Both the position numbers and the translations under genes were made by a program. A stretch of 64,000 bases of DNA, taken from Enterobacter cancerogenus (GTDB lineage: Bacteria > Pseudomonadota > Gammaproteobacteria > Enterobacterales > Enterobacteriaceae). Shown here piece after piece: positions 1 to 64,000 of this stretch. The notes below the pieces were generated by a model. That model saw only the letters and a program-made list of their open reading frames with translations. It did no database searches and was not told where the DNA came from. The stretch covers positions 186,001 through 250,000 of the forward strand of contig JRUP01000006.1 in assembly GCA_000773965.1 (NCBI GenBank), given 5' to 3'. Numbering within the stretch: position 1 is the first letter of the stretch; the number at the start of each line of letters is the position of its first letter.

Positions 1-870
1 ACAAGCTGCCATACACCTCGTAATGATATGATGGCAGTCGATAACAGTAAGTACCTGCAAGGCGCAACGGTTGGCGGATGGTATGCGCCTAACCTGACTT
101 CTGACCCGGTTTCGGGCATTGGAAGCTGGAGTAACGAGGAGCTGGTGCAGTATCTGAGAACCGGCCATGTCGAAGGTAAAGCACAGGCAGGCGGGGGGAT
201 GGCTGAAGCCGTTCAGAACAGTTTTCAGCACCTGAATGACGCGGACCTGAAGGCGATTGCCAGCTATCTTAAAACGGTAAAACCGGTACGCGATGCGAAC
301 CAGCGTTCCCCATCCTTCGCAGTTGATAAAGCTAAAGATGAGAGCCGGGACACGTATGAGTTTCCCATTGAGGATAACGCTTCGCCTCCACGACACGATA
401 ACCTTTCGAACGTCAGCGGACCTTCGCTTTATAATTCAGCCTGCGCAGCATGCCATGGTATGAACGGTAAGGGTACGCCTGACCAGGTTATTCCTTCGCT
501 GACAAACAATACGGCGGTCGGAGCAGAGCTGGCAAATAACGTTGTTATGGCAATCAGCCAGGGTATTCATCGTGAGAGCCTGGGAAAGGTCGCCTCTATG
601 CCAGCCTTCAGCGCTCAGGCTGAAAGGATTACCTCAGCGCTTTCGCCCGCTCAGATTGCCTCTGTCACAAACTATGTGATGGCGCAATATGGAAAAGGTG
701 ATCCTCAACTCACCGCGCAGGACGTGTTGGAGATACAGCAGGGGGGCGGTTCTTCCTTCCTCATCCGCAATGCAGCGTTGCTGGCATGGTGTGGAATCGG
801 CGGAGGCCTGGTCGCCCTGCTCATCGTTTTAATTTTTGTTGTTGAATCCCGCCGTAAAAAACGCGCATAG
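1..870 (+). CDS. Membrane-anchored multiheme cytochrome c (5' end outside window)
   Basis: Reading frame 1 is open from the first base and starts with T-S-C-H, so the window begins inside a CxxCH heme motif (only its last four residues are present). A complete second motif, CAACH, is encoded at 442-456. Near the end a hydrophobic stretch (about codons 257-279) followed by RRKK forms a C-terminal membrane anchor. This resembles the cytochrome subunit of periplasmic gluconate/sorbitol-type dehydrogenases, which carries three hemes and passes electrons to ubiquinone; the first heme would lie upstream of the window. It is related to the intact triheme gene at 22594-23904 (shared YLQG, GMAEAV and LTDADLRAIA-like segments) but differs by having the C-terminal anchor. 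The first internal ATG at 28 lies after the heme motif and is not the real start. Confidence 0.9.
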   Translation, partial: TSCHTPRNDMMAVDNSKYLQGATVGGWYAPNLTSDPVSGIGSWSNEELVQYLRTGHVEGKAQAGGGMAEAVQNSFQHLNDADLKAIASYLKTVKPVRDANQRSPSFAVDKAKDESRDTYEFPIEDNASPPRHDNLSNVSGPSLYNSACAACHGMNGKGTPDQVIPSLTNNTAVGAELANNVVMAISQGIHRESLGKVASMPAFSAQAERITSALSPAQIASVTNYVMAQYGKGDPQLTAQDVLEIQQGGGSSFLIRNAALLAWCGIGGGLVALLIVLIFVVESRRKKRA

Positions 871-877
871 CGTTTTC

Positions 878-906
878 ATGGACATCAGCGTCCTGCTGAT
901 GTCCAT
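878..906 (+). terminator. Stem-loop after the cytochrome gene
   Basis: A perfect 12-bp stem (arms 878-889 and 895-906) closes a 5-nt loop, starting 8 nt after the stop codon. There is no clear T-run, so it may be an mRNA 3' stabilising hairpin rather than a strong intrinsic terminator. Confidence 0.55.
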
Positions 907-991
907 CATTCTGAGTGGCTGATTACATCGCGAGACATCAGCGGTTAATTTTTTTTGCCGTTTGCACTATTATGGCTTCCTTTTGTACCTC

Positions 992-2008
992 ATGGATACC
1001 CAAATGGTCGATTCTTACGCGCGGAAAAAACTCACTATTCAAGATATTGCACGAATTTCAGGTTTAAGTACGGCCACGGTTGATCGTGTCATGAATAACC
1101 GTCCGGGGGTCAAAGAGAGCACACGCATACGCGTGGAAAATGCGCTGCGGCAGGGGGGGACTGAACTACAACCACAGGTTACCCGCAAGATTGCCTTTGT
1201 TATTGATGCCGGCAGCAGCTTTATTGAAATCATCCGCACGTCACTTGAGCGTGTTAAGGCCAATTTTCCGCACATCAGCTTTTCTTTCGACAGCGTTCTG
1301 AACTGTGAACGTGATCAGCAGGCTTTCTGTCAGACCCTAACATCTCGCATTGCTGACTCCGACGGCGTCGTCATTGTCTCGCGTGAAGATATGCTGATTA
1401 ACAGTGAAGTTCGCGAGGCCACCAGCAGAGGATACCCGATCGTTTGTCTCACCTCCGATATGCCGCATTCATCTGCGTATATTGGTGTTGACGAAGTTAG
1501 CGTGGGGGCTAACGCGGCGTTGTTCATGGGACGCATGATAAAGCAGAAAAGCGCAAAAGTTGTCTTTGTCGCCAGCTCAACCTACCGCACACAAGAAGAG
1601 CGCGAAATGGGCTTCCGTCGGGTGATGCGCGGCGAGTTTTCTCATCTTACTGTGATTGAAAAAATCAATTCCAACGACGAAGCTGATGGTACTTACAAAA
1701 TCATTCGTGAATTGTTGGCGCAGCACCCGGATGTGGCGGGCATATACAATCTTGCCGGCGGCAATCGGGGAGTTGCACGCGCTTTGCAGGAAGCCGGCAT
1801 GACCGGAAAAACCATTTTCATCGGACATGAACTGACCGAGCACACTCAGAAATTGCTGGAGCAGGGTGGTATGGACATCGTTTTCGCACACGATATGGAT
1901 CGCGAGGTCAGCGGCTGTATTGAAGCAATCGAAAAACTCTGCCGGGGCATTAAAAGTGAACGGACGTATTACCCTTCACTTATCTACACCCGCTACTCCC
2001 GATTCTAA
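992..2008 (+). CDS. LacI-type transcriptional regulator (TVDRV subfamily), paralogue 1
   Basis: The N-terminus holds a LacI helix-turn-helix (LTIQDIARISG, then STATVDRVMNNRPGV) followed by a periplasmic-binding-protein-like effector domain of the sugar ABC (Peripla_BP_4) type. The TVDRV recognition helix marks a subfamily that commonly controls sugar/polyol uptake clusters. It is convergent with, and clearly paralogous to, the regulator at 2025-3068: both share AGSSF, YRTQEERE, GFRRV, NDEA, GIYN and AGGNRGVARAL in the same order. Start chosen at ATG 992; a TTG at 962 and an ATG at 1004 are possible, and no strong ribosome site distinguishes them. The effector is probably the sugar or polyol handled by the neighbouring operon, but this is inference. 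Confidence 0.85.
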   Translation: MDTQMVDSYARKKLTIQDIARISGLSTATVDRVMNNRPGVKESTRIRVENALRQGGTELQPQVTRKIAFVIDAGSSFIEIIRTSLERVKANFPHISFSFDSVLNCERDQQAFCQTLTSRIADSDGVVIVSREDMLINSEVREATSRGYPIVCLTSDMPHSSAYIGVDEVSVGANAALFMGRMIKQKSAKVVFVASSTYRTQEEREMGFRRVMRGEFSHLTVIEKINSNDEADGTYKIIRELLAQHPDVAGIYNLAGGNRGVARALQEAGMTGKTIFIGHELTEHTQKLLEQGGMDIVFAHDMDREVSGCIEAIEKLCRGIKSERTYYPSLIYTRYSRF

Positions 2009-2024
2009 GACAGTTAAAAGACTC

Positions 2025-3068
2025 TCAGTCAAACCAGGAGTTTTTATTGTAAATCTGCAGCGCGGTTTTAATGTCGTTGCAGCTGTGCCCGGCTCTGATC
2101 TTCTTCAGAATCGAGATGCAGTGCTGGATCTCCTGCTGAACATCGTGACCGAGCACAATGTCCATTTCACCCGTATCCAGCAGTGTGCGTGTAAAACTGC
2201 TGAGTTCATGCCCCACGAACAGCACCCGGTCAGATAACCCAAACTCTTTTAATGCCCTGGCTACACCGCGGTTGCCGCCCGCCATGTTGTAAATGCCGGC
2301 CATGGGCTCATGCTCGAGCAGATATTTCCTGACACTCATGTAGGCCCCTTCTGCTTCATCGTTAAAGTTGACGCGCTCAAGGATATGTAGATGAGGGTAT
2401 TCAGTGCGCAGCACCCGGCGAAAGCCTATCTCACGTTCTTCCTGGGTGCGATAATTGGCGCTGAAAAGCAGGAGAATTTTGCCAGATTTTTTCGGCAGCA
2501 TTTTTCCCATCAGCCAGGCGGCGGTCGCGCCAGTGCTGACCTGATCCACCCCCACGTATGCTGTGCGCCTTGAGTTAGGCAAATCGGTGGTCAGGCAGAT
2601 GACCGGGACGCCGCGATCTACCGCACCCCGTACGGCGCGATTGACCTTAGCCTCGTCCCGCGAGACCAGGATAATTCCCTCACACTCTTTGGAGCGGCTG
2701 TGAATCAGCGCGCTGAACCGCTCTGCATTGACCTGAATATTGGGAATGCTGTCAAAGGTAAACCGGTACTCAGTGTGCTCTCTGATAAATTTCTTCACTT
2801 CTCTTTCAATGATCGTAATAAAACTCGACCCCGCCTCGCAGATAAACGCAATACGCTGGACAGGAAGGTCGGGTTGTAATTCCTGACTTTCCTGCAGCTC
2901 TTTAATCGCAGCCATCACCCGGCTGCGCGTTTTTTCCCGCACGCCCGGTCTGTCATTAATGACCCGGTCTACTGTAGCCGTCCCCAGCCCAGCAAGCTCC
3001 GCTATTTCAGCAACCGTAGGTCCACGCCGGTAAAGCTTATCGCTCATCATTGATGTTAAATCCATCAT
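2025..3068 (-). CDS. LacI-type transcriptional regulator, paralogue 2, divergent from the polyol operon
   Basis: 347 residues with an N-terminal LacI helix-turn-helix (TVAEIAELAGL, GTATVDRVINDRPGV) and a sugar-binding effector domain. It is divergently transcribed from the dehydrogenase/ABC operon starting at 3318, the usual place for a local repressor. The 249-bp gap between them holds two perfect dyads that could be its operators. Start codons at 3068, 3065, 3050 and 3047 are all possible; none has a convincing Shine-Dalgarno. The paralogous gene at 992-2008 ends 16 bp away on the other strand, so the pair probably arose by duplication with inversion. Confidence 0.87.
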   Translation of the reverse strand: MMDLTSMMSDKLYRRGPTVAEIAELAGLGTATVDRVINDRPGVREKTRSRVMAAIKELQESQELQPDLPVQRIAFICEAGSSFITIIEREVKKFIREHTEYRFTFDSIPNIQVNAERFSALIHSRSKECEGIILVSRDEAKVNRAVRGAVDRGVPVICLTTDLPNSRRTAYVGVDQVSTGATAAWLMGKMLPKKSGKILLLFSANYRTQEEREIGFRRVLRTEYPHLHILERVNFNDEAEGAYMSVRKYLLEHEPMAGIYNMAGGNRGVARALKEFGLSDRVLFVGHELSSFTRTLLDTGEMDIVLGHDVQQEIQHCISILKKIRAGHSCNDIKTALQIYNKNSWFD

Positions 3069-3077
3069 TTAAATAAC

Positions 3078-3089
3078 ATGATTAATCAT
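3078..3089. promoter_or_regulatory. 12-bp palindrome, candidate operator
   Basis: ATGATTAATCAT is a perfect palindrome 10 bp upstream of the regulator's first ATG, in the divergent promoter region. Position and symmetry suit a LacI-family operator. Confidence 0.45.
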
Positions 3090-3179
3090 ATCTTTTAAAT
3101 TGGGAAAATCAAAATTCAATATGTGGCTGTATTTATTGATTTAATTATATAAAGATGCATTTAACATCAAAATTATGTG

Positions 3180-3194
3180 TGATGAATATCATCA
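3180..3194. promoter_or_regulatory. TGATGA-ATA-TCATCA dyad, candidate operator
   Basis: Perfect 6-bp arms with a 3-nt centre, roughly midway between the divergent genes. Related half-sites (CATCATTTA, TTTAACATCA) recur nearby at 3160-3209 and 3051-3070, giving a cluster of ATGATG/CATCAT units. A similar dyad, TGATGG-GAAA-CCATCA, lies before the operon at 20 kb, next to a regulator of the same subfamily. Confidence 0.5.
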
Positions 3195-3317
3195 TTTAGA
3201 CATCATTTATTCCGACTTGATTGACTAAAAATCTGCTGAGAGTGATCTATAGCGTCACATTTATTTTACTTTCGCAGTTCGGCGAAAAAACGTAATGGCA
3301 CTCAGTCTGAGAGGTAA

Positions 3318-4352
3318 ATGATGTCAAACCAAGGCGTTAAAAAAGTGAATAATCCGGTTCGCTGGGGAATTATCAGTACCGCTAACATCGCGTGCGCCAA
3401 ACTCATTCCGGCGATGCTGGCGAGTGAATACTGTGAGGTGAAAGCCATCGCGTCACGTTCTTCTGATAAAGCCAGGGAGAAGGCCGCGCAGTTTGGTATC
3501 GAAAAAGCTTACGGCAGCTATGAAGAGCTGCTAAGCGATCCTGAAATCGAAGCGGTGTATGTGCCACTGCCTAATGATCAGCACATCGATATGGTGATGA
3601 TGGCCGCGGCGCACGGAAAGCATGTGTTGTGTGAAAAGCCGATTGCGCTCAACGCTGCAGAAGCGCTTCGCCTGCGCGACATTCCTCAGTCACAGCTGGT
3701 CGCTGAAGCGTTCATGGTACGTCATCATCCACAGTTCGACATTCTTCGTCAGCATCTGCGCAGCGGTGAGCACGGCAAACTGCAGACCGTCCAGATCCTG
3801 CTCTCTTTCATGCTGGATAATCCGGGTGATTTCCGCTTCGACACGAAGAAGGGGGGAGGCGCGCTCTTTGATCTTGGCTGCTACACCGTGATGACTGCCC
3901 GCTACCTACTGGGTCGCGAGCCGAAGCGCGTCTTCTGCTCAATGGCCCGCTCAGCGGACAACGGCACCGATGAAACCACGCATGCCATTCTGGATTTTGG
4001 TCAGGGACAGCAGGCCACGCTGACGGTCGGCCTCAAAATGGCCGCTTCACAGCGCGTTCAGGTAGTGTGTGAAAAATCCCTTCTGGATCTCTCGGCCCCT
4101 TACGTTCCGGGTAAAGGTTCCCCAGCCACGCTATGGATTGATTCTCATGCAGGCCTCGATGATGCCGCACCACAGCCGCGCGTGTTGCCGGTGGTTGAGC
4201 AGTACCAGTGCGAGGCCACCAACTTCTCCCGCGCCGTGCGCGGGGAAATCGTTCCTGAGTTTGGCGTGGAAGATGCCATTTCGCAGATGCGCGTGATGGA
4301 TGCGCTGTTTGCTTCTGCTGAGTCTGGTCAGTGGCAGGAGGTGGCAAAATGA
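3318..4352 (+). CDS. Gfo/Idh/MocA-family NAD(P)-dependent oxidoreductase, first gene of polyol operon
   Basis: 344 residues. The N-terminal Rossmann domain begins WGIISTANIA and contains the family's HVLCEKPIALN segment (EKP, with the catalytic-site lysine), followed by the alpha/beta substrate domain with GGGALFDLGCY. Enzymes of this family oxidise or reduce sugars, inositols and derivatives with NAD(P). AGAGGT sits just before ATG 3318 (an ATG at 3321 is also possible). The stop overlaps the next start in an ATGA arrangement, so it is translationally coupled to the second dehydrogenase. The exact substrate cannot be read from sequence. Confidence 0.88.
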   Translation: MMSNQGVKKVNNPVRWGIISTANIACAKLIPAMLASEYCEVKAIASRSSDKAREKAAQFGIEKAYGSYEELLSDPEIEAVYVPLPNDQHIDMVMMAAAHGKHVLCEKPIALNAAEALRLRDIPQSQLVAEAFMVRHHPQFDILRQHLRSGEHGKLQTVQILLSFMLDNPGDFRFDTKKGGGALFDLGCYTVMTARYLLGREPKRVFCSMARSADNGTDETTHAILDFGQGQQATLTVGLKMAASQRVQVVCEKSLLDLSAPYVPGKGSPATLWIDSHAGLDDAAPQPRVLPVVEQYQCEATNFSRAVRGEIVPEFGVEDAISQMRVMDALFASAESGQWQEVAK

Positions 4353-5521
4353 AAACGTTTAACGTTGCCATTATTGGTGCCGGAATGATCGGCGCTGCTC
4401 ATGCCTCCGGTTACCGCGCGCATCAGGCTCGCCTGAGCGGGCCAGACTGCCAGTTTGTGCTCCATACCGTTTGCGATGCCCGAGAAGAAGCCGCTCAGGA
4501 ACTCGCGCGCGTATGGGGATTTGCTCATGTGGCAAACAACTGGCAGGCCGTGCTGGATAATCCCGACATTGATGTGGTGAGTGTGGCGCTGCCCAATTTC
4601 CTGCATGCCGAAGTGGCTGCCGCTGCACTCCGTGCTGGCAAGCACGTGCTGTGTGAAAAACCGCTGGCGCTGACGGCCGCTCAGGCTAAAGAGCTGACCG
4701 ACCTGGCAGCATCGAGCAAAGGCATCAGCGGCAGCGTCTTTAACTATCGCCGCATCCCCGCTATTTCAATGGTCAAAGAACTCATTGAGCGGGGAGAAAT
4801 CGGCTCGCCAACTCACCTGCTGGTCCAGTACCAGTGCGGCTACGCAGCCGATCCGCTGCTGCCACACAGCTGGCGCTATACGGAGAGTCGTGCAGGTGGG
4901 GGTGCGCTGCATGATATTGGCGCGCATGCGATCGATATCGCCCGCTTCCTCTGCGGTGACATCACCGAAATTGTGGGCGCGACAACCGACACCTTTATCA
5001 AACAGCGTTATCTGCCGCTGACCGCGAACGCCGGGCACAGCCATGTGACCCTCAGCGACAGGGCCGAAGAGGTTGATACCGACGACATCAGCTCCTGCGT
5101 GATGCGCTTTGACAGCGGCTGCCAGGGGCTCTTTTCCGCCAGCCGCGTAACGGTAGGTATGGGAAACACCTTGTCGTTCACGCTCACGGGAAGCAAAGGA
5201 ACGGTGCTGTTCAATTCTGAACGCCCCGGTGAATTCAGTATTGCCCGCGCCTCGGTGGAAAAAGGTGCTTTCATTACGCAAGCAAACAACCCTTCTTTCC
5301 CTTATCTCAGCGACATGATCCCGGTACCGCACGACGGCGTCGCGATCGGTTACGCCGAGGGGTTTGGCTTCATGATCGCCGAATTCATGCAGGCTGTGGC
5401 ACAGAACAAACCTTACAGCAAAGGCAGTTTTGCCGACGGTCTGGCGGTCGCGCTGGTGCTGGAAGCCATTCAACATGCTGCCCGGGATCGTCGACCGGTA
5501 GCCATTAACACGCTCAAATAA
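4349..5521 (+). CDS. Gfo/Idh/MocA-family oxidoreductase, second gene of polyol operon
   Basis: 390 residues. It starts MKTFNVAIIGAGMIGAAHA (Rossmann glycine motif), carries HVLCEKPLALT with the EKP signature, and has AGGGALHDIGAHAID in the C-terminal domain, the catalytic histidine/aspartate region of the family. ATG 4349 is preferred over an upstream in-frame GTG because the ribosome site AGGAGG lies between them. It overlaps the previous gene by 4 nt. Having two different dehydrogenases back to back suggests successive oxidation or epimerisation via a keto intermediate, as in some inositol and amino-inositol pathways (inference). Confidence 0.88.
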   Translation: MKTFNVAIIGAGMIGAAHASGYRAHQARLSGPDCQFVLHTVCDAREEAAQELARVWGFAHVANNWQAVLDNPDIDVVSVALPNFLHAEVAAAALRAGKHVLCEKPLALTAAQAKELTDLAASSKGISGSVFNYRRIPAISMVKELIERGEIGSPTHLLVQYQCGYAADPLLPHSWRYTESRAGGGALHDIGAHAIDIARFLCGDITEIVGATTDTFIKQRYLPLTANAGHSHVTLSDRAEEVDTDDISSCVMRFDSGCQGLFSASRVTVGMGNTLSFTLTGSKGTVLFNSERPGEFSIARASVEKGAFITQANNPSFPYLSDMIPVPHDGVAIGYAEGFGFMIAEFMQAVAQNKPYSKGSFADGLAVALVLEAIQHAARDRRPVAINTLK

Positions 5522-5532
5522 AGGAATCATCC

Positions 5533-6519
5533 ATGTTTAACGTAGCCCTTTTTGGTGCCGGACGTATCGGTCAGATCCATGCCGGCAATATTGCAGCACA
5601 CCCGGATTGTAGGCTTGTGCGCGTGGTTGACGTCTATCAACCTGCTGCTGAAGCACTCGCTGAGAAGTACGGCGCACAGGCTAGCTCACTTGACGATGCC
5701 CTGATGGACAGCAGCGTAAATCTGGTCGCCATCTGCAGCGCGACAGACACACATGCCGACCTGATCGAAGCCGCCGCTCGCGCAGGCAAAGCCATTTTCT
5801 GCGAAAAGCCGGTCGATCTGAGCCTTGAGCGCGTTGAGCGCTGCCTGGCTACTGTGCGTGAAGCCGGTGTTCCACTGATGGTGGGCTTCAACCGTCGCTT
5901 TGATCCCAGCATGGCCGGACTTCAACAGGCGCTGGCGGGAGGCGAGGTCGGTGAGCTTGAGCTGGTGACTATCAGCTCTCGTGATCCGGGGGCACCTTCT
6001 CCGGAATATGTAAAAACATCCGGCGGTTTGTTCCGCGACATGACCATTCACGATTTTGATATGGCGCGCTGGCTGCTGCAGGAAGAGCCGGTCACGGTGT
6101 TTGCCAGCGCCGCTGCGCTGATTGACCCGCAGATAAAAGCGCTCGGTGACGTGGATACCGCGGTGATCACCCTGACCTGCGCCAGCGGGAAAATGGCGGT
6201 GATCACCAACAGCCGTCGTGCAAGCTACGGCTACGATCAGCGCATTGAAGTTCACGGCAGCAAAGGCATGCTTTCCGTGGCCAACCACCCTGAGAGCAGC
6301 CTGATCAAATCGGTGGCAGAAGGCGTGGTGGCGCAGAAGCCCATGCACTTCTTCCTGCAGCGCTACGGCGATGCCTATCGTCTGGAGCTAGCAGGACTAA
6401 TTGAACATCTGAAAACCAAATCAGCTATCCAGCCCTCCGGTGAAGACGGTCTGCAGGCGCTGCGTCTGGCTGACGCAGCGCTTGAATCGCTGAAAACCGG
6501 CGCAGCGGTGCAGTTATGA
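5533..6519 (+). CDS. iolG: Inositol 2-dehydrogenase-like protein
   Basis: 328 residues, the usual IolG length. The Rossmann motif is LFGAGRIGQIHAGNIAAHP, followed by FCEKPVDLS. The IolG-typical blocks MVGFNRRFDP, SRDPGAPSPEY and GGLFRDMTIHDFDMARW hold the catalytic Asp/His positions. IolG oxidises myo-inositol to 2-keto-myo-inositol with NAD+; it is cytoplasmic. AAGGAAT precedes ATG 5533. The gene overlaps the isomerase downstream by 4 nt. The window lacks iolA, iolB, iolC, iolD and a clear iolE, so the rest of a canonical pathway must be elsewhere or is not used. Confidence 0.85.
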   Translation: MFNVALFGAGRIGQIHAGNIAAHPDCRLVRVVDVYQPAAEALAEKYGAQASSLDDALMDSSVNLVAICSATDTHADLIEAAARAGKAIFCEKPVDLSLERVERCLATVREAGVPLMVGFNRRFDPSMAGLQQALAGGEVGELELVTISSRDPGAPSPEYVKTSGGLFRDMTIHDFDMARWLLQEEPVTVFASAAALIDPQIKALGDVDTAVITLTCASGKMAVITNSRRASYGYDQRIEVHGSKGMLSVANHPESSLIKSVAEGVVAQKPMHFFLQRYGDAYRLELAGLIEHLKTKSAIQPSGEDGLQALRLADAALESLKTGAAVQL

Positions 6520-7481
6520 AAGTCGGCATGGTGACAGACAGCCTGGGTCATCTTAACCAGGACGATATGTTGCGTGCTTCGGCAGAACTCGGACTGAGCC
6601 ACGTCGAATTCTGCTGCGGAAACTGGTCTTCAGCCCCTCATCTTGACCTTAAAACATTGCTGTCCAGCGCAGATGCGCGCCGGAATTTTCTGGCGAAAGT
6701 GAGCGATCACGGGCTGAGTATCTCTGCGCTGAATGCCAGCGGTAACCCCCTTCATCCGGGAGCCAGCGGTAAAGAGCATGAAGCCTGCGCCGATGCAACG
6801 CTGGAGCTGGCAGGGTTACTCGGTATCGACAGAGTGGTGATGATGTCGGGCCTGCCGGGTGGTCCCGGAGACCAGTGGCCTAACTGGATAACAGTGGCGT
6901 GGCCGCCTTTCTGCGGGCAGATCCTCGATTATCAATGGAATGAAGTGGCGATCCCATGGTGGAAAGAGCGGGTCAAGCTGGCTCACCGTCATGGTGTCGA
7001 CCGCCTCTGCATTGAATTCCACGGCGGGCAACTGGTTTACAACGTACCCAGTTTCTGGCGTTTGCGTGAGGCGGTGGGTGAAACCGTCGGGGTGAATTTC
7101 GACCCGAGTCATCTGATCTGGATGGGGGCCGACCCGCTTGCCTGCATTCATGAGCTGGGAGATGCCATCTATCACGTTCACGCCAAGGATACGTGGGTCA
7201 ATCACCGGCAGACGGCGCTGACCACCCGGTTAGAAAATCTTCACGGCAGTAAAAACCGTGAACGGGCGTGGAACTACGTCACGCTGGGCTACGGGCAGGA
7301 CGAGCTGTGGTGGAAGCAGTTCTGCTATCACCTGCGCCAGGTGGGCTATGACGATGTGCTGAGTATTGAACATGAGGACGCCATCATGGCGCGCGACGAA
7401 GGCGTGCTGAAATCTGTTTCGCTGCTTAAACGCTGCCTGGCGGATGCTGTTTCAGATTATACGCTGCCCGATATCGGCTGA
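6516..7481 (+). CDS. Sugar phosphate isomerase/epimerase (AP-endonuclease-2 TIM barrel)
   Basis: 321 residues of the xylose-isomerase-like TIM-barrel family that includes IolE, IolI and MocC. Likely metal ligands can be seen in order: IEFHGG, NFDPSHL, YHVHAKD and SIEHED. The segment ALNASGNPLHPG near residue 72 is typical of the group. It overlaps iolG by 4 nt, so both enzymes probably act on the same compound, for example isomerising or dehydrating the keto-polyol made by the dehydrogenases. Assignment to IolE or IolI is not possible by eye. Confidence 0.82.
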   Translation: MKVGMVTDSLGHLNQDDMLRASAELGLSHVEFCCGNWSSAPHLDLKTLLSSADARRNFLAKVSDHGLSISALNASGNPLHPGASGKEHEACADATLELAGLLGIDRVVMMSGLPGGPGDQWPNWITVAWPPFCGQILDYQWNEVAIPWWKERVKLAHRHGVDRLCIEFHGGQLVYNVPSFWRLREAVGETVGVNFDPSHLIWMGADPLACIHELGDAIYHVHAKDTWVNHRQTALTTRLENLHGSKNRERAWNYVTLGYGQDELWWKQFCYHLRQVGYDDVLSIEHEDAIMARDEGVLKSVSLLKRCLADAVSDYTLPDIG

Positions 7482-7499
7482 TTCTTTGACGTAAAAACA

Positions 7500-7517
7500 G
7501 GGCCACTCCGGTGGCCC
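7500..7517 (+). promoter_or_regulatory. Intra-operon stem-loop before the binding-protein gene
   Basis: GGGCCAC and GTGGCCC pair around TCCG, in the gap between the isomerase and the binding-protein gene, with no T-run. Such hairpins often raise the level of binding-protein mRNA relative to the rest of an operon. Confidence 0.5.
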
Positions 7518-7547
7518 AATAATAAACTCACGAAAGAAGAGAACATC

Positions 7548-8483
7548 ATGCGTAACCCTACAAAAAAACTGATTACCCTGCTGTGCATGTTGCCCCTCTC
7601 AGGCACGCTCTACGCTGCCACGCCTCAGGTTGGCGTAGCGATGTCTGCCTTTGATGACAACTGGCTGACGATTCTGCGCAGTGCCATTGCCGATGAAGCT
7701 AAAAAAGAAGGTGCGGCCGTTCAGATGGAAGACGGTAAAAATGAGGTGGGCACCCAGCTCAACCAGATCCAGAACTTTGCCGCTTCCAGCCTGCAGGCAA
7801 TTATCGTTAACCCCGTCGACAGCACCGCGGTGCAATCCATTACTGATGAAGCAAAAGAGGCCGATATTCCGCTGGTTTACGTGAATCGCGAGCCGGCCAA
7901 CATCGCTATGCTCCCCGATAATCAGGCGTTCGTGGGTTCCAGCGAAATCGAAGGCGGTACGCTCCAGGGCAAAGAAGTTTGCCGCCTGCTGAACGGCAAA
8001 GGGAGTGTGCTGATCATGCAGGGCGACCTGGCACAGCAGTCCGCCGTACTCCGCACCCAGGCCGTTGAGGATGTATTCAAAAAAGCGCCCTGCGATGGCA
8101 TCAAGGTTGTGGACAAGCAGGTTGCGAAGTGGACGCGTACCGGCGGCAACAACCTGATGACCAACTGGCTCTCAACCAACCTTAAGTTTGATGCCGTTGT
8201 GGCGAACAACGATGAGATGGCGTTGGGTGCTATTCAGGCTCTCCACGCCTCCAACCGGGATATGAAGACGGTGGTGGTAGCCGGCATTGATGCCACCGTG
8301 GACGCACTGAACGCTATGAAAGCGGGCGATCTTGATGTCACCGTCTTCCAGGACGCCACGGCACAGGGGCGTGAGGCCATGGTGACCGCGATGAAACTGG
8401 TGAAAGGGGAAAAGGTGCCAAAACGCGTGCTGATCCCTTATCAGCTGGTAACGCCAGCGAATATGAACCAGTTCATGAAATAA
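7548..8483 (+). CDS. Periplasmic sugar/polyol-binding protein of ABC importer
   Basis: 311 residues with a clear Sec signal peptide (KK, a hydrophobic core, cleavage after LYA) and an RbsB-like fold (Peripla_BP_4): [31 protein letters not shown] and [11 protein letters not shown] are typical. It should capture the substrate in the periplasm and deliver it to the permease encoded downstream. Synteny with iolG makes an inositol-like ligand likely (compare the Caulobacter IbpA-IatA-IatP inositol transporter), but a pentose or other polyol is not excluded. Confidence 0.88.
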
Positions 8484-8496
8484 GCGGGAGGCGCGA

Positions 8497-10038
8497 ATGA
8501 CGACCCTGATATCACCCATGCGCCCTCAGGGCGCAACTGTTCCGCCCCCGGGCTGGAATTATGTGTTGGAAGTAGAACAGGTGCGTAAGGCTTTTCCGGG
8601 CGTTGTGGCACTGGATGATGTATCGCTCAAAATCAGACCCGGTTCTGTGCATGCCCTGATGGGCGAAAACGGCGCGGGGAAATCCACGCTGATGAAGATT
8701 ATTTCCGGCATGTATCAGCCCGACAGCGGCTGTATCCGTTTACGTGGGGAAGAAATCGTGCTGACCAGCCCGCTTGCGGCGCAACAGGCTGGCATTGCCA
8801 TGATCCATCAGGAACTGCTGCTGATGAATTCCATGACGGTGGCGGAAAACATTTGGATTCGCCGTGAGCCGCGCAACCGCTTTGGGCTCATCGATCATGA
8901 TGCGATGCACGAGCAGACAGAGGCGCTATTAACACGCCTGAAACTGGATCTCGACCCGGAAGCACTCATCAGCGAACTCTCTATGGCAAGCAGGCAGATG
9001 GTTGAAATCGCCAAAGCGGTATCTCTGGATGCAGACGTGTTGATCATGGATGAGTCCACTTCCTCCATTACAGAAACCGAAGTGGCACATCTGTTCAATA
9101 TCATCCGTGACCTGCGCGACAGCGGCATTGGCATCGTTTACATCACACACAAAATGAACGAGCTATATGAAATTGCGGACGAGTTTACCGTTTTTCGCGA
9201 CGGTAAATATGTTGCTACGCATGACGCCAGCAGCGTGACGCGTGAAGAAATCATCAAAATGATGGTGGGGCGAGAAATCACCCAGCTGTTCCCCAAAGAA
9301 GACGTGCCAATGGGTGACGTGGCGCTGAGTGTCGAAGGTCTGGCGCTTGATGGTGTATTCCAGGACGTCTCGTTTGATTTGCGCGCCGGTGAAATCCTCG
9401 GATTCGCGGGGCTGGTGGGTTCTGGTCGTTCCAACGTTGCGGAAACTCTGTTCGGCGTGACGCCAGCAACAGCGGGTACGATTGCGCTGTCCGGTAAGAA
9501 GCTGGTGATGTCGTCAGCTTATAAGGCTATCAGACACGGCATGGCCATGCTCACGGAAGACCGTAAGGAGACAGGTTGTTTTCTGGCGCTGGATATCCAG
9601 GAAAACATGCAAATCGCAGCCATTCACGAAAACTACTGTCATATCGGCATTGTCGATGAGGCCAGGCTTGAGGCGGACTGTAATGACATCTGCCAGAAGC
9701 TGCGCGTTAAAACGCCCAACATGCACGAGTGCATTGAAAATCTGTCAGGCGGCAATCAGCAGAAGGTGCTGATATGCCGCTGGTTGCTGACGAAGCCCCG
9801 TATTCTGATTCTGGATGAACCGACCCGGGGCATTGATGTGGGGGCAAAAGCCGAAATCCACCGTCTGATAGTCGAACTGGCTCGTCAGGGCGTGGCCATC
9901 ATCCTTATCTCTTCCGAACTGCCGGAAGTGCTCGGCATGAGCGATCGCATCCTTGTCATGCATGAGGGCAGGGTAACCGGCATCGTTGACGCAGCGACAG
10001 CCGATCAGACATCCATCATGAGTCTGGCGGCTCATTAA
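8497..10038 (+). CDS. Sugar ABC transporter ATPase, double ABC domain (RbsA/MglA type)
   Basis: 513 residues with two ABC domains. Domain 1 has Walker A GENGAGKS at residues 56-63, a degenerate signature (ELSMASRQM) and Walker B VLIMDEST. Domain 2 has a degenerate P-loop (GLVGSGRSN), signature [10 protein letters not shown] and Walker [16 protein letters not shown]. This asymmetry is normal for carbohydrate uptake transporters of class 2. A good ribosome site (GGGAGG) precedes ATG 8497, 13 bp after the binding-protein gene. It powers uptake from the cytoplasmic face. Confidence 0.92.
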
Positions 10039-10055
10039 CGGTAAGTGAGGAAATT

Positions 10056-11093
10056 ATGACTATGTCATCCACAGATAACATTCAGCCTGCTCCGGCAAGG
10101 CGGAAGAAGCGTCTTCCTACAGAAGTCAGCATCTTCCTGGTTTTTCTGGGTATCGCCGCGCTTTTTGAAATTGCGGGATGGATTGTTGTTGGCCAGAGCT
10201 TCCTGTTCAACCTGCATCGTCTGCAGATTATCATTCTGCAGGTTGCCGTCATCGGCATTATCGCCGTCGGTGTGACGCTTGTGATCATCACAGGCGGGAT
10301 AGACCTCTCATCCGGATCGGTTGTTGCCGTCAGCGCGATGATAGCGGCAACCTTTGCCCAGAGTTCTCTTTGGCCGAAGGTGTTTTATCCGGGCATGACG
10401 GATCTTCCGTTTTTCGTTCCGCTGGGCGTGGGGCTGCTGATAGGCGCCGCTGCAGGTCTGGTGAACGGCCTGCTGATCAGCCTCACTAAAATCCCACCCT
10501 TCATTGCCACGCTCGGCATGATGGTGGCAGCCCGCGGTGTTGCAAACTGGTACACCGAAGGTAGTCCTGTGTCAGGTTACACAGAGGGTTTTGCCTGGCT
10601 GGGTAACGGGATGGGGCGCTGGGCGCCGGTGGTCATCTTTGTTGTTGTCGCGCTGCTGTTCCATCTCATCATGCGCTATACCCGCTTTGGCAAATTTACC
10701 TATGCCATTGGAGCAAACCTTCCGGCCGCGCGCGCGTCAGGAATAAATATTGAACGACACCTGATTAAAATTTACGTGATTGCAGGTCTTCTGGCTGGGC
10801 TGGCGGCAATGGTGGCAATTGCACGCATCAAAACCGCACAAGCTGGTATGGGCATGATGTACGAGCTGGATGCTATTGCTGCTGCGGTTATTGGCGGTGT
10901 TTCACTGTCAGGCGGGCGTGGACGCATCCTCGGAACCGTGATTGGTGCCCTGATCTTAGGCGTGATGATGTCCGGGTTTACCTTCCTGAGAGTGGATGCC
11001 TACTATCAGGACATCATCAAAGGCACCATCATCGTACTGGCAGTTGTGGTCGACCAGTATCGTCAGTCCCGTCGGGTCAAAAAGAAGAGTTAG
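10056..11093 (+). CDS. Sugar ABC transporter permease (RbsC type)
   Basis: 345 residues with 8-10 predicted membrane helices and the RbsC-family signatures [14 protein letters not shown] and [12 protein letters not shown]. It is the last gene of the operon, 17 bp after the ATPase gene. ATG 10056 or 10062 may be used. A strong terminator follows at 11125. Confidence 0.9.
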
Positions 11094-11124
11094 CCGTCGA
11101 AGAATGGCAACGTAGAGTCGGTTG

Positions 11125-11148
11125 GCGCTCCTCTGGGGGCGCTTTTTT
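11125..11148 (+). terminator. Intrinsic terminator of the polyol operon
   Basis: GCGCTCC and GGGGCGC pair around TCTG, followed by six Ts. It lies 31 bp after the permease stop. Confidence 0.85.
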
Positions 11149-11435
11149 CCCCTATTGCCGCCCCAAATCTCCCCCCAATTATTTAGCAGAGATTGTTGTC
11201 AGCAACTTCCGCTGTTGGCCCACAGCAGACATCCACAACAGCCAATGTCCGCTACGAGCGATCTGCAGACATTGATGACAGCACTCTATTTGAATCAACG
11301 GCGGGGCAGATCACGTCTGTAACAATATCCTGTTAGCTTAATTTATGAGTAGGTCTTTAAGTCCTTTAGGCCAACTGACTATCCTTTTATAGTTACCACT
11401 GCTCTAACTATCATTTGCAGAAAAGGATCACTGAG
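11149..11435. other. Intergenic region
   Basis: After the terminator there is a tract with degenerate CCGCTGTTGGCCCACAGCAG / GTCCGCTACGAGCG units resembling a decayed intergenic repeat. No gene was found. The end carries the ribosome site AAGGA for the gene at 11436. Confidence 0.4.
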
Positions 11436-12176
11436 ATGATTTATACTGACGATACAATTTTGGGATATGGCAGTTCACATCAGTTTTATTCATCCGGGGA
11501 CGAACTTGTTTTAGACAAAAATTACCGCCGCGCTCACCTCCCATTGGTTAACTCATTCCATCCTGATGTCATAACCAATGACGAAGACTACTGTATGGGG
11601 ACGTATAATACCCCCCGGCATTCTATAGTACTGCCCGTTAGTGATGAACGCCTGCGCCAAACAACAACGTTTATCGAGATTGAGAAGGCTCTTCGCAACG
11701 CATCGTTTACAAATAAGATAGCCTGGGACTTGCTGGAAAAAAGGAAAAACCTGTTACATGCGACAATCAGTAGCGGGTTGAACGATAATTGCATAGAACT
11801 TGCCATTGAATCACTTCAGACATTTATGGATACACAACCAGTAAAAAAATACAGGCTTGGCGGGATTTTTATGGGGCCAGTCAATACTGGAAGACTTTAT
11901 CTAAAACTGTATCCCGAAGCGACCGGTTTGGGGCATATATTCGGTGAGATCCAGTCACTGCTTGGGCTTAAGCAAACAGAGTTTTTCCTTGTAGGTTATT
12001 TTAACCTGACAGATCATCTCAATCAGCCTGAAACAATAGAGCTTTCTGAGATCCTCAATCGTTTTTATAATGAAACGCTATGGGAAGATGAACTCAGAGA
12101 ATTATGGCTTATTTCAACACGCGATGACTTGGTCTTGAGCGGTGAAATATCCAAAAAAATTATCAGGTCTGCATAA
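11436..12176 (+). CDS. Uncharacterised protein, possibly 2H-phosphoesterase-like (DUF1868-like)
   Basis: 246 residues from ATG 11436 (AAGGA 8 nt upstream; the TTG at 11415 has no ribosome site). The segment NLLHATISSG has the HxT pattern of the 2H phosphoesterase/2'-5' RNA ligase fold. Later blocks (GGIFMGPVNTGRLYLKLYP, then FFLVGYFNLTDHL) match the expected second half, but the second HxT is replaced by YFNLT. The function is not known; if the fold is right, one catalytic histidine is missing or displaced. It stands alone between the polyol operon and an unrelated frameshifted gene. Confidence 0.6.
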   Translation: MIYTDDTILGYGSSHQFYSSGDELVLDKNYRRAHLPLVNSFHPDVITNDEDYCMGTYNTPRHSIVLPVSDERLRQTTTFIEIEKALRNASFTNKIAWDLLEKRKNLLHATISSGLNDNCIELAIESLQTFMDTQPVKKYRLGGIFMGPVNTGRLYLKLYPEATGLGHIFGEIQSLLGLKQTEFFLVGYFNLTDHLNQPETIELSEILNRFYNETLWEDELRELWLISTRDDLVLSGEISKKIIRSA

Positions 12177-12377
12177 CAGAAATTGATACCGGCCTTTTAA
12201 CCCCAGCGGAATAGCTTCTGTAAACCACCATTAAAATAAGCAAGAAACTTCCGCGGGTGGCATGGAACTGGCTAAGGGCATAAGCGAAGGGCTACTGTGA
12301 GCGAAAAGCGGACGCTGTCCTACAACCATTTTCAAAAATACAGCTTGGGAAATGTATGTGTAGCGGCAATGCAAAAA

Positions 12378-12916
12378 TCAATTATCATCCGGTATTGAAT
12401 ATTTCAACTCTATATCAGGTGCATCCGTTAAGTTCCGCCCTGAGCGGGCCATTAAATACCCGGCAATCTCCTCGACACTCAGGTTAGCATTTAACATTTC
12501 AGGATTCTGGAACCAACTATCTGGCCAGAAGATTAGGTCAGATGGATTACCTGCAAAATTAGATTCGAGTAATGAAAGTGCGAAGTTTTGTTCGGACTCC
12601 TTGCCTCGCAGACACAGATGAATGTTATTGTTTGAAGCAATTCTTCCCACGTAAAGTCAGGGTAAAATTTATCCAGATTAAAAGCCATCCTGGTAAATTC
12701 TCTGGCATTGGTCCAGGAGGAGAAGTCCCTGAAATCAGAAAATGTATAGGGGTGCACAACCTGGTTATTCCATTCGACCATCATAGCCGCCAGATCAGCA
12801 TCGTCCTGTTCTACACCTCCATCAATTTTGGAAAGTATCATTTCAGCTTGTTTTGCCAGTTCACTAATCTTTTTACTACTGACTTTGATAGGTTTCATCC
12901 TTTCCGGCAGTGGCAT
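12378..12916 (-). pseudogene. Uncharacterised gene broken by a one-base frameshift
   Basis: Two overlapping frames on the minus strand make one plausible protein. The N-terminal part (from MPLPERMKPIKVSSKK, start 12916 with AAGGA 8 nt before it; an upstream ATG at 12958 is also open) runs to LLQTITFICVCE near 12610. The sequence then continues sensibly only in the next frame as GKESEQNFALSL to a stop at 12378. One missing base around 12606-12612 explains the break. The combined product would be about 180 residues and acidic, with no recognised domain. It may be a real pseudogene, a sequencing error or (less likely) programmed frameshifting. Confidence 0.6.
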
Positions 12917-13230
12917 TGTTTTAATCCTTGAGCATTCAGAGACATCTTTAATGGTCATCTGATTGACATATTACTAAAAAGCCCACTTCGAAGCACCTGG
13001 TATTCTGTTGAAACGTTATCTCAGCAGCCAAGGTCACCCCTAATTATCCTTAAATTGTCATAGTACGTTAACGTCTGATCCTTGCACTTAGCGGCTCTCA
13101 GGACGTGAACTGTCTGCTTAGAACAAACAGAGGGGAGTGCAACGCGCAAAAGAACGCTCATAATTAAAGCACTACCCTTATCGTGATGTGGTAGCCTTCA
13201 AGCAACAAACTATTTTTATCAGGAGGAATT

Positions 13231-13857
13231 ATGCGCGGACCAGATCCATCCAATACACACCCAATGGAGGGATTCCCACAGGTTTGCTTCATCAAAAACA
13301 CGATAAAAAACCCTAACATCATCGTGGGTGATTTTACTTATTACGATGATCCAGAGGACTCGGAAAACTTCGAGCGTAACGTTCTCTATCATTTTCCTTT
13401 TATTGGAGACAAGCTGATCATTGGTAAGTTTTGCGCCATAGCTAAAGGCGTTCAATTCATAATGAATGGGGCAAATCATAAACTTTCTGGCTTCTCTACT
13501 TTCCCGTTTTATATTTTCGGAAACGGATGGGAAAACGCCATGCCACAAGCGGGTGATTTACCCTACAAAGGCGACACTGTGATTGGCAACGATGTATGGA
13601 TCGGCTTTGACGCTCTGATTATGCCAGGTGTGAAAATCGGTAATGGCGCGATCATTTCATCACGTTCGGTCGTCACCTCCGATGTGCCTGCCTATACGAT
13701 TGTCGGTGGCAATCCTGCAAAAATTATTAAGAAACGCTTCCCAGAGGAAACTATAGCGACACTGGAAAAGCTGGCGTGGTGGAACTGGCCGGTTGAAAAG
13801 ATCACCAAAAATATCACGGCAATAATGTCCAATGATATTGAAAAATTGCGTAATTAA
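13231..13857 (+). CDS. Vat/CatB-family O-acetyltransferase (left-handed beta helix)
   Basis: 208 residues of hexapeptide-repeat protein in the xenobiotic acetyltransferase subfamily. It shows [19 protein letters not shown] (the active-site His region), then repeats such as [20 protein letters not shown] and [11 protein letters not shown], and the family end [15 protein letters not shown]. Members acetylate streptogramin A or chloramphenicol, but many chromosomal homologues have unknown acceptors. A strong ribosome site (AGGAGGAATT) precedes ATG 13231. Single-gene unit; resistance should not be assumed. Confidence 0.88.
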
Positions 13858-13905
13858 CGGTCCTTCTCTGCAGGACTACTGAAGAGTCACAGTCTGACAA
13901 CCGGA

Positions 13906-13911
13906 TTGACA
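13906..13911 (+). promoter_or_regulatory. TTGACA, candidate -35 of the marR-GNAT gene
   Basis: A consensus TTGACA hexamer lies 54-59 bp before the start codon at 13965; the likely -10 overlaps the palindrome at 13929-13943. Confidence 0.4.
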
Positions 13912-13928
13912 AGGACTCAACATTAATG

Positions 13929-13943
13929 GTTGTATGATACAAC
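13929..13943. promoter_or_regulatory. MarR-type operator palindrome
   Basis: GTTGTAT-G-ATACAAC is a perfect dyad with 7-bp arms, 21 bp upstream of a MarR-domain gene and on top of its promoter. TTGT...ACAA dyads are typical MarR-family targets, so negative autoregulation is likely. Confidence 0.7.
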
Positions 13944-13964
13944 TAATTTCAAGGGTGATAGCTG

Positions 13965-14912
13965 ATGAGTCCAGAATCCATGCTTGTTGAAAATATTCGT
14001 GTAGCTTCGCGCCAGATGGTGCGGGAGTTGGGTTTCATGAACCACACTCTGGCTGGCACTCAATATTCTCCCTCCGTTGTGCATACTTTGCTTGAAATTG
14101 AAGTCCGTGGATTAATGTCAGCGGCTCAACTGGTTCAGATTTTGGAACTTGAAAAGTCCAGTGTCAGCCGCATGTTGTCTAAACTCGTGAGTGTTGGTGA
14201 ACTTGAAGAAAAACCGTCGCCTGAGGATGCCAGAACCAAGCTACTGGGGCTGACTGCGCAGGGGCGGGAAACGGTGCGAAAAATCAATGGATTCAGCAAT
14301 GAACGGGTATTAGGTGCGTTAAAAAAACTGGACCCTGTACGTCAACAAGCCGTTTCTACTGGGCTCATTTCCTATGCTGGTGCACTTAAAGCTTGCCGTG
14401 AAAACAGTCACGTTCAACCTTCGGGCGGCTGCGAAATCGTTACGGGTTATCTGCCTGGAATGATTGGCCGTATCACAGAAATGCACGGCACTTATTATGC
14501 CCGAGAGCATCAGTTTACCTCTGTGTTTGAAAGTAAGGTTGCAGCGGGACTGGCCGACTTTTCAACGCGCCTGGAAAGCCCATCTAATCAGATTTGGTTG
14601 GCGGTGATGAATGAACGCATCGTGGGATCGGTGGCCATTGATGGAGAAGACCTCGGTGATAATCAGGCGCATCTGCGCTGGTTTATTCTGGACGAGGGTT
14701 GTCGCGGCACTGGGGTGGGAAAAAGATTAATTTCCGAAGCAATGCAGTTTTGTCATGAAAGAAAATTTTCCGCTGTTCAGCTGTGGACGTTCAACAAACT
14801 AACGGCTGCGCGACGTCTTTATGAATCATTCGGATTTGAATTAACCAAAGAGTGGCAGGGAGATCAGTGGGGCAGTCTGGTCACAGAGCAACAGTTCACA
14901 TGCAAGTTGTGA
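13965..14912 (+). CDS. MarR-GNAT fusion: MarR regulator with C-terminal N-acetyltransferase
   Basis: 315 residues. Residues 1-145 are a MarR winged helix (MSAAQLVQILELEKSSVSRMLSKLV recognition region, then the wing with EDARTKLLGLT). Residues about 155-310 are a GNAT domain with motif A GCRGTGVGKRLISEA (acetyl-CoA pyrophosphate loop) and the end ARRLYESFGFEL. Such fusions are known in bacteria, but their acetyl acceptors are mostly undefined. The upstream dyad at 13929-13943 suggests it binds its own promoter. Monocistronic. Confidence 0.9.
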   Translation: MSPESMLVENIRVASRQMVRELGFMNHTLAGTQYSPSVVHTLLEIEVRGLMSAAQLVQILELEKSSVSRMLSKLVSVGELEEKPSPEDARTKLLGLTAQGRETVRKINGFSNERVLGALKKLDPVRQQAVSTGLISYAGALKACRENSHVQPSGGCEIVTGYLPGMIGRITEMHGTYYAREHQFTSVFESKVAAGLADFSTRLESPSNQIWLAVMNERIVGSVAIDGEDLGDNQAHLRWFILDEGCRGTGVGKRLISEAMQFCHERKFSAVQLWTFNKLTAARRLYESFGFELTKEWQGDQWGSLVTEQQFTCKL

Positions 14913-14995
14913 TACTGAATTTAATAAGCCACTCATGCTGTTCGCTTCTGCCACAGCGCAAAGCACGGTGGCGTCCTGAAGGGATTACGACTCAT

Positions 14996-15262
14996 CTACC
15001 GCAACTGGCTATCCTTGCTGCCACGGCGGTTGTACCCGCTGTGGCTGGCTTCTTGTTTATCTAACGCACTTTTGCACTTCACGCAGTAACGCACCCCAGG
15101 CAACGCGCTGCGACGCGCTTCGGGAATCGGTTCCCCGCACTCGTCGCAATACTCTGCACTTTCGCCGTGGTTGAGGTGACTCCTGGCGCGCGCAATCGCA
15201 TCATCCACGGTCGCATCAATCTGCTTTTGCACTGCACCATCTTCAGACCAGCCGCCTGCCAT
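14996..15262 (-). CDS. ybiI: DksA/TraR-type zinc-finger protein YbiI
   Basis: 88 residues, the same length as E. coli YbiI. The C4 zinc finger is CDECGEP...YCVKC, and the C-terminus ends YNRRGSKDSQLR as in YbiI. The ribosome site AGGAGGGATT lies directly before ATG 15262. It lacks the long DksA coiled coil, so it is not expected to act on RNA polymerase like DksA; its role is unknown. Confidence 0.9.
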   Translation of the reverse strand: MAGGWSEDGAVQKQIDATVDDAIARARSHLNHGESAEYCDECGEPIPEARRSALPGVRYCVKCKSALDKQEASHSGYNRRGSKDSQLR

Positions 15263-15300
15263 AATCCCTCCTGATATTCATCGACTGGTCAAAGTATAGT

Positions 15301-16209
15301 TCAGTAGCTATCAGGCACGATCATGCTCTCTGGCACCGGATGACGGGCATAATTTTCATGATGAATGCGGGAAGGTAAAGAAATCTGCTCGCCTTCTGCG
15401 GCTTCATACGGCACCTGTTGCAGTAGGTGAGAAATGCAGTTCAGACGCGCTTTCTTCTTATCAACGCCTTGTACCACCCACCATGGCGCCTCAGAAATGT
15501 TGGTGCGCTCCAGCATCATCTCTTTGGCGGCGGTGTAATCCTCCCAGCGGCGGCGGCTTTCCAAATCCATCGGACTCAGCTTCCACTGCTTCAGAGGGTC
15601 ATGGATGCGGCTGAGGAAACGCATTTCCTGCTCTTCATCGGTGATGGAGATCCAGTATTTCACGATCTGAATGCCGCTGCGCACCAGCATGCGTTCAAAC
15701 TCTGGCGTGCTGTGGAAGAACTCTTCGTACTCGGCATCGCTGCAAAATCCCATCACCTTTTCGACGCCTGCGCGGTTGTACCAGCTGCGGTCAAACAAAA
15801 CGATCTCTCCCGCTGATGGCAGGTGTGAGACGTAACGCTGAAAATACCACTGCGTGCGCTCACGTTCATTTGGCGCGGGCAGTGCCGCCACGCGGCAATA
15901 GCGCGGATTGAGTCGCTGCATGATGCGTTTAATCACGCCGCCTTTGCCTGCCGCGTCGCGGCCTTCAAAAATCACCACCAGTCGATGGCCGGTGCGAATC
16001 ACCCAGTTTTGCAGCTTCACCAATTCGCCCTGAAGATGCAGCAGCTCCATAAAATAGCGGCGACGCCACGCCATCTCTTGCGGATCGTTATTGGCCGCCA
16101 GACCAAAATCCGCTAACTCCATCTCCAGCGATTCGTCATAGCTGTCATAGAATTCCTGTAAAAAGCGCGCATCAAACATATTGTTGTTATTCATTTCGTG
16201 TGCAGACAT
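15301..16209 (-). CDS. ppk2: Polyphosphate kinase 2 (class I PPK2)
   Basis: 302 residues with a single PPK2 domain. Walker A is FEGRDAAGKGG (about residues 81-91), followed by RYCRVAALPAPNERERTQWYFQRY and the Walker B region IVLFDRSWYNRAGVE. These enzymes move phosphate between polyphosphate and nucleoside diphosphates in the cytoplasm, usually making GTP or ATP. The gene follows the phosphate transporter by 25 bp on the same strand, so uptake and polyphosphate metabolism are probably co-expressed, under the Pho box at 17928-17945. Confidence 0.93.
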   Translation of the reverse strand: MSAHEMNNNNMFDARFLQEFYDSYDESLEMELADFGLAANNDPQEMAWRRRYFMELLHLQGELVKLQNWVIRTGHRLVVIFEGRDAAGKGGVIKRIMQRLNPRYCRVAALPAPNERERTQWYFQRYVSHLPSAGEIVLFDRSWYNRAGVEKVMGFCSDAEYEEFFHSTPEFERMLVRSGIQIVKYWISITDEEQEMRFLSRIHDPLKQWKLSPMDLESRRRWEDYTAAKEMMLERTNISEAPWWVVQGVDKKKARLNCISHLLQQVPYEAAEGEQISLPSRIHHENYARHPVPESMIVPDSY

Positions 16210-16234
16210 CGTCTTATCCCTGTCGAAGCGAGCG

Positions 16235-17854
16235 TTACAGTGAAGTCATGATCCAGTAGAGGGCGGCAGAGAGCAGCGCGGCGGCAGGCAAGGTGAGCAC
16301 CCAGGCCAAGACCATATTGCGCAGCGTACCGAACTGTAAGCCGCTGCGATTGGCGGCCATGGTGCCCGCAATCCCTGAAGAGAGCACGTGTGTGGTTGAG
16401 ACCGGAAGACCAAAGGCATCCGCTGCGCCAATGGTGCCCATCGCCACCATCTGCGCACTGATGCCTTGCGCATAGTTAAGCTGGCTTTTGCCGATCTTCT
16501 CACCCAGCGTGGTGACAATGCGGCGCCAGCCCACCATGGTACCTAATCCCAAAGCCAGTGCCACCGCGACTTTGACCCAGGTCGGGATAAATTGCGTTGC
16601 ACCGTTCAGCGCGGTTTTCAGCGCCTGCAGATTTTGCTGGGTGGCAGCCGGTAAAATCAGCGAGTGATCGGCTTGCAGACGTTTGATGGTTTCAGCTGCC
16701 AGATACATCTCATTACGCACGGCAGGTTTCTGATCGGCGGGGATTGTCTGCAACGCGCCATATTGCTTCAGCGTGGCGCCGATGTTGCCACTGACCTGAG
16801 CCAGCGCGGCGATCACCGTCGTATCGCGTTGGCCAGTGCGCAAATACGTCGCTAACACATCATCAGGCTGAGCAGGAGTGGGTGCGTTGCTGAACTGCAG
16901 CAATTGTGACTGGCTGCTTTCGGTGAGTGTGATCAGATGTGGAATATCAGACTGGGGCACGGAACGATTGAGAGAATAGGTCACGGGCAGGGCAGCCACC
17001 AGAATCAGCATCATCAGCCCCATGCCTTTTTGGCCATCATTCGAGCCATGTGCAAAAGAGACGCCGGTGCAGGACAGCACCATCAAACCGCGAATCCACA
17101 TCGGCGGCGCACCTTCATCTTTGCTGGTGGCATACAACTCAGGTTTTTTCACCACGCGCTTCATCAACACCAGCAACAGAGCACCACAAATGAAGCCGAC
17201 AATCGGTGACAGGATCAGCGCATTGCCGATGTTTAATGCCTGTCCCCAGTTTACGCCGCTCATGGCGCTGCGTCCGTGCATCACGGCATTGGCGATGCCC
17301 ACGCCAATAATGGAACCAATTAAGGTGTGCGATGAGGAGGCGGGGAGGCCCAACCACCAGGTGGCGAGGTTCCAGATAATCGCCGAGAACAGCAGGGCGT
17401 AGATCATCACAAAGCTTTCGCTGCTGCCGGTTTGCATAATGAGTTCAATCGGCAACAGGGAGATGATGCCGAAAGCCACCGCGCCAGAAGAGCATAAAAC
17501 ACCAAGGAAATTGAAAATTCCTGACCACACTACCGCCACGGTCGGAGAGAGTGAGCGGGTATAAATGACGGTAGCCACGGCGTTGGCCGTGTCGTGGAAA
17601 CCATTAACGAACTCGAAACCCAATGCCGCTAACAAGGCAAATCCCAGGAGCATCAGCGGTAGCACACTGCTAAAGGTGACCCCGGTTTGTTGGATATCAC
17701 CAATTAATTGCGTTCCCGCAAAGAGAATGCCGGCGAGTAAAACCATGCCGAACAGGAAAAGCGGTTTCTTACTGTTTTTTGCAGGGAGTTGAATCGCGGA
17801 AGACAACGGTGAAGCGGCAACATGTAAAGTTTGAGGCGTAACGTAATCACTCAT
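16235..17854 (-). CDS. pit: Inorganic phosphate transporter, PiT family
   Basis: 539 residues of the PiT (PF01384) family. Both signature repeats are present: GFEFVNGFHDTANAVATVIYT in the N-terminal half and GISAQMVAMGTIGAADAFGLPVSTTHVLSSG in the C-terminal half, plus SHTLIGSIIG and FAHGSNDGQKGMGLMML. About ten membrane helices flank a large soluble loop (about residues 285-410). It imports metal-phosphate with protons. It is longer than E. coli PitA (499 residues, from memory) because of its N-terminal extension. First gene of the pit-ppk2 unit. Confidence 0.93.
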   Translation of the reverse strand: MSDYVTPQTLHVAASPLSSAIQLPAKNSKKPLFLFGMVLLAGILFAGTQLIGDIQQTGVTFSSVLPLMLLGFALLAALGFEFVNGFHDTANAVATVIYTRSLSPTVAVVWSGIFNFLGVLCSSGAVAFGIISLLPIELIMQTGSSESFVMIYALLFSAIIWNLATWWLGLPASSSHTLIGSIIGVGIANAVMHGRSAMSGVNWGQALNIGNALILSPIVGFICGALLLVLMKRVVKKPELYATSKDEGAPPMWIRGLMVLSCTGVSFAHGSNDGQKGMGLMMLILVAALPVTYSLNRSVPQSDIPHLITLTESSQSQLLQFSNAPTPAQPDDVLATYLRTGQRDTTVIAALAQVSGNIGATLKQYGALQTIPADQKPAVRNEMYLAAETIKRLQADHSLILPAATQQNLQALKTALNGATQFIPTWVKVAVALALGLGTMVGWRRIVTTLGEKIGKSQLNYAQGISAQMVAMGTIGAADAFGLPVSTTHVLSSGIAGTMAANRSGLQFGTLRNMVLAWVLTLPAAALLSAALYWIMTSL

Positions 17855-17927
17855 TAGTGAAAATTTCCTATAGATCGCTAAAGCAGCATAAGCACAACGA
17901 TATGTGCGGCTAACATATAGAAAATTT

Positions 17928-17945
17928 ATGAAAGTTTTATGACAG
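17928..17945 (-). promoter_or_regulatory. Pho box upstream of pit-ppk2
   Basis: Read on the minus strand: CTGTCATAAAACTTTCAT, two 7-bp repeats (CTGTCAT, CTTTCAT) spaced by four A, a close match to the PhoB consensus. A -10-like TATATG follows 8 nt later, and the pit start is 74 bp downstream. PhoB control of pit-ppk2 under phosphate starvation is therefore likely. Confidence 0.7.
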
Positions 17946-18215
17946 AACTGTCAAAATTTAGTCATATAAATGAAATTTTTGGGATGCAATAAAATCGATA
18001 TTTTATTTTTTTGTCATCTAAAACAATTGTTTGTGTGGTGATTGCTCAGTGGTGGATTCGCCAGTTTGAGTTTTATTTCTGCCATAAATTTGTCACATTA
18101 GGATTTGACTGATTACTATAGATTACATTTTCAGCAGGAGATCATTACCGTGCTAATGAGATCTAAGCTTGAAGACCCTGCGTTAATGTTGGCGTTAACT
18201 TATAGAACCAGACGA
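17946..18215. other. AT-rich intergenic region
   Basis: Together with 17855-17927 this forms the regulatory gap upstream of pit. Apart from the Pho box no gene or strong structure was seen; the sequence is markedly AT-rich. Confidence 0.5.
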
Positions 18216-18473
18216 CTATTTGTGGCGTCTTTTCAACTCATCAAACAACCATTCTTTGCTGATGGGGCCGGAACTTAACTTCTGAATCATGGCATTATCC
18301 GCATAGTTGAGTAGCCATTCTCCGAGTTCCGCCATGCCCGCTTCATAAGAGCCGTGCACCTCAACAAACTTTTCCGACAAAATCAGTAGCTCCATGCGCA
18401 GCGCGTTACTGCGGGTCATGAACTCCAGATAGCCTTCGCGATCGGTTTCATAATCGGGGATCTTCGACAGCAC
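18216..18473 (-). CDS. Small hypothetical protein (85 aa)
   Basis: 85 residues from GTG 18473 with AGAGG 5 nt upstream. The product is acidic and helical (LSKIPDYETDREGYLEFM...LKRRHK), without signal peptide or recognised domain. The frame stays open upstream for about 55 further codons with plausible residues but no ATG, GTG or TTG, so a start lost by mutation or an unusual start codon is possible. It lies just downstream of the LacI-type regulator on the same strand. Confidence 0.55.
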   Translation of the reverse strand: MLSKIPDYETDREGYLEFMTRSNALRMELLILSEKFVEVHGSYEAGMAELGEWLLNYADNAMIQKLSSGPISKEWLFDELKRRHK

Positions 18474-18634
18474 AATGACCTCTTCTTCCTGAATGGTGGG
18501 CTGCCAGTGTAAACCGCTCTGTCCTTTATGTGCAGAATAATCATGCTGAACAAGTGAATATTTAATTGTTGCGGTTCGCTTATCTTGCTTTCGCTTAAGC
18601 CTCTTATTTTGTGGGGTAACGCTGTACCTACTGA

Positions 18635-19654
18635 CTAATCCAGATTCTCCGCCGTCACAATTCGCAGTTCAACGCGGCCGTCCTGATACAGATCGGGTTC
18701 AAATCCCTGTTCCAGATGTCTTATCAGCAGGTCAGTGGCCAATACGGCGTGCTGACGGGCGTTTTGATCCAGCGTGTAAGAGAGCGCGCCACTTTGCAGC
18801 AGATCTTTCGTCACATCATACAATTCGTGGGTGATGTAGCAGCAGCGGCCCAACAACTGGTGTTGCTGCAGTACAGCACTGATATCGCTGTTGTTGTCGC
18901 CAGAGTTATACAAACCGACCACATTACTTGATTGCTGTAACGTGTGATTCAGCAGCGTTCGGATTTTGTGCCGTTCATCTTCCCCCGCCAATACTTCTCG
19001 CAACTGTAGCCAGGGGGCGCGTTGGGTGATGGCATCACGAAAACCTGAAATACGTTGAATATGTGCGCTGAAATCAAAACGCCCGCTAACCATGATCACG
19101 TCACCCTTGTGGGGCATAGTCTGGCTCATTAATAAGCCTGCGGTACGCCCAGCCTGATATTGATTTATTCCAACATGGCAGAATCGATGTGAATTGGGTA
19201 AATCTGAAACCAGCGAAACCACCGGGACGCCTTTATCTTTACACCAGGATAAGGCTTCATGAATAACAGGATAGTCATGCCCATAAACAATAATACCGTC
19301 GCGCAACTCACCGCTTTTTTTTATCTTTTCCGCCAGTTTTTCCGGTGGATTTTCCGTCACCAGTGTACGAAATAATTTTATTTTACGATAACCCAGTCGA
19401 TCGGCAATGTTGGCAAATTCATCGGCTAACTGCTGAAAAAACCAGGTGCCATTACTGCTGAGGAAAACTTCAATCTGCCAGGGATGCTGCGTGTCATCCG
19501 GCAGTAAACGCTGCAACCCAGCCTGACGCGCGGCGCGCAGCACTTTGCGTACCGTTTCCGGACGAACCCCGCCACGCTCATTCAGCACCCGGTCAACCGT
19601 GGCGATCCCAACCCCGGCCAGTTCGGCCACTTTAATCAGGGTGAGTTTTTTCAT
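18635..19654 (-). CDS. LacI-type regulator (TVDRV subfamily) divergent from the dehydrogenase operon
   Basis: 339 residues from MKKLTLIKVAELAG (start 19654; ATG 19681 and GTG 19687 are also in frame). Helix-turn-helix GIATVDRVLNERGGV, then a sugar-binding effector domain with DLPNSHR, GLYNSGDNN and ITHEL blocks matching the two regulators at 1-3 kb. It is the third member of this subfamily in the window. Divergent orientation to the gluconate-dehydrogenase-type operon at 20078 suggests it controls that operon, possibly sensing the sugar acid. Confidence 0.86.
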   Translation of the reverse strand: MKKLTLIKVAELAGVGIATVDRVLNERGGVRPETVRKVLRAARQAGLQRLLPDDTQHPWQIEVFLSSNGTWFFQQLADEFANIADRLGYRKIKLFRTLVTENPPEKLAEKIKKSGELRDGIIVYGHDYPVIHEALSWCKDKGVPVVSLVSDLPNSHRFCHVGINQYQAGRTAGLLMSQTMPHKGDVIMVSGRFDFSAHIQRISGFRDAITQRAPWLQLREVLAGEDERHKIRTLLNHTLQQSSNVVGLYNSGDNNSDISAVLQQHQLLGRCCYITHELYDVTKDLLQSGALSYTLDQNARQHAVLATDLLIRHLEQGFEPDLYQDGRVELRIVTAENLD

Positions 19655-20077
19655 TTGTTTCTGAGCCCCAGTAAAATTCATGTTCACTATTTCAACTACG
19701 CAGAGTGCGCATCAGGTCACAGCCTGGCGTCTATTTTCGCCGTATTATGCGCAACGTTTCGTGACTGGCAAGATGTTAAATGTTGCGAGACGAAACCACA
19801 CTCTACATCGTCCAGTCCGGCTTATTAAAAACTTCAATGATGGGAAACCATCAACAAAAACCTTTCAAAGCGCAGGGGGAGTCATTACTCTTTGCTGCGT
19901 TGTTAATATTTAATTAATTACGTGATTTGAATGTAAAAACTTACCTCAGTATTTATCTAATAAAAGCCCACCGGGCAGCGTCGTTATTTATCCAATAAAC
20001 CTTATTTATATGGCTCAATGCCAGGCACAAATACGCCTGTTATTTGACCTGGTTTGCAATGTGAAAGCAGGGAAAAC
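19655..20077. other. Divergent regulatory region with candidate operator
   Basis: 423 bp between the LacI-type regulator and the dehydrogenase operon. It holds the dyad at 19838-19853 and AT-rich stretches near 19905-19990 suitable for promoters. No gene is evident. Confidence 0.5.
19838..19853. promoter_or_regulatory. TGATGG-GAAA-CCATCA dyad, candidate operator
   Basis: Perfect 6-bp arms in the divergent region beside a LacI-type gene. It resembles the TGATGA-ATA-TCATCA dyad at 3180-3194 next to a related regulator. Confidence 0.45.
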
Positions 20078-20797
20078 ATGAAACGCAGAGAATTTCTCAC
20101 TTCCATCACCGCATTGGGAGTGGCTTCCACGATCCCGACATTGGCGCAGGCCGATGAGGTGAAGGGTGGCCAGCCCTGGGAACCCGGCAAAATCCAAACG
20201 CCGCCCGCACCGCCGAGAAAAGGGGGGCTGCAATATCTCACTCAGCATGAATTTGACACGGTAGGTGCCATCGCTGAACGATTTATCCCCGCCGATGAAA
20301 CCAGCCTGAGTGGCAAAGAGGCAGGGTGCGCCATCTTTATCGACCGCCAACTCGCGGGCGATTACGGCAACGCAGTGGCGATCTATCGCCTTGGCAAATT
20401 CGTGAAGGGCACGCCAGAGCAGGGACCGCAATCCTCGCTCACTCCGGCGCAACGTTATCGCTTAGGGATTGCCGCACTGGATAAGGCTATCCAGCAGCAG
20501 TTCGGCAAAAACTTCCTCGCACTGAGTGGCAATCAGCAGGATCAGGTTCTGACGGCGATGGAAAATAACCGCCTCGATCTGGGGGAAGAGGTCGAAACCA
20601 AAGTGTTCTTTGAACTGTTGCTGCAGAACGTGCGTGAGGGCTTCCTGTCTGACCCGATTTATGGGGGGAACAAAGACATGACCAGCTGGAAAATGATTGG
20701 CTTCCCTGGCGCTCGCTACGACTTCCGCGATCTGCTGCCGAAAAAAGGACAGAAGCTCAACATCATTCCTACCAGCCTGATTGATAACACCCTTTAA
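20078..20797 (+). CDS. Gluconate 2-dehydrogenase subunit 3-type protein (Tat-exported small subunit)
   Basis: 239 residues from ATG 20078 (AGGGAA just upstream; the TTG at 20054 is rejected). The N-terminus MKRREFLTSITALGVAST is a twin-arginine signal. The mature part has the small-subunit pattern FDTVGAIAERFIPADE and CAIFIDRQLAGDYG. In this enzyme class the small subunit is needed for export and stability of the flavoprotein, which has no signal of its own. First gene of a three-gene operon with the GMC flavoprotein and a triheme cytochrome c. Confidence 0.9.
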   Translation: MKRREFLTSITALGVASTIPTLAQADEVKGGQPWEPGKIQTPPAPPRKGGLQYLTQHEFDTVGAIAERFIPADETSLSGKEAGCAIFIDRQLAGDYGNAVAIYRLGKFVKGTPEQGPQSSLTPAQRYRLGIAALDKAIQQQFGKNFLALSGNQQDQVLTAMENNRLDLGEEVETKVFFELLLQNVREGFLSDPIYGGNKDMTSWKMIGFPGARYDFRDLLPKKGQKLNIIPTSLIDNTL

Positions 20798-20819
20798 TTT
20801 GTTTGCTGAGCAATAAACT

Positions 20820-22592
20820 ATGAATAACGTCCGTCCAAAAGCTGATGTCGCCATCGTCGGCCTGGGCTGGTGCGGCTCTTTGATCGCCGAAGAGCTGACC
20901 CGCGCAGGTCTGAATGTCGTTGCCATTGAACGTGGCCCGTGGTTTGAAACCGCGACAGATTTTCCCCCCTCGGTCGATACCGATGAACTGCGCTGGGATA
21001 CGCGCCGCAGTATGCTGCTGCCGCCCGCAGTCGAAACCACCACTTTCCGTAATAACACTACGCAAACGGCCCTGCCAACTCGTGAGTGGAACCTGAATGA
21101 GCTGGGTTACAACGTGGGAGGCTCGGGCACCCACTGGGCTGGGATGGCATGGCGTTTTACGCCGTTCGATTTCGAGCCATACAGCCAGACCGTGAAGCGT
21201 TATGGAAAACAGCAGATTGCCAAAGGGGTGATTCTGCAAGACTGGGGAGTGACTTACGACGAGCTGGAACCGTTTTACGATCGCTTTGAAAAGATCGCCG
21301 GCGTGTCAGGCAAGGCCGGTAAGCTGAACGGCGAAGTCATTGAAGGCGGCAACCCTTACGAGGGCAATCGCTCAAGCGAATACCCTTTGCCAGCGCTGGA
21401 GAGTATGCGTCTAACGGATATTTTTGCCGAAGGCGCGAAGAAGATCGGCTTGAAACCCTTCATGGTTCCCGCTGGCCAGGCGTCACGCGCTTATGTTAAC
21501 CCACTGGGTGTGCGCATGGGGCCTTGCACCTATTGCGGCTACTGCCTGTATTACGGCTGCGGTAACTTCTCAAAATCCAGCCCTAACGCCTGTGTCATCC
21601 CAGCGTTAATGCAACGTGAGAACTTCACGGTGTTAACGGACTCTGCAGTGGTTCGCGTCAATAAAGCGGAAGACGGTAAAACCGCCACCGGCGTGACCTA
21701 TCTCGATAAGAACAAGAAAGAGTGGGTACAGCCCGCAGACATCGTGATCTTGTCCGCCTTCCAGATGCAAAACGTGCGTCTGCTGCTGCTGTCCAAAATT
21801 GGGGTGCCTTATAACCCGGTGACCAAAACCGGTGTGGTAGGACGCGCCTACAGCTTCCAGACGGTATCGGGTGCAGCGATCCACTTCAAAGATGAAAATC
21901 TGAATCAGTATATCGGTGCCGGAGCCCTTTCTTCGCAGGTGGACGACTGGAACGGCGATAACTTTGACCATACCGGTCTGGGTTTTATCGGTGGCGCAGG
22001 GATTCTGGTCGTGGCGCGTGGCGCGCGTCCTATCGGCAACGCCGATGCACTGCCGCCGGGCTCACCACGCTGGGGTAAAGAGTGGAAGAAGGCTTATACC
22101 CACGCGTTCCAGAACACCACCTTCATTTTCGGCCAGGGCACCAGCTTCTCGCACGAAGATTACTATCTTGACCTTGATCCTGAGTACAAGGATGACAACG
22201 GCAATCCTCTGCTGCGCGTCACCTTCGACTACAACGATAACGATCGCCGTTCAGCGAAATTTATCGAAGAGAAAAGCGTCGAGATCGGTAAAGCCATGGG
22301 CGCGGAAATCGTCATCGGCACCAACTCTGCTTCGGGTGCTTACTCGCCGTATAACTTTGCCAGCGACCACACCATTGGCGGTGCGGTGATGGGCAACGAT
22401 CCGAAAACGTCGGTGCTCAACCGTTATCAGCAGTGTTGGGATGCGCACAACGTGTTTGTGCTGGGGGCATCTTCCTTCCCAAACAACGCGGGTTATAACC
22501 CAACAGGCACCATTGGCGCGCTGAGTCTGTGGACGGCGAAAGCCATTATTGAACAGTACCTGAAAAACCCAGGTCCGTTGGTGAAGGTGTGA
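20820..22592 (+). CDS. GMC-family FAD dehydrogenase, large subunit (gluconate/2-ketogluconate type)
   Basis: 590 residues. The FAD-binding motif DVAIVGLGWCGSLIAEELTR is at residues 8-27. GSGTHWAGMAWR and the Cys-rich segment CTYCGYCLYYGCGNF (an Fe-S-like cluster region known in this group) follow. The C-terminal catalytic part has GASSFPNNAGYNPTGTIGALS with the active-site His/Asn region. It oxidises a sugar acid or polyol in the periplasm and passes electrons to the cytochrome subunit. D-gluconate, 2-keto-D-gluconate and sorbitol are possible substrates; sequence alone does not decide. Confidence 0.9.
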   Translation: MNNVRPKADVAIVGLGWCGSLIAEELTRAGLNVVAIERGPWFETATDFPPSVDTDELRWDTRRSMLLPPAVETTTFRNNTTQTALPTREWNLNELGYNVGGSGTHWAGMAWRFTPFDFEPYSQTVKRYGKQQIAKGVILQDWGVTYDELEPFYDRFEKIAGVSGKAGKLNGEVIEGGNPYEGNRSSEYPLPALESMRLTDIFAEGAKKIGLKPFMVPAGQASRAYVNPLGVRMGPCTYCGYCLYYGCGNFSKSSPNACVIPALMQRENFTVLTDSAVVRVNKAEDGKTATGVTYLDKNKKEWVQPADIVILSAFQMQNVRLLLLSKIGVPYNPVTKTGVVGRAYSFQTVSGAAIHFKDENLNQYIGAGALSSQVDDWNGDNFDHTGLGFIGGAGILVVARGARPIGNADALPPGSPRWGKEWKKAYTHAFQNTTFIFGQGTSFSHEDYYLDLDPEYKDDNGNPLLRVTFDYNDNDRRSAKFIEEKSVEIGKAMGAEIVIGTNSASGAYSPYNFASDHTIGGAVMGNDPKTSVLNRYQQCWDAHNVFVLGASSFPNNAGYNPTGTIGALSLWTAKAIIEQYLKNPGPLVKV

Positions 22593-22593
22593 G

Positions 22594-23904
22594 ATGAAGA
22601 AAACCAAACTCATTGCGGGCGTTGCGGTGATTGCTGCGGCTGTGGCAGCGGGCATGCTGTGGATGAACGGCGATACCTCCGCGGATGATGTCGCCAGCAA
22701 CAACGTACTCACCAGCCAACCGCCAACGGCGGCAGACAGTGCCGCGATTGAACGCGGACGTTATGTGGCGATTGCCAGTGACTGCACGGCTTGTCATACC
22801 ATGCCAGAAAGCAAACTGCCGCTGGCCGGGGGCTACTCCATCAGCACGCCGTTTGGCGGTATTTACGCGAGCAACATCACGCCGGATAGCGAAACCGGTA
22901 TTGGCAACTGGACGGAGCGTGATTTCTTCCGCGCGGTGCGCCACGGCAAGGGCAAAGAAGGGGAGCACCTTTATCCTGCGATGCCCTACAACGCTTATGT
23001 GAAGCTGACGGATCAGGACATGCACGACCTGTGGATGTACCTGCGCTCGGTTAAGCCAATTCACTATCAGGTGCCGGAAACCAACCTGGGCTTTCCGTAT
23101 AACATTCGTCTGGCGATGATGGGCTGGAACCTGCTGTTTTTCCGCAACGCAGGTTTCCAGCCAGACAGCAGCAAAAGTGCTGAATGGAACCGAGGCGCTT
23201 ATTTGGTGGAAGGGCCAGAACACTGTGCCGCCTGCCACACGGCTAAGAATCTGATTGGCGGTGACAGCAGTGATTATCTGCAAGGCGGTAATCTGGGTGA
23301 ATGGCATGCCCCCGACATCACACCGAACCCACACACCGGTATCGGAAGTTGGTCTGAGCAACAGGTGGTGGATTACCTCAAGCTCGGCAGTAACCATGTG
23401 GCGGTCGCTTCAGGCCCGATGGCGGAAGCTGTGACTAACTCCACGCAGCATCTAACCGACGCTGATTTGCGCGCAATTGCGGTGTATCTCAAGCAGGTTC
23501 CTGCCTCAACCACGACGTTGCCACAGCCGTTGTCGATGGACAATGGGCAAATGAAGATGGGTGAAAATGTCTATTCCGCCAACTGCACGGCCTGCCATAA
23601 CAGTGACGGCAAAGGGATTCCTAACCTCGCGGCGAGCCTGGCGAATAACCCTGGCCTGTTAGCGGATGATGCCTCTTCCATTATCACGACGGTGTTGCAG
23701 GGCGGACGAGGCGCGGTAACCACGGGTAATCCAACCAGCGGTGCCATGCCTTCGTTTGCCTGGAAGCTTTCGGACGAGCAAGTGGCAGCCGTGGCAACCT
23801 ACCTGCGCAACAGCTGGGGCAATGCGGCAAAACCGGTGGCATCGGATGAGGTGGCAGACAAGCGAGCCCTGCTGCGCCTGCCTTCGCAGATGGCCGCGCA
23901 TTAA
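22594..23904 (+). CDS. Triheme cytochrome c subunit of the membrane dehydrogenase
   Basis: 436 residues. The N-terminal signal/anchor has a KK start and a hydrophobic core. Three CxxCH heme sites are at about residues 64 (CTACH), 211 (CAACH) and 331 (CTACH), with downstream methionine ligands in MP motifs. It starts 1 bp after the flavoprotein stop and completes the electron path to ubiquinone. The last 45 codons and the downstream hairpin region are the source of a decayed copy at 45712-45917. Confidence 0.92.
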   Translation: MKKTKLIAGVAVIAAAVAAGMLWMNGDTSADDVASNNVLTSQPPTAADSAAIERGRYVAIASDCTACHTMPESKLPLAGGYSISTPFGGIYASNITPDSETGIGNWTERDFFRAVRHGKGKEGEHLYPAMPYNAYVKLTDQDMHDLWMYLRSVKPIHYQVPETNLGFPYNIRLAMMGWNLLFFRNAGFQPDSSKSAEWNRGAYLVEGPEHCAACHTAKNLIGGDSSDYLQGGNLGEWHAPDITPNPHTGIGSWSEQQVVDYLKLGSNHVAVASGPMAEAVTNSTQHLTDADLRAIAVYLKQVPASTTTLPQPLSMDNGQMKMGENVYSANCTACHNSDGKGIPNLAASLANNPGLLADDASSIITTVLQGGRGAVTTGNPTSGAMPSFAWKLSDEQVAAVATYLRNSWGNAAKPVASDEVADKRALLRLPSQMAAH

Positions 23905-24006
23905 TCAGGTGTGAGTTACAGGCCGTCCGGAAGGGCGGCCTGAATCCTTTCCCCAAAACTCCGCCAAAATTCTTCCTCAAAATGATGTTTTACATTCTGG
24001 GAAAAT
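23771..24006 (+). repeat. Left copy of a direct repeat flanking 22 kb
   Basis: The 3' end of the triheme cytochrome gene plus about 100 bp downstream. It recurs in the same orientation at 45712-45917 with scattered substitutions and a deletion that removes the hairpin at 23920-23941. Confidence 0.85.
23920..23941 (+). terminator. Terminator hairpin of the dehydrogenase operon
   Basis: AGGCCGTCC pairs with GGGCGGCCT around GGAA, 16 bp after the stop, followed by a weak T-rich stretch. Confidence 0.65.
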
Positions 24007-24064
24007 TTGCCTCTAGTTCTGTTAAAGCACGAACGTTTTCCACCCTGTATCGGCGAGGAATTGA

Positions 24065-24295
24065 TCAGGACTTCTTATACCATTTATCGTCGCGGCCTTT
24101 TTCGTAGGAATGCTTGACTGCAGCCCAGGCCACTTTATGTGACACTTCCTCCCGAGAGCTGTCATCCTTACGGTCCTTTTTGTCCTTATAATCATCCCAG
24201 GCACTGTTAAATGCTGCCAGATAAATATCCTGCGCATGAGCAGGGAGGACATGCCTGACGCTGTCTGGTAGGGAATCTCGTGATTTATACGGCAT
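24065..24295 (-). CDS. chaB: ChaB family protein
   Basis: 76 residues. The start MPYKSRDSLPDSVRHVLPAH and the segment DIYLAAFNSAWDDYKD are diagnostic of ChaB, and the end SYEKGRDDKWYKK also fits. ChaB is a small cytoplasmic protein described as a regulator of the ChaA cation antiporter. No chaA is nearby, so this is an orphan copy at the left border of the accessory segment. Confidence 0.93.
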   Translation of the reverse strand: MPYKSRDSLPDSVRHVLPAHAQDIYLAAFNSAWDDYKDKKDRKDDSSREEVSHKVAWAAVKHSYEKGRDDKWYKKS

Positions 24296-24669
24296 TGTTG
24301 GCCTCCTTTGATTTGAGACTTAAGCCTGGTTCACTTGTGACAATTTTCAACGTTTATTTAAGTGAATGAGGTTATATAAAATACACTTCAGAATATTGCT
24401 TAGGATTCAGATTGTTGACGTCACAATCATCATTTTTCGTCACATAGAGAAATTATAAGTTGATTATTTCTATCCAACTCAAGTACAGGTGGTTCAGACA
24501 AGTTAGCACATACATTAATGACACTGCGGATAGAAGGCTTCTGCCTGGATTATGAATGATTAAATTTAATCTCAAGAAGATACAGATTTGTCCTGGAAAA
24601 GGACTTCAGGTTTACAGCATTGAATTTCCTGCCAGGCTGAATGATTAAACGTAAATATGAGGTTAGAAA
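24296..24669. other. AT-rich intergenic region
   Basis: 374 bp upstream of chaB and of the small relic gene at 24670. No gene or structure was seen beyond the ribosome site GAGG at the end. Confidence 0.4.
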
Positions 24670-24864
24670 ATGAAAAACTACACGCTGTCAGCCGCAGTCT
24701 TATCCGTCATCCTTTGTGGTGTTTGTTCTTTTGGAGCTTACGCTGGAGTATTTGGATAAAGTGATGAGGCAGCGGTGTTATATGCTCACCTGCTGGCCGA
24801 TGCAGCTGCAAATTCGTCTGTACATAAACCGAAACGAGGATTTTATTGTTTAACTACCCCTTAG
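24670..24864 (+). pseudogene. Small secreted protein gene with an in-frame TAA
   Basis: ATG 24670, with GAGG just upstream, opens a signal-peptide-like start (MKNYTLSAAVLSVIL, then SFGAYA). Codon 30 is TAA (24757-24759). The same frame continues as SDEAAVLYAHLLADAAANSS and ends at a TAG at 24862-24864. The two halves make a plausible 64-residue exported protein, so the TAA looks like a point mutation. Alternatively a 29-residue peptide is the real product. The family is not recognised. Confidence 0.45.
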
Positions 24865-24912
24865 AAAAGATTCCTTAACTTAAACCTCAAGGGGGATATA
24901 ACTTACTCGCTT

Positions 24913-24943
24913 GCCGCCATGTGATTTTAATGCACAGGGCGGC
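24913..24943. terminator. GC-rich stem-loop downstream of the membrane protein gene
   Basis: GCCGCC...GGCGGC with inner TGTG/CACA pairing, in the gap following the minus-strand gene that ends at 25001. No T-run, so weak as a terminator. Confidence 0.35.
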
Positions 24944-25000
24944 ATGGGGTTTAGCGAGAGGCTCTGATCATCGAAACAGTATTTCTCTCACCGTAATGTG

Positions 25001-26011
25001 TCAAAGAGGTCGTTCACCGACCAGAACGGTATGGGGCTGAGTGCGTCTGCCAATGCGTCCGAATACAGCAGCCAGGACGGCCTCAATAATCAATACGAAG
25101 AAGGTAAACCAGCTTGCTCTGGCGGTTGCAGCGGCGGCTTTTTCAGCGGCCTCACGGGCTTTCTGCTCAGCCTGCTGTTTCAGTTGCTGAAACTGTGCCA
25201 TGGCTTTCTGATAACTCTCAACCGTCTGGTTAACGATCTGCTCAGCTTCCTGATCACTCTTACCTGTCCGGGCTTTGATGATGTTTTTGAGCGCATCCCG
25301 GTCGGCAGCCTGAAGAGTGTCTGAATGACGATTAATAACCCCACGGATCCAGTTCACGATATCTTTATCCGCATTTTGCGGATTCTGAGCCGTTTGTTTA
25401 GCCTGATCTTGTACGCTATTTGCCTCACTGTTCACATCCTGCTGAAGCTTATCCGGCTGAAGTTCAGGCTTACCTGTCTGACGGAGGGTGGCCTGTAACT
25501 CATTCTGGAGAGAATCTAAATTAATATTATTCTCCTGAAGTTTCTCTTTGGCCATGTTCCCGACAGACGGGGCAACGGCAGAAACACCACTGCCTATTGC
25601 ACTTGCTCCGGCACCCAGGATATTAAATGCGCCACCGATAATCCCTGTTGCCAGTGAAAATGCCAGCCAGAGGGTGATCAATGTACTAACGCCAAACATC
25701 AGTAAACCGTGTAGTGCGCCCTCGCGTTGTGCCAGCCTGCCAGCGACGTAACCGCCGGCAATGATGGCTATAAGCATACTGACACCCGTCCATATCAGCG
25801 CGCCGGTCCCTATATGTTCAAGTGGATTGCTTTCCTGTTGAGGGTCAATGACAGAAGCACCTATCGCAGTGCCGAGTAATCCTAATAAAATATGAACAAT
25901 AAGCGCGGCGATAACACCTGCAAATACCGCGCTCCATGAAATACGTTTTAGCGGCAGGCCACCATAAGACTCTGTAACGATAGCACCATCATTTACCCAG
26001 GGCTCAGACAT
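25001..26011 (-). CDS. Membrane protein with long cytoplasmic/periplasmic coiled-coil region
   Basis: 336 residues. Residues about 22-50 (SAVFAGVIAALIVHILLGLL), 68-90 and 100-130 form three membrane segments. A long hydrophilic Gln/Ala/Lys-rich stretch (about 155-300) is predicted coiled coil. A final membrane segment (about 300-320) is followed by a short basic tail. No catalytic motif was recognised. Proteins of this shape occur near general-stress genes in enterobacteria, which fits the neighbours, but the function is unknown. Confidence 0.8.
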   Translation of the reverse strand: MSEPWVNDGAIVTESYGGLPLKRISWSAVFAGVIAALIVHILLGLLGTAIGASVIDPQQESNPLEHIGTGALIWTGVSMLIAIIAGGYVAGRLAQREGALHGLLMFGVSTLITLWLAFSLATGIIGGAFNILGAGASAIGSGVSAVAPSVGNMAKEKLQENNINLDSLQNELQATLRQTGKPELQPDKLQQDVNSEANSVQDQAKQTAQNPQNADKDIVNWIRGVINRHSDTLQAADRDALKNIIKARTGKSDQEAEQIVNQTVESYQKAMAQFQQLKQQAEQKAREAAEKAAAATARASWFTFFVLIIEAVLAAVFGRIGRRTQPHTVLVGERPL

Positions 26012-26493
26012 GATATTTCTCCGGTAATTTATGATAATTATCCGACATCACGAAACAGACGTTATGATTTAGCGTAGTCACTAAATAAAAAGCCCACCAA
26101 ATTTATTTTGGGATTAAGCTACATTAAACGAGACGGTTAATAATCTTGTTTAGCACATCAAACAGAAATCTAACCGAAGCGCGATGCTTAGAGCGTGAAT
26201 TTCTTTTCCTTGAAGACTCTTAACATGAGAATAAAGCTAACCTTCACAAGGCGGTTCATCACAATGCTGTTAACAATTTCAGTGATGAATTTCGCCATGG
26301 TTACATAAAGGGTTGTTAATTACTGCATTAGTATCTGATGACTCGCTGTGCTTAGGTGTCTGTTATTTTTCCCTCCTTCATTTTCTTCTGCTTAGCGCCA
26401 GCCGTCTGGCTTGTGTTTTATGCCATGGCAACCAGACTTGTTGGGTTAACCGAGCCCCAAACGCTGAGCGTTTTTAACCGCAAGGAGAAATAT
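26012..26493. other. Intergenic region upstream of yhbO
   Basis: Divergent promoter space. A frame open from 26356 reads into yhbO but lacks homology, and the ribosome site AAGGAG sits at the real start. A TAACCGAAGCG unit at 26171 resembles the repeat seen at 41 and 50-51 kb. Confidence 0.45.
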
Positions 26494-27015
26494 ATGGGTA
26501 AGAAAATAGCTGTCCTGATCACCGATGAATTCGAAGACTCAGAGTTCACCTCACCCGCTGATGCCTATGCCAAAGCCGGCCACGAAGTCGTGACCATTGA
26601 GATGCAGGCGGGTAAGGTTGTGAAAGGTAAACAGGGTAATGCGGAAGTCAAAATCGACAGGGACATCGATCACGTTACCCCTGCAGAGTTTGATGCCTTG
26701 CTTTTGCCTGGCGGTCACTCACCTGACTCACTGCGCGGTGATGATCGTTTCGTGAATTTCACCAAAGAGTTTGTTGCCAGTGGCAAACCGGTGTTTGCCA
26801 TCTGCCATGGACCTCAGTTGCTTATCAGTGCTAATGGTGTGCGCGGCCGCAAGATGACCAGTGTAAAAGCCATCGCCATTGATCTGCGTAATGCAGGTGC
26901 TGACTTTTATGACAAAGAAGTCGTTGTGGATGACGATAAACTGGTCACCAGCCGCACGCCGGATGATCTACCTGCGTTCAATCGGGAAGCGCTGCGCATT
27001 TTGAATGCTGCATGA
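26494..27015 (+). CDS. yhbO: DJ-1/PfpI-family protein YhbO (stress deglycase/chaperone type)
   Basis: 173 residues. It starts MGKKIAVLITDEFEDSEFTS and has the nucleophile elbow AICHGPQLL, with the conserved Cys-His pair, and the end TSRTPDDLPAFNREALR; all match E. coli YhbO over its full length (172 residues, from memory). YhbO protects against oxidative, thermal and glycation stress. AAGGAG lies 6 nt before ATG 26494. A long hairpin follows at 27037. Confidence 0.93.
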   Translation: MGKKIAVLITDEFEDSEFTSPADAYAKAGHEVVTIEMQAGKVVKGKQGNAEVKIDRDIDHVTPAEFDALLLPGGHSPDSLRGDDRFVNFTKEFVASGKPVFAICHGPQLLISANGVRGRKMTSVKAIAIDLRNAGADFYDKEVVVDDDKLVTSRTPDDLPAFNREALRILNAA

Positions 27016-27036
27016 GTTATTAACCTGATCGTGTGG

Positions 27037-27068
27037 GCGCGAAACGATATATGGCTATCGTTTCGCGC
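27037..27068 (+). terminator. Long perfect hairpin after yhbO
   Basis: A 12-bp perfect stem (27037-27048 with 27057-27068, GCGCGAAACGAT and its complement) and 8-nt loop, 21 bp after the stop. No T-run. Confidence 0.55.
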
Positions 27069-27175
27069 TGCTTAATAGACTTATCTACTCCATCCGAATC
27101 AGCCAAGAAAGCGGTTGCCCATAACCGGATTTCGGAGGTGTAAACCAACGGCTGGCAAGGTGCGAAATACCATTA

Positions 27176-27406
27176 TTAATGGCTTTCGTTCCATCCAAAC
27201 TCTGAGTAAGGGCATTCGTTCTGGATATTTTCAATGGCTTGTCGGACATAAGGAATCGTATCTTCAGGAATGCCATGAAGAGGCCGCCAGTTGATTTCAG
27301 CATGCTTTTCAGGCTCGGCAAGATAGGCTGTCCCTCGCCACTTTGTGCAGAGAACGAACTGACCGATCCAGGAACGCTGGCTCTGGCTTAACTCGTTGCC
27401 TGCCAA
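27176..27406 (-). CDS. Hypothetical protein, possibly a fragment
   Basis: 76 residues with ordinary protein composition (WIGQFVLCTKWRGTAYLAEP, ending FGWNESH). The start would be TTG 27406 without a visible ribosome site, so it may be the remains of a longer gene; a second minus frame (27085-27321) overlaps it and could be its frameshifted continuation. No domain recognised. Confidence 0.35.
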   Translation of the reverse strand: MAGNELSQSQRSWIGQFVLCTKWRGTAYLAEPEKHAEINWRPLHGIPEDTIPYVRQAIENIQNECPYSEFGWNESH

Positions 27407-27773
27407 ATTAACGCTGGATGATGAGATTAATTAGTGCATCCCGCTGGGAGGTCCAGTCATTCATAAAGAGGATAATTAAGTAAGCAGCCTGAATGTTAGT
27501 TGATTTATATTCTAAGAATCATCATGCGGTGATGGTTTAGCGTATCGCTTATTTCAAAATATTCATAACCCTGTCCTGGCCTTGATGAAAAGCATTAAAC
27601 AGCTTAATTTTGAGAACGATACGCATTGATTATCCGTACAAGCGTAGGTTAATTTCATTGCCCGGAAAAAAAATAGATTCAGCGATCAGTATTCAATCAG
27701 CATCAGCATTTAGTGCGGCATAACGATGACAACCGCGCGCTGGGTATAATGTGTGATAACGAGGGCTGGGACG
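27407..27773. other. Intergenic region
   Basis: 367 bp of AT-rich sequence with no recognised gene or structure. Confidence 0.4.
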
Positions 27774-27995
27774 ATGGAAACACATTGCAGGCATTGCCAG
27801 GCTCAACTCAGCAGGGATGAGTATTTCTGGTTCGATGACGCCTGTCTTCATTGTGAGAGATTTATGCAGATAACGTCAGAAGAGCGCAACCTGTCCGTCA
27901 AATCTCCGCTGTATATCTTCTATGCAATGCATTTTCACACCCGCCGCCTGCGTCATAAATTTTCTGCCTGTTTACGTAACAGCAATATGCTGTGA
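27774..27995 (+). CDS. Small zinc-ribbon-like protein (73 aa)
   Basis: 73 residues from ATG 27774 (GAGGG upstream; a GTG at 27753 is also in frame). Two CxxC pairs, CRHC near the start and CLHC about 25 residues later, form a likely zinc ribbon. The rest (ITSEERNLSVKSPLYIFYAMHF) is helical and basic. Function unknown. Confidence 0.55.
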   Translation: METHCRHCQAQLSRDEYFWFDDACLHCERFMQITSEERNLSVKSPLYIFYAMHFHTRRLRHKFSACLRNSNML

Positions 27996-28126
27996 TCTGC
28001 CAGAGGCAAAGTGTAGCGGAATAATTTTGTCCACCTCAGGACTATAGTGTTAGGGGTGATAAAGGCTATTCAGTACAGGCTCTGTTTTCCCGAAAGCCGG
28101 CTTTAAAGGATGGTTTCTCCTGCATG

Positions 28127-28438
28127 TCATTTTTGAATCAGTATCATCCAGTAAGTCTTGGTCAGTTCCTCAGTATCTGGCGGTAACTGCCCGGGTTTTA
28201 ACGAAGATAAGGCTGTTGTATCCGCCTGTTCAATCACCTGTGAAATTTGCCAGCCGGCTGCCGCAAGAGTGGGGATGGTTCCCGAGATAGTGCTGCCACA
28301 AACAAATGAGGTGTCATCAGAAAGCGCGGCATTTTTATGTGATTGCGGTATTGCCTGTGATCGGCATATGTGAGCTTCGTTTGCGAGGGCCGGGACTGAT
28401 AATAGCCCCAGAAGAAACATTGAGGCAGGGGTTAGCAT
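28127..28438 (-). CDS. Small periplasmic protein with signal peptide
   Basis: 103 residues from ATG 28438 (or GTG 28444 with AAGGA 10 nt upstream). The signal peptide MLTPASMFLLGLLSVPALA ends in a clear ALA cleavage site. The mature protein has two cysteines (HICRS and FVCGS) that could form a disulfide. The open frame continues upstream to 28834 but without signal or protein-like composition. Family not recognised. Confidence 0.65.
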   Translation of the reverse strand: MLTPASMFLLGLLSVPALANEAHICRSQAIPQSHKNAALSDDTSFVCGSTISGTIPTLAAAGWQISQVIEQADTTALSSLKPGQLPPDTEELTKTYWMILIQK

Positions 28439-28797
28439 CTTCACTAAGTGTATTTCCTTACAGAGGCCGCGGCCATTTGTCCTGAGCGGGTAGCGTGCGG
28501 GTTGAGTTTTCAAAGAAAATCTTCGCAGTGCGTAATGAAGCATAGCCCTGAATAGCAAATCCCATGTACTCATAGATTCAAAATGCAGTGATAAAGACAC
28601 GATCATTATTGAAGGTTTTTTTCCTGACAACCGTTTATCGATGCCTGTCCTGAGCAACCGGGATAGGTTCCACTGCTGCCCGTTCACAGGGAAATGTGCA
28701 AGGAGCATGATGTTCAGAGGTGAAGGTGGTTTATGAGTAGTTAGTTTAAATCTCTCTCCCGAAACGCCGAACCAACTGGTTACAGCGTTTGAGGATG
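28439..28797. other. Intergenic region
   Basis: 359 bp between two minus-strand small genes. An open frame crosses it in phase with the periplasmic protein but looks non-coding. Nothing else seen. Confidence 0.35.
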
Positions 28798-29088
28798 TTA
28801 TGACAGATTCACACTCCGGAGACCAGACCAGCATCTTTCCGCTGAACGTGTGACTAAAACAGAGGGCTCCAGGCTAAAATTGCCCACCAGCGTCGCGACC
28901 CGATCGGTTAAGCTTCGAATGCTATCAGTACCCACATAAACGAACTCATTGGCGGGTAAGGCATACGTTCGCCCTTTTTCACATACCACGCTTCGGGAAA
29001 AACCATTCTCCAGCATGGTGTAAAACAGTTCAATCTGCTTACTGGCCGTCGGCTCTTTGAGCTCGACCCGGATTGTATAGCTAGCCAT
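28798..29088 (-). CDS. Small hypothetical protein, DUF2622-like
   Basis: 96 residues from ATG 29088, with GAGGT 7 nt before it. It starts MASYTIRVELKEPTASKQIE and has GRTYALPANEFVYVGTDSIR, a beta-rich N-terminus like small enterobacterial stress proteins of the DUF2622 type. That assignment is from memory and uncertain. Confidence 0.6.
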   Translation of the reverse strand: MASYTIRVELKEPTASKQIELFYTMLENGFSRSVVCEKGRTYALPANEFVYVGTDSIRSLTDRVATLVGNFSLEPSVLVTRSAERCWSGLRSVNLS

Positions 29089-29541
29089 AACCGCACCTCA
29101 CTTAAGTTAAAATTTAAGTTTACTTAATATTTTAAGTAGATGCCCTGGATTTGCTGCTTTAGGATAATTCCCAGGAGAGTCGAATGACATGCTGGTATTC
29201 GTAACGCCATGAAAAAATTAATTTATAGATTTTAAACGTAATCTACAGATATCAGTAAATTTGATCCTGAGACCGGATATTCGCTTCGTTTTAACAGGGA
29301 TCGGTTCTGGAAAGCATTCATAAATTCAGTTTGCTCTACTTCAGGGCAGCAAGTATTCATCGGTACATCGTTATTTCAATGTTCAGCATCTGGTTCAGGG
29401 CCATTTTATATTAAAAAATTCTACCAATCGCACTGAATAACCGCAGCGCTAATTAATATTCACAAAAACTTCATCAGGGTCAGCATGCTGCTATATAAGG
29501 GATTAGCAGTGCTCCCGTTTATTCCGGATAGTCTGAAGTGG
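29089..29541. other. Intergenic region
   Basis: About 450 bp, AT-rich, divergent between the gene at 28798 and the small ORF at 29542. No gene recognised. Confidence 0.4.
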
Positions 29542-29634
29542 ATGGAAAACTTTATGTTTGCTAATATTTCAATGAGTGCAGAAATGGTGTATTCAGAAAT
29601 ATCGATTTTCCCTGGTGTTGGTCATAAAGTATGA
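29542..29634 (+). CDS. Candidate 30-residue peptide followed by a terminator
   Basis: ATG 29542 encodes 30 residues (MENFMFANISMSAEMVYSEI, then SIFPGVGHKV) and stops 2 nt before a strong terminator. The ribosome site is poor. It may be a small protein or the end of a small RNA. Confidence 0.3.
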   Translation: MENFMFANISMSAEMVYSEISIFPGVGHKV

Positions 29635-29636
29635 CG

Positions 29637-29658
29637 CCCGCTTCGGCGGGATTTTTTT
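29637..29658 (+). terminator. Strong intrinsic terminator with TTCG loop
   Basis: CCCGC-TTCG-GCGGG followed by A and seven Ts. A plus-strand transcript must end here; the only candidate is the small ORF at 29542 or an unannotated small RNA. Confidence 0.85.
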
Positions 29659-29810
29659 CTTTAAACCCTGCACGTTTCATCTTCACAAATTCCCCCCCCC
29701 TCAGCCCCTGGCGTTTAACTTGCTGGGTGAAGTACCGACATGATGCTTGGAGCGAGAGGCGTTCTGGCTACAGTAAATACCCCGATGTTTATCGGTTATG
29801 AGTGTGAGGT

Positions 29811-29849
29811 AAAAAATACCCGCTCTGGGCGGGCGTAATTCGTTACAGA
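29811..29849 (-). terminator. Minus-strand terminator with conserved leader (copy 1)
   Basis: On the minus strand, TGTAACGAATTACGCCCGCC runs into a hairpin (29819-29833) and a T-run (29811-29816). The sequence before the hairpin is shared with the terminator at 44558-44598. Confidence 0.7.
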
Positions 29850-29984
29850 GAGTATTCTCCCTGCTGATTCCGACAGGGATGTGTCGAAATCGTTCAGGAA
29901 ACGTTCGTAATGCTGGAGTTAGGAACAGGCTGACCAGTCCGGCAGTTGGTTGGCTGGATAATAATGAGCGAGTTACACCGGTGT

Positions 29985-30317
29985 TCAGTGGGCGCCGGAC
30001 TTGGAAAGGACATTAATGATCAGCACGCCGATACAAATAAACGCCATGCCTATTATCGCGGGAAGATCGAGTTTCTGCCCGCTCACGAGCCATCCGACCA
30101 GACTGATGAGCACAATGCCGGCGCCGGACCAGATTGCATAGGCAACGCCAGTGGGAATGTGTGCCAGCGTTTGTGAGAGCATATAGAACGCAGCAAAGTA
30201 GCAGATCAGAGTGGCAAGGGAAGGCCACAGACGGGTGAACCCTTCGGAATATTTCATAAATGTGGTGCCAATGACCTCGGCCACAATGGCAATTCCCAGA
30301 AACAAATACGTATTCAT
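29985..30317 (-). CDS. emrE: SMR-family multidrug efflux transporter (EmrE/QacE type)
   Basis: 110 residues, four membrane helices, the standard SMR size. The essential Glu14 is in AIVAEVIGTTFMK and Trp63 in YAIWSGAGIV, matching EmrE numbering. These dimers exchange protons for lipophilic cations such as quaternary ammonium compounds at the inner membrane. No partner SMR gene is adjacent, consistent with an EmrE-type homodimer rather than a paired SMR. Confidence 0.92.
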   Translation of the reverse strand: MNTYLFLGIAIVAEVIGTTFMKYSEGFTRLWPSLATLICYFAAFYMLSQTLAHIPTGVAYAIWSGAGIVLISLVGWLVSGQKLDLPAIIGMAFICIGVLIINVLSKSGAH

Positions 30318-30638
30318 TTCATTCTCTTAGACAGAATATTAAATGATCAGTCTAACACACTGAATTTACGATGCGGCAAACCATGCAGAGACGCAGTCAG
30401 TGGATAAGCCGGTAATGGAACTGTGCAGATCCCTTCAGATCGTTCGGGGCTTAAACGAATATCCAGTGACTACCCGGTGAAAGCCACTCCGCGCACTTCC
30501 CTCCAGGCTGGCTACTCAGATCCTTTCAGATACAGAGAAACACAATCACTACAAAGCTGTAGAATAAAGTGATGCGCTTGACACACATTCTCAGCGTCTA
30601 TGCTTAAGGTTTGCATGATCAAAGAGGGAAAAACCACG
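30318..30638. other. Divergent intergenic region
   Basis: 321 bp between emrE and the TPP enzyme gene. A TTGACA near 30578 may be the -35 for the plus-strand gene. Nothing else identified. Confidence 0.4.
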
Positions 30639-32420
30639 ATGAGCATGAAGACCAGCGATTTTTTCGTTCAGAGACTGAAGGAGTGGGGTGTCACCCGTAT
30701 CTATGGCTACCCTGGCGATGGCATCAACGGCGTGCTGGGTGCGATACAGCGCGCGAATGAGAAAGGGGAAGGCATTGAATTTATTCAGGTGCGCCATGAA
30801 GAAATGGCGGCCTTCATGGCGGCGGGTCATGCAAAATTTACCGGTGAACTGGGCGTTTGCCTTTCAACCGGCGGGCCAGGTGCTACGCATCTCCTGACCG
30901 GGCTTTACGATGCGAAAATGGATCATGCGCCGGTGCTGGCCATTGCCGGACAGGCCGAGGCAACGGCGAGAGGCGCAAGCTATCAGCAGGAAATGAACCT
31001 GGATCGCGTGTTTGCGGATGTGGCGAATTTTGTGCAGGAAGCGGCCGCACCGGCTCAGGTTCGACATCTCGTCGATCGTGGCGTGCGTATCGCCAAAGCG
31101 CAGAACGGCGTTGCCGTGCTGATCATCCCAAAAGATATTCAGGATGAAGAGTGGCAGTCACCGCCACATCTGCACGGGTTTACCCATTCAGGCAGTGGCT
31201 ATTATCGCCCCAAAATTATCCCCTATGAAGCCGATTTGCAGCGCGCAGCCGATGTACTCAATGCGGGTAGTAAAGTGGCAATCCTGATTGGCTCTGGCGC
31301 ACGCGGCGCGGCGGTTGAAGTCGTGCAGGCGGCAAATCAACTTGGAGCAGGCGTCGCCAAAGCGTTACTGGGCAAAGATGTGCTCCCCGATGACGCCCCA
31401 TTTGTGACCGGCTCGATAGGTCTGCTGGGCACTAAACCTTCCTGGGAGTTGATGCAGAACTGCGACACGCTGCTGATGATTGGCAGCGGTTTTCCCTGGA
31501 CGGAGTTCCTGCCAAAAGAGGGGCAGGCACGTGCCGTGCAAATCGATATCGACCCGGCCATGCTCGGCTTACGCTATCCCTGTGAGGTGAATCTTCATGG
31601 TGATGCAGCTGAAACCCTGCGAGCACTGCTGCCATTACTGGATCACAAAGAGGATCGCAGCTGGCAGGAAGAGATTGCGGTGCAGGTTCAGGACTGGTGG
31701 AAGCAGATGGAAGAGCGAGCGCTGGCACCAGCCAATCCCGTCAATCCCCAGCGGGTGGTATGGGAGATGTCTCCGCAGCTGCCGGATAACGCTATCGTCA
31801 CTTCTGATTCCGGTTCCTGTGCAAACTGGTTTGCGCGCGATTATCGCGTGAAGCAGGGACAACGCGCCACGCTGTCAGGCGGGCTGGCCTGCATGGGCGC
31901 AGCCGTTCCTTATGCGATCGCGGCCAAGTTTGCGCATCCTGAACGCCCGGTTGTCGCGCTGGTGGGTGATGGCGCCATGCAGATGAACAACATGGCAGAG
32001 CTGATTACCATCCAGAAATACTGGCAGCAGTGGGCGGATGGCCGTTTGATTGTCTGTGTGTTCAACAATCAGGACCTGAACCAGGTGACATGGGAGCAAC
32101 GCGTGATGGAGGGCAATCCCCGCTTCGAAGCCACGCAGCAACTGCCTGATGTGAAGTACGCGGAGTTTGCTGAGTCACTGGGGCTGGTGGGTATTTATTT
32201 AGACAACCCGGAACAGCTGGCCAGCGCCTGGCAACGTGCGCTCAGCGCAGATCGTCCCGTATTGCTGGAGGTCAAAACTGACCCGGAAGTGGCTCCGCTC
32301 CCACCGCATATCACCTTAAAACAGGCCAAAGCCTTTATGTCATCGATGGCGAAAGGTGATCATGGCGTGTCACAAGTTCTGAAAGACACGGCCGGCCAGC
32401 TGTTTTCTAAAAAAAGTTAA
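30639..32420 (+). CDS. Thiamine-pyrophosphate enzyme, PoxB-like
   Basis: 593 residues from ATG 30639 (AGAGGGA upstream; ATG 30600 is less likely). It has the three-domain TPP layout: N-terminal PYR domain with the catalytic Glu in QVRHEEMAAFMAAGHAK, a central Rossmann domain (AILIGSGARGAAVE), and a C-terminal PP domain with the TPP/Mg motif VGDGAMQMNNMAE...FNNQDLNQ. Relatives include pyruvate oxidase PoxB, but this is a distinct group often annotated 'TPP-requiring protein'. It precedes phosphoketolase by 90 bp, so both may feed acetyl phosphate or acetate metabolism. Confidence 0.85.
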   Translation: MSMKTSDFFVQRLKEWGVTRIYGYPGDGINGVLGAIQRANEKGEGIEFIQVRHEEMAAFMAAGHAKFTGELGVCLSTGGPGATHLLTGLYDAKMDHAPVLAIAGQAEATARGASYQQEMNLDRVFADVANFVQEAAAPAQVRHLVDRGVRIAKAQNGVAVLIIPKDIQDEEWQSPPHLHGFTHSGSGYYRPKIIPYEADLQRAADVLNAGSKVAILIGSGARGAAVEVVQAANQLGAGVAKALLGKDVLPDDAPFVTGSIGLLGTKPSWELMQNCDTLLMIGSGFPWTEFLPKEGQARAVQIDIDPAMLGLRYPCEVNLHGDAAETLRALLPLLDHKEDRSWQEEIAVQVQDWWKQMEERALAPANPVNPQRVVWEMSPQLPDNAIVTSDSGSCANWFARDYRVKQGQRATLSGGLACMGAAVPYAIAAKFAHPERPVVALVGDGAMQMNNMAELITIQKYWQQWADGRLIVCVFNNQDLNQVTWEQRVMEGNPRFEATQQLPDVKYAEFAESLGLVGIYLDNPEQLASAWQRALSADRPVLLEVKTDPEVAPLPPHITLKQAKAFMSSMAKGDHGVSQVLKDTAGQLFSKKS

Positions 32421-32510
32421 CAATCGTGTGGTTTAAGCATCCGGATTCGCCAGGGATCAAAACCCTGCTGGCGGATGCACATTCACGAACGTAACATCGG
32501 AGGAACAGGT

Positions 32511-34862
32511 ATGACAACAGTCACCGGGGCCAATGAACTTGCTCTTATAGACAGATACTGGCGCGCAGCTAATTACCTCTCTGTGGGGCAAATCTATCTC
32601 ATGGAAAATCCGCTTCTGCGGGAACCACTAAAGCCAGAACATATCAAACCTCGTTTACTGGGGCACTGGGGAACCACGCCGGGCCTTAACTTCATCTACG
32701 CTCATCTCAACCGTATTATTCGTCACCGCGACCGTGATCTCCTTTACGTCTGCGGGCCCGGGCATGGCGGTCCTGGCATGGTGGCTAACAGCTGGCTGGA
32801 AGGCAGCTATAGCGAAATTTATCCTCACGTCAGTGAAGACGAGGAGGGAATGCAGAGGCTGTTCAAACAGTTTTCTTTCCCGGGCGGGATACCGAGCCAC
32901 GCTGCCCCTGAAACGCCTGGGTCGATTAATGAAGGGGGCGAACTTGGCTATTCGCTGTCGCATGCGTTTGGCGCGGCCTTCGATAATCCTGAACTGGTGG
33001 TGCCCTGCGTCATCGGTGACGGTGAAGCGGAGACGGGGCCACTGGCTGCCAGCTGGCACGGGATTAAATTTCTGAACGCCCAACGAGATGGGGCGGTGCT
33101 GCCAATTCTCCATCTCAACGGTTATAAAATCGCAAACCCTACGTTGCTGGGACGCAGCAGTGATGAAGATCTTCAGCAGCTGTTTGGTGGCTATGGATAT
33201 ACCCCGCTATTTGTCAGCGGCCATGAGCCGATTGCCATGCATCAGCAGATGGCCACCGCGCTGGACACGGCATTTGATAACATCGCTGAAATCCAGCAGC
33301 AGGCGCGCAGCGGCAATACAACGGATGCTGTGCCACGCTGGCCCATGATTATTCTGCGCAGCCCGAAAGGATGGACCGGCCCGCGAGAGGTGGATGGCAA
33401 AAAGGTGGAGGGATTCTGGCGCGCCCACCAGGTACCGGTTTCCGGTTGCCGTGAGGATGACGGCCATCGCCAGATCCTTGAACAATGGATGCGCAGCTAT
33501 CAGCCGCAGGAACTGTTTGACCCGAGTGGAACCCTTGCCCCTGAACTGCGCGCGCTGGCCCCGAAGGGTAATAAGCGTATGGGCGCAACGCCCTATGCCA
33601 ACGGGGGAAGGCTGCGCTGTGAACTGATTACGCCCGATATTCACGACTTTGCGCTGGAGACGGGTCAGCCCGGCAGCACACAGGGGCAGGCCACCGAACA
33701 GTTTGGTCGTTACCTGAGTGCAATCTTCCAAAAGAATCTTAATAACTTCAGGCTGTTTGGCCCGGATGAAACGGCATCCAACCGTCTTTCACCCGTGTTT
33801 GACGTCACCTCGCGCACCTGGATGGAACCCATCAAGGATTACGACGAACAGCTGGCCCGGGACGGCCGTGTCATGGAGATCCTTAGTGAACATCAGTGTC
33901 AGGGCTGGCTGGAGGGCTATCTGCTTACAGGGCGTCACGGCCTGTTTAACTGCTATGAAGCCTTTATTCATATTGTCGATTCGATGTTTAACCAGCACGC
34001 TAAATGGCTGAAGGTCACCCGCAAGCTGGGCTGGCGAAAGCCCATCTCCTCGCTGAATTATCTGCTGTCGTCCCATGTCTGGCGGCAGGACCACAATGGC
34101 TACAGCCATCAGGACCCGGGATTTATTGATCATGTTGCGAACAAGAAAGCCGACATCGTGCGTATATACCTGCCACCCGATGCCAACACGCTGCTGTGGG
34201 TCGGGGACCACTGTCTGCGTACATGGGATCGGATCAATGTCATTGTTGCAGGTAAACAACCTTCACCCCAGTGGCTGGATATGGAAAGCGCCATTGCTCA
34301 CTGTGAGGCAGGCATGGGCATATGGAACTGGGCAAGCTGTGAGGGTGAACCAGACGTTGTTATGGCCTGTGCGGGGGACGTGCCTACCATGGAAACCCTG
34401 GCGGCAGTCGATTTGCTAAAGGGCTATCTGCCGGAATTGCGTATCAGGGTCGTCAATGTAGTGGATTTGCTGGCGCTGCAGACGCAGGACCAGCATCCGC
34501 ATGGCAAAGCCGAAGAAGAGTTCGATGCCCTTTTCACCACGAATAAACCCGTCATCTTTGCCTTCCATGGTTATCCAAGTCTGGTGCATCGCCTGACCTA
34601 TCAGAGAAACAATCACGGCAACTTCCATGTTCATGGCTTCAATGAAGAGGGTACCACTACCACACCATTCGATATGACTGTGCTGAATGAGCTAGACCGC
34701 TATCATCTTGCACAGGCTGCCATTTTGCATGTGCCGGGCTTAGCTGAGCGTCATCCGGAACTCCTCGATGATCTGCAGGAGCGAATCGCTGAGCACCATC
34801 GTTATGTCAGAGAGCATGGCGAGGATGTGCCTGAAGTGCGTGACTGGGTTTGGGGCGGATAA
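32511..34862 (+). CDS. xfp: Phosphoketolase
   Basis: 783 residues from ATG 32511 (GGAGG 7 nt before it). Phosphoketolase signatures are seen throughout: [61 protein letters not shown], the TPP motif [11 protein letters not shown], and [19 protein letters not shown]. It cleaves xylulose-5-phosphate (and often fructose-6-phosphate) with phosphate to acetyl phosphate, in the cytoplasm. Unusual but not unique in enterobacteria. Probably co-transcribed with the TPP enzyme upstream. Confidence 0.93.
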
Positions 34863-34895
34863 AGTCGTTTACACAGGTGTATTGGGCGAAATGAA

Positions 34896-34919
34896 AGCGG
34901 GTATGTGTTTACCCGCTTC
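34896..34919. terminator. Bidirectional hairpin between xfp and yciE
   Basis: A 9-bp stem (AGCGGGTA core) with loop TGTGTT between convergent genes, flanked by short A/T tracts. Confidence 0.6.
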
Positions 34920-34954
34920 ACTTTAAAGATATGGAAATCATCACGTCAGGGATT

Positions 34955-35470
34955 TCAGCGCTTGGCGTTTGAGTCGGGATCCTCACTCAGCGTCAGGAAC
35001 TGTTCGGTTAACTCTGGCAAATGACTGATCAGCCAGTCAGACATCGCCAGTTCCTGCTCGCATATTTGCTTCAGTACAGGGACACTTGCGGTGTCGCCGA
35101 CGCGCTTGGCCACGCTGATAAGACTGGTGTAGCTCCCCACCTCAGCATTCTCAAAGACATATCCGGCGATGGCACCTTTGATGACCTCCTCATCATTAAA
35201 CATACCGCCAAATGCCTGTCCCATCGCCGCCATCTTTCCCATCACATCTTTTACGCTTGAGTGTGCTATTCCATGCCTGTCCAGAATGCCTTCAAGAAGC
35301 GTCTGCTGCTGACGCGTCTCTTCAATGTGCTGCTCAATGCGCAATTGCAGCTGGGGATAATGTTCAAGTCGTGTTGCCATTTGCTCGAGCATCGTTTTAG
35401 CCTGCTTTTCCATGGCATGCGCGTCACGCAGCCAGTCATGATAATGTGAGAGCGCAGAGGTAGAGGACAT
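34955..35470 (-). CDS. yciE: YciE-like ferritin-fold stress protein (DUF892)
   Basis: 171 residues from ATG 35470 (GGAGA 6 nt upstream). DUF892 four-helix protein: WLRDAHAMEKQAKTML at the start, then EQHIEETRQQQTLLEGIL and a C-terminal EQELAMSDWL, giving the Glu/His positions of a ferritin-like diiron site. It follows yciF by 25 bp and is in the enterobacterial order yciG-yciF-yciE, a unit known to be RpoS-dependent in Salmonella and E. coli. Confidence 0.9.
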   Translation of the reverse strand: MSSTSALSHYHDWLRDAHAMEKQAKTMLEQMATRLEHYPQLQLRIEQHIEETRQQQTLLEGILDRHGIAHSSVKDVMGKMAAMGQAFGGMFNDEEVIKGAIAGYVFENAEVGSYTSLISVAKRVGDTASVPVLKQICEQELAMSDWLISHLPELTEQFLTLSEDPDSNAKR

Positions 35471-35495
35471 AGGAATCTCCAGATGGGGCACCATA

Positions 35496-35969
35496 TCACT
35501 GTCTTTCAGCGATAGATGTCAGCTTTTGATCGGTGTTTTTTTCTTCATCCAGCGTCTCTTTCAGAAGCGTGGCGGCTTCTCCAAGCTGAAGCTTGATGGC
35601 CAGTGCAATCAGCGTGCCGTACGTCGCGATTTCGTAATGTTCCACTTTCTGGGCGGCACCAATGAGGCCTGCATCTCTGACGGGACCGGCTTCAGTCGCT
35701 TCGATCAATTCCTGCGCTTCTTCAACCAGGCCTTCAAGCGCATGGCATTTCATACGCACTATGCGCACTTCCTCATGTGCTTCCACGAGTTGATCGAGAC
35801 GCTCAATCTGACCTTGTGTTTCTTCAAGGTGATGCTGAAAGGCCTCTTTTAGTTTTGGCTCGGATGCTGCACGGATCATTTTTGGCAGGGCGCGGGTGAT
35901 TTGTTTTTCAGCACTGTAAACATCTGACAAGTCGTGAATAAATAAATCAAGAAGGGTTTTTACTTTCAT
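35496..35969 (-). CDS. yciF: YciF ferritin-like stress protein (DUF892)
   Basis: 157 residues. It starts MKVKTLLDLFIHDLSDVYSA with AEKQITRALPKM, the diagnostic YciF opening, followed by HHLEETQGQIERLDQL and KVEHYEIATYGTLIAL, whose Glu/His residues would bind two metals. A dimeric four-helix protein, implicated in osmotic, oxidative and bile stress. Middle gene of the yciGFE unit. Confidence 0.94.
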   Translation of the reverse strand: MKVKTLLDLFIHDLSDVYSAEKQITRALPKMIRAASEPKLKEAFQHHLEETQGQIERLDQLVEAHEEVRIVRMKCHALEGLVEEAQELIEATEAGPVRDAGLIGAAQKVEHYEIATYGTLIALAIKLQLGEAATLLKETLDEEKNTDQKLTSIAERQ

Positions 35970-36118
35970 GGAATACTCTCCGCACTGTAGGTAAACGGAA
36001 AAGCAAAATCCGTCAGAAGGTTAAATGTCGTTTTCGAGGGGGAAATTTAGTAGGTGTATTATTCCTGATATTATTTGGAGCTGTCCCTGCTCCAGATAAT
36101 AAATCCATTTAAAGAGCG

Positions 36119-36286
36119 TCAGGAACCGCGATTACTGCTCTGACCGCCTTTTTTACCCGCCTCGGATGCTCTATCGCGGTCGTTCTTGAAGTTACCGCCG
36201 CTATGCTGGCCGCCTTTTTTACCAGCTTCAGAAGCTTTCTGTTTGTCTTCTGCGAAATTACCTGAACCGCCTCTATGTTGAGTCAT
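36119..36286 (-). CDS. yciG: YciG, KGG-repeat stress protein
   Basis: 55 residues (too short for many gene finders): MTQHRGGSGNFAEDKQKASE, then AGKKGGQHSGGNFKNDRDRA and a second AGKKGGQ. Two KGG (con-10-like) repeats. Intrinsically disordered, very hydrophilic; associated with desiccation and acid stress and with motility in E. coli. It is the first gene of yciG-yciF-yciE and has paralogues at 41264 and 50986. Confidence 0.93.
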   Translation of the reverse strand: MTQHRGGSGNFAEDKQKASEAGKKGGQHSGGNFKNDRDRASEAGKKGGQSSNRGS

Positions 36287-36522
36287 AATAATACCTCTTC
36301 ATGAGTAATAAATAACATGAAACGTACCGGATCATGTGCGAGTTGCGTTATTAATCCTAATCGAGATTCCGACATGTGCAAGCGCGGCGGTATAAATTAT
36401 GTGCCATATGAAATTCATGCCATATTTAGATGGATTAAATTAACTGGCGTGTAGTTTAACCGTAACGACAATTTAATCTTGTACCTGATGCCAATGTCGT
36501 AATTTCTATGTGAGGAAATTTT

Positions 36523-37656
36523 ATGAAGGCAATTGTATATAACGGCCCCTATAACGTAACGGTAAAAAATGTCCCTGATGCTAAAATTGAGCGCCCCGGC
36601 GATGCGTTGATTCGCATTACCACGACGAATATCTGCGGTTCGGATTTGCATATGTATGAAGGACGTACCACTTTCGAAGAAGGACGGATTTTTGGCCATG
36701 AAAACATGGGTGAGGTGATTGAAGTCGGCCAGGGAGTCGAACGCGTTAAAGTGGGTGATCGCGTATGTATGCCCTTCAACGTAGGCTGCGGCTTCTGTGA
36801 AAACTGCGAAAAGGGCCTGACCGGATTTTGTCTTACAGCTAACCCGGGCAGTGCGGGCGCCGCTTATGGTTTCGCTGAAATGGGGCCGTGGGACGGTGGA
36901 CAGGCGGAATTATTGCGGGTTCCTTTTGCTGATTTCAACTGCCTGGTACTCCCAGAGGATGCGGCGGAGAAAGAAGAAGATTACGTCATGCTTTCAGATA
37001 TCTTCCCGACAGGCTGGCATGCCACCGAACTGGCGGGGCTGCGTCCGGGAGAGAGTGTCGCCATTTACGGGGCGGGGCCGGTGGGACTGATGGCCGCGCA
37101 TTCTGCCATCATCAAAGGGGCCTCACAGGTCTTTGTTATTGATACCCATAGCGATCGTCTCACCCTCGCTGAGAAACTCGGTGCCACACCGGTTAATGCT
37201 GCCGGGGATGAAGCCGTACAGAAAATCCTTGAGCTGACTGACGGCAGGGGCACCGACTGCGGTTGTGAATGTGTAGGTTACCAGTGCTGCAATAAACACG
37301 GCCATGAAGACAACAGTACAACTATGAACAGTCTGGTTGCCTCAACCAAGGCGACAGGCGGAATAGGCGTGGTGGGTGTCTTCGTGCCCCAGGATCCTGC
37401 AGCGAAAAGCGACCTGGCAAAAGAGGGTAAAATGCCGTTTGATTTTGGCAGCTTCTGGTTCAAGGGTCAGTCCATCCGCACTGGCCAGGCAAACGTGAAG
37501 GCCTACAACCGGCAGCTCGCACGGCTTATTCACCATGACAAAGCCAGCCCAGGCCGGATTATTTCGCATCGTCTGAGTCTCGATGAGGCTCCTGAAGGCT
37601 ATAAAAATTTTGACAGCCGAACCCCGGGCTGGACGAAAGTTATACTCAAACCCTGA
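36523..37656 (+). CDS. Zinc-dependent alcohol/formaldehyde dehydrogenase (MDR family)
   Basis: 377 residues. Catalytic zinc ligands lie in NICGSDLHMYEGRT and FGHENMG; the structural zinc site is CGFCENCEKGLTGFC; the NAD-binding fold is AIYGAGPVGLMAAHSAIIKG. The CVGYQC and HGHED insert is typical of glutathione-independent formaldehyde dehydrogenases. The enzyme oxidises formaldehyde or other alcohols/aldehydes with NAD+. It precedes an SDR gene; the two often occur beside yciEF-type genes. Confidence 0.9.
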   Translation: MKAIVYNGPYNVTVKNVPDAKIERPGDALIRITTTNICGSDLHMYEGRTTFEEGRIFGHENMGEVIEVGQGVERVKVGDRVCMPFNVGCGFCENCEKGLTGFCLTANPGSAGAAYGFAEMGPWDGGQAELLRVPFADFNCLVLPEDAAEKEEDYVMLSDIFPTGWHATELAGLRPGESVAIYGAGPVGLMAAHSAIIKGASQVFVIDTHSDRLTLAEKLGATPVNAAGDEAVQKILELTDGRGTDCGCECVGYQCCNKHGHEDNSTTMNSLVASTKATGGIGVVGVFVPQDPAAKSDLAKEGKMPFDFGSFWFKGQSIRTGQANVKAYNRQLARLIHHDKASPGRIISHRLSLDEAPEGYKNFDSRTPGWTKVILKP

Positions 37657-37677
37657 ACACAGCACTGCAGGTCCTCA

Positions 37678-37715
37678 ATAAGTCCTAAGCCTTTACCCTA
37701 AGGTTTAGGGCTTAT
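37678..37715 (+). terminator. Imperfect hairpin after the dehydrogenase
   Basis: ATAAG-CCTAA-CCTT pairs with AAGG-TTAGG-CTTAT, with G-T wobbles, 22 bp after the stop. It may partly end the dehydrogenase transcript before the SDR gene. Confidence 0.5.
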
Positions 37716-37827
37716 CAGGTGTCTTTACTCAATGATATTTCCCATCCCGGCGCTCCTGCTTCGCTTGATCATCACCTCATGGCTGCCAGGCTTAACAATC
37801 ATTGAAAGGGCCATATGGAGAATAACG

Positions 37828-38592
37828 ATGTCACGTTTTTTGGAAAAAGTTGTCGTGATCACCGGTGCGGGTTCAGGAATTGGGTCAGCCTCTGCAAAGC
37901 GTTTTGCCAGTGAAGGTGCCTCGGTGGTGCTGGTGGGAAGAACTCGTGAAAAACTCGAAACCACGCTGCACGCGCTTCCGAAAGGGGAGCATCTTATAGC
38001 GCCATGTGACGTGTCCGATCCCGACCAGGTCAAACAGCTGGCAGAACTGGTCGAGCAAACCTATGGCAGAGTCGACGTCCTGGTGAACAATGCGGGGAGT
38101 GTTGTTCAGGGAAAAATACATGAAGTGGCCATTAAGGACTGGAAAAAGCTGATGGGGGCTGATCTGGATGGGGTATTTCATTGTGTTCATTACTTCATGC
38201 CCTCATTGCTCAAAACCCAAGGTAATGTGGTGAACACGTCTTCGGTTTCAGGACTGGGTGGTGACTGGGGCATGAGTGTCTATAACGCCGCAAAGGGCGG
38301 AGTGACCAATTTCACGCGCGCGCTGGCGATGGATTACGGTGCGGACGGTGTTCGCGTGAATGCCATCTGCCCGGGATTTACGCTAACCGATCTTACCGAA
38401 GATATGAAAGACGATCAGGAACTGTTAAACAGGTTTTATGACCGCATTCCCCTCCAGCGGGCTGGCCAGGCTGAAGATATCGCCAGTGCAATCGCCTTCA
38501 TTGCCAGCGATGATGCGCGTTATATCACAGGGGTGAACCTGCCCGTCGATGGTGGGCTGACGGCGTCTAATGGCCAACCCAAACAGGCTTAA
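37828..38592 (+). CDS. Short-chain dehydrogenase/reductase (SDR)
   Basis: 254 residues from ATG 37828 (GGAGAA upstream; the frame open from 37732 is not translated in this view). Classical SDR: TGAGSGIGSASAK cofactor loop, NNAGSV, catalytic Ser in SSVSGLGG and YNAAKGG (Tyr/Lys). The acidic residue is missing after beta-2 (VLVGRTREK), so NADP preference is likely. Substrate unknown. Possibly co-transcribed with the zinc dehydrogenase. Confidence 0.9.
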   Translation: MSRFLEKVVVITGAGSGIGSASAKRFASEGASVVLVGRTREKLETTLHALPKGEHLIAPCDVSDPDQVKQLAELVEQTYGRVDVLVNNAGSVVQGKIHEVAIKDWKKLMGADLDGVFHCVHYFMPSLLKTQGNVVNTSSVSGLGGDWGMSVYNAAKGGVTNFTRALAMDYGADGVRVNAICPGFTLTDLTEDMKDDQELLNRFYDRIPLQRAGQAEDIASAIAFIASDDARYITGVNLPVDGGLTASNGQPKQA

Positions 38593-38932
38593 TATCTAAA
38601 AGGGGAGCAATCAACGCTTCCCTACCAATTCTTCAAAATGCGTGTGAGTTCGGTTATTCAATATAAAGCCGTTTTCCTGACCACCTTGAAAAATTTATCA
38701 GGTACATCTTTAGTGCATACATCCATGTTAACCCCTGACAGTCTCAACGCTTATTATCGGTCAAAGTCATACGAAGAGCCGGTATATAGCCGGAGTAGAG
38801 TCAGTTGGGTGCAAATGCATAAAATTTTTATGGTGGTAGGTAGGTTAAAGCGCCAGAAAAAGAAGTTTCCTGAGTGGCTGGACGCTGGTTCAGAATGTTA
38901 TGAGATATCGAAAAATATGCTGCACTTGGGCT
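38593..38932. other. Intergenic region
   Basis: 340 bp. A plus-strand frame (38638-38994) overlaps the 3' end of the ycaP homologue and has no homology or ribosome site; I do not regard it as a gene. Confidence 0.4.
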
Positions 38933-39622
38933 TCAGACCCGCTTTTTGTTCAATGCGAGTGACCAGGTATTGCGTCCGCATTCAGGACATCTAGGTTCTT
39001 CATATCCAGGTATCTCTCGAGTAGTGCCGCAGCGGTTACAGGCATATAAACCTGCTTCAGGGATTTGGGTGAAACAATGACGGTGTGCTTCAGGAAGTAC
39101 AGATAGCCCGGCCCGCACTTCTTCGTCCGGATAGAAGTAGAGACTGAGCTGGCCATCGACCTCTACCAGCCCCAGCCGTATCTGACCAAGGTGTTCGGCC
39201 CCTTTAAGTCGTAACTCCATCAGAAACTCATCTTCTGAAATGTTCAGCCGGTCCAGATTCTCAGAAACGTACTTGCCATCAGCGATGAGCGTTACCACTT
39301 CTCATTCAATCAGAGTTGAGAACCACGAAGATTTGGTCATTGCCCAGGTGGTTAGTCGATACAATAATAATAATATGACAAAGACCAAAATGACGGGAAG
39401 AACGGGGACATCATTGTAAAAAGTCACATCCCCTGAAGCTGATCCTAATGTCAGGATCACCACAACTTCGAAGAGTGAGAGCTGCTGGACACCGCGCCTG
39501 CCTGAAATTTTCAAAAAGGTGAAAACGACGATATATGCAATGAGTACGCGTATAACGACTTCAAAGAGGAAGGTGTAAGGCTGATCGTTAATGAGAAATT
39601 TATGGAGGTCGAAATCTGCCAT
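38933..39622 (-). pseudogene. ycaP: YcaP/YetF-like (DUF421) membrane protein interrupted by one TGA
   Basis: One continuous minus-strand frame of 229 codons, the length of E. coli YcaP (230, from memory), broken only by TGA at 39302-39304. Upstream half: three membrane helices with ISGRRGVQQLSLFEVVVILT, GSASGDVTFY and the end STLIE. Downstream half: EVVTLIADGKYVSENLDRL, MELRLKGAEHLGQIRL and a C-terminal zinc-ribbon-like CNRCG...CPECG as in YcaP. The stop stands where family members have Gly (LLEG-K/E), i.e. GGA to TGA. Readthrough is conceivable, but a recent pseudogene or a sequencing error is more likely. Confidence 0.85.
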
Positions 39623-39795
39623 GGTTCACCCCTGAATTGAGCTCTGAATCGACTTGGAACGTAAGCTATGTAATGACGATTACTGACACCTATAAATTAT
39701 AGCCGGACAGCTTTCAATCAATGGATTAACTTGAATAGGAGTGAGTGGTAAGTTTCAAACGGGCTTTGGGTTTTAAAATCAAAGGTGAAAAATTA

Positions 39796-39951
39796 ATGAA
39801 GGTTTTCTCCTTTAAAGTGATGATTTGGCGATTCGTTTATTCATTATGGCTCACAATATTTTATTTTTACAACGGTTCGCTTGTATACCTTAAACAGTTC
39901 ACTAAGCATGATAGAAATGAAAAAGTTGCGCCCGCGCTCAATGCAAACTGA
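39796..39951 (+). CDS. Small membrane protein (51 aa)
   Basis: 51 residues from ATG 39796 with AAGGTG 8 nt upstream. One membrane helix (VMIWRFVYSLWLTIFYFY) and a basic tail. No homologue recognised. Confidence 0.4.
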   Translation: MKVFSFKVMIWRFVYSLWLTIFYFYNGSLVYLKQFTKHDRNEKVAPALNAN

Positions 39952-40222
39952 TTCGAAGAACCTGCCGACCCATTCACCCCCCCCTCTATAACTAATATGA
40001 TAAAAACATCCCCCTTGATTGAGTGGCATTGTTTATCCTGGCGTAAAATAAAAATGAGGATAATTAGTTAAGTCTCTTTCATGAGAGAAGCAGGACAAGT
40101 TTAATGAAAGGTTGTTCACTTAAATGACTTAATTCGACATAGAATGTGAGGGAGTAGATAATGCAGGGAAGAAAGTGGATTTCATTAATTTGAACAGTTG
40201 ATATCGTTACTTAGTTAATACA

Positions 40223-40248
40223 GTCCGGCACACCGGCCGGACTTTTTT
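40223..40248. terminator. Terminator hairpin GTCCGGC/GCCGGAC
   Basis: A 7-bp perfect stem with 6-nt loop and six Ts on the plus strand. It abuts the stop of the minus-strand lipoprotein gene, and serves a plus-strand transcript of unknown content (40050-40220) or both strands. Confidence 0.75.
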
Positions 40249-40417
40249 ATGACTGTGGCTGACCAATGGGACCCTGGCCCTGTGGACCTCCGGGCACGGA
40301 TTGCTGGCTTGGTGCGTGAGGACGGCCATCCGGCCCAACTGCAGGACCGGGTTCCTGACAGCCCGCCAGTGTCATCAGACTCGCAATGACAAACATTCCA
40401 CCTAAAAAGCTCTTCAT
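40247..40417 (-). CDS. Small lipoprotein (56 aa)
   Basis: 56 residues from ATG 40417 with a strong GAGGGGGT site. The signal peptide ends in the lipobox LAGC, followed by a Pro/Gly/Gln-rich tail (QEPGPAVGPDGRPHAPSQ...). Likely a small outer-membrane lipoprotein; no family recognised. A longer frame read on the same strand in another phase (40215-40460) is a shadow. Confidence 0.75.
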   Translation of the reverse strand: MKSFLGGMFVIASLMTLAGCQEPGPAVGPDGRPHAPSQQSVPGGPQGQGPIGQPQS

Positions 40418-40576
40418 AACACCCCCTCATTAATCCAGGCAACCCAATGTTGCTTTCCAAGCCTGGTCATGTCTGCAGGCATTTGAAAGCGAAGCCGTAA
40501 AACTAAATACGCTTTACTGCCAATGAGTTCTGATAAAACGGCCTTAACGCACTTGCTCACTCTCAGAGATTGCAAT

Positions 40577-40596
40577 TACTGTATGTATATACAGTT
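40577..40596. promoter_or_regulatory. LexA (SOS) box
   Basis: TACTGTATGTATATACAGTT: CTG-N10-CAG with the AT-alternating centre of enterobacterial SOS boxes, 21 bp before the start at 40618. Confidence 0.88.
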
Positions 40597-40617
40597 TAAT
40601 TTTGGGAGGGCACCGAT

Positions 40618-40857
40618 ATGCCCCGTGACTATGAAATCATGATTGCCTTCAGGCAGGCGGTTAAACGCGATGCCGCTGGCCGTTTCACCATCAGCACACT
40701 CGATTTTGTGAAAGAACTCGATCGTCTGAACTGGCGCTACTCGCTACGCGCCGCCAACAAATGGATCGAGATGCACACAACGACCTTCCGGGACATCTCG
40801 ACAAGTGAGGGGGAGGAACGCATGTTTCAGGTCTTTAATCCGAACGGAAGAAATTGA
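40618..40857 (+). CDS. SOS-controlled small protein (79 aa)
   Basis: 79 residues from ATG 40618 (GGGAGGG 6 nt upstream). It starts MPRDYEIMIAFRQAVKRDAA and holds NKWIEMHTTTFRDIST. The LexA box just upstream shows it is DNA-damage inducible. I do not recognise the function; cytoplasmic, no membrane segment. A decayed second copy lies at 42467-42559, so the family has been duplicated here. Confidence 0.8.
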   Translation: MPRDYEIMIAFRQAVKRDAAGRFTISTLDFVKELDRLNWRYSLRAANKWIEMHTTTFRDISTSEGEERMFQVFNPNGRN

Positions 40858-41263
40858 GCAACGTGTGCCAACCCCGATTGGGTAATCCATCTGGCAGGCA
40901 ACTGATTATGAGTTATTCAATGGGACTAAATCGTGAACAGCGAGACATTAATTTCCCTATCTTGCTGAAATAAATGAAAAATCCAGATCAATATAATTAC
41001 AAAATTTAAAACCGTGATAAATGTCACAAAAAAGAAAATCCAACAATTATGTACAGCTTGTTTTGGTTTTGTACAACTTCAAAAATTTCCCTTTTAAAAG
41101 CAATTGAATATAAGCGCAACGGTTAACTCGTTGTTTTAAAACAGAAATAAGCGAAGCGGTAAACATGCATTTTAAATGTGGTTTTATCGAAAAATTGAGC
41201 CATATTATTTCTCATTGGAACGTTAGCACGCTTAATATTCGACTGATATATAAGGGGGGATAC
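40858..41263. other. Intergenic region with TAAGCGAAGCG unit
   Basis: 406 bp, strongly AT-rich around 40960-41100. It contains TAAGCGCAACGG at 41111 and TAAGCGAAGCGG at 41148-41159, the same motif repeated at 50.8-51.5 kb. No other gene. Confidence 0.5.
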
Positions 41264-41449
41264 ATGCCATCAAGAAGAGGTGGGGCCGGTAATTTTGCTG
41301 AGGATGCGGACCGCGCGCGTGAAGCCGGGCGTAAAGGAGGAAGCGCAAGCGGGGGAAACTTCAAAAATTGTCCAGATCGCGCTGTTGAAGCCGGTCGCAA
41401 GGGCGGACAAATCAGCCGCAGGCGCAAACCGGTAATCGAGGAAAGTTAA
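41264..41449 (+). CDS. KGG-repeat (con-10-like) stress protein, YciG paralogue
   Basis: 61 residues from ATG 41264 (AAGGGGGG upstream): SRRGGAGNFAEDADRAREAG, RKGGSASGGNFKNCPDRA, RKGGQISRRRK. Two KGG repeats and a basic tail. Disordered, probably a stress protectant. Second of three paralogues in the window. Confidence 0.9.
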   Translation: MPSRRGGAGNFAEDADRAREAGRKGGSASGGNFKNCPDRAVEAGRKGGQISRRRKPVIEES

Positions 41450-41463
41450 TTCGCCAGACAGTC

Positions 41464-41486
41464 GGCCGGTTAGAATCATACCGGCC
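41464..41486 (+). terminator. Terminator hairpin after the KGG gene
   Basis: GGCCGGT and ACCGGCC, a 7-bp stem, 14 bp after the stop, followed by TTGCTTCG (weak T-run). Confidence 0.6.
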
Positions 41487-41520
41487 TTGCTTCGAAAAAC
41501 AGAAACAGGGGGCACGTAAT

Positions 41521-41751
41521 ATGTTCTCACCCACCCTAGCATTCAGACAATTAGCCGGGCAGGTTGATACGTTCCCGAGCAGAAGAGGCGGAACATATCA
41601 CTGGGCAGATCCTTTTGCCACCCATGGCACACCTCAAAGTACTTGCTTAAATCTCTATAAAATTCTCTGTGTAGAGGATGACACGGTAAAAGCAACGGAT
41701 TCACCAGAGGTCAGACACAAAAAGCGTTCAGGTAACCGACCTGTAAGATAA
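41521..41751 (+). CDS. Doubtful small ORF (76 aa)
   Basis: 76 codons from ATG 41521 with GGGGG upstream at long spacing. Composition is mixed and no domain is recognised; it may be non-coding. Confidence 0.25.
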   Translation: MFSPTLAFRQLAGQVDTFPSRRGGTYHWADPFATHGTPQSTCLNLYKILCVEDDTVKATDSPEVRHKKRSGNRPVR

Positions 41752-42090
41752 GTTGGTGGATGCCTGATTATTAAGCGGCTCAGATAACAATTCTGTTTAG
41801 TAACACCCAGACGTCCTGTCCTTTTACGTCCTTTTGACGCATGCTTAAATCTCTTCCCCGGGGCTATGCCTGGGCCATTCCCCCTCTGACAAGGGGCAAT
41901 TATGAAATCTCATAGGTCAAAAACTGTCGCACAGCGAATTGCGCGGTGGCTGGCACCTCTAATCTGATGTCGCTTTCCGACACTTCAATCTTCCCGTGCT
42001 TCCTTCGTGGATCCTTCATAGATTCGAAGATGAGGCATATTGTCTGTTTTTTTGAGACTGGACGAACACCAATTTCGTGGGGGTGAACAA
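41752..42090. other. Intergenic region
   Basis: 339 bp with no recognised gene. The end provides the ribosome site GGGGGTG for the gene at 42091. Confidence 0.35.
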
Positions 42091-42270
42091 ATGGAACAGG
42101 GTTTTTACTGGGTCCAGAAGGGCGAGACGCAACCTGAAGTCTGGTACTTCGCTGATGGTGAAGGGGGAGGATGGTTCAAGCCAAGCCGAAGTCTGCCCGT
42201 TCACCCTGATGATTTTGTCGAGCAGGGGTTCAATGTCATCAGTGATCGCCTCGAACCTCCGGCAGAGTGA
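42091..42270 (+). CDS. Small hypothetical protein (59 aa)
   Basis: 59 residues from ATG 42091: MEQGFYWVQKGETQPEVWYF, then FKPSRSLPVHPDDFVEQGF. Aromatic- and acid-rich, probably a compact beta protein. Small proteins starting 'GFYWVQ' occur as orphans in enterobacterial accessory DNA; function unknown. Confidence 0.55.
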   Translation: MEQGFYWVQKGETQPEVWYFADGEGGGWFKPSRSLPVHPDDFVEQGFNVISDRLEPPAE

Positions 42271-42466
42271 TGACATCACCTGTACGACATACCTCCCCTG
42301 GCAGAGGGAGTCGTATGGAAACGAGGCATTGCCATTAAAAAATGCCTGCACAGGACGGCCTACAAGCGGTAGCGATGAACGTATTTTTCCTGTAAACGCA
42401 ACCCGAGTGCTTTAACCTGTTTCAGGTTCTGCTTTCGGCTACATGAAACGAGTCGTAGGTATTGAG
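42271..42466. other. Intergenic region
   Basis: About 200 bp leading into the SOS-gene relic. No gene. Confidence 0.3.
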
Positions 42467-42559
42467 TCAAAGTGGATCGAGATGCACCAGAAAACATTCA
42501 GGGATGGCTGCTGTGGGGATGAGTAATCCCTCAAGGTGTTCAATTCCAACGGGTGCTGA
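42467..42559 (+). pseudogene. Decayed 3' fragment of the SOS-controlled gene at 40618
   Basis: In one frame it reads SKWIEMHQKTFRD, GCCGDE, stop, SLKVFNSNG, stop, matching NKWIEMHTTTFRD...MFQVFNPNG of the intact gene. The 5' part and SOS box are missing. A relic of a duplication. Confidence 0.75.
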
Positions 42560-42697
42560 GAAATCACCCTGATAACTGTCGGTAGGGGCTAGGGGCTCAT
42601 CGTCAGCAAAAAAAAGCATGAACCAGACGTGAGTCCGATTCATGCAGAGTGCTGACTACTCAGTTTTCTTTTTATTTGCCCGCTCTGATGCGTCGAG

Positions 42698-42790
42698 TCA
42701 CCAGGGCGTGGGTCCCCACTGGGTTTGTACCAGAAACACAATCACCAGAACCAGTAAAGTGGTGACGGCCGGTATGATCAGGTATCGCAT
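42698..42790 (-). CDS. Small membrane peptide A (30 aa)
   Basis: 30 residues from ATG 42790 with AGGAGA 7 nt upstream: MRYLIIPAVTTLLVLVIVFL then VQTQWGPTPW. One membrane helix. Strong ribosome site and clean ends support a real gene. Confidence 0.6.
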   Translation of the reverse strand: MRYLIIPAVTTLLVLVIVFLVQTQWGPTPW

Positions 42791-42935
42791 GTTCAATCTC
42801 CTGTCTGTCTGACCACGAGAATTTGAAACGATGAAAAACCCGCCCTTATTCATCACCGACCGTTCAATGACATCGGCGGTTTAGCGATGGATACTTACGT
42901 CGTGTTATGGCCTGCAAAGCGCCGGGCTAAGCGCT

Positions 42936-43028
42936 TTAAAACCAGTTCAGATATTTCGGTAAACCTATCGCTAACACCGCAATGGCCACGATATTCAGTA
43001 CGATAACGAATCCTGGTGAAACATCCAT
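42936..43028 (-). CDS. Small membrane peptide B (30 aa)
   Basis: 30 residues from ATG 43028 with AGGTGA upstream: MDVSPGFVIVLNIVAIAVLA then IGLPKYLNWF. One membrane helix, same length and strand as peptide A, 145 bp away. Possibly a functional pair or related to small type I toxins/membrane regulators; function not known. Confidence 0.55.
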   Translation of the reverse strand: MDVSPGFVIVLNIVAIAVLAIGLPKYLNWF

Positions 43029-43763
43029 AAGTCACCTAAGGTAAACGAGCGGCATCCAGCAAGACACGACGTCGGGCTGCTGGCCAGTTGGTCATCGCTG
43101 AAATCACAGACACTGCCGTGCTGATAATTCACCTGCCAGGCACGCAGCATGTATCCCAGCGTTCCCGCACAGGCATTTTGCTCATTAAGCGTAGTGCAGG
43201 TCTTCACAGACCAAAAGCGTAGCCATATAGCGAAGTTAGGGGTTTTTAATAGGGTTCGGAAATTGACGGGCAACCCCACAGCTAAACCCCACTCAAACGA
43301 GCTGTCGATGTCAACCGCGCGTGTCAGGGGAAAGGTAAGCTAAAAAAAGCCCGCTCAGGGCGGGCAAAAAAGCAGTGGCTAAGGAATGTCTCTCTCGTAT
43401 GAAACGCATCCTGTGTGCTGTGCTGCCAGTCAACGACTGACCCACATACCTTAGACCATTAATTACTGTGTGGTAGGATGTGTTAACAAAAGCGATAAAA
43501 TTCCAGTAATTTCCAGTAAGTTATATGAATTAGCGATTTATAAACTAAATTTCAGAGAGTTAACCGAAGCGACAAGAGATTGCTGCTGATTATCTCTGGT
43601 TTATGTCGGCCTGAATAATGCTCAAATCTAAAACTCCTGCGCTTATGGCAACCGGCCCGGTCAAACTGAAATGCCACGTCCATCTCAGATTAAATCCCCT
43701 TTACCCACAACACGTTTGTAAAAAGTCTTTATGCCCGACTTGATCGATTGTGCTGTTTACGAT
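43029..43763. other. Long intergenic region before umuD
   Basis: 735 bp. It contains the minus-strand terminator at 43342-43365 and a TAACCGAAGCG unit at 43561. A minus-strand frame (42995-43279) is open but overlaps peptide B and shows no homology. No other gene recognised. Confidence 0.4.
43342..43365 (-). terminator. Minus-strand intrinsic terminator
   Basis: GCCCGC...GCGGGC (43349-43365) with seven Ts on the minus strand and six As on the other side. It ends an unidentified short minus-strand transcript from about 43400-43560. Confidence 0.75.
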
Positions 43764-43783
43764 TACTGTTTATATATACAGTA
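43764..43783. promoter_or_regulatory. LexA (SOS) box of umuD
   Basis: TACTGTTTATATATACAGTA, CTG-N10-CAG, nearly the ideal SOS box, 18 bp before the umuD ATG. Confidence 0.93.
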
Positions 43784-43801
43784 TTTGTCAGGGCTATCAT
43801 C

Positions 43802-44222
43802 ATGGAGTTTTTCAGACCTGCGGAAATGCGCCATTCTTGAGTTACCGCTTTTCATTGCCAGAGTCCCGTGTGGCTTTTCGTCGCCGGCTCAGGACTATGT
43901 CGAACAGCGGCTGGACCTTAATAATCTGCTGGTTAGCCATCCCAGTTCGACCTACTTCATCCGGGTCAGCGGTGATTCGATGATCGAGGGTGGTATTAAC
44001 GATGGCGACATGCTGGTAGTCGACAGCTCCTTCACCGCGGAGCATGGGGATATCATCGTGGCGGCGATTTCCGGCGAGTTCACAGTGAAGCAACTGATGA
44101 CCCGGCCTTTCCTGCACCTGAAACCGATGAACGCCGCGCACGCCATTATCCCGATCCCCGATGCCGATCAGTTTGAAATCTTCGGCGTGGTCCGGCACTC
44201 CATTGAGACGATGGGCCGTTAA
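43802..44222 (+). pseudogene. umuD: umuD with a +1 frameshift near its start
   Basis: ATG 43802 begins [12 protein letters not shown] and meets TGA at 43838. Dropping one T of TCTT (43835-43838) restores the expected [13 protein letters not shown] and the rest of UmuD. The downstream frame is complete: Cys-Gly cleavage site, catalytic Ser in SGDSMIEGG, catalytic Lys in EFTVKQL, and a normal end at 44222. UmuD is the SOS mutagenesis factor that self-cleaves with RecA and partners UmuC (DNA Pol V). The frame open from 43731 starts upstream of the LexA box, so it is unlikely to rescue expression. Confidence 0.88.
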
Positions 44223-44341
44223 TGTTTGTTCTGGTGGATGTGAACTCATTCTATGCCAGCTGCGATACGGTGTTCCGGCCTGATCTGCGTGGTAAGCCGG
44301 TATCTGGTCGAGTTAAGAGGGCGATGCTGCATTGTGGATGA
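44222..44341 (+). pseudogene. umuC: umuC 5' stub
   Basis: The start overlaps the umuD stop by 1 nt, as in intact umuDC. The first 27 codons (MFVLVDVNSFYASCDTVFRP, DLRGKPV) match UmuC; afterwards the frame leaves the family and stops at 44341. The rest of the polymerase gene is gone, so this locus cannot make Pol V. Confidence 0.88.
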
Positions 44342-44697
44342 ACTCCGGCGGCCGGGTAACGATAGCACCGTGCTTCTGAAGGTGGCGGGGAGGCTGGAAT
44401 GAGGTGTGACGATGTTTCATCCAAACCGTATCCTGACTGAAGACGGGCTGCTTCTTGAGGATGATTTGCTTGAGGATGTGATCGTTGTGGGGCTGGTGAC
44501 GCATAAAGTGAGCGCTTTGAACGTGTCGGATTCTTCACCCGTTTGAACTTCATCGGGCAAAAAAAGGCCCGCATCGGCGGGCGAAATTCGTTACATGGGA
44601 TAATCTCCATATAAGTTATGACGTTAGGTATATTTGAAAGTTCATATTTTCCGACTAACTTTGTACTTAAACCAAACCGGCGTTTTCTTTACTTGAT
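44342..44697. other. Intergenic region with terminator
   Basis: 356 bp after the umuC stub, containing unrecognised remnants and the terminator at 44558-44598. Confidence 0.4.
44558..44598 (-). terminator. Minus-strand terminator with conserved leader (copy 2)
   Basis: Minus strand: TGTAACGAATTTCGCCCGCC leads into hairpin GCCCGC/GCGGGC (44567-44582) and a 7-T run. The leader is shared with 29811-29849, so this is a repeated transcript end, perhaps of a small RNA; a tiny ORF starting ATG 44610 reads through it. Confidence 0.7.
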
Positions 44698-44913
44698 ATG
44701 AACGACATGAATTCAAATCGCGCAGGAATGATTGGATGTGCCATCGGATCGGCTGTAGTCGAACTGGCGGCAAAAGGAGTACCGCTTAGCAGGGTGAGTA
44801 TCATCATTGAACTTGAACGCATCGCTGCGGGGTCATCAGACCTGCAGGTAAAGGCGTTTGCATTAGATGCCGCAAAGTTGCTAAAGGCGGGAGGAGATGA
44901 AATTAACGCTTAG
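44698..44913 (+). CDS. Small hypothetical protein (71 aa), YmgB/AriR-like shape
   Basis: 71 residues from ATG 44698 or 44707: MIGCAIGSAVVELAAKGVPL, SRVSIIIELERIAAGSSDLQ and a helical end. The helix pattern and spacing recall the YmgB/AriR connector-protein group, but this is only a suggestion. No strong ribosome site. Confidence 0.5.
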   Translation: MNDMNSNRAGMIGCAIGSAVVELAAKGVPLSRVSIIIELERIAAGSSDLQVKAFALDAAKLLKAGGDEINA

Positions 44914-44993
44914 CCTTTGTCTTTTGAAGCTGTAGTGAAATGAAAGCATTCCGGCCCCTGCAGAAACCTTAGCGGAGGCCCTGAACTGGCCTG

Positions 44994-45386
44994 TTAAGGT
45001 TCGTCGATTCGGGTAACTTTGAGATGCGCGCTTTCGCCTTTACCGTAGACTTTCCCGCTTACGCGGACCTTGTCTTCTGCACTGTACGTTTTGCCTTTGA
45101 ATGTGCTGGCCGGAGCATCGATGTTGACCGTGCCTGAACTGTCACGAAACTGGTAAGTGTCGCCTTTGATCTTTTTGACGATATAGCCCTCCAGCGTGAC
45201 ATAGCCCCCCTGACGGAAATCTTTGATCAGCGTAACCGGCGTCTCTCCCGTATCTTCCGACCCCTTGTACCCGGCATCCTCCTTATTCTGAGGTGGGGGC
45301 GTTTTACCGGCTTCATATCCTCCCGTTTCGGCATATGCACCGACGCTCAGAGGTAACATCACTGCAATCCAGGCGACCTTATTCAT
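44994..45386 (-). CDS. ygiW: Periplasmic OB-fold stress protein (BOF family, YgiW/YdeI-like)
   Basis: 130 residues from ATG 45386 (GGAG 6 nt upstream). Signal peptide MNKVAWIAVMLPLSVGAYA, then the BOF core: GGYVTLEGYIVKKIKGDTYQ, FRDSSGTVNIDAP and DKVRVSGKV. YgiW/YdeI proteins help resist hydrogen peroxide, acid and cationic peptides in the periplasm. The symbol marks the family; ygiW versus ydeI orthology is not settled. Confidence 0.87.
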   Translation of the reverse strand: MNKVAWIAVMLPLSVGAYAETGGYEAGKTPPPQNKEDAGYKGSEDTGETPVTLIKDFRQGGYVTLEGYIVKKIKGDTYQFRDSSGTVNIDAPASTFKGKTYSAEDKVRVSGKVYGKGESAHLKVTRIDEP

Positions 45387-45711
45387 TTCATTCTCCATTG
45401 ATGTGTCTTCAGGTGTAAGCCTGGCACAGTGCCTGGAAAGTAAACGGAACGGGTGTGAAATAAATATTTGATCTCAGCGCAGGGAGTCAATGCATGCGAA
45501 CCCAGATCACAAGATTTCAGGTGAGGCACCAACACTGGATAGGCTTTATTAAGCTTATCCCGCTTAAGAACGTTATCACCTTCTCCAATATTCGTTGTAA
45601 TACATTGATCTATAAGTCAATGTGAAGCGAACGAGGCCCAAGTAAATAGCACTTAAAATTTAGCATAACCATATGAATTTGAGGGGATTATTTCGATTTT
45701 TAATGGTGTGC
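45387..45711. other. Intergenic region at right border of the accessory segment
   Basis: About 325 bp, AT-rich, divergent from ygiW. Nothing recognised before the repeat copy begins. Confidence 0.4.
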
Positions 45712-45917
45712 CGGACGAACAGGTGTCAGCCGTTGCGACCTACCTGCGCAACAGCGGGGAAATTCGGCAAAACCGATGACACCGGATTAGGTGGCAGACA
45801 AGCGAGCCCTGCTACACCTGCCTTCGCAGATGGCCGCGCATTAATCAGGTCTGAATCCTTTCCCCAAAACTCCTCCAAAATTCTTCTCCAAAATGAATTT
45901 TAAAATTCTGGGGAAAC
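45712..45917 (+). repeat. Right copy of the direct repeat: decayed cytochrome 3' end
   Basis: The sequence reads PDEQVSAVATYLRNS in phase with the family, then breaks by indels before KRALL...LPSQMAAH-stop, corresponding to the last 45 codons of the triheme cytochrome at 22594-23904, followed by the same downstream sequence (TGAATCCTTTCCCCAAAACT). The copy lacks the hairpin of the left copy. Confidence 0.88.
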
Positions 45918-45958
45918 TGGCAGGCTGTTATCCGTTCCAGACCTGCCAGCCAGTAAAG

Positions 45959-46711
45959 TTATGGGTTCATCAGACCGAAAATCTCCTCGTATTTGCCTTC
46001 TCTTTCCGCCCAGCGCCTTGCCTGATCGCGTTCAAGAAGTAACTCTCCTCGGGGCGTGTTCTGGCTTTCCAGCATTGAGATGACCTGATTGATGTATTCA
46101 TCAACGGGCATGGCGCGGGCATCATCAAGCTGGTGATCACCGGTCAGCGCTGTCTGCAGGTAAGGAGGAAGCATTTCAAGTACTTCAACCGAGGTGGCAC
46201 GCAACTGATGGCGGATTGATGTAAGCCATGAGTGCAAAAACGCTTTGCTGGCACAGTAAGTGGGATAGGACGCGAGTGGAATAAACGCCAGTGCGGATCC
46301 GGTTGCCATGAACGTCGCCTGCTCCTGTCGCCGCAGTAAAGGCATAAAGGCGGTGGCGACTTTGATGACACCCAAAATATTGGTGTTGACGATCGCTTCT
46401 GCGCCTTTAGCATCCCAGCCGTCTGAAGAGACATTCTCTGAGAGCGAAATACCGGCATTGGCAATCAGTACATTAAGCTCGGGAAATTGCTGAGAAACAG
46501 TTTCAGCAAAGCGGTTTAAGGCACCTGCATCGTTGATATCCAAAACAAAGCTAAAGATGCCCGGGCGTAGAGTCGTTATCTCATCCAGCAGGGTATGGCG
46601 TCTGCCCGTTACGATAACGCGATTTCCAAGATCGTGCAGGGATTCAGCAAGCTTACGGCCAATACCACTGGTGCCGCCGGTAATCAGGATGGTGTTTTGA
46701 GAGAGGTTCAT
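45959..46711 (-). CDS. SDR family oxidoreductase, DltE-like
   Basis: 250 residues. Classical SDR: ITGGTSGIGRKLAESL, TGRR (Arg suggesting NADP), IANAGIS, catalytic Ser in GSALAFIPLASYPTYCASK (Tyr/Lys). The C-terminal VEVLEMLPPYLQTALTG matches the DltE-like subgroup. Substrate unknown. Single gene reading toward the repeat. Confidence 0.88.
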   Translation of the reverse strand: MNLSQNTILITGGTSGIGRKLAESLHDLGNRVIVTGRRHTLLDEITTLRPGIFSFVLDINDAGALNRFAETVSQQFPELNVLIANAGISLSENVSSDGWDAKGAEAIVNTNILGVIKVATAFMPLLRRQEQATFMATGSALAFIPLASYPTYCASKAFLHSWLTSIRHQLRATSVEVLEMLPPYLQTALTGDHQLDDARAMPVDEYINQVISMLESQNTPRGELLLERDQARRWAEREGKYEEIFGLMNP

Positions 46712-47005
46712 TTTTGAGCCTTATCAGTAAAGAATGATAAAGCCACGTCATTATCCGAAACATCAGTTCTGGCTGAAAGCCTTCCTGCTAATCAACAGGG
46801 GGAGGGTAGAACGAGATGAATGCCGTGGCGCTGTTCCGGCTTTCCTCTGCTGAGGCCCATTCCGGTTCAGGGCGCGTTGGATGACGGTAACGCCTACGGC
46901 AAATCAGATGCGATTGCAGAGCGACTATATAATATCGTGAACAGCTTAAACAGTGCTTTTATTGATTCGGCTGAGTATCAGAAGTCACAGCAACAGAGGC
47001 CAGTT
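46712..47005. other. Intergenic region
   Basis: 294 bp without recognised features; short open frames here are not convincing. Confidence 0.35.
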
Positions 47006-47968
47006 TCAGGTAGCTCGCTTACGCAACTCTTTAATTCCTTTACCTGTTTTACGGCGCAATAAGGCCAATAATGTGGATGCATCTGCATAACCGATGTCTG
47101 CCGCAATGCTCTCAATATCTTTTCCTTCTGCGATGAGCTGTTTGGCGCGTTCAACACGCAAATCCTGGAAAAAAGCTAAGGGGGATTTACCCAGCACGGC
47201 CTCCGTTCTGCGTTGCAAAGTACGGGGATGAACACAGAGCGCGTCGGCGGCGGTTTGCAGGGAGAAACCTCGATCCAGATGTTGTCTCGACCATTTTTCA
47301 AATCTGTCGATCAAGGGATCGGCATGAGCAAGATAATCCGGGATGATATAAGGCGTTTGTGAAAGTCGGTCATCAACTAGCATAAACTTAGCTATCAAAC
47401 CGGCCAGTTGCGGGCTGGTGTGACGCACCAGCCACAGTGCCAGATCAATATGCCCCATCATTGCCCCGGCCGTCACATACGGCCCGGAATCAACAATGAG
47501 TCTGGCTTCATCCAACAGAACCTCAGGATAGCGCTGGCGAAAAAGGGGGGCCATAAGCCAGGTGGTGGTTGCTGCGTGTCCATTCAAAAGGCCGCTGTCT
47601 GCCAGCAGAAATGTCCCCAGGCAGGCCGCGGCGATCCTGACGTTATTGTTAGCCATGTTTTGCAGAAAGCGTTGAGCTTCCATGACATCCGGCCTGTTAA
47701 GCGATGCCAGCAGTTGCTCAGGTTGCTTGGTATTTAGGGCTGGCACCACGACCCAGTCGGGTCTGTCCTGTTGTGTTAATTTCAGAACAGGAAGGGTTAG
47801 CCCGTGAGCGGATTTAACCCGTTTTCTCATACCGACCATCTGCACCTGAAAGGGCGGAACATCCATCCCCTGAATCTGCGCCAGTTCATTGGCGGTAGAA
47901 AAAATATCAAGCAACGCGGTTAAACCGGTATCAAAAACGCCTTCGAGGGTGAGAATGGAAATTTTCAT
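47006..47968 (-). CDS. GlxA-family transcriptional regulator (DJ-1/PfpI domain plus AraC HTH)
   Basis: 320 residues from MKISILTLEGVFDTG (start 47968; an upstream in-frame start at 48004 is possible). Residues 1-190 are a DJ-1/PfpI-like domain with the elbow AAACLGTFLLAD. Residues about 220-320 carry two AraC-type helix-turn-helices (SLQTAADALCVHPRTLQRRT and IESIAADIGYADASTLLALL). Such regulators usually activate a neighbouring gene; the divergent MAPEG gene at 48068 is the likely target. Confidence 0.9.
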   Translation of the reverse strand: MKISILTLEGVFDTGLTALLDIFSTANELAQIQGMDVPPFQVQMVGMRKRVKSAHGLTLPVLKLTQQDRPDWVVVPALNTKQPEQLLASLNRPDVMEAQRFLQNMANNNVRIAAACLGTFLLADSGLLNGHAATTTWLMAPLFRQRYPEVLLDEARLIVDSGPYVTAGAMMGHIDLALWLVRHTSPQLAGLIAKFMLVDDRLSQTPYIIPDYLAHADPLIDRFEKWSRQHLDRGFSLQTAADALCVHPRTLQRRTEAVLGKSPLAFFQDLRVERAKQLIAEGKDIESIAADIGYADASTLLALLRRKTGKGIKELRKRAT

Positions 47969-48067
47969 GTCGTGAATGATGGCAATATTGTCATTTATGA
48001 ACATGGTTGTATTGTGGCTTTCTTAATAGACTTTTTCCAACATGATTGCACTACGGAGAAGAAGTCG

Positions 48068-48472
48068 ATGAATAACAGCCCCGAACTTTACACCCTTGCC
48101 TTAATTTGCCTGATCACCGCGCTGATGTGGTTGCCGTATGTTGCCGCCCGAACGCTAAAAATGGGCGTGAGGTCTGCACTAGGAAACTCCGGACCGGCCT
48201 TTGCTGATGTGGCGCCCTGGGCAAAGCGCTCTCGACAAGCCCACGCAAACGCTGTGGAAAATCTGGTGGTTTTTGCGCCTTTGGTTTTAACAGCAGCATT
48301 CCTCGATATCAGCACTCCTGCCACCCTCCTGGCTGCAAAAATCTATCTGGTGGCGAGAGTGGTGCATTACGCAGTCTACACCGCTGGTATCCCGGTTTTT
48401 CGCACGCTCGCTTTCCTGACCGGGTTTGCCTCAACATTGACAATTGCCATCTCAATTTTGTCTGCCCGTTAA
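48068..48472 (+). CDS. MAPEG family membrane protein
   Basis: 134 residues from ATG 48068 (GGAGAAG upstream). Four membrane helices and MAPEG features: AQRAHANAVENL-like RQAHANAVENLVVFAPL and ARVVHYAVYTAGIPVFRTLAF. MAPEG proteins include glutathione transferases of the membrane; bacterial substrates are mostly unknown. Divergent from the GlxA-type regulator, with about 100 bp between starts. Confidence 0.88.
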   Translation: MNNSPELYTLALICLITALMWLPYVAARTLKMGVRSALGNSGPAFADVAPWAKRSRQAHANAVENLVVFAPLVLTAAFLDISTPATLLAAKIYLVARVVHYAVYTAGIPVFRTLAFLTGFASTLTIAISILSAR

Positions 48473-48696
48473 TCAGTTGTCAGAATGGGCGCCTCAATAT
48501 CTCCTTTACTGGGTATTCCCGTCTGGCAGCTGTTAACCCTGTGTGGGAGATAATGTATCGGATGTGACTTCCTATGCCGGTCAACTGTCAGTTGGGCTGG
48601 AGGCCAGTCGCTGATAACGGCTGGCCATGCGGATGTGACTTCAGGGGCGGTTTCAGTTCATCAGCAGCCCGGACTTCATGCGGCAAAAATACTGAC

Positions 48697-49173
48697 TTAC
48701 AACCCCAGATCTGACAGGCCAGGATGATCGTCCGGACGACGGCCCAGCGGCCAGAAGTACTTACGCTCGCTCTCTTTGATTGGCATGTCGTTGATGCAGG
48801 CGAAGCGACGCTCCATCAGGCCATCCGCGCCAAACTCCCAGTTTTCGTTTCCGTAGGAGCGGAACCAATTGCCGGAGTCATCGTGCCATTCGTAAGCGTA
48901 GCGGACGGCGATGCGGTTACCGCCAAATGCCCATAGTTCCTTAATCAGGCGGTATTCGTGCTCTTTCTTCCATTTACGGTCGAGGAAGCTCTGCGCTTCT
49001 TCACGATTGTTGGCGAACTCGGCGCGGTTACGCCATTTGGTGTCCAGTGAGTAAGCCAGAGCCACTTTTGCAGCATCGCGGCTATTCCAGCCGTCTTCAG
49101 CCAGACGGACTTTCTCGATGGCCGTTTCCAGTGTGAAAGGCGGGAGCGGTGGACGAACTTGTGAATCAGTCAT
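48697..49173 (-). CDS. NTF2-like (DUF1348) protein
   Basis: 158 residues, DUF1348 (SnoaL/NTF2-like): [69 protein letters not shown] single-domain cone fold, probably a small-molecule-binding or enzyme scaffold of unknown role. Its upstream region holds a decayed tetR fragment and then a perfect TetR operator, indicating control by the regulator at 49833. Confidence 0.88.
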
Positions 49174-49226
49174 GGTAATACTCCTGTAAATTTAGTTTCA
49201 GTCTAAGGATCGTTCTCGTGACTTAG

Positions 49227-49384
49227 GACTCAGTGAAAGACCTGTTCCAGCAAAAACTTCGCTACTTTTGAAGCCTTGACCAGAAGGCTCACATCGGTGG
49301 CATCAATACCGTTCTGATCAGAAACCGTTCAACAGATTCCGGGATTCCCCTTTGGTATCGCGCGGCGTCCTGTCTGTGGCTTAA
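49227..49384 (-). pseudogene. Decayed 5' fragment of a tetR gene
   Basis: Minus strand reads DTKGESRNLLNGF-stop, then in the next phase QNGIDATDVSLLVKASKVAK, aligning with DTRDKILKTAEELIYQNG and HAMGMDLLVKTSGVARK of the intact TetR at 49833-50435. The rest is gone and the frame stops in front of the DUF1348 gene. Its operator at 49385-49406 remains perfect. Confidence 0.75.
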
Positions 49385-49406
49385 AGGTAGAACGATCGTT
49401 CTACCT
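49385..49406. promoter_or_regulatory. Perfect 22-bp TetR operator (copy 1)
   Basis: A fully symmetric dyad with half-site AGGTAGAACGA. It shares GTAGAA...ATCGTTCTACC with the site in front of the intact tetR. Confidence 0.85.
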
Positions 49407-49832
49407 CGTCAATGATTTTTTCTGAAATGAATGCCGGGAGCAATGAGCATTCGGCATTAAAATCGAAATAAAATATTGTTTTATTGGGTTTTAAATTGAT
49501 TGGCATTCGCCCGTTTCAGGTCTGAATTGAGCAGGGTAAGGGAACAAAATGTCGCATTATGAATCCGCAAGGGAAGTGCCCAATAGACTCAAACGGCGAT
49601 AAGAAGAGTGACCAGCGAGCTGTGGGTTATCCGCAGGAAATAAGCTATCCAGCTGCAGAAGATGGCTTTGTCTGTTGAATGTATGTGCGGCGCGAATGTC
49701 CGGGCAAGGGGAGATGGTGGCATCGCTGTTGCATATGATGAGGCTGCGGGTATGCGCACAGATTGAAGGCGAGACCGTTTATCGGTCCCGCCTGTCTGAA
49801 GATAAATCGAATTCAAAAACGCATTTAAATCT
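49407..49832. other. Intergenic region
   Basis: 426 bp after the intact tetR and before the operator/relic. Short open frames only; nothing recognised. Confidence 0.4.
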
Positions 49833-50435
49833 TCATTCAGGGGAAAAGCGTTTTGGATCCTCAGGGCCGGAGGAGGCTCGTTCCAGCATGAGTTTCGCGA
49901 TGTCCTGAGCGTTGTCGGCAGCACTCCCGTCGCCCATGACGTATGACATGGTGATCGCGCCTTCCAGCAGGATCAGTAACTGTCGAGCCAAATCCTCCGG
50001 ATGCTCAACGTTCAGCTGCTTAGCAAGCTCCAGGGCGTAATCCAGCAACTTCTGTTTATGCATCTTTGCAATCTGGCGCACAGGGTCTTCTGGATCGCCA
50101 ACCTCACCCGCCGTGTTGATAAACGCGCAACCCCGGAATCCGTCGGACTCGAACCAGCTCTTTAAAACGGTGAACATGTTCAGAATACGTTCCTGAGGCG
50201 TCTTGCCTTTGTCAGACTCTGTTCTAAACCATTGCATCCACCGTTCGTCGCGCTCTGTTAACGCGGCGGATGCCACGTCTTCCTTGTTCGCGAAATGGCG
50301 GTAAATACTCTTTCTGGCGACACCAGAGGTCTTGACCAAAAGGTCCATGCCCATAGCGTGGATACCGTTCTGGTAGATGAGCTCTTCGGCGGTTTTCAGG
50401 ATTTTATCCCGTGTATCAGTTGTTTTTTTGATCAT
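49833..50435 (-). CDS. TetR/AcrR-family repressor
   Basis: 200 residues. N-terminal HTH: RDKILKTAEELIYQNGIHAM, MDLLVKTSGVARKSIYRHFANKEDV. The C-terminal ligand domain is typical of the TetR group with GFRGCAFINTAGEVGDP and QLLILLEGAITMSYVMGD. It is preceded by its operator (50445-50462), so it is autorepressed; the second operator at 49385 extends control to the DUF1348 gene. Confidence 0.92.
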   Translation of the reverse strand: MIKKTTDTRDKILKTAEELIYQNGIHAMGMDLLVKTSGVARKSIYRHFANKEDVASAALTERDERWMQWFRTESDKGKTPQERILNMFTVLKSWFESDGFRGCAFINTAGEVGDPEDPVRQIAKMHKQKLLDYALELAKQLNVEHPEDLARQLLILLEGAITMSYVMGDGSAADNAQDIAKLMLERASSGPEDPKRFSPE

Positions 50436-50444
50436 GGGTTAAAA

Positions 50445-50462
50445 GTAGAATTATCGTTCTAC
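50445..50462. promoter_or_regulatory. TetR operator (copy 2)
   Basis: GTAGAA-TTATCG-TTCTAC, 9 bp before the tetR start codon; same half-sites as copy 1 with a less symmetric centre. Confidence 0.82.
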
Positions 50463-50806
50463 CACGTCAACGATTTTTATCAAAGAGCCTGTAATAAAGT
50501 CATGCGATCCTTGCGAAAGCTGGAAGGACCCGAAGGAACGGACGTTGATCGGAAGGCTTTGCAGACACCCGTCAGTATGAATAAAGGGGAGGGAAAAGTC
50601 TTTTTAGTGAATAGCTATTTCACCTCCTCACCGACAAGAAGGTCAGTTCCCCTCCACTTTTGTAATTAAGTTAATCATCACCAACCTTAATTTTGACTAA
50701 GGTGTACAACTTGAATCTCCGTGTACAAATATGTTGGTTAATTCGTGTTTGGTTATTTATTCTGGGATCTAAATTGATCATTAATATATATAGGAAAATT
50801 TCTGGA

Positions 50807-50822
50807 TAAGCGAAGCGGCAAA
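50807..50822 (+). repeat. TAAGCGAAGCGG short repeat unit
   Basis: TAAGCGAAGCGGCAAA, the first 16 nt identical to the unit at 51406-51421 and 11 nt identical to 41148 and 50905. Confidence 0.65.
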
Positions 50823-50879
50823 TGACGCACGATTGATCAAGAAATGATCGATTTTTTGTTATTAGCGATGGGAATAACC

Positions 50880-50932
50880 CTCCTGACGTAGCGAATTTCG
50901 CATTTAAGCGAAGCGCTAATGCACGTCAGGAG
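50880..50932. repeat. 53-nt nested inverted repeat containing a TAAGCGAAGCG unit
   Basis: Outer arms CTCCTGACGT/ACGTCAGGAG (10 bp perfect), middle AGCG/CGCT, inner TTCGC/GCGAA around ATTTAA. It may form a cruciform or RNA hairpin, and lies downstream of the minus-strand KGG gene. Confidence 0.7.
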
Positions 50933-50985
50933 AGTGTTGTGATAAAGGCTAGCGAACGTAACCCAGTGTTGAATTATTGATAGTG

Positions 50986-51189
50986 TTATTTCCGGCGGCT
51001 GATCTTTCCTCCCTTCCGGCCAGCTTCAACGGCGCGGTTCGGATCGTTTTTAAAATTGCCGCCACTTACCTGACCGCCTTTGCGGCCTGCTTCAGCGGCA
51101 CGCTCCTTGTCCTCGGCGAAGTTCCCTGTGCCCCCACGACGTTGCGTCTTTTTCTCTTCCTCTTCAGGATGCTTGTTAGGGTCCGTCAT
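50986..51189 (-). CDS. KGG-repeat (con-10-like) stress protein
   Basis: 67 residues: MTDPNKHPEEEEKKTQRRGG, TGNFAEDKERAAEAGRKGGQ, VSGGNFKNDPNRAVEAGRKG. An acidic N-terminal extension precedes the two KGG repeats seen in YciG. Disordered hydrophilin-like protein; third paralogue in the window. Divergent from the YciE-like gene at 51643. Confidence 0.92.
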   Translation of the reverse strand: MTDPNKHPEEEEKKTQRRGGTGNFAEDKERAAEAGRKGGQVSGGNFKNDPNRAVEAGRKGGKISRRK

Positions 51190-51642
51190 GCGTTCTCCTC
51201 ATTATATTTGTACCAACATAAAGCAAAAATAAATGTAGCGTTGTTTTTACCATAATCAAGTCAGGATTAATCTTAAGTTTTATTATTTTGCGGACTGTTT
51301 GTTTAAGGATAAGTCGATTTTTGTTTATAAGCGGATGAAACTCACTTGAATGATGATTGTTAGCGCACTTTAGATGTTGAGTAAAGAGTGTTGTGAGGGT
51401 AAATATAAGCGAAGCGGCAAAGTGGTGATATTAATCCTCCCTCTCAGTTCTGCGCCGATTGGCTTGCGTAGAAGGGCTTACTTGCTACGTTTAATTAAGA
51501 TGATTGTTAGTCCGTTAATTAACGCTTCGCTTATTTCCAGATAATTCCATTAGCGACGGCGTTGAGGCGGTTAGCTTGCTAAGCAACTGCATACCATCCC
51601 CAAAGGTAGTTCATTAAAAGCACATCAACCAGGAGTGAATGA
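51190..51642. other. Divergent regulatory region with inverted repeats
   Basis: 453 bp between the KGG gene and the YciE-like gene. It holds the 128-bp segment bounded by inverted TAAGCGAAGCG units (51406-51533) and AT-rich promoter-like sequence. Confidence 0.5.
51406..51533. repeat. 128-bp segment with inverted TAAGCGAAGCG ends
   Basis: TAAGCGAAGCG at 51406-51416 and its exact complement CGCTTCGCTTA at 51523-51533 bound a non-coding segment, reminiscent of a miniature element with terminal inverted repeats. Confidence 0.55.
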
Positions 51643-52149
51643 ATGACGAGGGAATCTGTTTATCTGGATTGGCTACGTGATGCACATGCGATGGAGAAGC
51701 ACGGTGAAACGTTATTAAAACAAGCGATGGAGCGTCTCGACAGTGATTCTTCCATCGGGAGTCACATCGCGCATTATCTTGCGCAATCACGCGCACAGCA
51801 GTTGCAGGTGAAAGAGGTTCTGAAATGCCATGACGATAGTTGGTCGGCATTGAAAGAGGCATTAGGCCGCCTGTCTGTGGTGGGGCAGGCAGCAAGCGAT
51901 ATGCTGCGTGTTGAGCAGGACGCACGGATGGCCGTCAGCGTCTATGTCTTTTGTAGTTATAAAGTTGCGACTTACACCACGTTAATTGCCGCCGCCAGAC
52001 AGGCTGATGACACTGAAGGCGCGGACATTTTTCAGCGGATCTTGCAACAGGAAGCGCAAATGGCGGCCAAACTGCTTGCGGACTTGCCTGAAGCAGCGAA
52101 TCAATCGATAGACTCGCTGGCTGAAAGTGAAGCATCAAGCGCGGTGTAG
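51643..52149 (+). CDS. YciE-like ferritin-fold stress protein (DUF892)
   Basis: 168 residues with AGGAGTGA before ATG 51643. It starts with YLDWLRDAHAMEKHGETLL, as in YciE at 34955, followed by HIAHYLAQSRAQQLQVKEVL and the C-terminal QQEAQMAAKLL. A second DUF892 protein beside a KGG gene, repeating the yciG/yciE partnership in divergent form. Confidence 0.88.
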   Translation: MTRESVYLDWLRDAHAMEKHGETLLKQAMERLDSDSSIGSHIAHYLAQSRAQQLQVKEVLKCHDDSWSALKEALGRLSVVGQAASDMLRVEQDARMAVSVYVFCSYKVATYTTLIAAARQADDTEGADIFQRILQQEAQMAAKLLADLPEAANQSIDSLAESEASSAV

Positions 52150-52559
52150 TGTTTTCTGCGGGCAGCTTGCTGGCTGCCCGCAGAGAAAATAGCCAACATT
52201 ATTAATGATTGCTCGTTAACGGCAATTGCATAAACTGCAGTAAAAAGCCGCTACGTTTATCTAAACGGAGGATCAAGCGCTACAAACTCAGTTTAATAAG
52301 TAAAGCGCACTGATCACTCAGGTGACTATTATTGCCAACAATTTAATATAACTGATCAAATTGTTTAATTGCGCAATTCCACAGGAAGTGAATTGTTTTG
52401 CACGAGTAAGTTATATTTAAGTAAAAGCATTAAGGTTAGTGAGCATGCTGACGATAACAGCAGGGATGCTGCCGATGAGAACGCGGAGCGTCTCCATTTC
52501 TTTGTTTTAATAACACCTGGATTTCATGACTCACTAATAAAAATCATTGAGGTTTCTAA
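52150..52559. other. Intergenic region
   Basis: 410 bp with the terminator hairpin at 52155-52184 and an AT-rich leader for the chemoreceptor gene. No gene. Confidence 0.4.
52155..52184 (+). terminator. Strong hairpin after the YciE-like gene
   Basis: TCTGCGGGCAGC pairs with GCTGCCCGCAGA (12 bp) around TTGCTG, 6 bp after the stop; four Ts precede it and As follow. Confidence 0.65.
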
Positions 52560-54125
52560 ATGGACATAGTTCAAGGATTTTCACGTAATATTAAATTACG
52601 CAGCAAACTCATTATTTCTTCTCTCATCAATATCGGTATGCTGCTTTTGGTCGCGGTACTGGGTTTAAATTCGCTGTTTATGGCACAAACCGGCGTCAAC
52701 GGCATGATGAAAGATGATTACCCAACCATTGCGTTGGGCAATCAGTTAATCAATGAGATTAACACTACCATTCAGCGACAGGCTTTGCTGCTCAGCCCAA
52801 TCAATGCGGAGCGCCGCAGCGCCATCATGAATGAGCTTCAGGGGGCAACCGGGCAAATTACGGAGATTTATCGTCAACTCCATGCACTGTCAACAGATGA
52901 TGATTCTATTGCTTATCTCAAAATTTTGGATGATAAACGCAAAGCTTATTTAGAGGGCCGTAATGAATTTTTGCAACTCGCTAGTCAGGATCCTAATAAA
53001 GCGCTGGATTATTATCTGACAGCATTGGCGAGTAAACAAAAGGATTATACGGTTGAAGTGCAGCGTTTTATTGCACTGCAAGAGCAGCAGATGAATGGTT
53101 CCTACACACACTTTATGGATTCCTATCACACCACTAAAATTTCAATGGTGGTGATATTTATTGCGGCGGTTATTCTCTCTGCGTTGATTGGCTGGATTAT
53201 TATCCAATCCATTACTGTGCCATTAAAAAACGTGATTGCGTTTCTTGGCCGTGTTGCTGATGGCGATCTCAGTACGAGTTTCAATGAAAAACGTAAAGAC
53301 GAAATGGGCCAGTTAATAAACGCCATTCAGCAGATGCAGGATAAAATGTCGACCATTGTCAGTCATATTCGTATCAGCGCAGAGCAAATCTCAGGAGGTG
53401 CCAGCGAAATTATGTCGGGTACACATGATTTGGCCGCGCGCACTGAAGAACAAGCCAGTTCGGTTGAACAAACGGCAGCATCGGTTGAAGAATTCACTGC
53501 CACCATTAGCAACACGCGCAATAACACCCACTTTGCTGCCGATCTGTCTGAAAAGGCGGAAAGCGCCGTGGGGCAGAACGCCACCATGATGAACAACGTG
53601 TCGACCAAAATGGCTGAGATCCATGATTCAGCCGGTCGCATGGCAGACATTATCAATCTGATTGATTCGATTGCTTTCCAGACCAATATCCTGGCGCTCA
53701 ATGCGGCTGTTGAGGCGGCACGAGCAGGGGAGCACGGTCGCGGTTTTGCGGTAGTCGCGCAGGAAGTGCGCGCGCTGGCGCAAAAAACCGCCACCTCATC
53801 GCATGAGATTCGCCATCTGATTGAGGAGTCTTCCACGCGCATCGTTGATGGCCGTGACATGGTATCGGATGCCAACAAACTGATGTCGGAAATGATGAAC
53901 AACGTGGTGAACATGAAGGAAGTGCTGTCACAGATTAACCAGGCCAGCACCGAACAGGCCGATGGGATCAGTCAGATCAACACTGCTATCAGCCAAATTG
54001 ACATCACGACACAACAAAATGCCTCTCTGGTGGAGCAATCCCTGGCTGCTTCCGCCATGCTCAGCGAGCAAGCGGCAAACATGGTGAACAGCGTCAGTGT
54101 GTTTACCCTGCGTCAGAGCGCATAA
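52560..54125 (+). CDS. Methyl-accepting chemotaxis protein
   Basis: 521 residues. First membrane helix at about 17-40, a four-helix-type periplasmic sensor domain (about 41-195), second helix (about 196-218), HAMP (ITVPLKNVIAFLGRVADGDL) and the signalling hairpin with the invariant tip region FQTNILALNAAVEAARAGEHGRGFAVVA. It ends TLRQSA without the NWETF-type CheR-binding pentapeptide, so it depends on other receptors for efficient adaptation. Ligand unknown. TTGAGG lies before ATG 52560. Confidence 0.93.
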   Translation: MDIVQGFSRNIKLRSKLIISSLINIGMLLLVAVLGLNSLFMAQTGVNGMMKDDYPTIALGNQLINEINTTIQRQALLLSPINAERRSAIMNELQGATGQITEIYRQLHALSTDDDSIAYLKILDDKRKAYLEGRNEFLQLASQDPNKALDYYLTALASKQKDYTVEVQRFIALQEQQMNGSYTHFMDSYHTTKISMVVIFIAAVILSALIGWIIIQSITVPLKNVIAFLGRVADGDLSTSFNEKRKDEMGQLINAIQQMQDKMSTIVSHIRISAEQISGGASEIMSGTHDLAARTEEQASSVEQTAASVEEFTATISNTRNNTHFAADLSEKAESAVGQNATMMNNVSTKMAEIHDSAGRMADIINLIDSIAFQTNILALNAAVEAARAGEHGRGFAVVAQEVRALAQKTATSSHEIRHLIEESSTRIVDGRDMVSDANKLMSEMMNNVVNMKEVLSQINQASTEQADGISQINTAISQIDITTQQNASLVEQSLAASAMLSEQAANMVNSVSVFTLRQSA

Positions 54126-54137
54126 CCAGAAGTGACA

Positions 54138-54155
54138 GGCGGCGTGAAGGCCGCC
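54138..54155. terminator. Hairpin between chemoreceptor and LysR genes
   Basis: GGCGGC-GTGAAG-GCCGCC in the convergent gap. Confidence 0.5.
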
Positions 54156-54156
54156 A

Positions 54157-55053
54157 TTACTCTAAATTCTTGCTATTTAACACGGGCGCCTGATCAAGCA
54201 ACCATTGAAGCAATAGCTTGATGTTGGGCGCTTCCGGCCGGGTTTTCGGCCACACCAGATAATAACCGTCCCCTGTCGCCACCGGCTGGTTAAATGGCAG
54301 CACCAGTAAGCCGTTGTTGATCGCCTCCTGGCTGAGCAGCAAGTCACCAATTGAAACGCCGTGTCCACTGATCGCCGCCATCGTGCCCTGTTCCAGCGTA
54401 TCGAACAGTTTGCCTTGCCACAGATTGATAGCCGGTGCATCAGCTGCCCCCTGTGACCACCTCAGCCAGTCGCGGCGATCGTGTGAGGGGTGAATCAATT
54501 CACAACTTGCCAATTGCGTTTGTGCCTGTCGTTCCAGTGCGGGAGCGCAAATCGGAATTAACCACTCCTGAAACAGCAAATGGCACTCAGTGTCTGCACC
54601 AAAATAGCCGTCGCCCAACAATATGGCGCAGTCAAAAGGTTCACGGGCAAAATCGACGTTGTCGGTGTCCATCCAAACGCTGGTAATCTGCACTTCAGGT
54701 GTTGAGTTTTGCTCGCGATAGAGTTGGAGTGCATCCAGCAGCCACCGCATAGTCAGTGTCGAAGGGGCCTTGAGACGGAGTTGATGACCCTGCTGCGTGA
54801 AGGCGGCGCAAGCTTGCTCTAAGGAGGCAAATCCGGCCTGTAATTGTGCCGCTAATACGCTACCGGCAGCGCTGATTTCGACCCTGGGGCCTTTACGGAT
54901 AAACAGTTGGCAATCGAACCACGCTTCAAGGGTGCGGATGTGGCGGCTAATCGCCCCAGGGGTGACGTTGAGTGCCGCAGCGGCCTGGCTAAAAGACCCC
55001 AATTGCGCCGCACTGGCAAAGGCGCGCAACGCATAAAGTGGAGGAAGCGTCAT
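54157..55053 (-). CDS. LysR-family regulator (GcvA-like)
   Basis: 298 residues. HTH: LPPLYALRAFASAAQLGSFS, QAAAALNVTPGAISRHIRTL. The co-inducer domain has the GcvA-group features DWLRWSQGAADAP and GHGVSIGDLLLSQEAINNG. It is divergent from the LysE-type exporter at 55167, a standard regulator-exporter arrangement, so it probably activates that gene in response to an amino acid. Confidence 0.9.
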   Translation of the reverse strand: MTLPPLYALRAFASAAQLGSFSQAAAALNVTPGAISRHIRTLEAWFDCQLFIRKGPRVEISAAGSVLAAQLQAGFASLEQACAAFTQQGHQLRLKAPSTLTMRWLLDALQLYREQNSTPEVQITSVWMDTDNVDFAREPFDCAILLGDGYFGADTECHLLFQEWLIPICAPALERQAQTQLASCELIHPSHDRRDWLRWSQGAADAPAINLWQGKLFDTLEQGTMAAISGHGVSIGDLLLSQEAINNGLLVLPFNQPVATGDGYYLVWPKTRPEAPNIKLLLQWLLDQAPVLNSKNLE

Positions 55054-55166
55054 AAGGCAAACTCAATATTGAGTAAAACTCACATTCAACGACATTTTAA
55101 AGCGTTTTTCAATGTGGAAACGAAAAGCCATACTGGCGACCTTCTAATACGTTTCAGGTCGTTACC

Positions 55167-55775
55167 ATGAACCTCTCACTGCTGCTGGCGTATATGCTGG
55201 CGATTTTATTGCTGTTGATGACGCCCGGACCGGTGGTGGCGCTGATCACGGGCACGGCCGCGCGTCACGGTTATCGCCGCGCTTTTGCTACAGTGGTGGG
55301 CACTAACGCGGCATCACTGATGTTGATTGCGCTGGCTGCACTGATGTTGACGGGATTGGTCTCTCTCAATCCCTTGAGTTTGCAAGTCGCCGGGTTGCTG
55401 GGTTCCCTGTTTATTGGCGTGATTGCATGGCGAGGCTTACGTGCTGCGACAAGTGCAACCGCCCACCGGCCTGCAGCACAGGGTGGATTGCTGAAAGGCT
55501 TTGTGGTGGGCATCTCTAATCCCAAAGATATTCTGTTTTTTGCCGCGCTGTTTCCACAGTTTATCGCCATCACGCCCGATCTGAGCAAGAGCCTGATCAC
55601 CCTGGCGCTGGTGTGGATGGCCTTCGATTTTGCGGTGCTGGCGTTTTATATCATCACCGTCAAGCGCTGGCTGCCGGGAGCACATCAGCAGCGCCTGGAG
55701 CGGATATCAATGCTGATGTTGTTGCTGATCGCGCTGGCGGGAGCGTTCTACAACCTGAGGCAATTGTTGTTATAG
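55167..55775 (+). CDS. LysE/RhtB-family amino-acid exporter
   Basis: 202 residues, about six membrane helices. Family signature near the N-terminus: LLMTPGPVVALITGTAARHGYRRA, then GISNPKDILFFAALFPQF. Exports amino acids or homoserine lactone-like compounds at the inner membrane. The exact substrate is not predictable. Confidence 0.92.
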   Translation: MNLSLLLAYMLAILLLLMTPGPVVALITGTAARHGYRRAFATVVGTNAASLMLIALAALMLTGLVSLNPLSLQVAGLLGSLFIGVIAWRGLRAATSATAHRPAAQGGLLKGFVVGISNPKDILFFAALFPQFIAITPDLSKSLITLALVWMAFDFAVLAFYIITVKRWLPGAHQQRLERISMLMLLLIALAGAFYNLRQLLL

Positions 55776-55855
55776 CGTGGTATTGAAGATTTCACCCATA
55801 GCGCCGATAACGCATAGCGAATGGCTGCATGGAGCAGCAGACTAAAGGGAAAGTA

Positions 55856-56263
55856 ATGAAAAAAGCATTGATAGCGTTAGCGGTTTTAACCCTGGCAGGG
55901 TGCGCCAGACCTTATGGATCAGCCGATACCATCATCAATCAGCAAATGGTGACACCGGATGCCAGCAAGAAGCAGACACCGGTGACTGTTACGCGCCTCA
56001 AGCAATTTATTGGTAGTGCCAGCGGTGGAACCTGCAAATTCGTGGTGAACGTGGATGGTCAGGATGTCGCGATGTTGCGTCAAAACCAGTTTGTCACTGC
56101 TTATCTGGAAAATGGTCTGCACAAGTTGCGCGTCAGTAATGACTGTTCAGTGATGAGTCTGGGGATGCGCAAGTCGCTGGATATTGTGGCTGACGGCACG
56201 CCACAGGAGTACGCCACAGAAGTAGGCTTCTGGGGACAGTACCGCATGTGGCGCACTAAATAA
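55856..56263 (+). CDS. Small lipoprotein
   Basis: 135 residues from ATG 55856 (AGGGAAAG upstream). Signal MKKALIALAVLTLAGC with lipobox LAGC. The mature domain resembles PEGA-like or DUF2846-type small beta proteins (FVVNVDGQDVAML, LENGLHKLRVSND). Probably outer-membrane associated; no specific function known. Confidence 0.8.
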   Translation: MKKALIALAVLTLAGCARPYGSADTIINQQMVTPDASKKQTPVTVTRLKQFIGSASGGTCKFVVNVDGQDVAMLRQNQFVTAYLENGLHKLRVSNDCSVMSLGMRKSLDIVADGTPQEYATEVGFWGQYRMWRTK

Positions 56264-56264
56264 G

Positions 56265-56446
56265 CTACAGGTCGATCACCCGATTGCGCGATTGACTGCG
56301 TGAGCAGCACAGCGCGATAAACTGTTCAGCGGCAGGTGCTCGGGTTTTTGTGTTTCCACCCTCAGGCAATCCTCTTCAAATACCCGCAGATTGAAAGCGT
56401 GCACATCTTCTACCTGGACCCGCAGCTCGACGTTGCGGGTATTCAT
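56265..56446 (-). pseudogene. Internal-deletion relic of a VanB-type oxidoreductase (reductase subunit)
   Basis: ATG 56446 (AGGAAC upstream) begins MNTRNVELRVQVEDVHAFNL, RVFEED, like the FMN/NAD domain start of VanB-type ferredoxin reductases. In a shifted frame the end AEQFIALCCSRSQSRNRVID-L-stop matches the 2Fe-2S domain C-terminus of the same family. About 250 residues between are deleted. The adjacent divergent LysR gene was probably its regulator. Confidence 0.7.
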
Positions 56447-56582
56447 GGTGATGTTCCTGCCATTGGCTCACAAGGGCGACTGAAAGACTTCATTTTTAAC
56501 AGGACATTGTGAATAATTAGTTCTGTACAAATCCATCCGACAGAATTCAATCAAGTGTTGCAAAAAACAGTACAGGTGATGC

Positions 56583-57488
56583 ATGAGTCCGTTTTCCCGC
56601 TTTTCCGTTTACTTTGCAGAAGTGGCTCGCAGCGGCAGCTTACGTAAAGCCGCCGAGAAACTGCACGTCTCCGCGTCCGCCATTAACCGGCAGATCCTGC
56701 AGGCGGAAGAGAGCTTTGGTACGCCGCTGTTTGAGCGTTTGCCGGATGGGTTGCGGATGACCACCGCCGGTGAGTTGTTGTACGACGATGTGATGCGCTG
56801 GCAGCGCGAGTTTCGCGTTACGTGCCAGCGTTTCGACGATATTCAGGGGTTGAAGCGCGGCAACGTCAGCGCGGGTCTGGTGCAATCACTGACTAAGGGA
56901 CCGGTGGCTGATGCGATTGCGGATATTGCACGTGAACATCAGTGGCTGCGGCTGGAACTTACCGTCGACAACAGCCACGCCATCAGCCAATTGATTCGAC
57001 AGTCTGCGATTGATTTTGGCTTGATCCTGGATCCAGCGGGACAGAGTGGGCTGGATGTGTTGGCGTTTGCGGAACTGGATATGGGTATTGTCATGGCGCC
57101 CGATCATCCATTGAGCCAGTGCGATGCGCTATCGCTCAGCCAATTGAGCCAGGAACGGCATATCATTCCTGGTGATTCGCTGGTGGTCCATGAACGGGTC
57201 GATGCGCTATACCGCAAACAGGGCATGGCGCCGGATAACATTATTGCCTGCAACGATATTCGCCTGATACGCAGTTTGGTTGCTCAGGGCACTGGCGTAT
57301 GCGTGCTGAGTTTGTTGGATGTGATGACTGAAGTGCAGGAGCAGCAACTGTGCTTTGTGCCGCTGAAAAACAGCGTGATGCGTCCGCTGACGTTGGCCCT
57401 TTGTACTGCGCCATCCCGACAGTTATCGCGGGCGGCGCAGAGGGTGATTCAGCGCATCACACAGGTTATTGATGAGATGGCGCGTTAA
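56583..57488 (+). CDS. LysR-family regulator
   Basis: 301 residues. HTH: SRFSVYFAEVARSGSLRKAA, EKLHVSASAINRQILQAEES. Effector domain with MGIVMAPDHPLS and GTGVCVLSLLD. Its stop overlaps the msrA stop by 4 nt (convergent). It is divergent from the VanB-like relic and may be an orphan regulator now. Confidence 0.9.
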   Translation: MSPFSRFSVYFAEVARSGSLRKAAEKLHVSASAINRQILQAEESFGTPLFERLPDGLRMTTAGELLYDDVMRWQREFRVTCQRFDDIQGLKRGNVSAGLVQSLTKGPVADAIADIAREHQWLRLELTVDNSHAISQLIRQSAIDFGLILDPAGQSGLDVLAFAELDMGIVMAPDHPLSQCDALSLSQLSQERHIIPGDSLVVHERVDALYRKQGMAPDNIIACNDIRLIRSLVAQGTGVCVLSLLDVMTEVQEQQLCFVPLKNSVMRPLTLALCTAPSRQLSRAAQRVIQRITQVIDEMAR

Positions 57489-58018
57489 GCGTCTGATGCC
57501 TGTTTCGGAAATTTATTGCGCAGTTTCTGCAGTTTTGCCGGGATATTCATCATACAGAAGGCGTTTTCCTGTCCTTCTTTCTCCCAGAAGTTTTGGTGAT
57601 AGTCTTCAGCTGCGTACCACTCGGCTAACGGTTCCAGCTTTGTCACCAGCGGCTTGCTGAGTTCGGCAGCGGCGCGCGCTATCCCTTGTTCAGCGGCAAT
57701 GCGTTGTGCATCGCAGGTCGGAAACAGTGCGGAGCGATAACGTGAACGCACCACGCCGTCTTTGATGTTTTCCTGCGTGGCATCATGTGTCGCGAAGTGG
57801 ATGTCGAGCAAATCGTCGTAACTGACGAGATCGGGATCGAACTCGATTTTCACCGCTTCGGCGTGACCGGTGGTGTCGCTGTAAACTTGATCGTAAGTGG
57901 GTGACGAGACATGGCCGCCGATATAACCACTTTCCACGCTCAATACACCATGGATGGATTGGAAAATCGCTTCAGTACACCAAAAGCAGCCGCCGGCAAA
58001 AATGGCTTGTTCACGCAT
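57485..58018 (-). CDS. msrA: Peptide-methionine (S)-S-oxide reductase
   Basis: 177 residues. Catalytic motif GGCFWCTEA (nucleophile Cys11), then GYIGGHVSSPTYDQVYSDTTGHAEAV, all diagnostic for MsrA, and the family end WYAAEDYHQNFW. It repairs methionine-S-sulfoxide in proteins with thioredoxin. It is not fused to MsrB. Confidence 0.96.
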   Translation of the reverse strand: MREQAIFAGGCFWCTEAIFQSIHGVLSVESGYIGGHVSSPTYDQVYSDTTGHAEAVKIEFDPDLVSYDDLLDIHFATHDATQENIKDGVVRSRYRSALFPTCDAQRIAAEQGIARAAAELSKPLVTKLEPLAEWYAAEDYHQNFWEKEGQENAFCMMNIPAKLQKLRNKFPKQASDA

Positions 58019-58124
58019 CAGTCTAAGTTCCGGATAAAAAAAGTGACGTTACCTTACACGGCGGTGAAAAGTAACGCCACTGCATTGGCGCATCCTGAAT
58101 GACAGTGAGCGCGCTAAGCCGCAC

Positions 58125-58913
58125 TCAGGCTTCTATTGCTGTGTAATCGCCTGTGCCTTCAGGCCATGGCGTGAGCAAATCGAAGCCGGTCTCGGTCACA
58201 GCAAGGGTGTGTTCCCACTGCGCCGACAGCGAGCGATCTTTTGTCACCACCGTCCAGCCATCAGATAAAACACTGGTGCCTGCTTTGCCGGCATTGATCA
58301 TTGGCTCGATGGTGAAGATCATACCTGCCTGCAACTCAATCCCTGTGCCCGGCGTACCGTAGTGCAGAATCTGAGGCTCGCCGTGATAAATCTCACCAAC
58401 ACCGTGACCGCAATATTCACGCACCACTGAAAATCCAGCTTTCTCCGCCACCTGTTGGATCGCGGCGCCGATATCACCCAAAGTCGCACCGGGTTTGACG
58501 ACTTTAATGCCCGCCACCATCGATTCGTAGGTGATATCGACCAGACGTTTAGCGCGCACCGATGGCTCACCCACGTAATACATGCGGCTGGTATCACCGT
58601 ACCAGCCATCTTTGATGATGCCGACGTCGATGTTGACGATATCGCCATTCTTGAGCTTCTTCTCACCTGGAATGCCATGGCACACCACGTGGTTTACCGA
58701 GGTACAGGTGGTGCGTGTATAGCCGTGATAACCAATATTCGCGGGAACAACCTTCAGTTCATTGACAATATAGTCATGGCAAATGGCGTCCAGTTCATCT
58801 GTGGTTACGCCGGGTTTGACGTAAGGGGTGATGATTTCCAGCACTTTTGCCGCGGCGTGTCCGGCAGCGCGTGCCAGTTCGATTTCTTCAGCAGAATGTA
58901 GTTTGATGGTCAT
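58125..58913 (-). CDS. map: Methionine aminopeptidase, type I (second-copy type)
   Basis: 262 residues. Metal ligands in the standard order: DIVNIDVGIIKDGWYGDTSR (two Asp), GHGVG (His), MIFTIEPMI (Glu), and QWEHTLAVTE (Glu). It removes N-terminal methionine in the cytoplasm. It overlaps the ParD-like gene by 4 nt (ATGA), so it is coupled to it rather than to rpsB/tsf as the housekeeping map is; probably an accessory copy. Confidence 0.94.
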   Translation of the reverse strand: MTIKLHSAEEIELARAAGHAAAKVLEIITPYVKPGVTTDELDAICHDYIVNELKVVPANIGYHGYTRTTCTSVNHVVCHGIPGEKKLKNGDIVNIDVGIIKDGWYGDTSRMYYVGEPSVRAKRLVDITYESMVAGIKVVKPGATLGDIGAAIQQVAEKAGFSVVREYCGHGVGEIYHGEPQILHYGTPGTGIELQAGMIFTIEPMINAGKAGTSVLSDGWTVVTKDRSLSAQWEHTLAVTETGFDLLTPWPEGTGDYTAIEA

Positions 58914-59155
58914 TGCGCGATTCCCTGCGAGGTTAATGTAGGCTGGTCAAGCAGCTGCGCTAAATCTGCGCCGCCGTCACGTTCGACACGCATCAACAGG
59001 CGCGTCAGTTCCTGAAGGTTGAGGTCAGGATAAAGCTCAGCCAGCATGCCAATCTTCATCCAGTGTTCTGCCTGCGCATTGATGGAACGGCTCAACGCCG
59101 TGCTCGCGATACGCAGATTCTCATGCATCAGATCAGAAATTTTTACGATACCCAT
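58910..59155 (-). CDS. ParD-like small protein coupled to map
   Basis: 81 residues from MGIVKISDLMHENLRIASTA (start 59155; the frame is open up to 59191). Ribbon-helix-helix-like start and ALSRSINAQAEHWMKIGMLA match the ParD-like family often found next to this kind of map. No toxin gene is adjacent, so it is not obviously part of a toxin-antitoxin pair; it may act as an autoregulator of the operon. Confidence 0.8.
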   Translation of the reverse strand: MGIVKISDLMHENLRIASTALSRSINAQAEHWMKIGMLAELYPDLNLQELTRLLMRVERDGGADLAQLLDQPTLTSQGIAQ

Positions 59156-59911
59156 TATGCGATCCGTATATGAAACATAGTCGTTTTGCATATAGGTTAC
59201 GCTGCGTCCGGATAAGATGGAAGGGGAAATGTTGGGAAGTTTGCCGTGACCCTGTCTAGCATCTCCACCTCTTAGCTGTTTAAGCCTGCTACGGCGTGAC
59301 AGAGTGGTGTGATGTGTGGAGGAAAAGATAGACTAAAGAAAAATACCCTGCGCAGCGGCTTAAAATTCGTTGCAGAGTAATATCTCTGGATTCCCCTAGA
59401 GCAGGGTGGTGAAAGTTCGGGATTTGAAACCTCAGCTAAAATAAAATAATCCCTTGATTGAGAGATGAAGCTAATAAGCGAGACGCATCATTAAGAGAAA
59501 ACCTGGACAGACTTAGCGATAGGACAGGAATATATATGACGTGACGCATCGCTTATTTGATGGTTTTCTGTGCTTATTGAATTACGGGCAACAGTATGAA
59601 TTTTATGCGGTAATTATTAAATCCTATTAATGAATGCGCCATTGAGAAGATGCCTGGGCAGCCGTAATCCTTGTTTTTAATTTACGCTTCGCTTGAATGG
59701 GGTGAAGGATCCCTTTGCTCAGTTTTCATGTAAGCTTTTTGTAAAGATATTTCAGCATGACAAACCGTGATGGCGGGCATAATATGGTGATATTCATCGG
59801 TTAATAATGAGCAAAATAGACGCAAAATGGCGGATATTCTCCTTAATGATAAAGAAGTTATTCTTTTGAGTTCAGCATTGCTATCCGTGCCAATGGAATG
59901 GGCGAGTGCAA
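59156..59911. other. Long intergenic region with repeat units
   Basis: 756 bp between divergent map and the GAF-EAL gene. It holds AATAAGCGA ... TCGCTTATT inverted ends at 59473-59557 and ACGCTTCGCTT at 59684-59694. No gene recognised. Confidence 0.45.
59473..59557. repeat. 85-bp segment with inverted AATAAGCGA ends
   Basis: AATAAGCGA (59473-59481) and TCGCTTATT (59549-59557), with further partial pairing (GACGCATC near both ends). Similar in design to 51406-51533. Confidence 0.45.
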
Positions 59912-61678
59912 ATGAGCATAGCTAACGAATTGAAGCCAGGCTGCATCACGCTCCAGGCACTTCGGAATCCGGATATCTGCCGTGACGATGTACTGAGCAA
60001 ATTCACTGATTTGGTCAGTAAAACGCTGGATGTTCCCAGCAGTTTCATCTCTGTCCTTGACGATGATTTCCAATACATCAAAGCTGCGCACAACTTTAAC
60101 GTCGGTGAAACGTTGCGTGCCGATTCATTGTGTCAGTACGTGGTCGAGGGGGATCAACCGCTGGTGGTGCCCGATACCCAACTGGACGCCTGTTTTTCCG
60201 TCAATCCTTTTGTTATAGGTGAACCTTTTGTTCGCTTTTATGCGGGCGTGCCACTAAAGAGCCAGGAAGGGCTGGTCTTAGGCACGCTGTGCGTGGTGGA
60301 TAGCAAACCACATACCTTTAGCGCTGAAAAGCTGGCGACGATGACGTTGCTATCCCAGCTGGTGATTTCCTTTCTTGAAGCCTGGCATTCTGTCGGTTTT
60401 ACCGATCTGGTTACAGGATTGCCTAACCGACAGCAACTGATTAGAGACCTGCAATCCTTGCGTAATGCGGGTGATAACACGCGGTATCGGCTGGTGTTGA
60501 TCGACTGCATCGATATGCCGCGAGCCTATGAGCTGGCGCGTTCGTTGGGCATGGCACCGGTCGAAGGGCTTCTCAAAGATATGGCAACGTTACTGCCGCT
60601 ACGTCTGCGTCCCGGCAAAAATGAACTGCTCTATACCGTGGCAACCGGGCGGTTCGCGCTATTAACTCAACAAGAAAGTCCATTGTGCGCCGAGTGGGTT
60701 GCGCGACGAATGGAAGGCGTACGCGCCGAGATTGGCGAAGGTTTATCGGTCGATTTGGCGACACATACCGGTGAAACCCTCTTTTCGCCGTCAGAAATTT
60801 CCGCTCAGGAAGCGCTGCGTCGAGCCGTTAGTGCCTTGCATGAAGCCATTTGTCGCGGGATCCCGTGTATGAACTTCAGTGAGGAAAACGATGAGCGGCG
60901 TACGGATGACTTTACTCTCGTCAACGACCTGGCCACTGCTGTACGGCACAATCATGGCTTGTATCTGGTGTTCCAGCCGAAAATCTGTCTGAGCAGCGGT
61001 TTACCGATTGGGCTCGAAGCGCTCATCCGATGGCGCCATCCCACCCGAGGTGAACTTTCTCCTTCAGTTTTCATCCCGCTCGCGGAACAAACCACGCTGC
61101 TGCAAGAGATCACCGAATGGGTCATTGATAAAACCATTGAGCGGTTGAAACGGCTCAACGGGCAAGGTATCCAGTTGCCTGTCACGGTGAACGTTAGCGT
61201 GCGCGACTTCAGCCAGGAGAGTTTTGCTGACAGGCTCGAGAATAAGATGATCAAGGCACGTCTGCCGACGAATCTGCTCGGCATTGAGTGCCTGGAAACT
61301 GAGCGCATCATCGAAAGCGCGGCGGCCATTAAGGGACTGGAAATGTTGAAAATGCGCGGTTTTGGTATTGCGCTGGATGATTTCGGCACCGGTTACAGCA
61401 ATATCAGTTATCTGCGAAAAATGCCTCTGGATGTGGTCAAACTCGACCGTTCGATTGTCGGCGGACTTGCCACGGATACCGCATCACGCATCATCACCCG
61501 CAGCATTATCGCTATGCTCAAAGAACTGGATTATGTGGTGTTAGCGGAAGGCGTGGAAAATATTGAGACGCTCGAAGCGTTAAAAGAGTTCGGTTGCGAT
61601 CAGGCGCAGGGGTTCTTTCATTCCCGCCCATTACCTGAAAGCGAACTGGATAATTGGTTACGCTGGAAGTTAGGGTGA
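59912..61678 (+). CDS. GAF-GGDEF-EAL protein, likely c-di-GMP phosphodiesterase
   Basis: 588 residues from ATG 59912. Residues about 1-150: GAF domain (VPSSFISVLDDDFQYIKAAH, LGTLCVVDS). Residues about 165-300: GGDEF-like, starting DLVTGLPNRQQLI, but the GGDEF loop is replaced by TVATGRFALL, so no cyclase activity. Residues about 345-588: EAL domain with intact catalytic residues (FQPKI, EALIRWRHP, NVSVRDF, LDDFGTGYSN, VKLDRSIV, LAEGVE). It should hydrolyse c-di-GMP in the cytoplasm under control of a GAF ligand. Confidence 0.92.
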   Translation: MSIANELKPGCITLQALRNPDICRDDVLSKFTDLVSKTLDVPSSFISVLDDDFQYIKAAHNFNVGETLRADSLCQYVVEGDQPLVVPDTQLDACFSVNPFVIGEPFVRFYAGVPLKSQEGLVLGTLCVVDSKPHTFSAEKLATMTLLSQLVISFLEAWHSVGFTDLVTGLPNRQQLIRDLQSLRNAGDNTRYRLVLIDCIDMPRAYELARSLGMAPVEGLLKDMATLLPLRLRPGKNELLYTVATGRFALLTQQESPLCAEWVARRMEGVRAEIGEGLSVDLATHTGETLFSPSEISAQEALRRAVSALHEAICRGIPCMNFSEENDERRTDDFTLVNDLATAVRHNHGLYLVFQPKICLSSGLPIGLEALIRWRHPTRGELSPSVFIPLAEQTTLLQEITEWVIDKTIERLKRLNGQGIQLPVTVNVSVRDFSQESFADRLENKMIKARLPTNLLGIECLETERIIESAAAIKGLEMLKMRGFGIALDDFGTGYSNISYLRKMPLDVVKLDRSIVGGLATDTASRIITRSIIAMLKELDYVVLAEGVENIETLEALKEFGCDQAQGFFHSRPLPESELDNWLRWKLG

Positions 61679-62458
61679 TGCGTCTGTCCTGACTTCATCG
61701 GTTCCTGCCTCACCCATTGCCAGAGCACTGGCGCTGGCGGGATCAAATAGCGACAGACTCTCGATTTGTTCCACCATAATCACTTTACGAAACGCTAAAG
61801 CTGTTTTGGGTTTCGACATGAAATCAATTTGGTGCTGATGATACCAACGGCTGTAATTGTGCTCAACGGCGAGATTTAACGTACGTGAATCGCGATAACC
61901 GCTGAGCATCGGTATTAATACAATATTAGCCGTGCTGGCATATTCGAAGGTGGCGGCATGAATCATGCCGATGTAGATGCGTCGGGATTTTAGCGTTATC
62001 CAGGCTAACTCACCTTCTTCCATACACTGCAACAACATCTGTTCAATACCGTTCGAACGTGACAATCGCTGATAGAGGTCGCGGCGGCTGCTGGCGGTTA
62101 ATCGCGCGCTGCCAGCCCAGTTTGAGCGATACACACAAAACAGCACGGCAAAGGCGAGCATAATCACGACCGGTGCCTGAATACCCAGGAAGCTCCAGGT
62201 CATAAAATCCACATGCCAACGGGCATGCACCAGGCGGGTAAGTGCAAAAGTATTATTGATTGCGGAAGCGACGAGTAATATCAGCCAGACAATCCCGGTG
62301 GCAAACACGCCCTGTAAGACAAAAATACAACCATAAAGGGCAATTAAAAAGTAAACATCCCAGCCAAAGGAACGCTTTATTTTTAACCGACTCGACATGT
62401 CCCGGCTGGTGTACCAATAGCCACACACCATCAGCACCATAAATATTGCCGTTCCCAT
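61670..62458 (-). CDS. Membrane protein with C-terminal cytoplasmic domain, unknown function
   Basis: 262 residues. Three membrane segments (about 1-15, 32-68 with FLIALYGCIFVLQGVFATGI, 88-108) and a soluble C-terminal half (YQRLSRSNGIEQMLLQC, ITLKSRRIYIGMIHAATFEY, IVLIPMLSGYRDSRTLNLAVE). Its start directly abuts the stop of the small gene upstream, so the two are an operon. Its 3' end overlaps the EAL gene end by 9 nt. No domain recognised. Confidence 0.75.
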   Translation of the reverse strand: MGTAIFMVLMVCGYWYTSRDMSSRLKIKRSFGWDVYFLIALYGCIFVLQGVFATGIVWLILLVASAINNTFALTRLVHARWHVDFMTWSFLGIQAPVVIMLAFAVLFCVYRSNWAGSARLTASSRRDLYQRLSRSNGIEQMLLQCMEEGELAWITLKSRRIYIGMIHAATFEYASTANIVLIPMLSGYRDSRTLNLAVEHNYSRWYHQHQIDFMSKPKTALAFRKVIMVEQIESLSLFDPASASALAMGEAGTDEVRTDASP

Positions 62459-62656
62459 TTAGATATCCTTCAAGGTTTTGACATGATGGGCAAAATCGCG
62501 CTGAACTTTGGGACTTAACGGATTAACCGAAGCGTTGCCATCTTCATCAATAATGATCCTGTCACCCTCCTGAATGGATTCTTTCATATCTTGCTGGCTC
62601 ATCACTTGTAGCAATGACTCAGGGCTCTTGAAGAGGGCGATAACAAAGTGAAACAT
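62459..62656 (-). CDS. Small protein preceding the membrane protein
   Basis: 65 residues from MFHFVIALFKSPESLLQVMS (start 62656; 62668 also in frame). Acidic C-terminal half (GDRIIIDEDGNASVNPLSPK). The next gene's ATG follows the stop with no gap. Function unknown; a likely partner of the membrane protein. Confidence 0.7.
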   Translation of the reverse strand: MFHFVIALFKSPESLLQVMSQQDMKESIQEGDRIIIDEDGNASVNPLSPKVQRDFAHHVKTLKDI

Positions 62657-62906
62657 GTTATTTTCCAATTAATTTGGGTAGCTAGAGTATGGCACACTAT
62701 CCGATGTGAATTTGGGTTAGTGACTTCTGGAAGAGGCGTGTTTTCGAACTTACGGATTAATCTGTCTAAAGAGCTGAAGTAAGCGAGACCGTACTTGGAT
62801 GGAAAAGTTTGCCAGTTTTAATAATGAATGGCTTAGGGGGTCAGTATTCATTTCCTGTCGTTAAAATTAGACTACAATAAGAAAGACATTAAATATGAGG
62901 TTAATT

Positions 62907-63107
62907 ATGAAAGATCATCATACGAATGAACAACGTAATAAAGAAGGGGATGTGCATAAGGGACTTCCCGAAGCCGCCCCCAATGTCGGCAATGCGTATG
63001 AAGAGGATGACCATCCGGCAAAAGACAACCCTGAAGATCATGGAGAGATTCCGCGCACGCGCGATGATAGTAAAGATCACAAGCATGATCCTTATCAGGA
63101 TAAATAG
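62907..63107 (+). CDS. Small hydrophilic protein (66 aa)
   Basis: 66 residues from ATG 62907 (GAGG 6 nt upstream): MKDHHTNEQRNKEGDVHKGL, then PEAAPNVGNAYEEDDHPAKD and a charged tail. Disordered, His/Asp-rich; hydrophilin-like. Function unknown; possibly stress or metal related. Confidence 0.6.
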   Translation: MKDHHTNEQRNKEGDVHKGLPEAAPNVGNAYEEDDHPAKDNPEDHGEIPRTRDDSKDHKHDPYQDK

Positions 63108-63370
63108 TCCCACTGAGAATTAATCGCCCCCGACATTGAATAAACATCTCGTTAATTTTAGAGTGTGTTTAATCAATTGAAATTGTTGATTAATTACCCT
63201 GTAATTTCGAAATAAACGAAGCATGTAGTTTATAAAGTAAGCTTTTCTAGTGGTTAAAATATTTTATAAAATATCCTACGCTTGATTCACAAAATCGGTT
63301 ATTTTCTGCACCGTATCAATCATCACCCCACTAAACTACTTATACCCAATCAGGGTGAATGGAGGTATAT

Positions 63371-63496
63371 ATGTCAGAACGTCCAGATCCAGATGATGTT
63401 AAGCCGCTGCCTGGCGACGATTTACCCTTACCCGATGAAGAGGATGATGAGACTGACGATCGTGATTTACCTGATGATCAAAAACCGATGATCTGA
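63371..63496 (+). CDS. Very acidic small protein (41 aa)
   Basis: 41 residues from ATG 63371 with GGAGG 6 nt before it: MSERPDPDDVKPLPGDDLPL, then PDEEDDETDDRDLPDDQKPM. Repeated D/P units, net charge strongly negative, disordered. A good terminator follows 11 bp after the stop, supporting a real transcript. Confidence 0.65.
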   Translation: MSERPDPDDVKPLPGDDLPLPDEEDDETDDRDLPDDQKPMI

Positions 63497-63507
63497 TTCT
63501 CAATTCA

Positions 63508-63529
63508 GAGCCGCGTAAGCGGCTCTTTT
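63508..63529 (+). terminator. Intrinsic terminator
   Basis: GAGCCGC-GTAA-GCGGCTC followed by TTTT. Confidence 0.8.
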
Positions 63530-63565
63530 GCGTGATTTGCAAGGGTATTATTGCGGTACAGCATT

Positions 63566-63817
63566 TCAATCATTGGATGATGCATCATCTTTGATGTATT
63601 GCCGTATCGCTTCATGCATGGCTCGGTTACGGTCAACTTCCAGTCCGCGCTCTTCATACTCTTTAGCCATGTTAATAATGACTTCATCATATTTCCCTTT
63701 GAAGGTGATGTTATTCACCGCGACCTGTTTAATCATCAGTTCACGCAACACCTCAGTTTCGATTTTTAAACGCTGAACCGTTTCTTCAAGTTCCTTTATT
63801 CTCTCTTCGGTGGACAT
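63566..63817 (-). CDS. Small coiled-coil protein (83 aa)
   Basis: 83 residues from ATG 63817 (GGGAG 5 nt upstream). Heptad-rich N-terminus MSTEERIKELEETVQRLKIE, then TEVLRELMIKQVAV; the C-terminal half has AKEYEERGLEVDRNRAMHEA. Probably a dimeric helical protein; function unknown. Confidence 0.65.
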   Translation of the reverse strand: MSTEERIKELEETVQRLKIETEVLRELMIKQVAVNNITFKGKYDEVIINMAKEYEERGLEVDRNRAMHEAIRQYIKDDASSND

Positions 63818-64000
63818 TATCACTCCCTATTAAGTTATGTAGATTAAGCAAGCCACATTATTGAAAAGAATATGGCATTGAAAAGCCTATAACTCAAGCC
63901 TCACCATTCGCATCATATTAAGCGAGCCGTAAAGCACAGATAGGAGAGCGATAACCTAACATTTGGTTTATATTGACGGCGCAAATTAACGAGCCGCAAT
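63818..64000. other. Intergenic sequence at window end
   Basis: AT-rich, with TTAAGCGAGCCGTAAAG at 63919, another variant of the TAAGCGA unit. No gene visible. Confidence 0.4.

Follow-up and report, generated by a model that had tools for sequence, protein, structure and literature searches.

The two halves of a direct repeat, R and R', that we find behind a cytochrome c gene most probably (we would put this at about 0.87) represent two relic attachment sites, left by dcp/icd-type elements with a tyrosine integrase; these elements would have swapped the 3' end of the gene, inserted in tandem and later lost their integrase genes. A preliminary description of this DNA had offered, as the first of two readings, the entry of an element into the 3' end of the gene with an attachment-like duplication left behind; that reading is now supported by arrays of putative integrase-binding boxes in both copies, by the swapped 3' end itself, and by a scrap of what is probably the native gene end in Erwinia sp. 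S63. The features discussed below are collected in Table 1, with positions in the window, that is, the whole stretch of 64,000 nucleotides analyzed.

Table 1. Features of the island and its surroundings (positions in the window)
Feature	Position	Strand	Basis
Cytochrome c subunit gene (436 aa) of a gluconate-2-dehydrogenase-type operon; putative target (attB) gene, intact, 3' end apparently replaced	22594-23904	+	ORF and homologues
R, attachment-type site on the left (final 45 codons of the gene, terminator, putative arm-type boxes)	23771-24006	+	Alignment
Terminator-like hairpin CAGGCCGTCC..GGGCGGCCTG within R	23919-23942	+	Sequence; missing from R'
CAAAA boxes of R (three, spaced by 11 and 13 bp); putative integrase arm-type sites by comparison	23954-23982	+	
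Probable relic of element 1, its integrase gone; cargo of stress, efflux and SOS genes, and broken genes	24006-45711		
SOS/phage cargo adjoining R': phrog_3893-type gene region, umuD (umuC absent), BOF gene	40577-45428		
UmuD-like gene without umuC partner (umuC present in S63)	43731-44222	+	
R', internal attachment-type site: truncated, frameshifted gene 3' end, hairpin lost, putative arm-type boxes kept	45712-45917	+	Alignment
Three CAAAA boxes of R'	45865-45893	+	Pattern search
Presumed relic of element 2: SDR, AraC/GlxA-type regulator, MAPEG, DUF1348 and TetR genes	45917-50640		Absent in six relatives
Native DNA downstream of the cytochrome gene, including the KGG general-stress gene (~50985-51165, - strand)	50640-51165		Relatives' loci

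The direct repeat and the putative target gene

Compared with itself, the window yields R and R' as a direct repeat, 23771-24005 against 45712-45916, of 235 alignment columns with 78.3% identity and 30 gap columns (E = 5e-55), and this self-comparison, together with the alignment of both copies, confirms the same-orientation duplication of ~200 bp reported earlier. The pair has the top score among the eight direct pairs listed at E <= 1e-6 for the whole 292,682-base contig, and R and R' are the only copies found in the genome of the window at E <= 0.001. Each copy consists of ~135 bp of the cytochrome gene and ~100 bp past the gene end; in R, the final codons of the intact gene are followed by the terminator and then by ~60 bp more, with weaker similarity to S63 extending to ~24041. 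Aligned with R, R' has a 29-base deletion corresponding to the terminator hairpin and a one-base deletion in the coding part that shifts the frame. The indels and the missing hairpin of the right copy had both been noted previously, but loss of the terminator is confined to the window, as the right copies of Pantoea sp. alder81 and plasmid CP093281 retain it.

Homologues of the target gene are annotated as cytochrome c and stand after a GMC oxidoreductase and gluconate 2-dehydrogenase subunit 3. Over their final 55 bp, the genes of the window, S63 and alder81 share 55-62% identity with those of formicae, rwandensis and rodasii, compared with 82-86% over the remainder, and none of 1206 other 54-bp intervals is as low against formicae. 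Against wallisii, the last 55 bp of the window gene reach 75%, near the gene average of 78%, and the 3' end of the island clade is nearer to that of wallisii than to that of formicae. Site patterns fit a 3' swap, at 4:1 versus 2:80 (p = 3e-5, for a cut picked after looking at the data); two other sites in the 3' end group the island clade with SOD02, against the swap pattern, and low 60-bp intervals in other pairs also fall elsewhere in the cytochrome gene. A target gene whose 3' end has been exchanged while its reading frame stays open is a feature of dcp/icd-type (e14-like) elements, and it is found in the window. The cytochrome gene looks like a new target for an integrase group that occurs at icd and dcp; at the start of the repeat, a comparison of icd with the cytochrome gene gave no shared core (score 13, equally high in 55% of shuffles).

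Extent of the insert and relatives with and without it

Three plasmids are colinear with the window, namely pSOD02 of SOD02 (927 kb), pPAT9B01 of At-9b (794 kb) and CP093281, which is p1 of 'Pseudomonas silvicola' (953 kb); all three are typed rep_cluster_1232. The setting of the locus is accordingly likely, on sequence grounds, to be a Pantoea-type megaplasmid (the At-9b plasmid of ~794 kb is the one named LPP-1 in passages of PMC3505739). The segment is lacking from six relatives: formicae, rwandensis, rodasii, SOD02 and a Pantoea MAG, which make up five of the 11 loci compared, and At-9b. In all six, the cytochrome gene is soon followed by DNA corresponding to the window from 50.64-50.99 kb onward, including the KGG stress gene. 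The other loci among the 11 are S63 and alder81, which belong to the clade with the insert, and those of A4, septica, piersonii and wallisii, which have different neighbors. Since the relatives resume at ~50.64 kb, the insert spans ~24.0-50.6 kb and R' is internal to it. We therefore reject a plain 22-kb insertion ending at 45.9 kb, the right boundary that had been assigned to the segment. Whether relatives lacking the segment join at the repeat had been put forward as a check; they do so at the cytochrome gene, but on the far side they continue from ~50.64 kb and not from 45.7 kb. A segment universally present without the repeat, named at that stage as a refuting outcome, is not what these six genomes show, since they lack the segment.

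Two copies of the repeat are present in 2 of the 61 genus genomes, that of the window and that of alder81, where, on an ordinary draft contig, they lie 8.2 kb apart. The alder81 insert matches that of the window at its left end (ChaB and a membrane gene) and at its right end (a BOF gene), with DUF1348, TetR and KGG genes following in line. Both copies are also found in CP093281, 35 kb apart, in an assembly whose many small indels suggest that it is noisy. The order of the modules to the right of R' (SDR, IS, TetR) varies among relatives.

In S63, only the left copy is found (R' is absent) and the flanks of the insert are on separate contigs: a second contig has the counterpart of window positions 40225-45429, with phage-type genes next to it, and a third has that of 45913-50589. 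Just left of the KGG flank in this genome (C43:16622-16920), there is a scrap that continues the last 17 gene bases of rodasii, its terminator and its spacer. Scrap and flank together align with rodasii over 303 columns at 76.9% identity (E = 7e-56), and the scrap alone scores 60 against a shuffle maximum of 23. It is probably the displaced native 3' end of the cytochrome gene at the far side of the insert, with a join that crosses a contig gap. The same test found no such third site at 50.4-50.75 kb in the window or in alder81.

CAAAA boxes, the missing integrase and the cargo

Just past the end and terminator of the cytochrome gene, or what is left of them, both R and R' carry three CAAAA boxes; the three-box pattern matches the window exactly at two places and does not occur in any of 100 shuffles. 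Comparison with other elements indicates that these boxes are putative arm-type binding sites of an integrase. A 35-bp query in the form found in R' and in the R of S63, from which the R of the window departs at two bases, occurs in 15 viral contigs of IMG/VR, directly after dcp in 15 of 15; in 14 of these a dcp-type integrase stands 57 bp beyond the boxes, and the fifteenth (L255) has dcp and boxes with no integrase match on the contig. The copies from the window align with the dcp prophage arm over 51-65 bp with scores of 76, 87 and 82 (shuffle maxima, 23-24), and the nearest match to the box sequence is a dcp prophage in NZ_CP015912 (56 bp at 85.7%). Outside the island clade, all box matches that were examined adjoin an integrase gene: in E. 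coli dcp/icd prophages (3 of the 11 listed genomes examined), in the Providencia phage PSTCR8lys, in Klebsiella plasmids (2 of 2), and in further Pantoea genomes with icd (L014 and L026, 2 of 2). The Klebsiella records have the final 164 bp of icd and, after it, a terminator, the boxes and the integrase gene; R' is arranged alike, with the cytochrome gene instead of icd, and so resembles an attP. Because the boxes lie next to integrase genes elsewhere, and in the same order at icd and dcp, R and R' are probably relic attachment sites of that integrase group, which we take to be the group of e14 and phage 21.

No tyrosine-integrase gene lies next to the boxes in the window, nor anywhere on the contig. 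A profile search with PF00589 found no integrase on this contig, on the corresponding contig of alder81 (C30) or on plasmid CP093281; tblastn with three integrases found no remnant in the window, and there is no intact integrase of the dcp/icd family in the genome of the window, alder81, formicae, rodasii or CP093281. S63 has, elsewhere in its genome, an integrase fragment of 38% identity interrupted by a stop. The locus is thus a relic left by dcp/icd-type (e14-like) elements and not a working member of that kind. That no integrase is to be seen had been correctly stated in the preliminary description; the lean toward decay or recombination that was drawn from this absence was mistaken, as the gene is gone but a putative binding-site array remains. 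Two patterns made from the coding part of R, used to look for an attP with the cytochrome 3' end, gave 0 and 0 viral contigs; this 3' end was likewise not found in phage records, where the box sequence alone occurs in one phage.

The gene content of the locus includes a DJ-1/PfpI protein, an SMR efflux protein, a TPP enzyme, two DUF892 proteins, a Zn-ADH and a YetF protein in two halves, along with KGG, UmuD-like peptidase and BOF genes, in keeping with the stress, SOS, efflux and broken genes originally noted between the copies. ChaB and other genes follow the boxes of R, at the place where the integrase gene stands in dcp prophages. When ten orphan ORFs were compared with PHROG, two matched (the UmuD-like one and one unknown PHROG), and phage structural genes are absent from this segment of the window. 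In both S63 and formicae, the DNA corresponding to the SOS/phage cargo has Lom and further phage genes next to it. In lambdoid prophages, SOS-type cargo is expected at the end far from the integrase, and SOS cargo before R' with phage neighbors in relatives fits such a prophage end. The membrane-protein stretch has matches in 51 of the 61 genus genomes (66-75% identity outside the genome of the window and alder81) and, being so widespread, says little about origin.

Proposed tandem insertion, alternatives and known systems

An element of this kind would carry in its attP a spare 3' end of the target gene, followed by the terminator, the arm-type boxes and the integrase gene. Integration inside the cytochrome gene would exchange the 3' end of the gene for the copy of the element, leaving the gene whole and R as the left site. 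R', a spare 3' end with integrase-side boxes, would be the joint of two elements in tandem, and the native gene end would have been shifted rightward to near 50.6 kb, the scrap in S63 being its survivor. Later, both integrase genes and nearly all phage genes would have been lost, and stress, efflux and SOS genes kept or collected. One insertion gives one integrase-side site. The window has two attachment-like sites, R and the R' with its layout like that of the Klebsiella attP, while the third is found in S63 only; two tandem elements would explain most simply why the integrase-side sites, separated by 22 kb, share one orientation and why S63 has a native end past the pair. As to the behavior of such elements, excerpts of PMC10111431 describe an attP that carries replacement sequence, identity blocks of up to ~250 bp at icd, and integrases of this kind that can use an intragenic site.

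A survey of the copies found no columns fixed between left and right and nine that unite both alder81 copies against the other five, a pattern that needs conversion between copies or separate events or insertions. Such homogenization, and the few genes (~4.7 kb) between R' and the native flank, could also be accommodated if a single element had inserted and R' had arisen by later duplication, conversion or re-insertion of left-site DNA, for example by RecA-mediated re-integration of a circle. We regard this as possible though unlikely: a simple duplication of R would have to land at the end of the phage cargo, beside the displaced native end, and the box-bearing R' equals the layout of an attP, which is the direct product of tandem insertion. 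The likeness of the copies within alder81 also raises the rather doubtful idea that the paired sites still recombine, in which case the integrase-less island could be lost from, regained at or exchanged at the cytochrome gene by host recombination, as a non-autonomous phage descendant moving stress genes among Pantoea megaplasmids.

It is improbable that a plasmid already carrying stress genes behind its cytochrome gene donated the segment through homologous recombination at that gene, the attachment sites being older baggage. In Pantoea sp. A4, relatives of ChaB, PfpI and phosphoketolase follow the cytochrome gene in matching order, and the affinity of the 3' end to wallisii would fit; however, no boxes follow the A4 gene, the middle genes of A4 differ, and recombination alone would not place the native end of the gene beyond the insert in S63. 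The second reading of the preliminary description, a further cytochrome operon at 45.7 kb that was deleted save for its 3' end, we consider very improbable and reject on the self-comparison and the relatives' loci. The right copy does consist of the 3' end of a gene, and its counterparts in relatives include a terminator, but no other piece of an operon lies beside R', the six relatives lacking the segment have a single operon directly before the KGG flank, and no second operon appears in any relative examined; the right copy starts at the identical point inside the gene in the window and CP093281, and the integrase-type boxes would be left unexplained. Duplication mediated by an insertion sequence was also rejected, since the TnpB gene just after R' in alder81 and the IS110-like gene of S63 (named by eye) near window position 45429 do not occur at both copies.

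The island is probably a relic of a type of element already known, at a gene that did not come up as an integrase target in a limited survey of literature listings. An 'orphan' repeat beside a gene can thus be recognized as an attachment scar, long after loss of the integrase, by its array of integrase-binding sites. Here, the spot at which a phage would have entered a large plasmid has turned into a place for stress genes, seen in three relatives at stages with 8, 22 and 35 kb between the sites.

The arrangement resembles that of e14 in E. coli icd, where the element inserts in the 3' part of the gene, a replaced end keeps the gene whole and a copy of the 3' end (icdC) lies on the other side; passages of PMC11148124 place this insertion after codon 362, with a duplication of 165 bp and 12 exchanges. 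It differs from e14 in that the target is a cytochrome subunit gene of a megaplasmid and the integrase is absent, and from icdC in that the repeated copy bears integrase-side boxes and so is not a plain displaced end. With the E. coli dcp prophages (NZ_CP015912 and the IMG/VR contigs) it shares the order of gene end, terminator and boxes, although ChaB and other genes follow the boxes here and the integrase gene does so there. The icd elements of Pantoea and of Klebsiella plasmids have the same three boxes between the end of icd and the integrase gene, but target icd and have the integrase intact. Finally, like the tandem islands at fis and tRNA genes, whose three att sites normally resemble each other and define the tandem pair in the portions of PMC10111431 that treat them, the island has sites that are alike; unlike in those tandems, the third site here is a scrap in S63 and is gone from the window.

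The window and its relatives

Two CTGT-AT-rich-ACAG motifs in the window look like LexA boxes, and a YetF (DUF421) protein there is split in two, with adjacent ORFs encoding its N- and C-terminal parts. In Pantoea sp. A4, relatives of ChaB, PfpI and phosphoketolase lie behind the cytochrome gene in the same order as in the window, with SDR- and catalase-like ORFs between them (the catalase identified by eye); the CAAAA boxes are absent from this stretch.

Coordinates of features in the window and related loci
Sequence	Positions	Feature
Window	38933-39622	YetF ORFs
Window	40577-40600	CTGT-AT-rich-ACAG, upstream of phrog_3893-type gene
Window	43765-43785	CTGT-AT-rich-ACAG, upstream of umuD
alder81 (L129)	11225-12346	TnpB gene (OrfB_IS605, Cas12f1-like TNB)
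Pantoea sp. A4 (L143)	2068-8602	Genes behind cytochrome gene
rodasii C5 (L145)	10716-10915 / 12027-12227	Direct repeat, 83.6%

A plasmid filed under Pseudomonas

The 953-kb plasmid CP093281.1 (L039, L042, L043) is deposited under the name 'Pseudomonas silvicola'. It has about 93% DNA in common with the window, and Pantoea-type megaplasmids are colinear with it. Either the plasmid passed from one family to another or the sequenced sample was mixed.

Possible attachment-type sequences elsewhere

The rodasii C5 repeat comprises the umuC 3' end and the DNA past it, with the second copy about 1.1 kb downstream, and may be a second attachment-type scar; tail-fibre-assembly and UmuD-like genes occur in this region. 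In the Pantoea strain alder81, the TnpB gene lies immediately past the right copy of the cytochrome-end repeat. The viral contig L255 carries both dcp and the box sequence, with no integrase match over its 4.7 kb, and possibly parallels the integrase-less site of the window.
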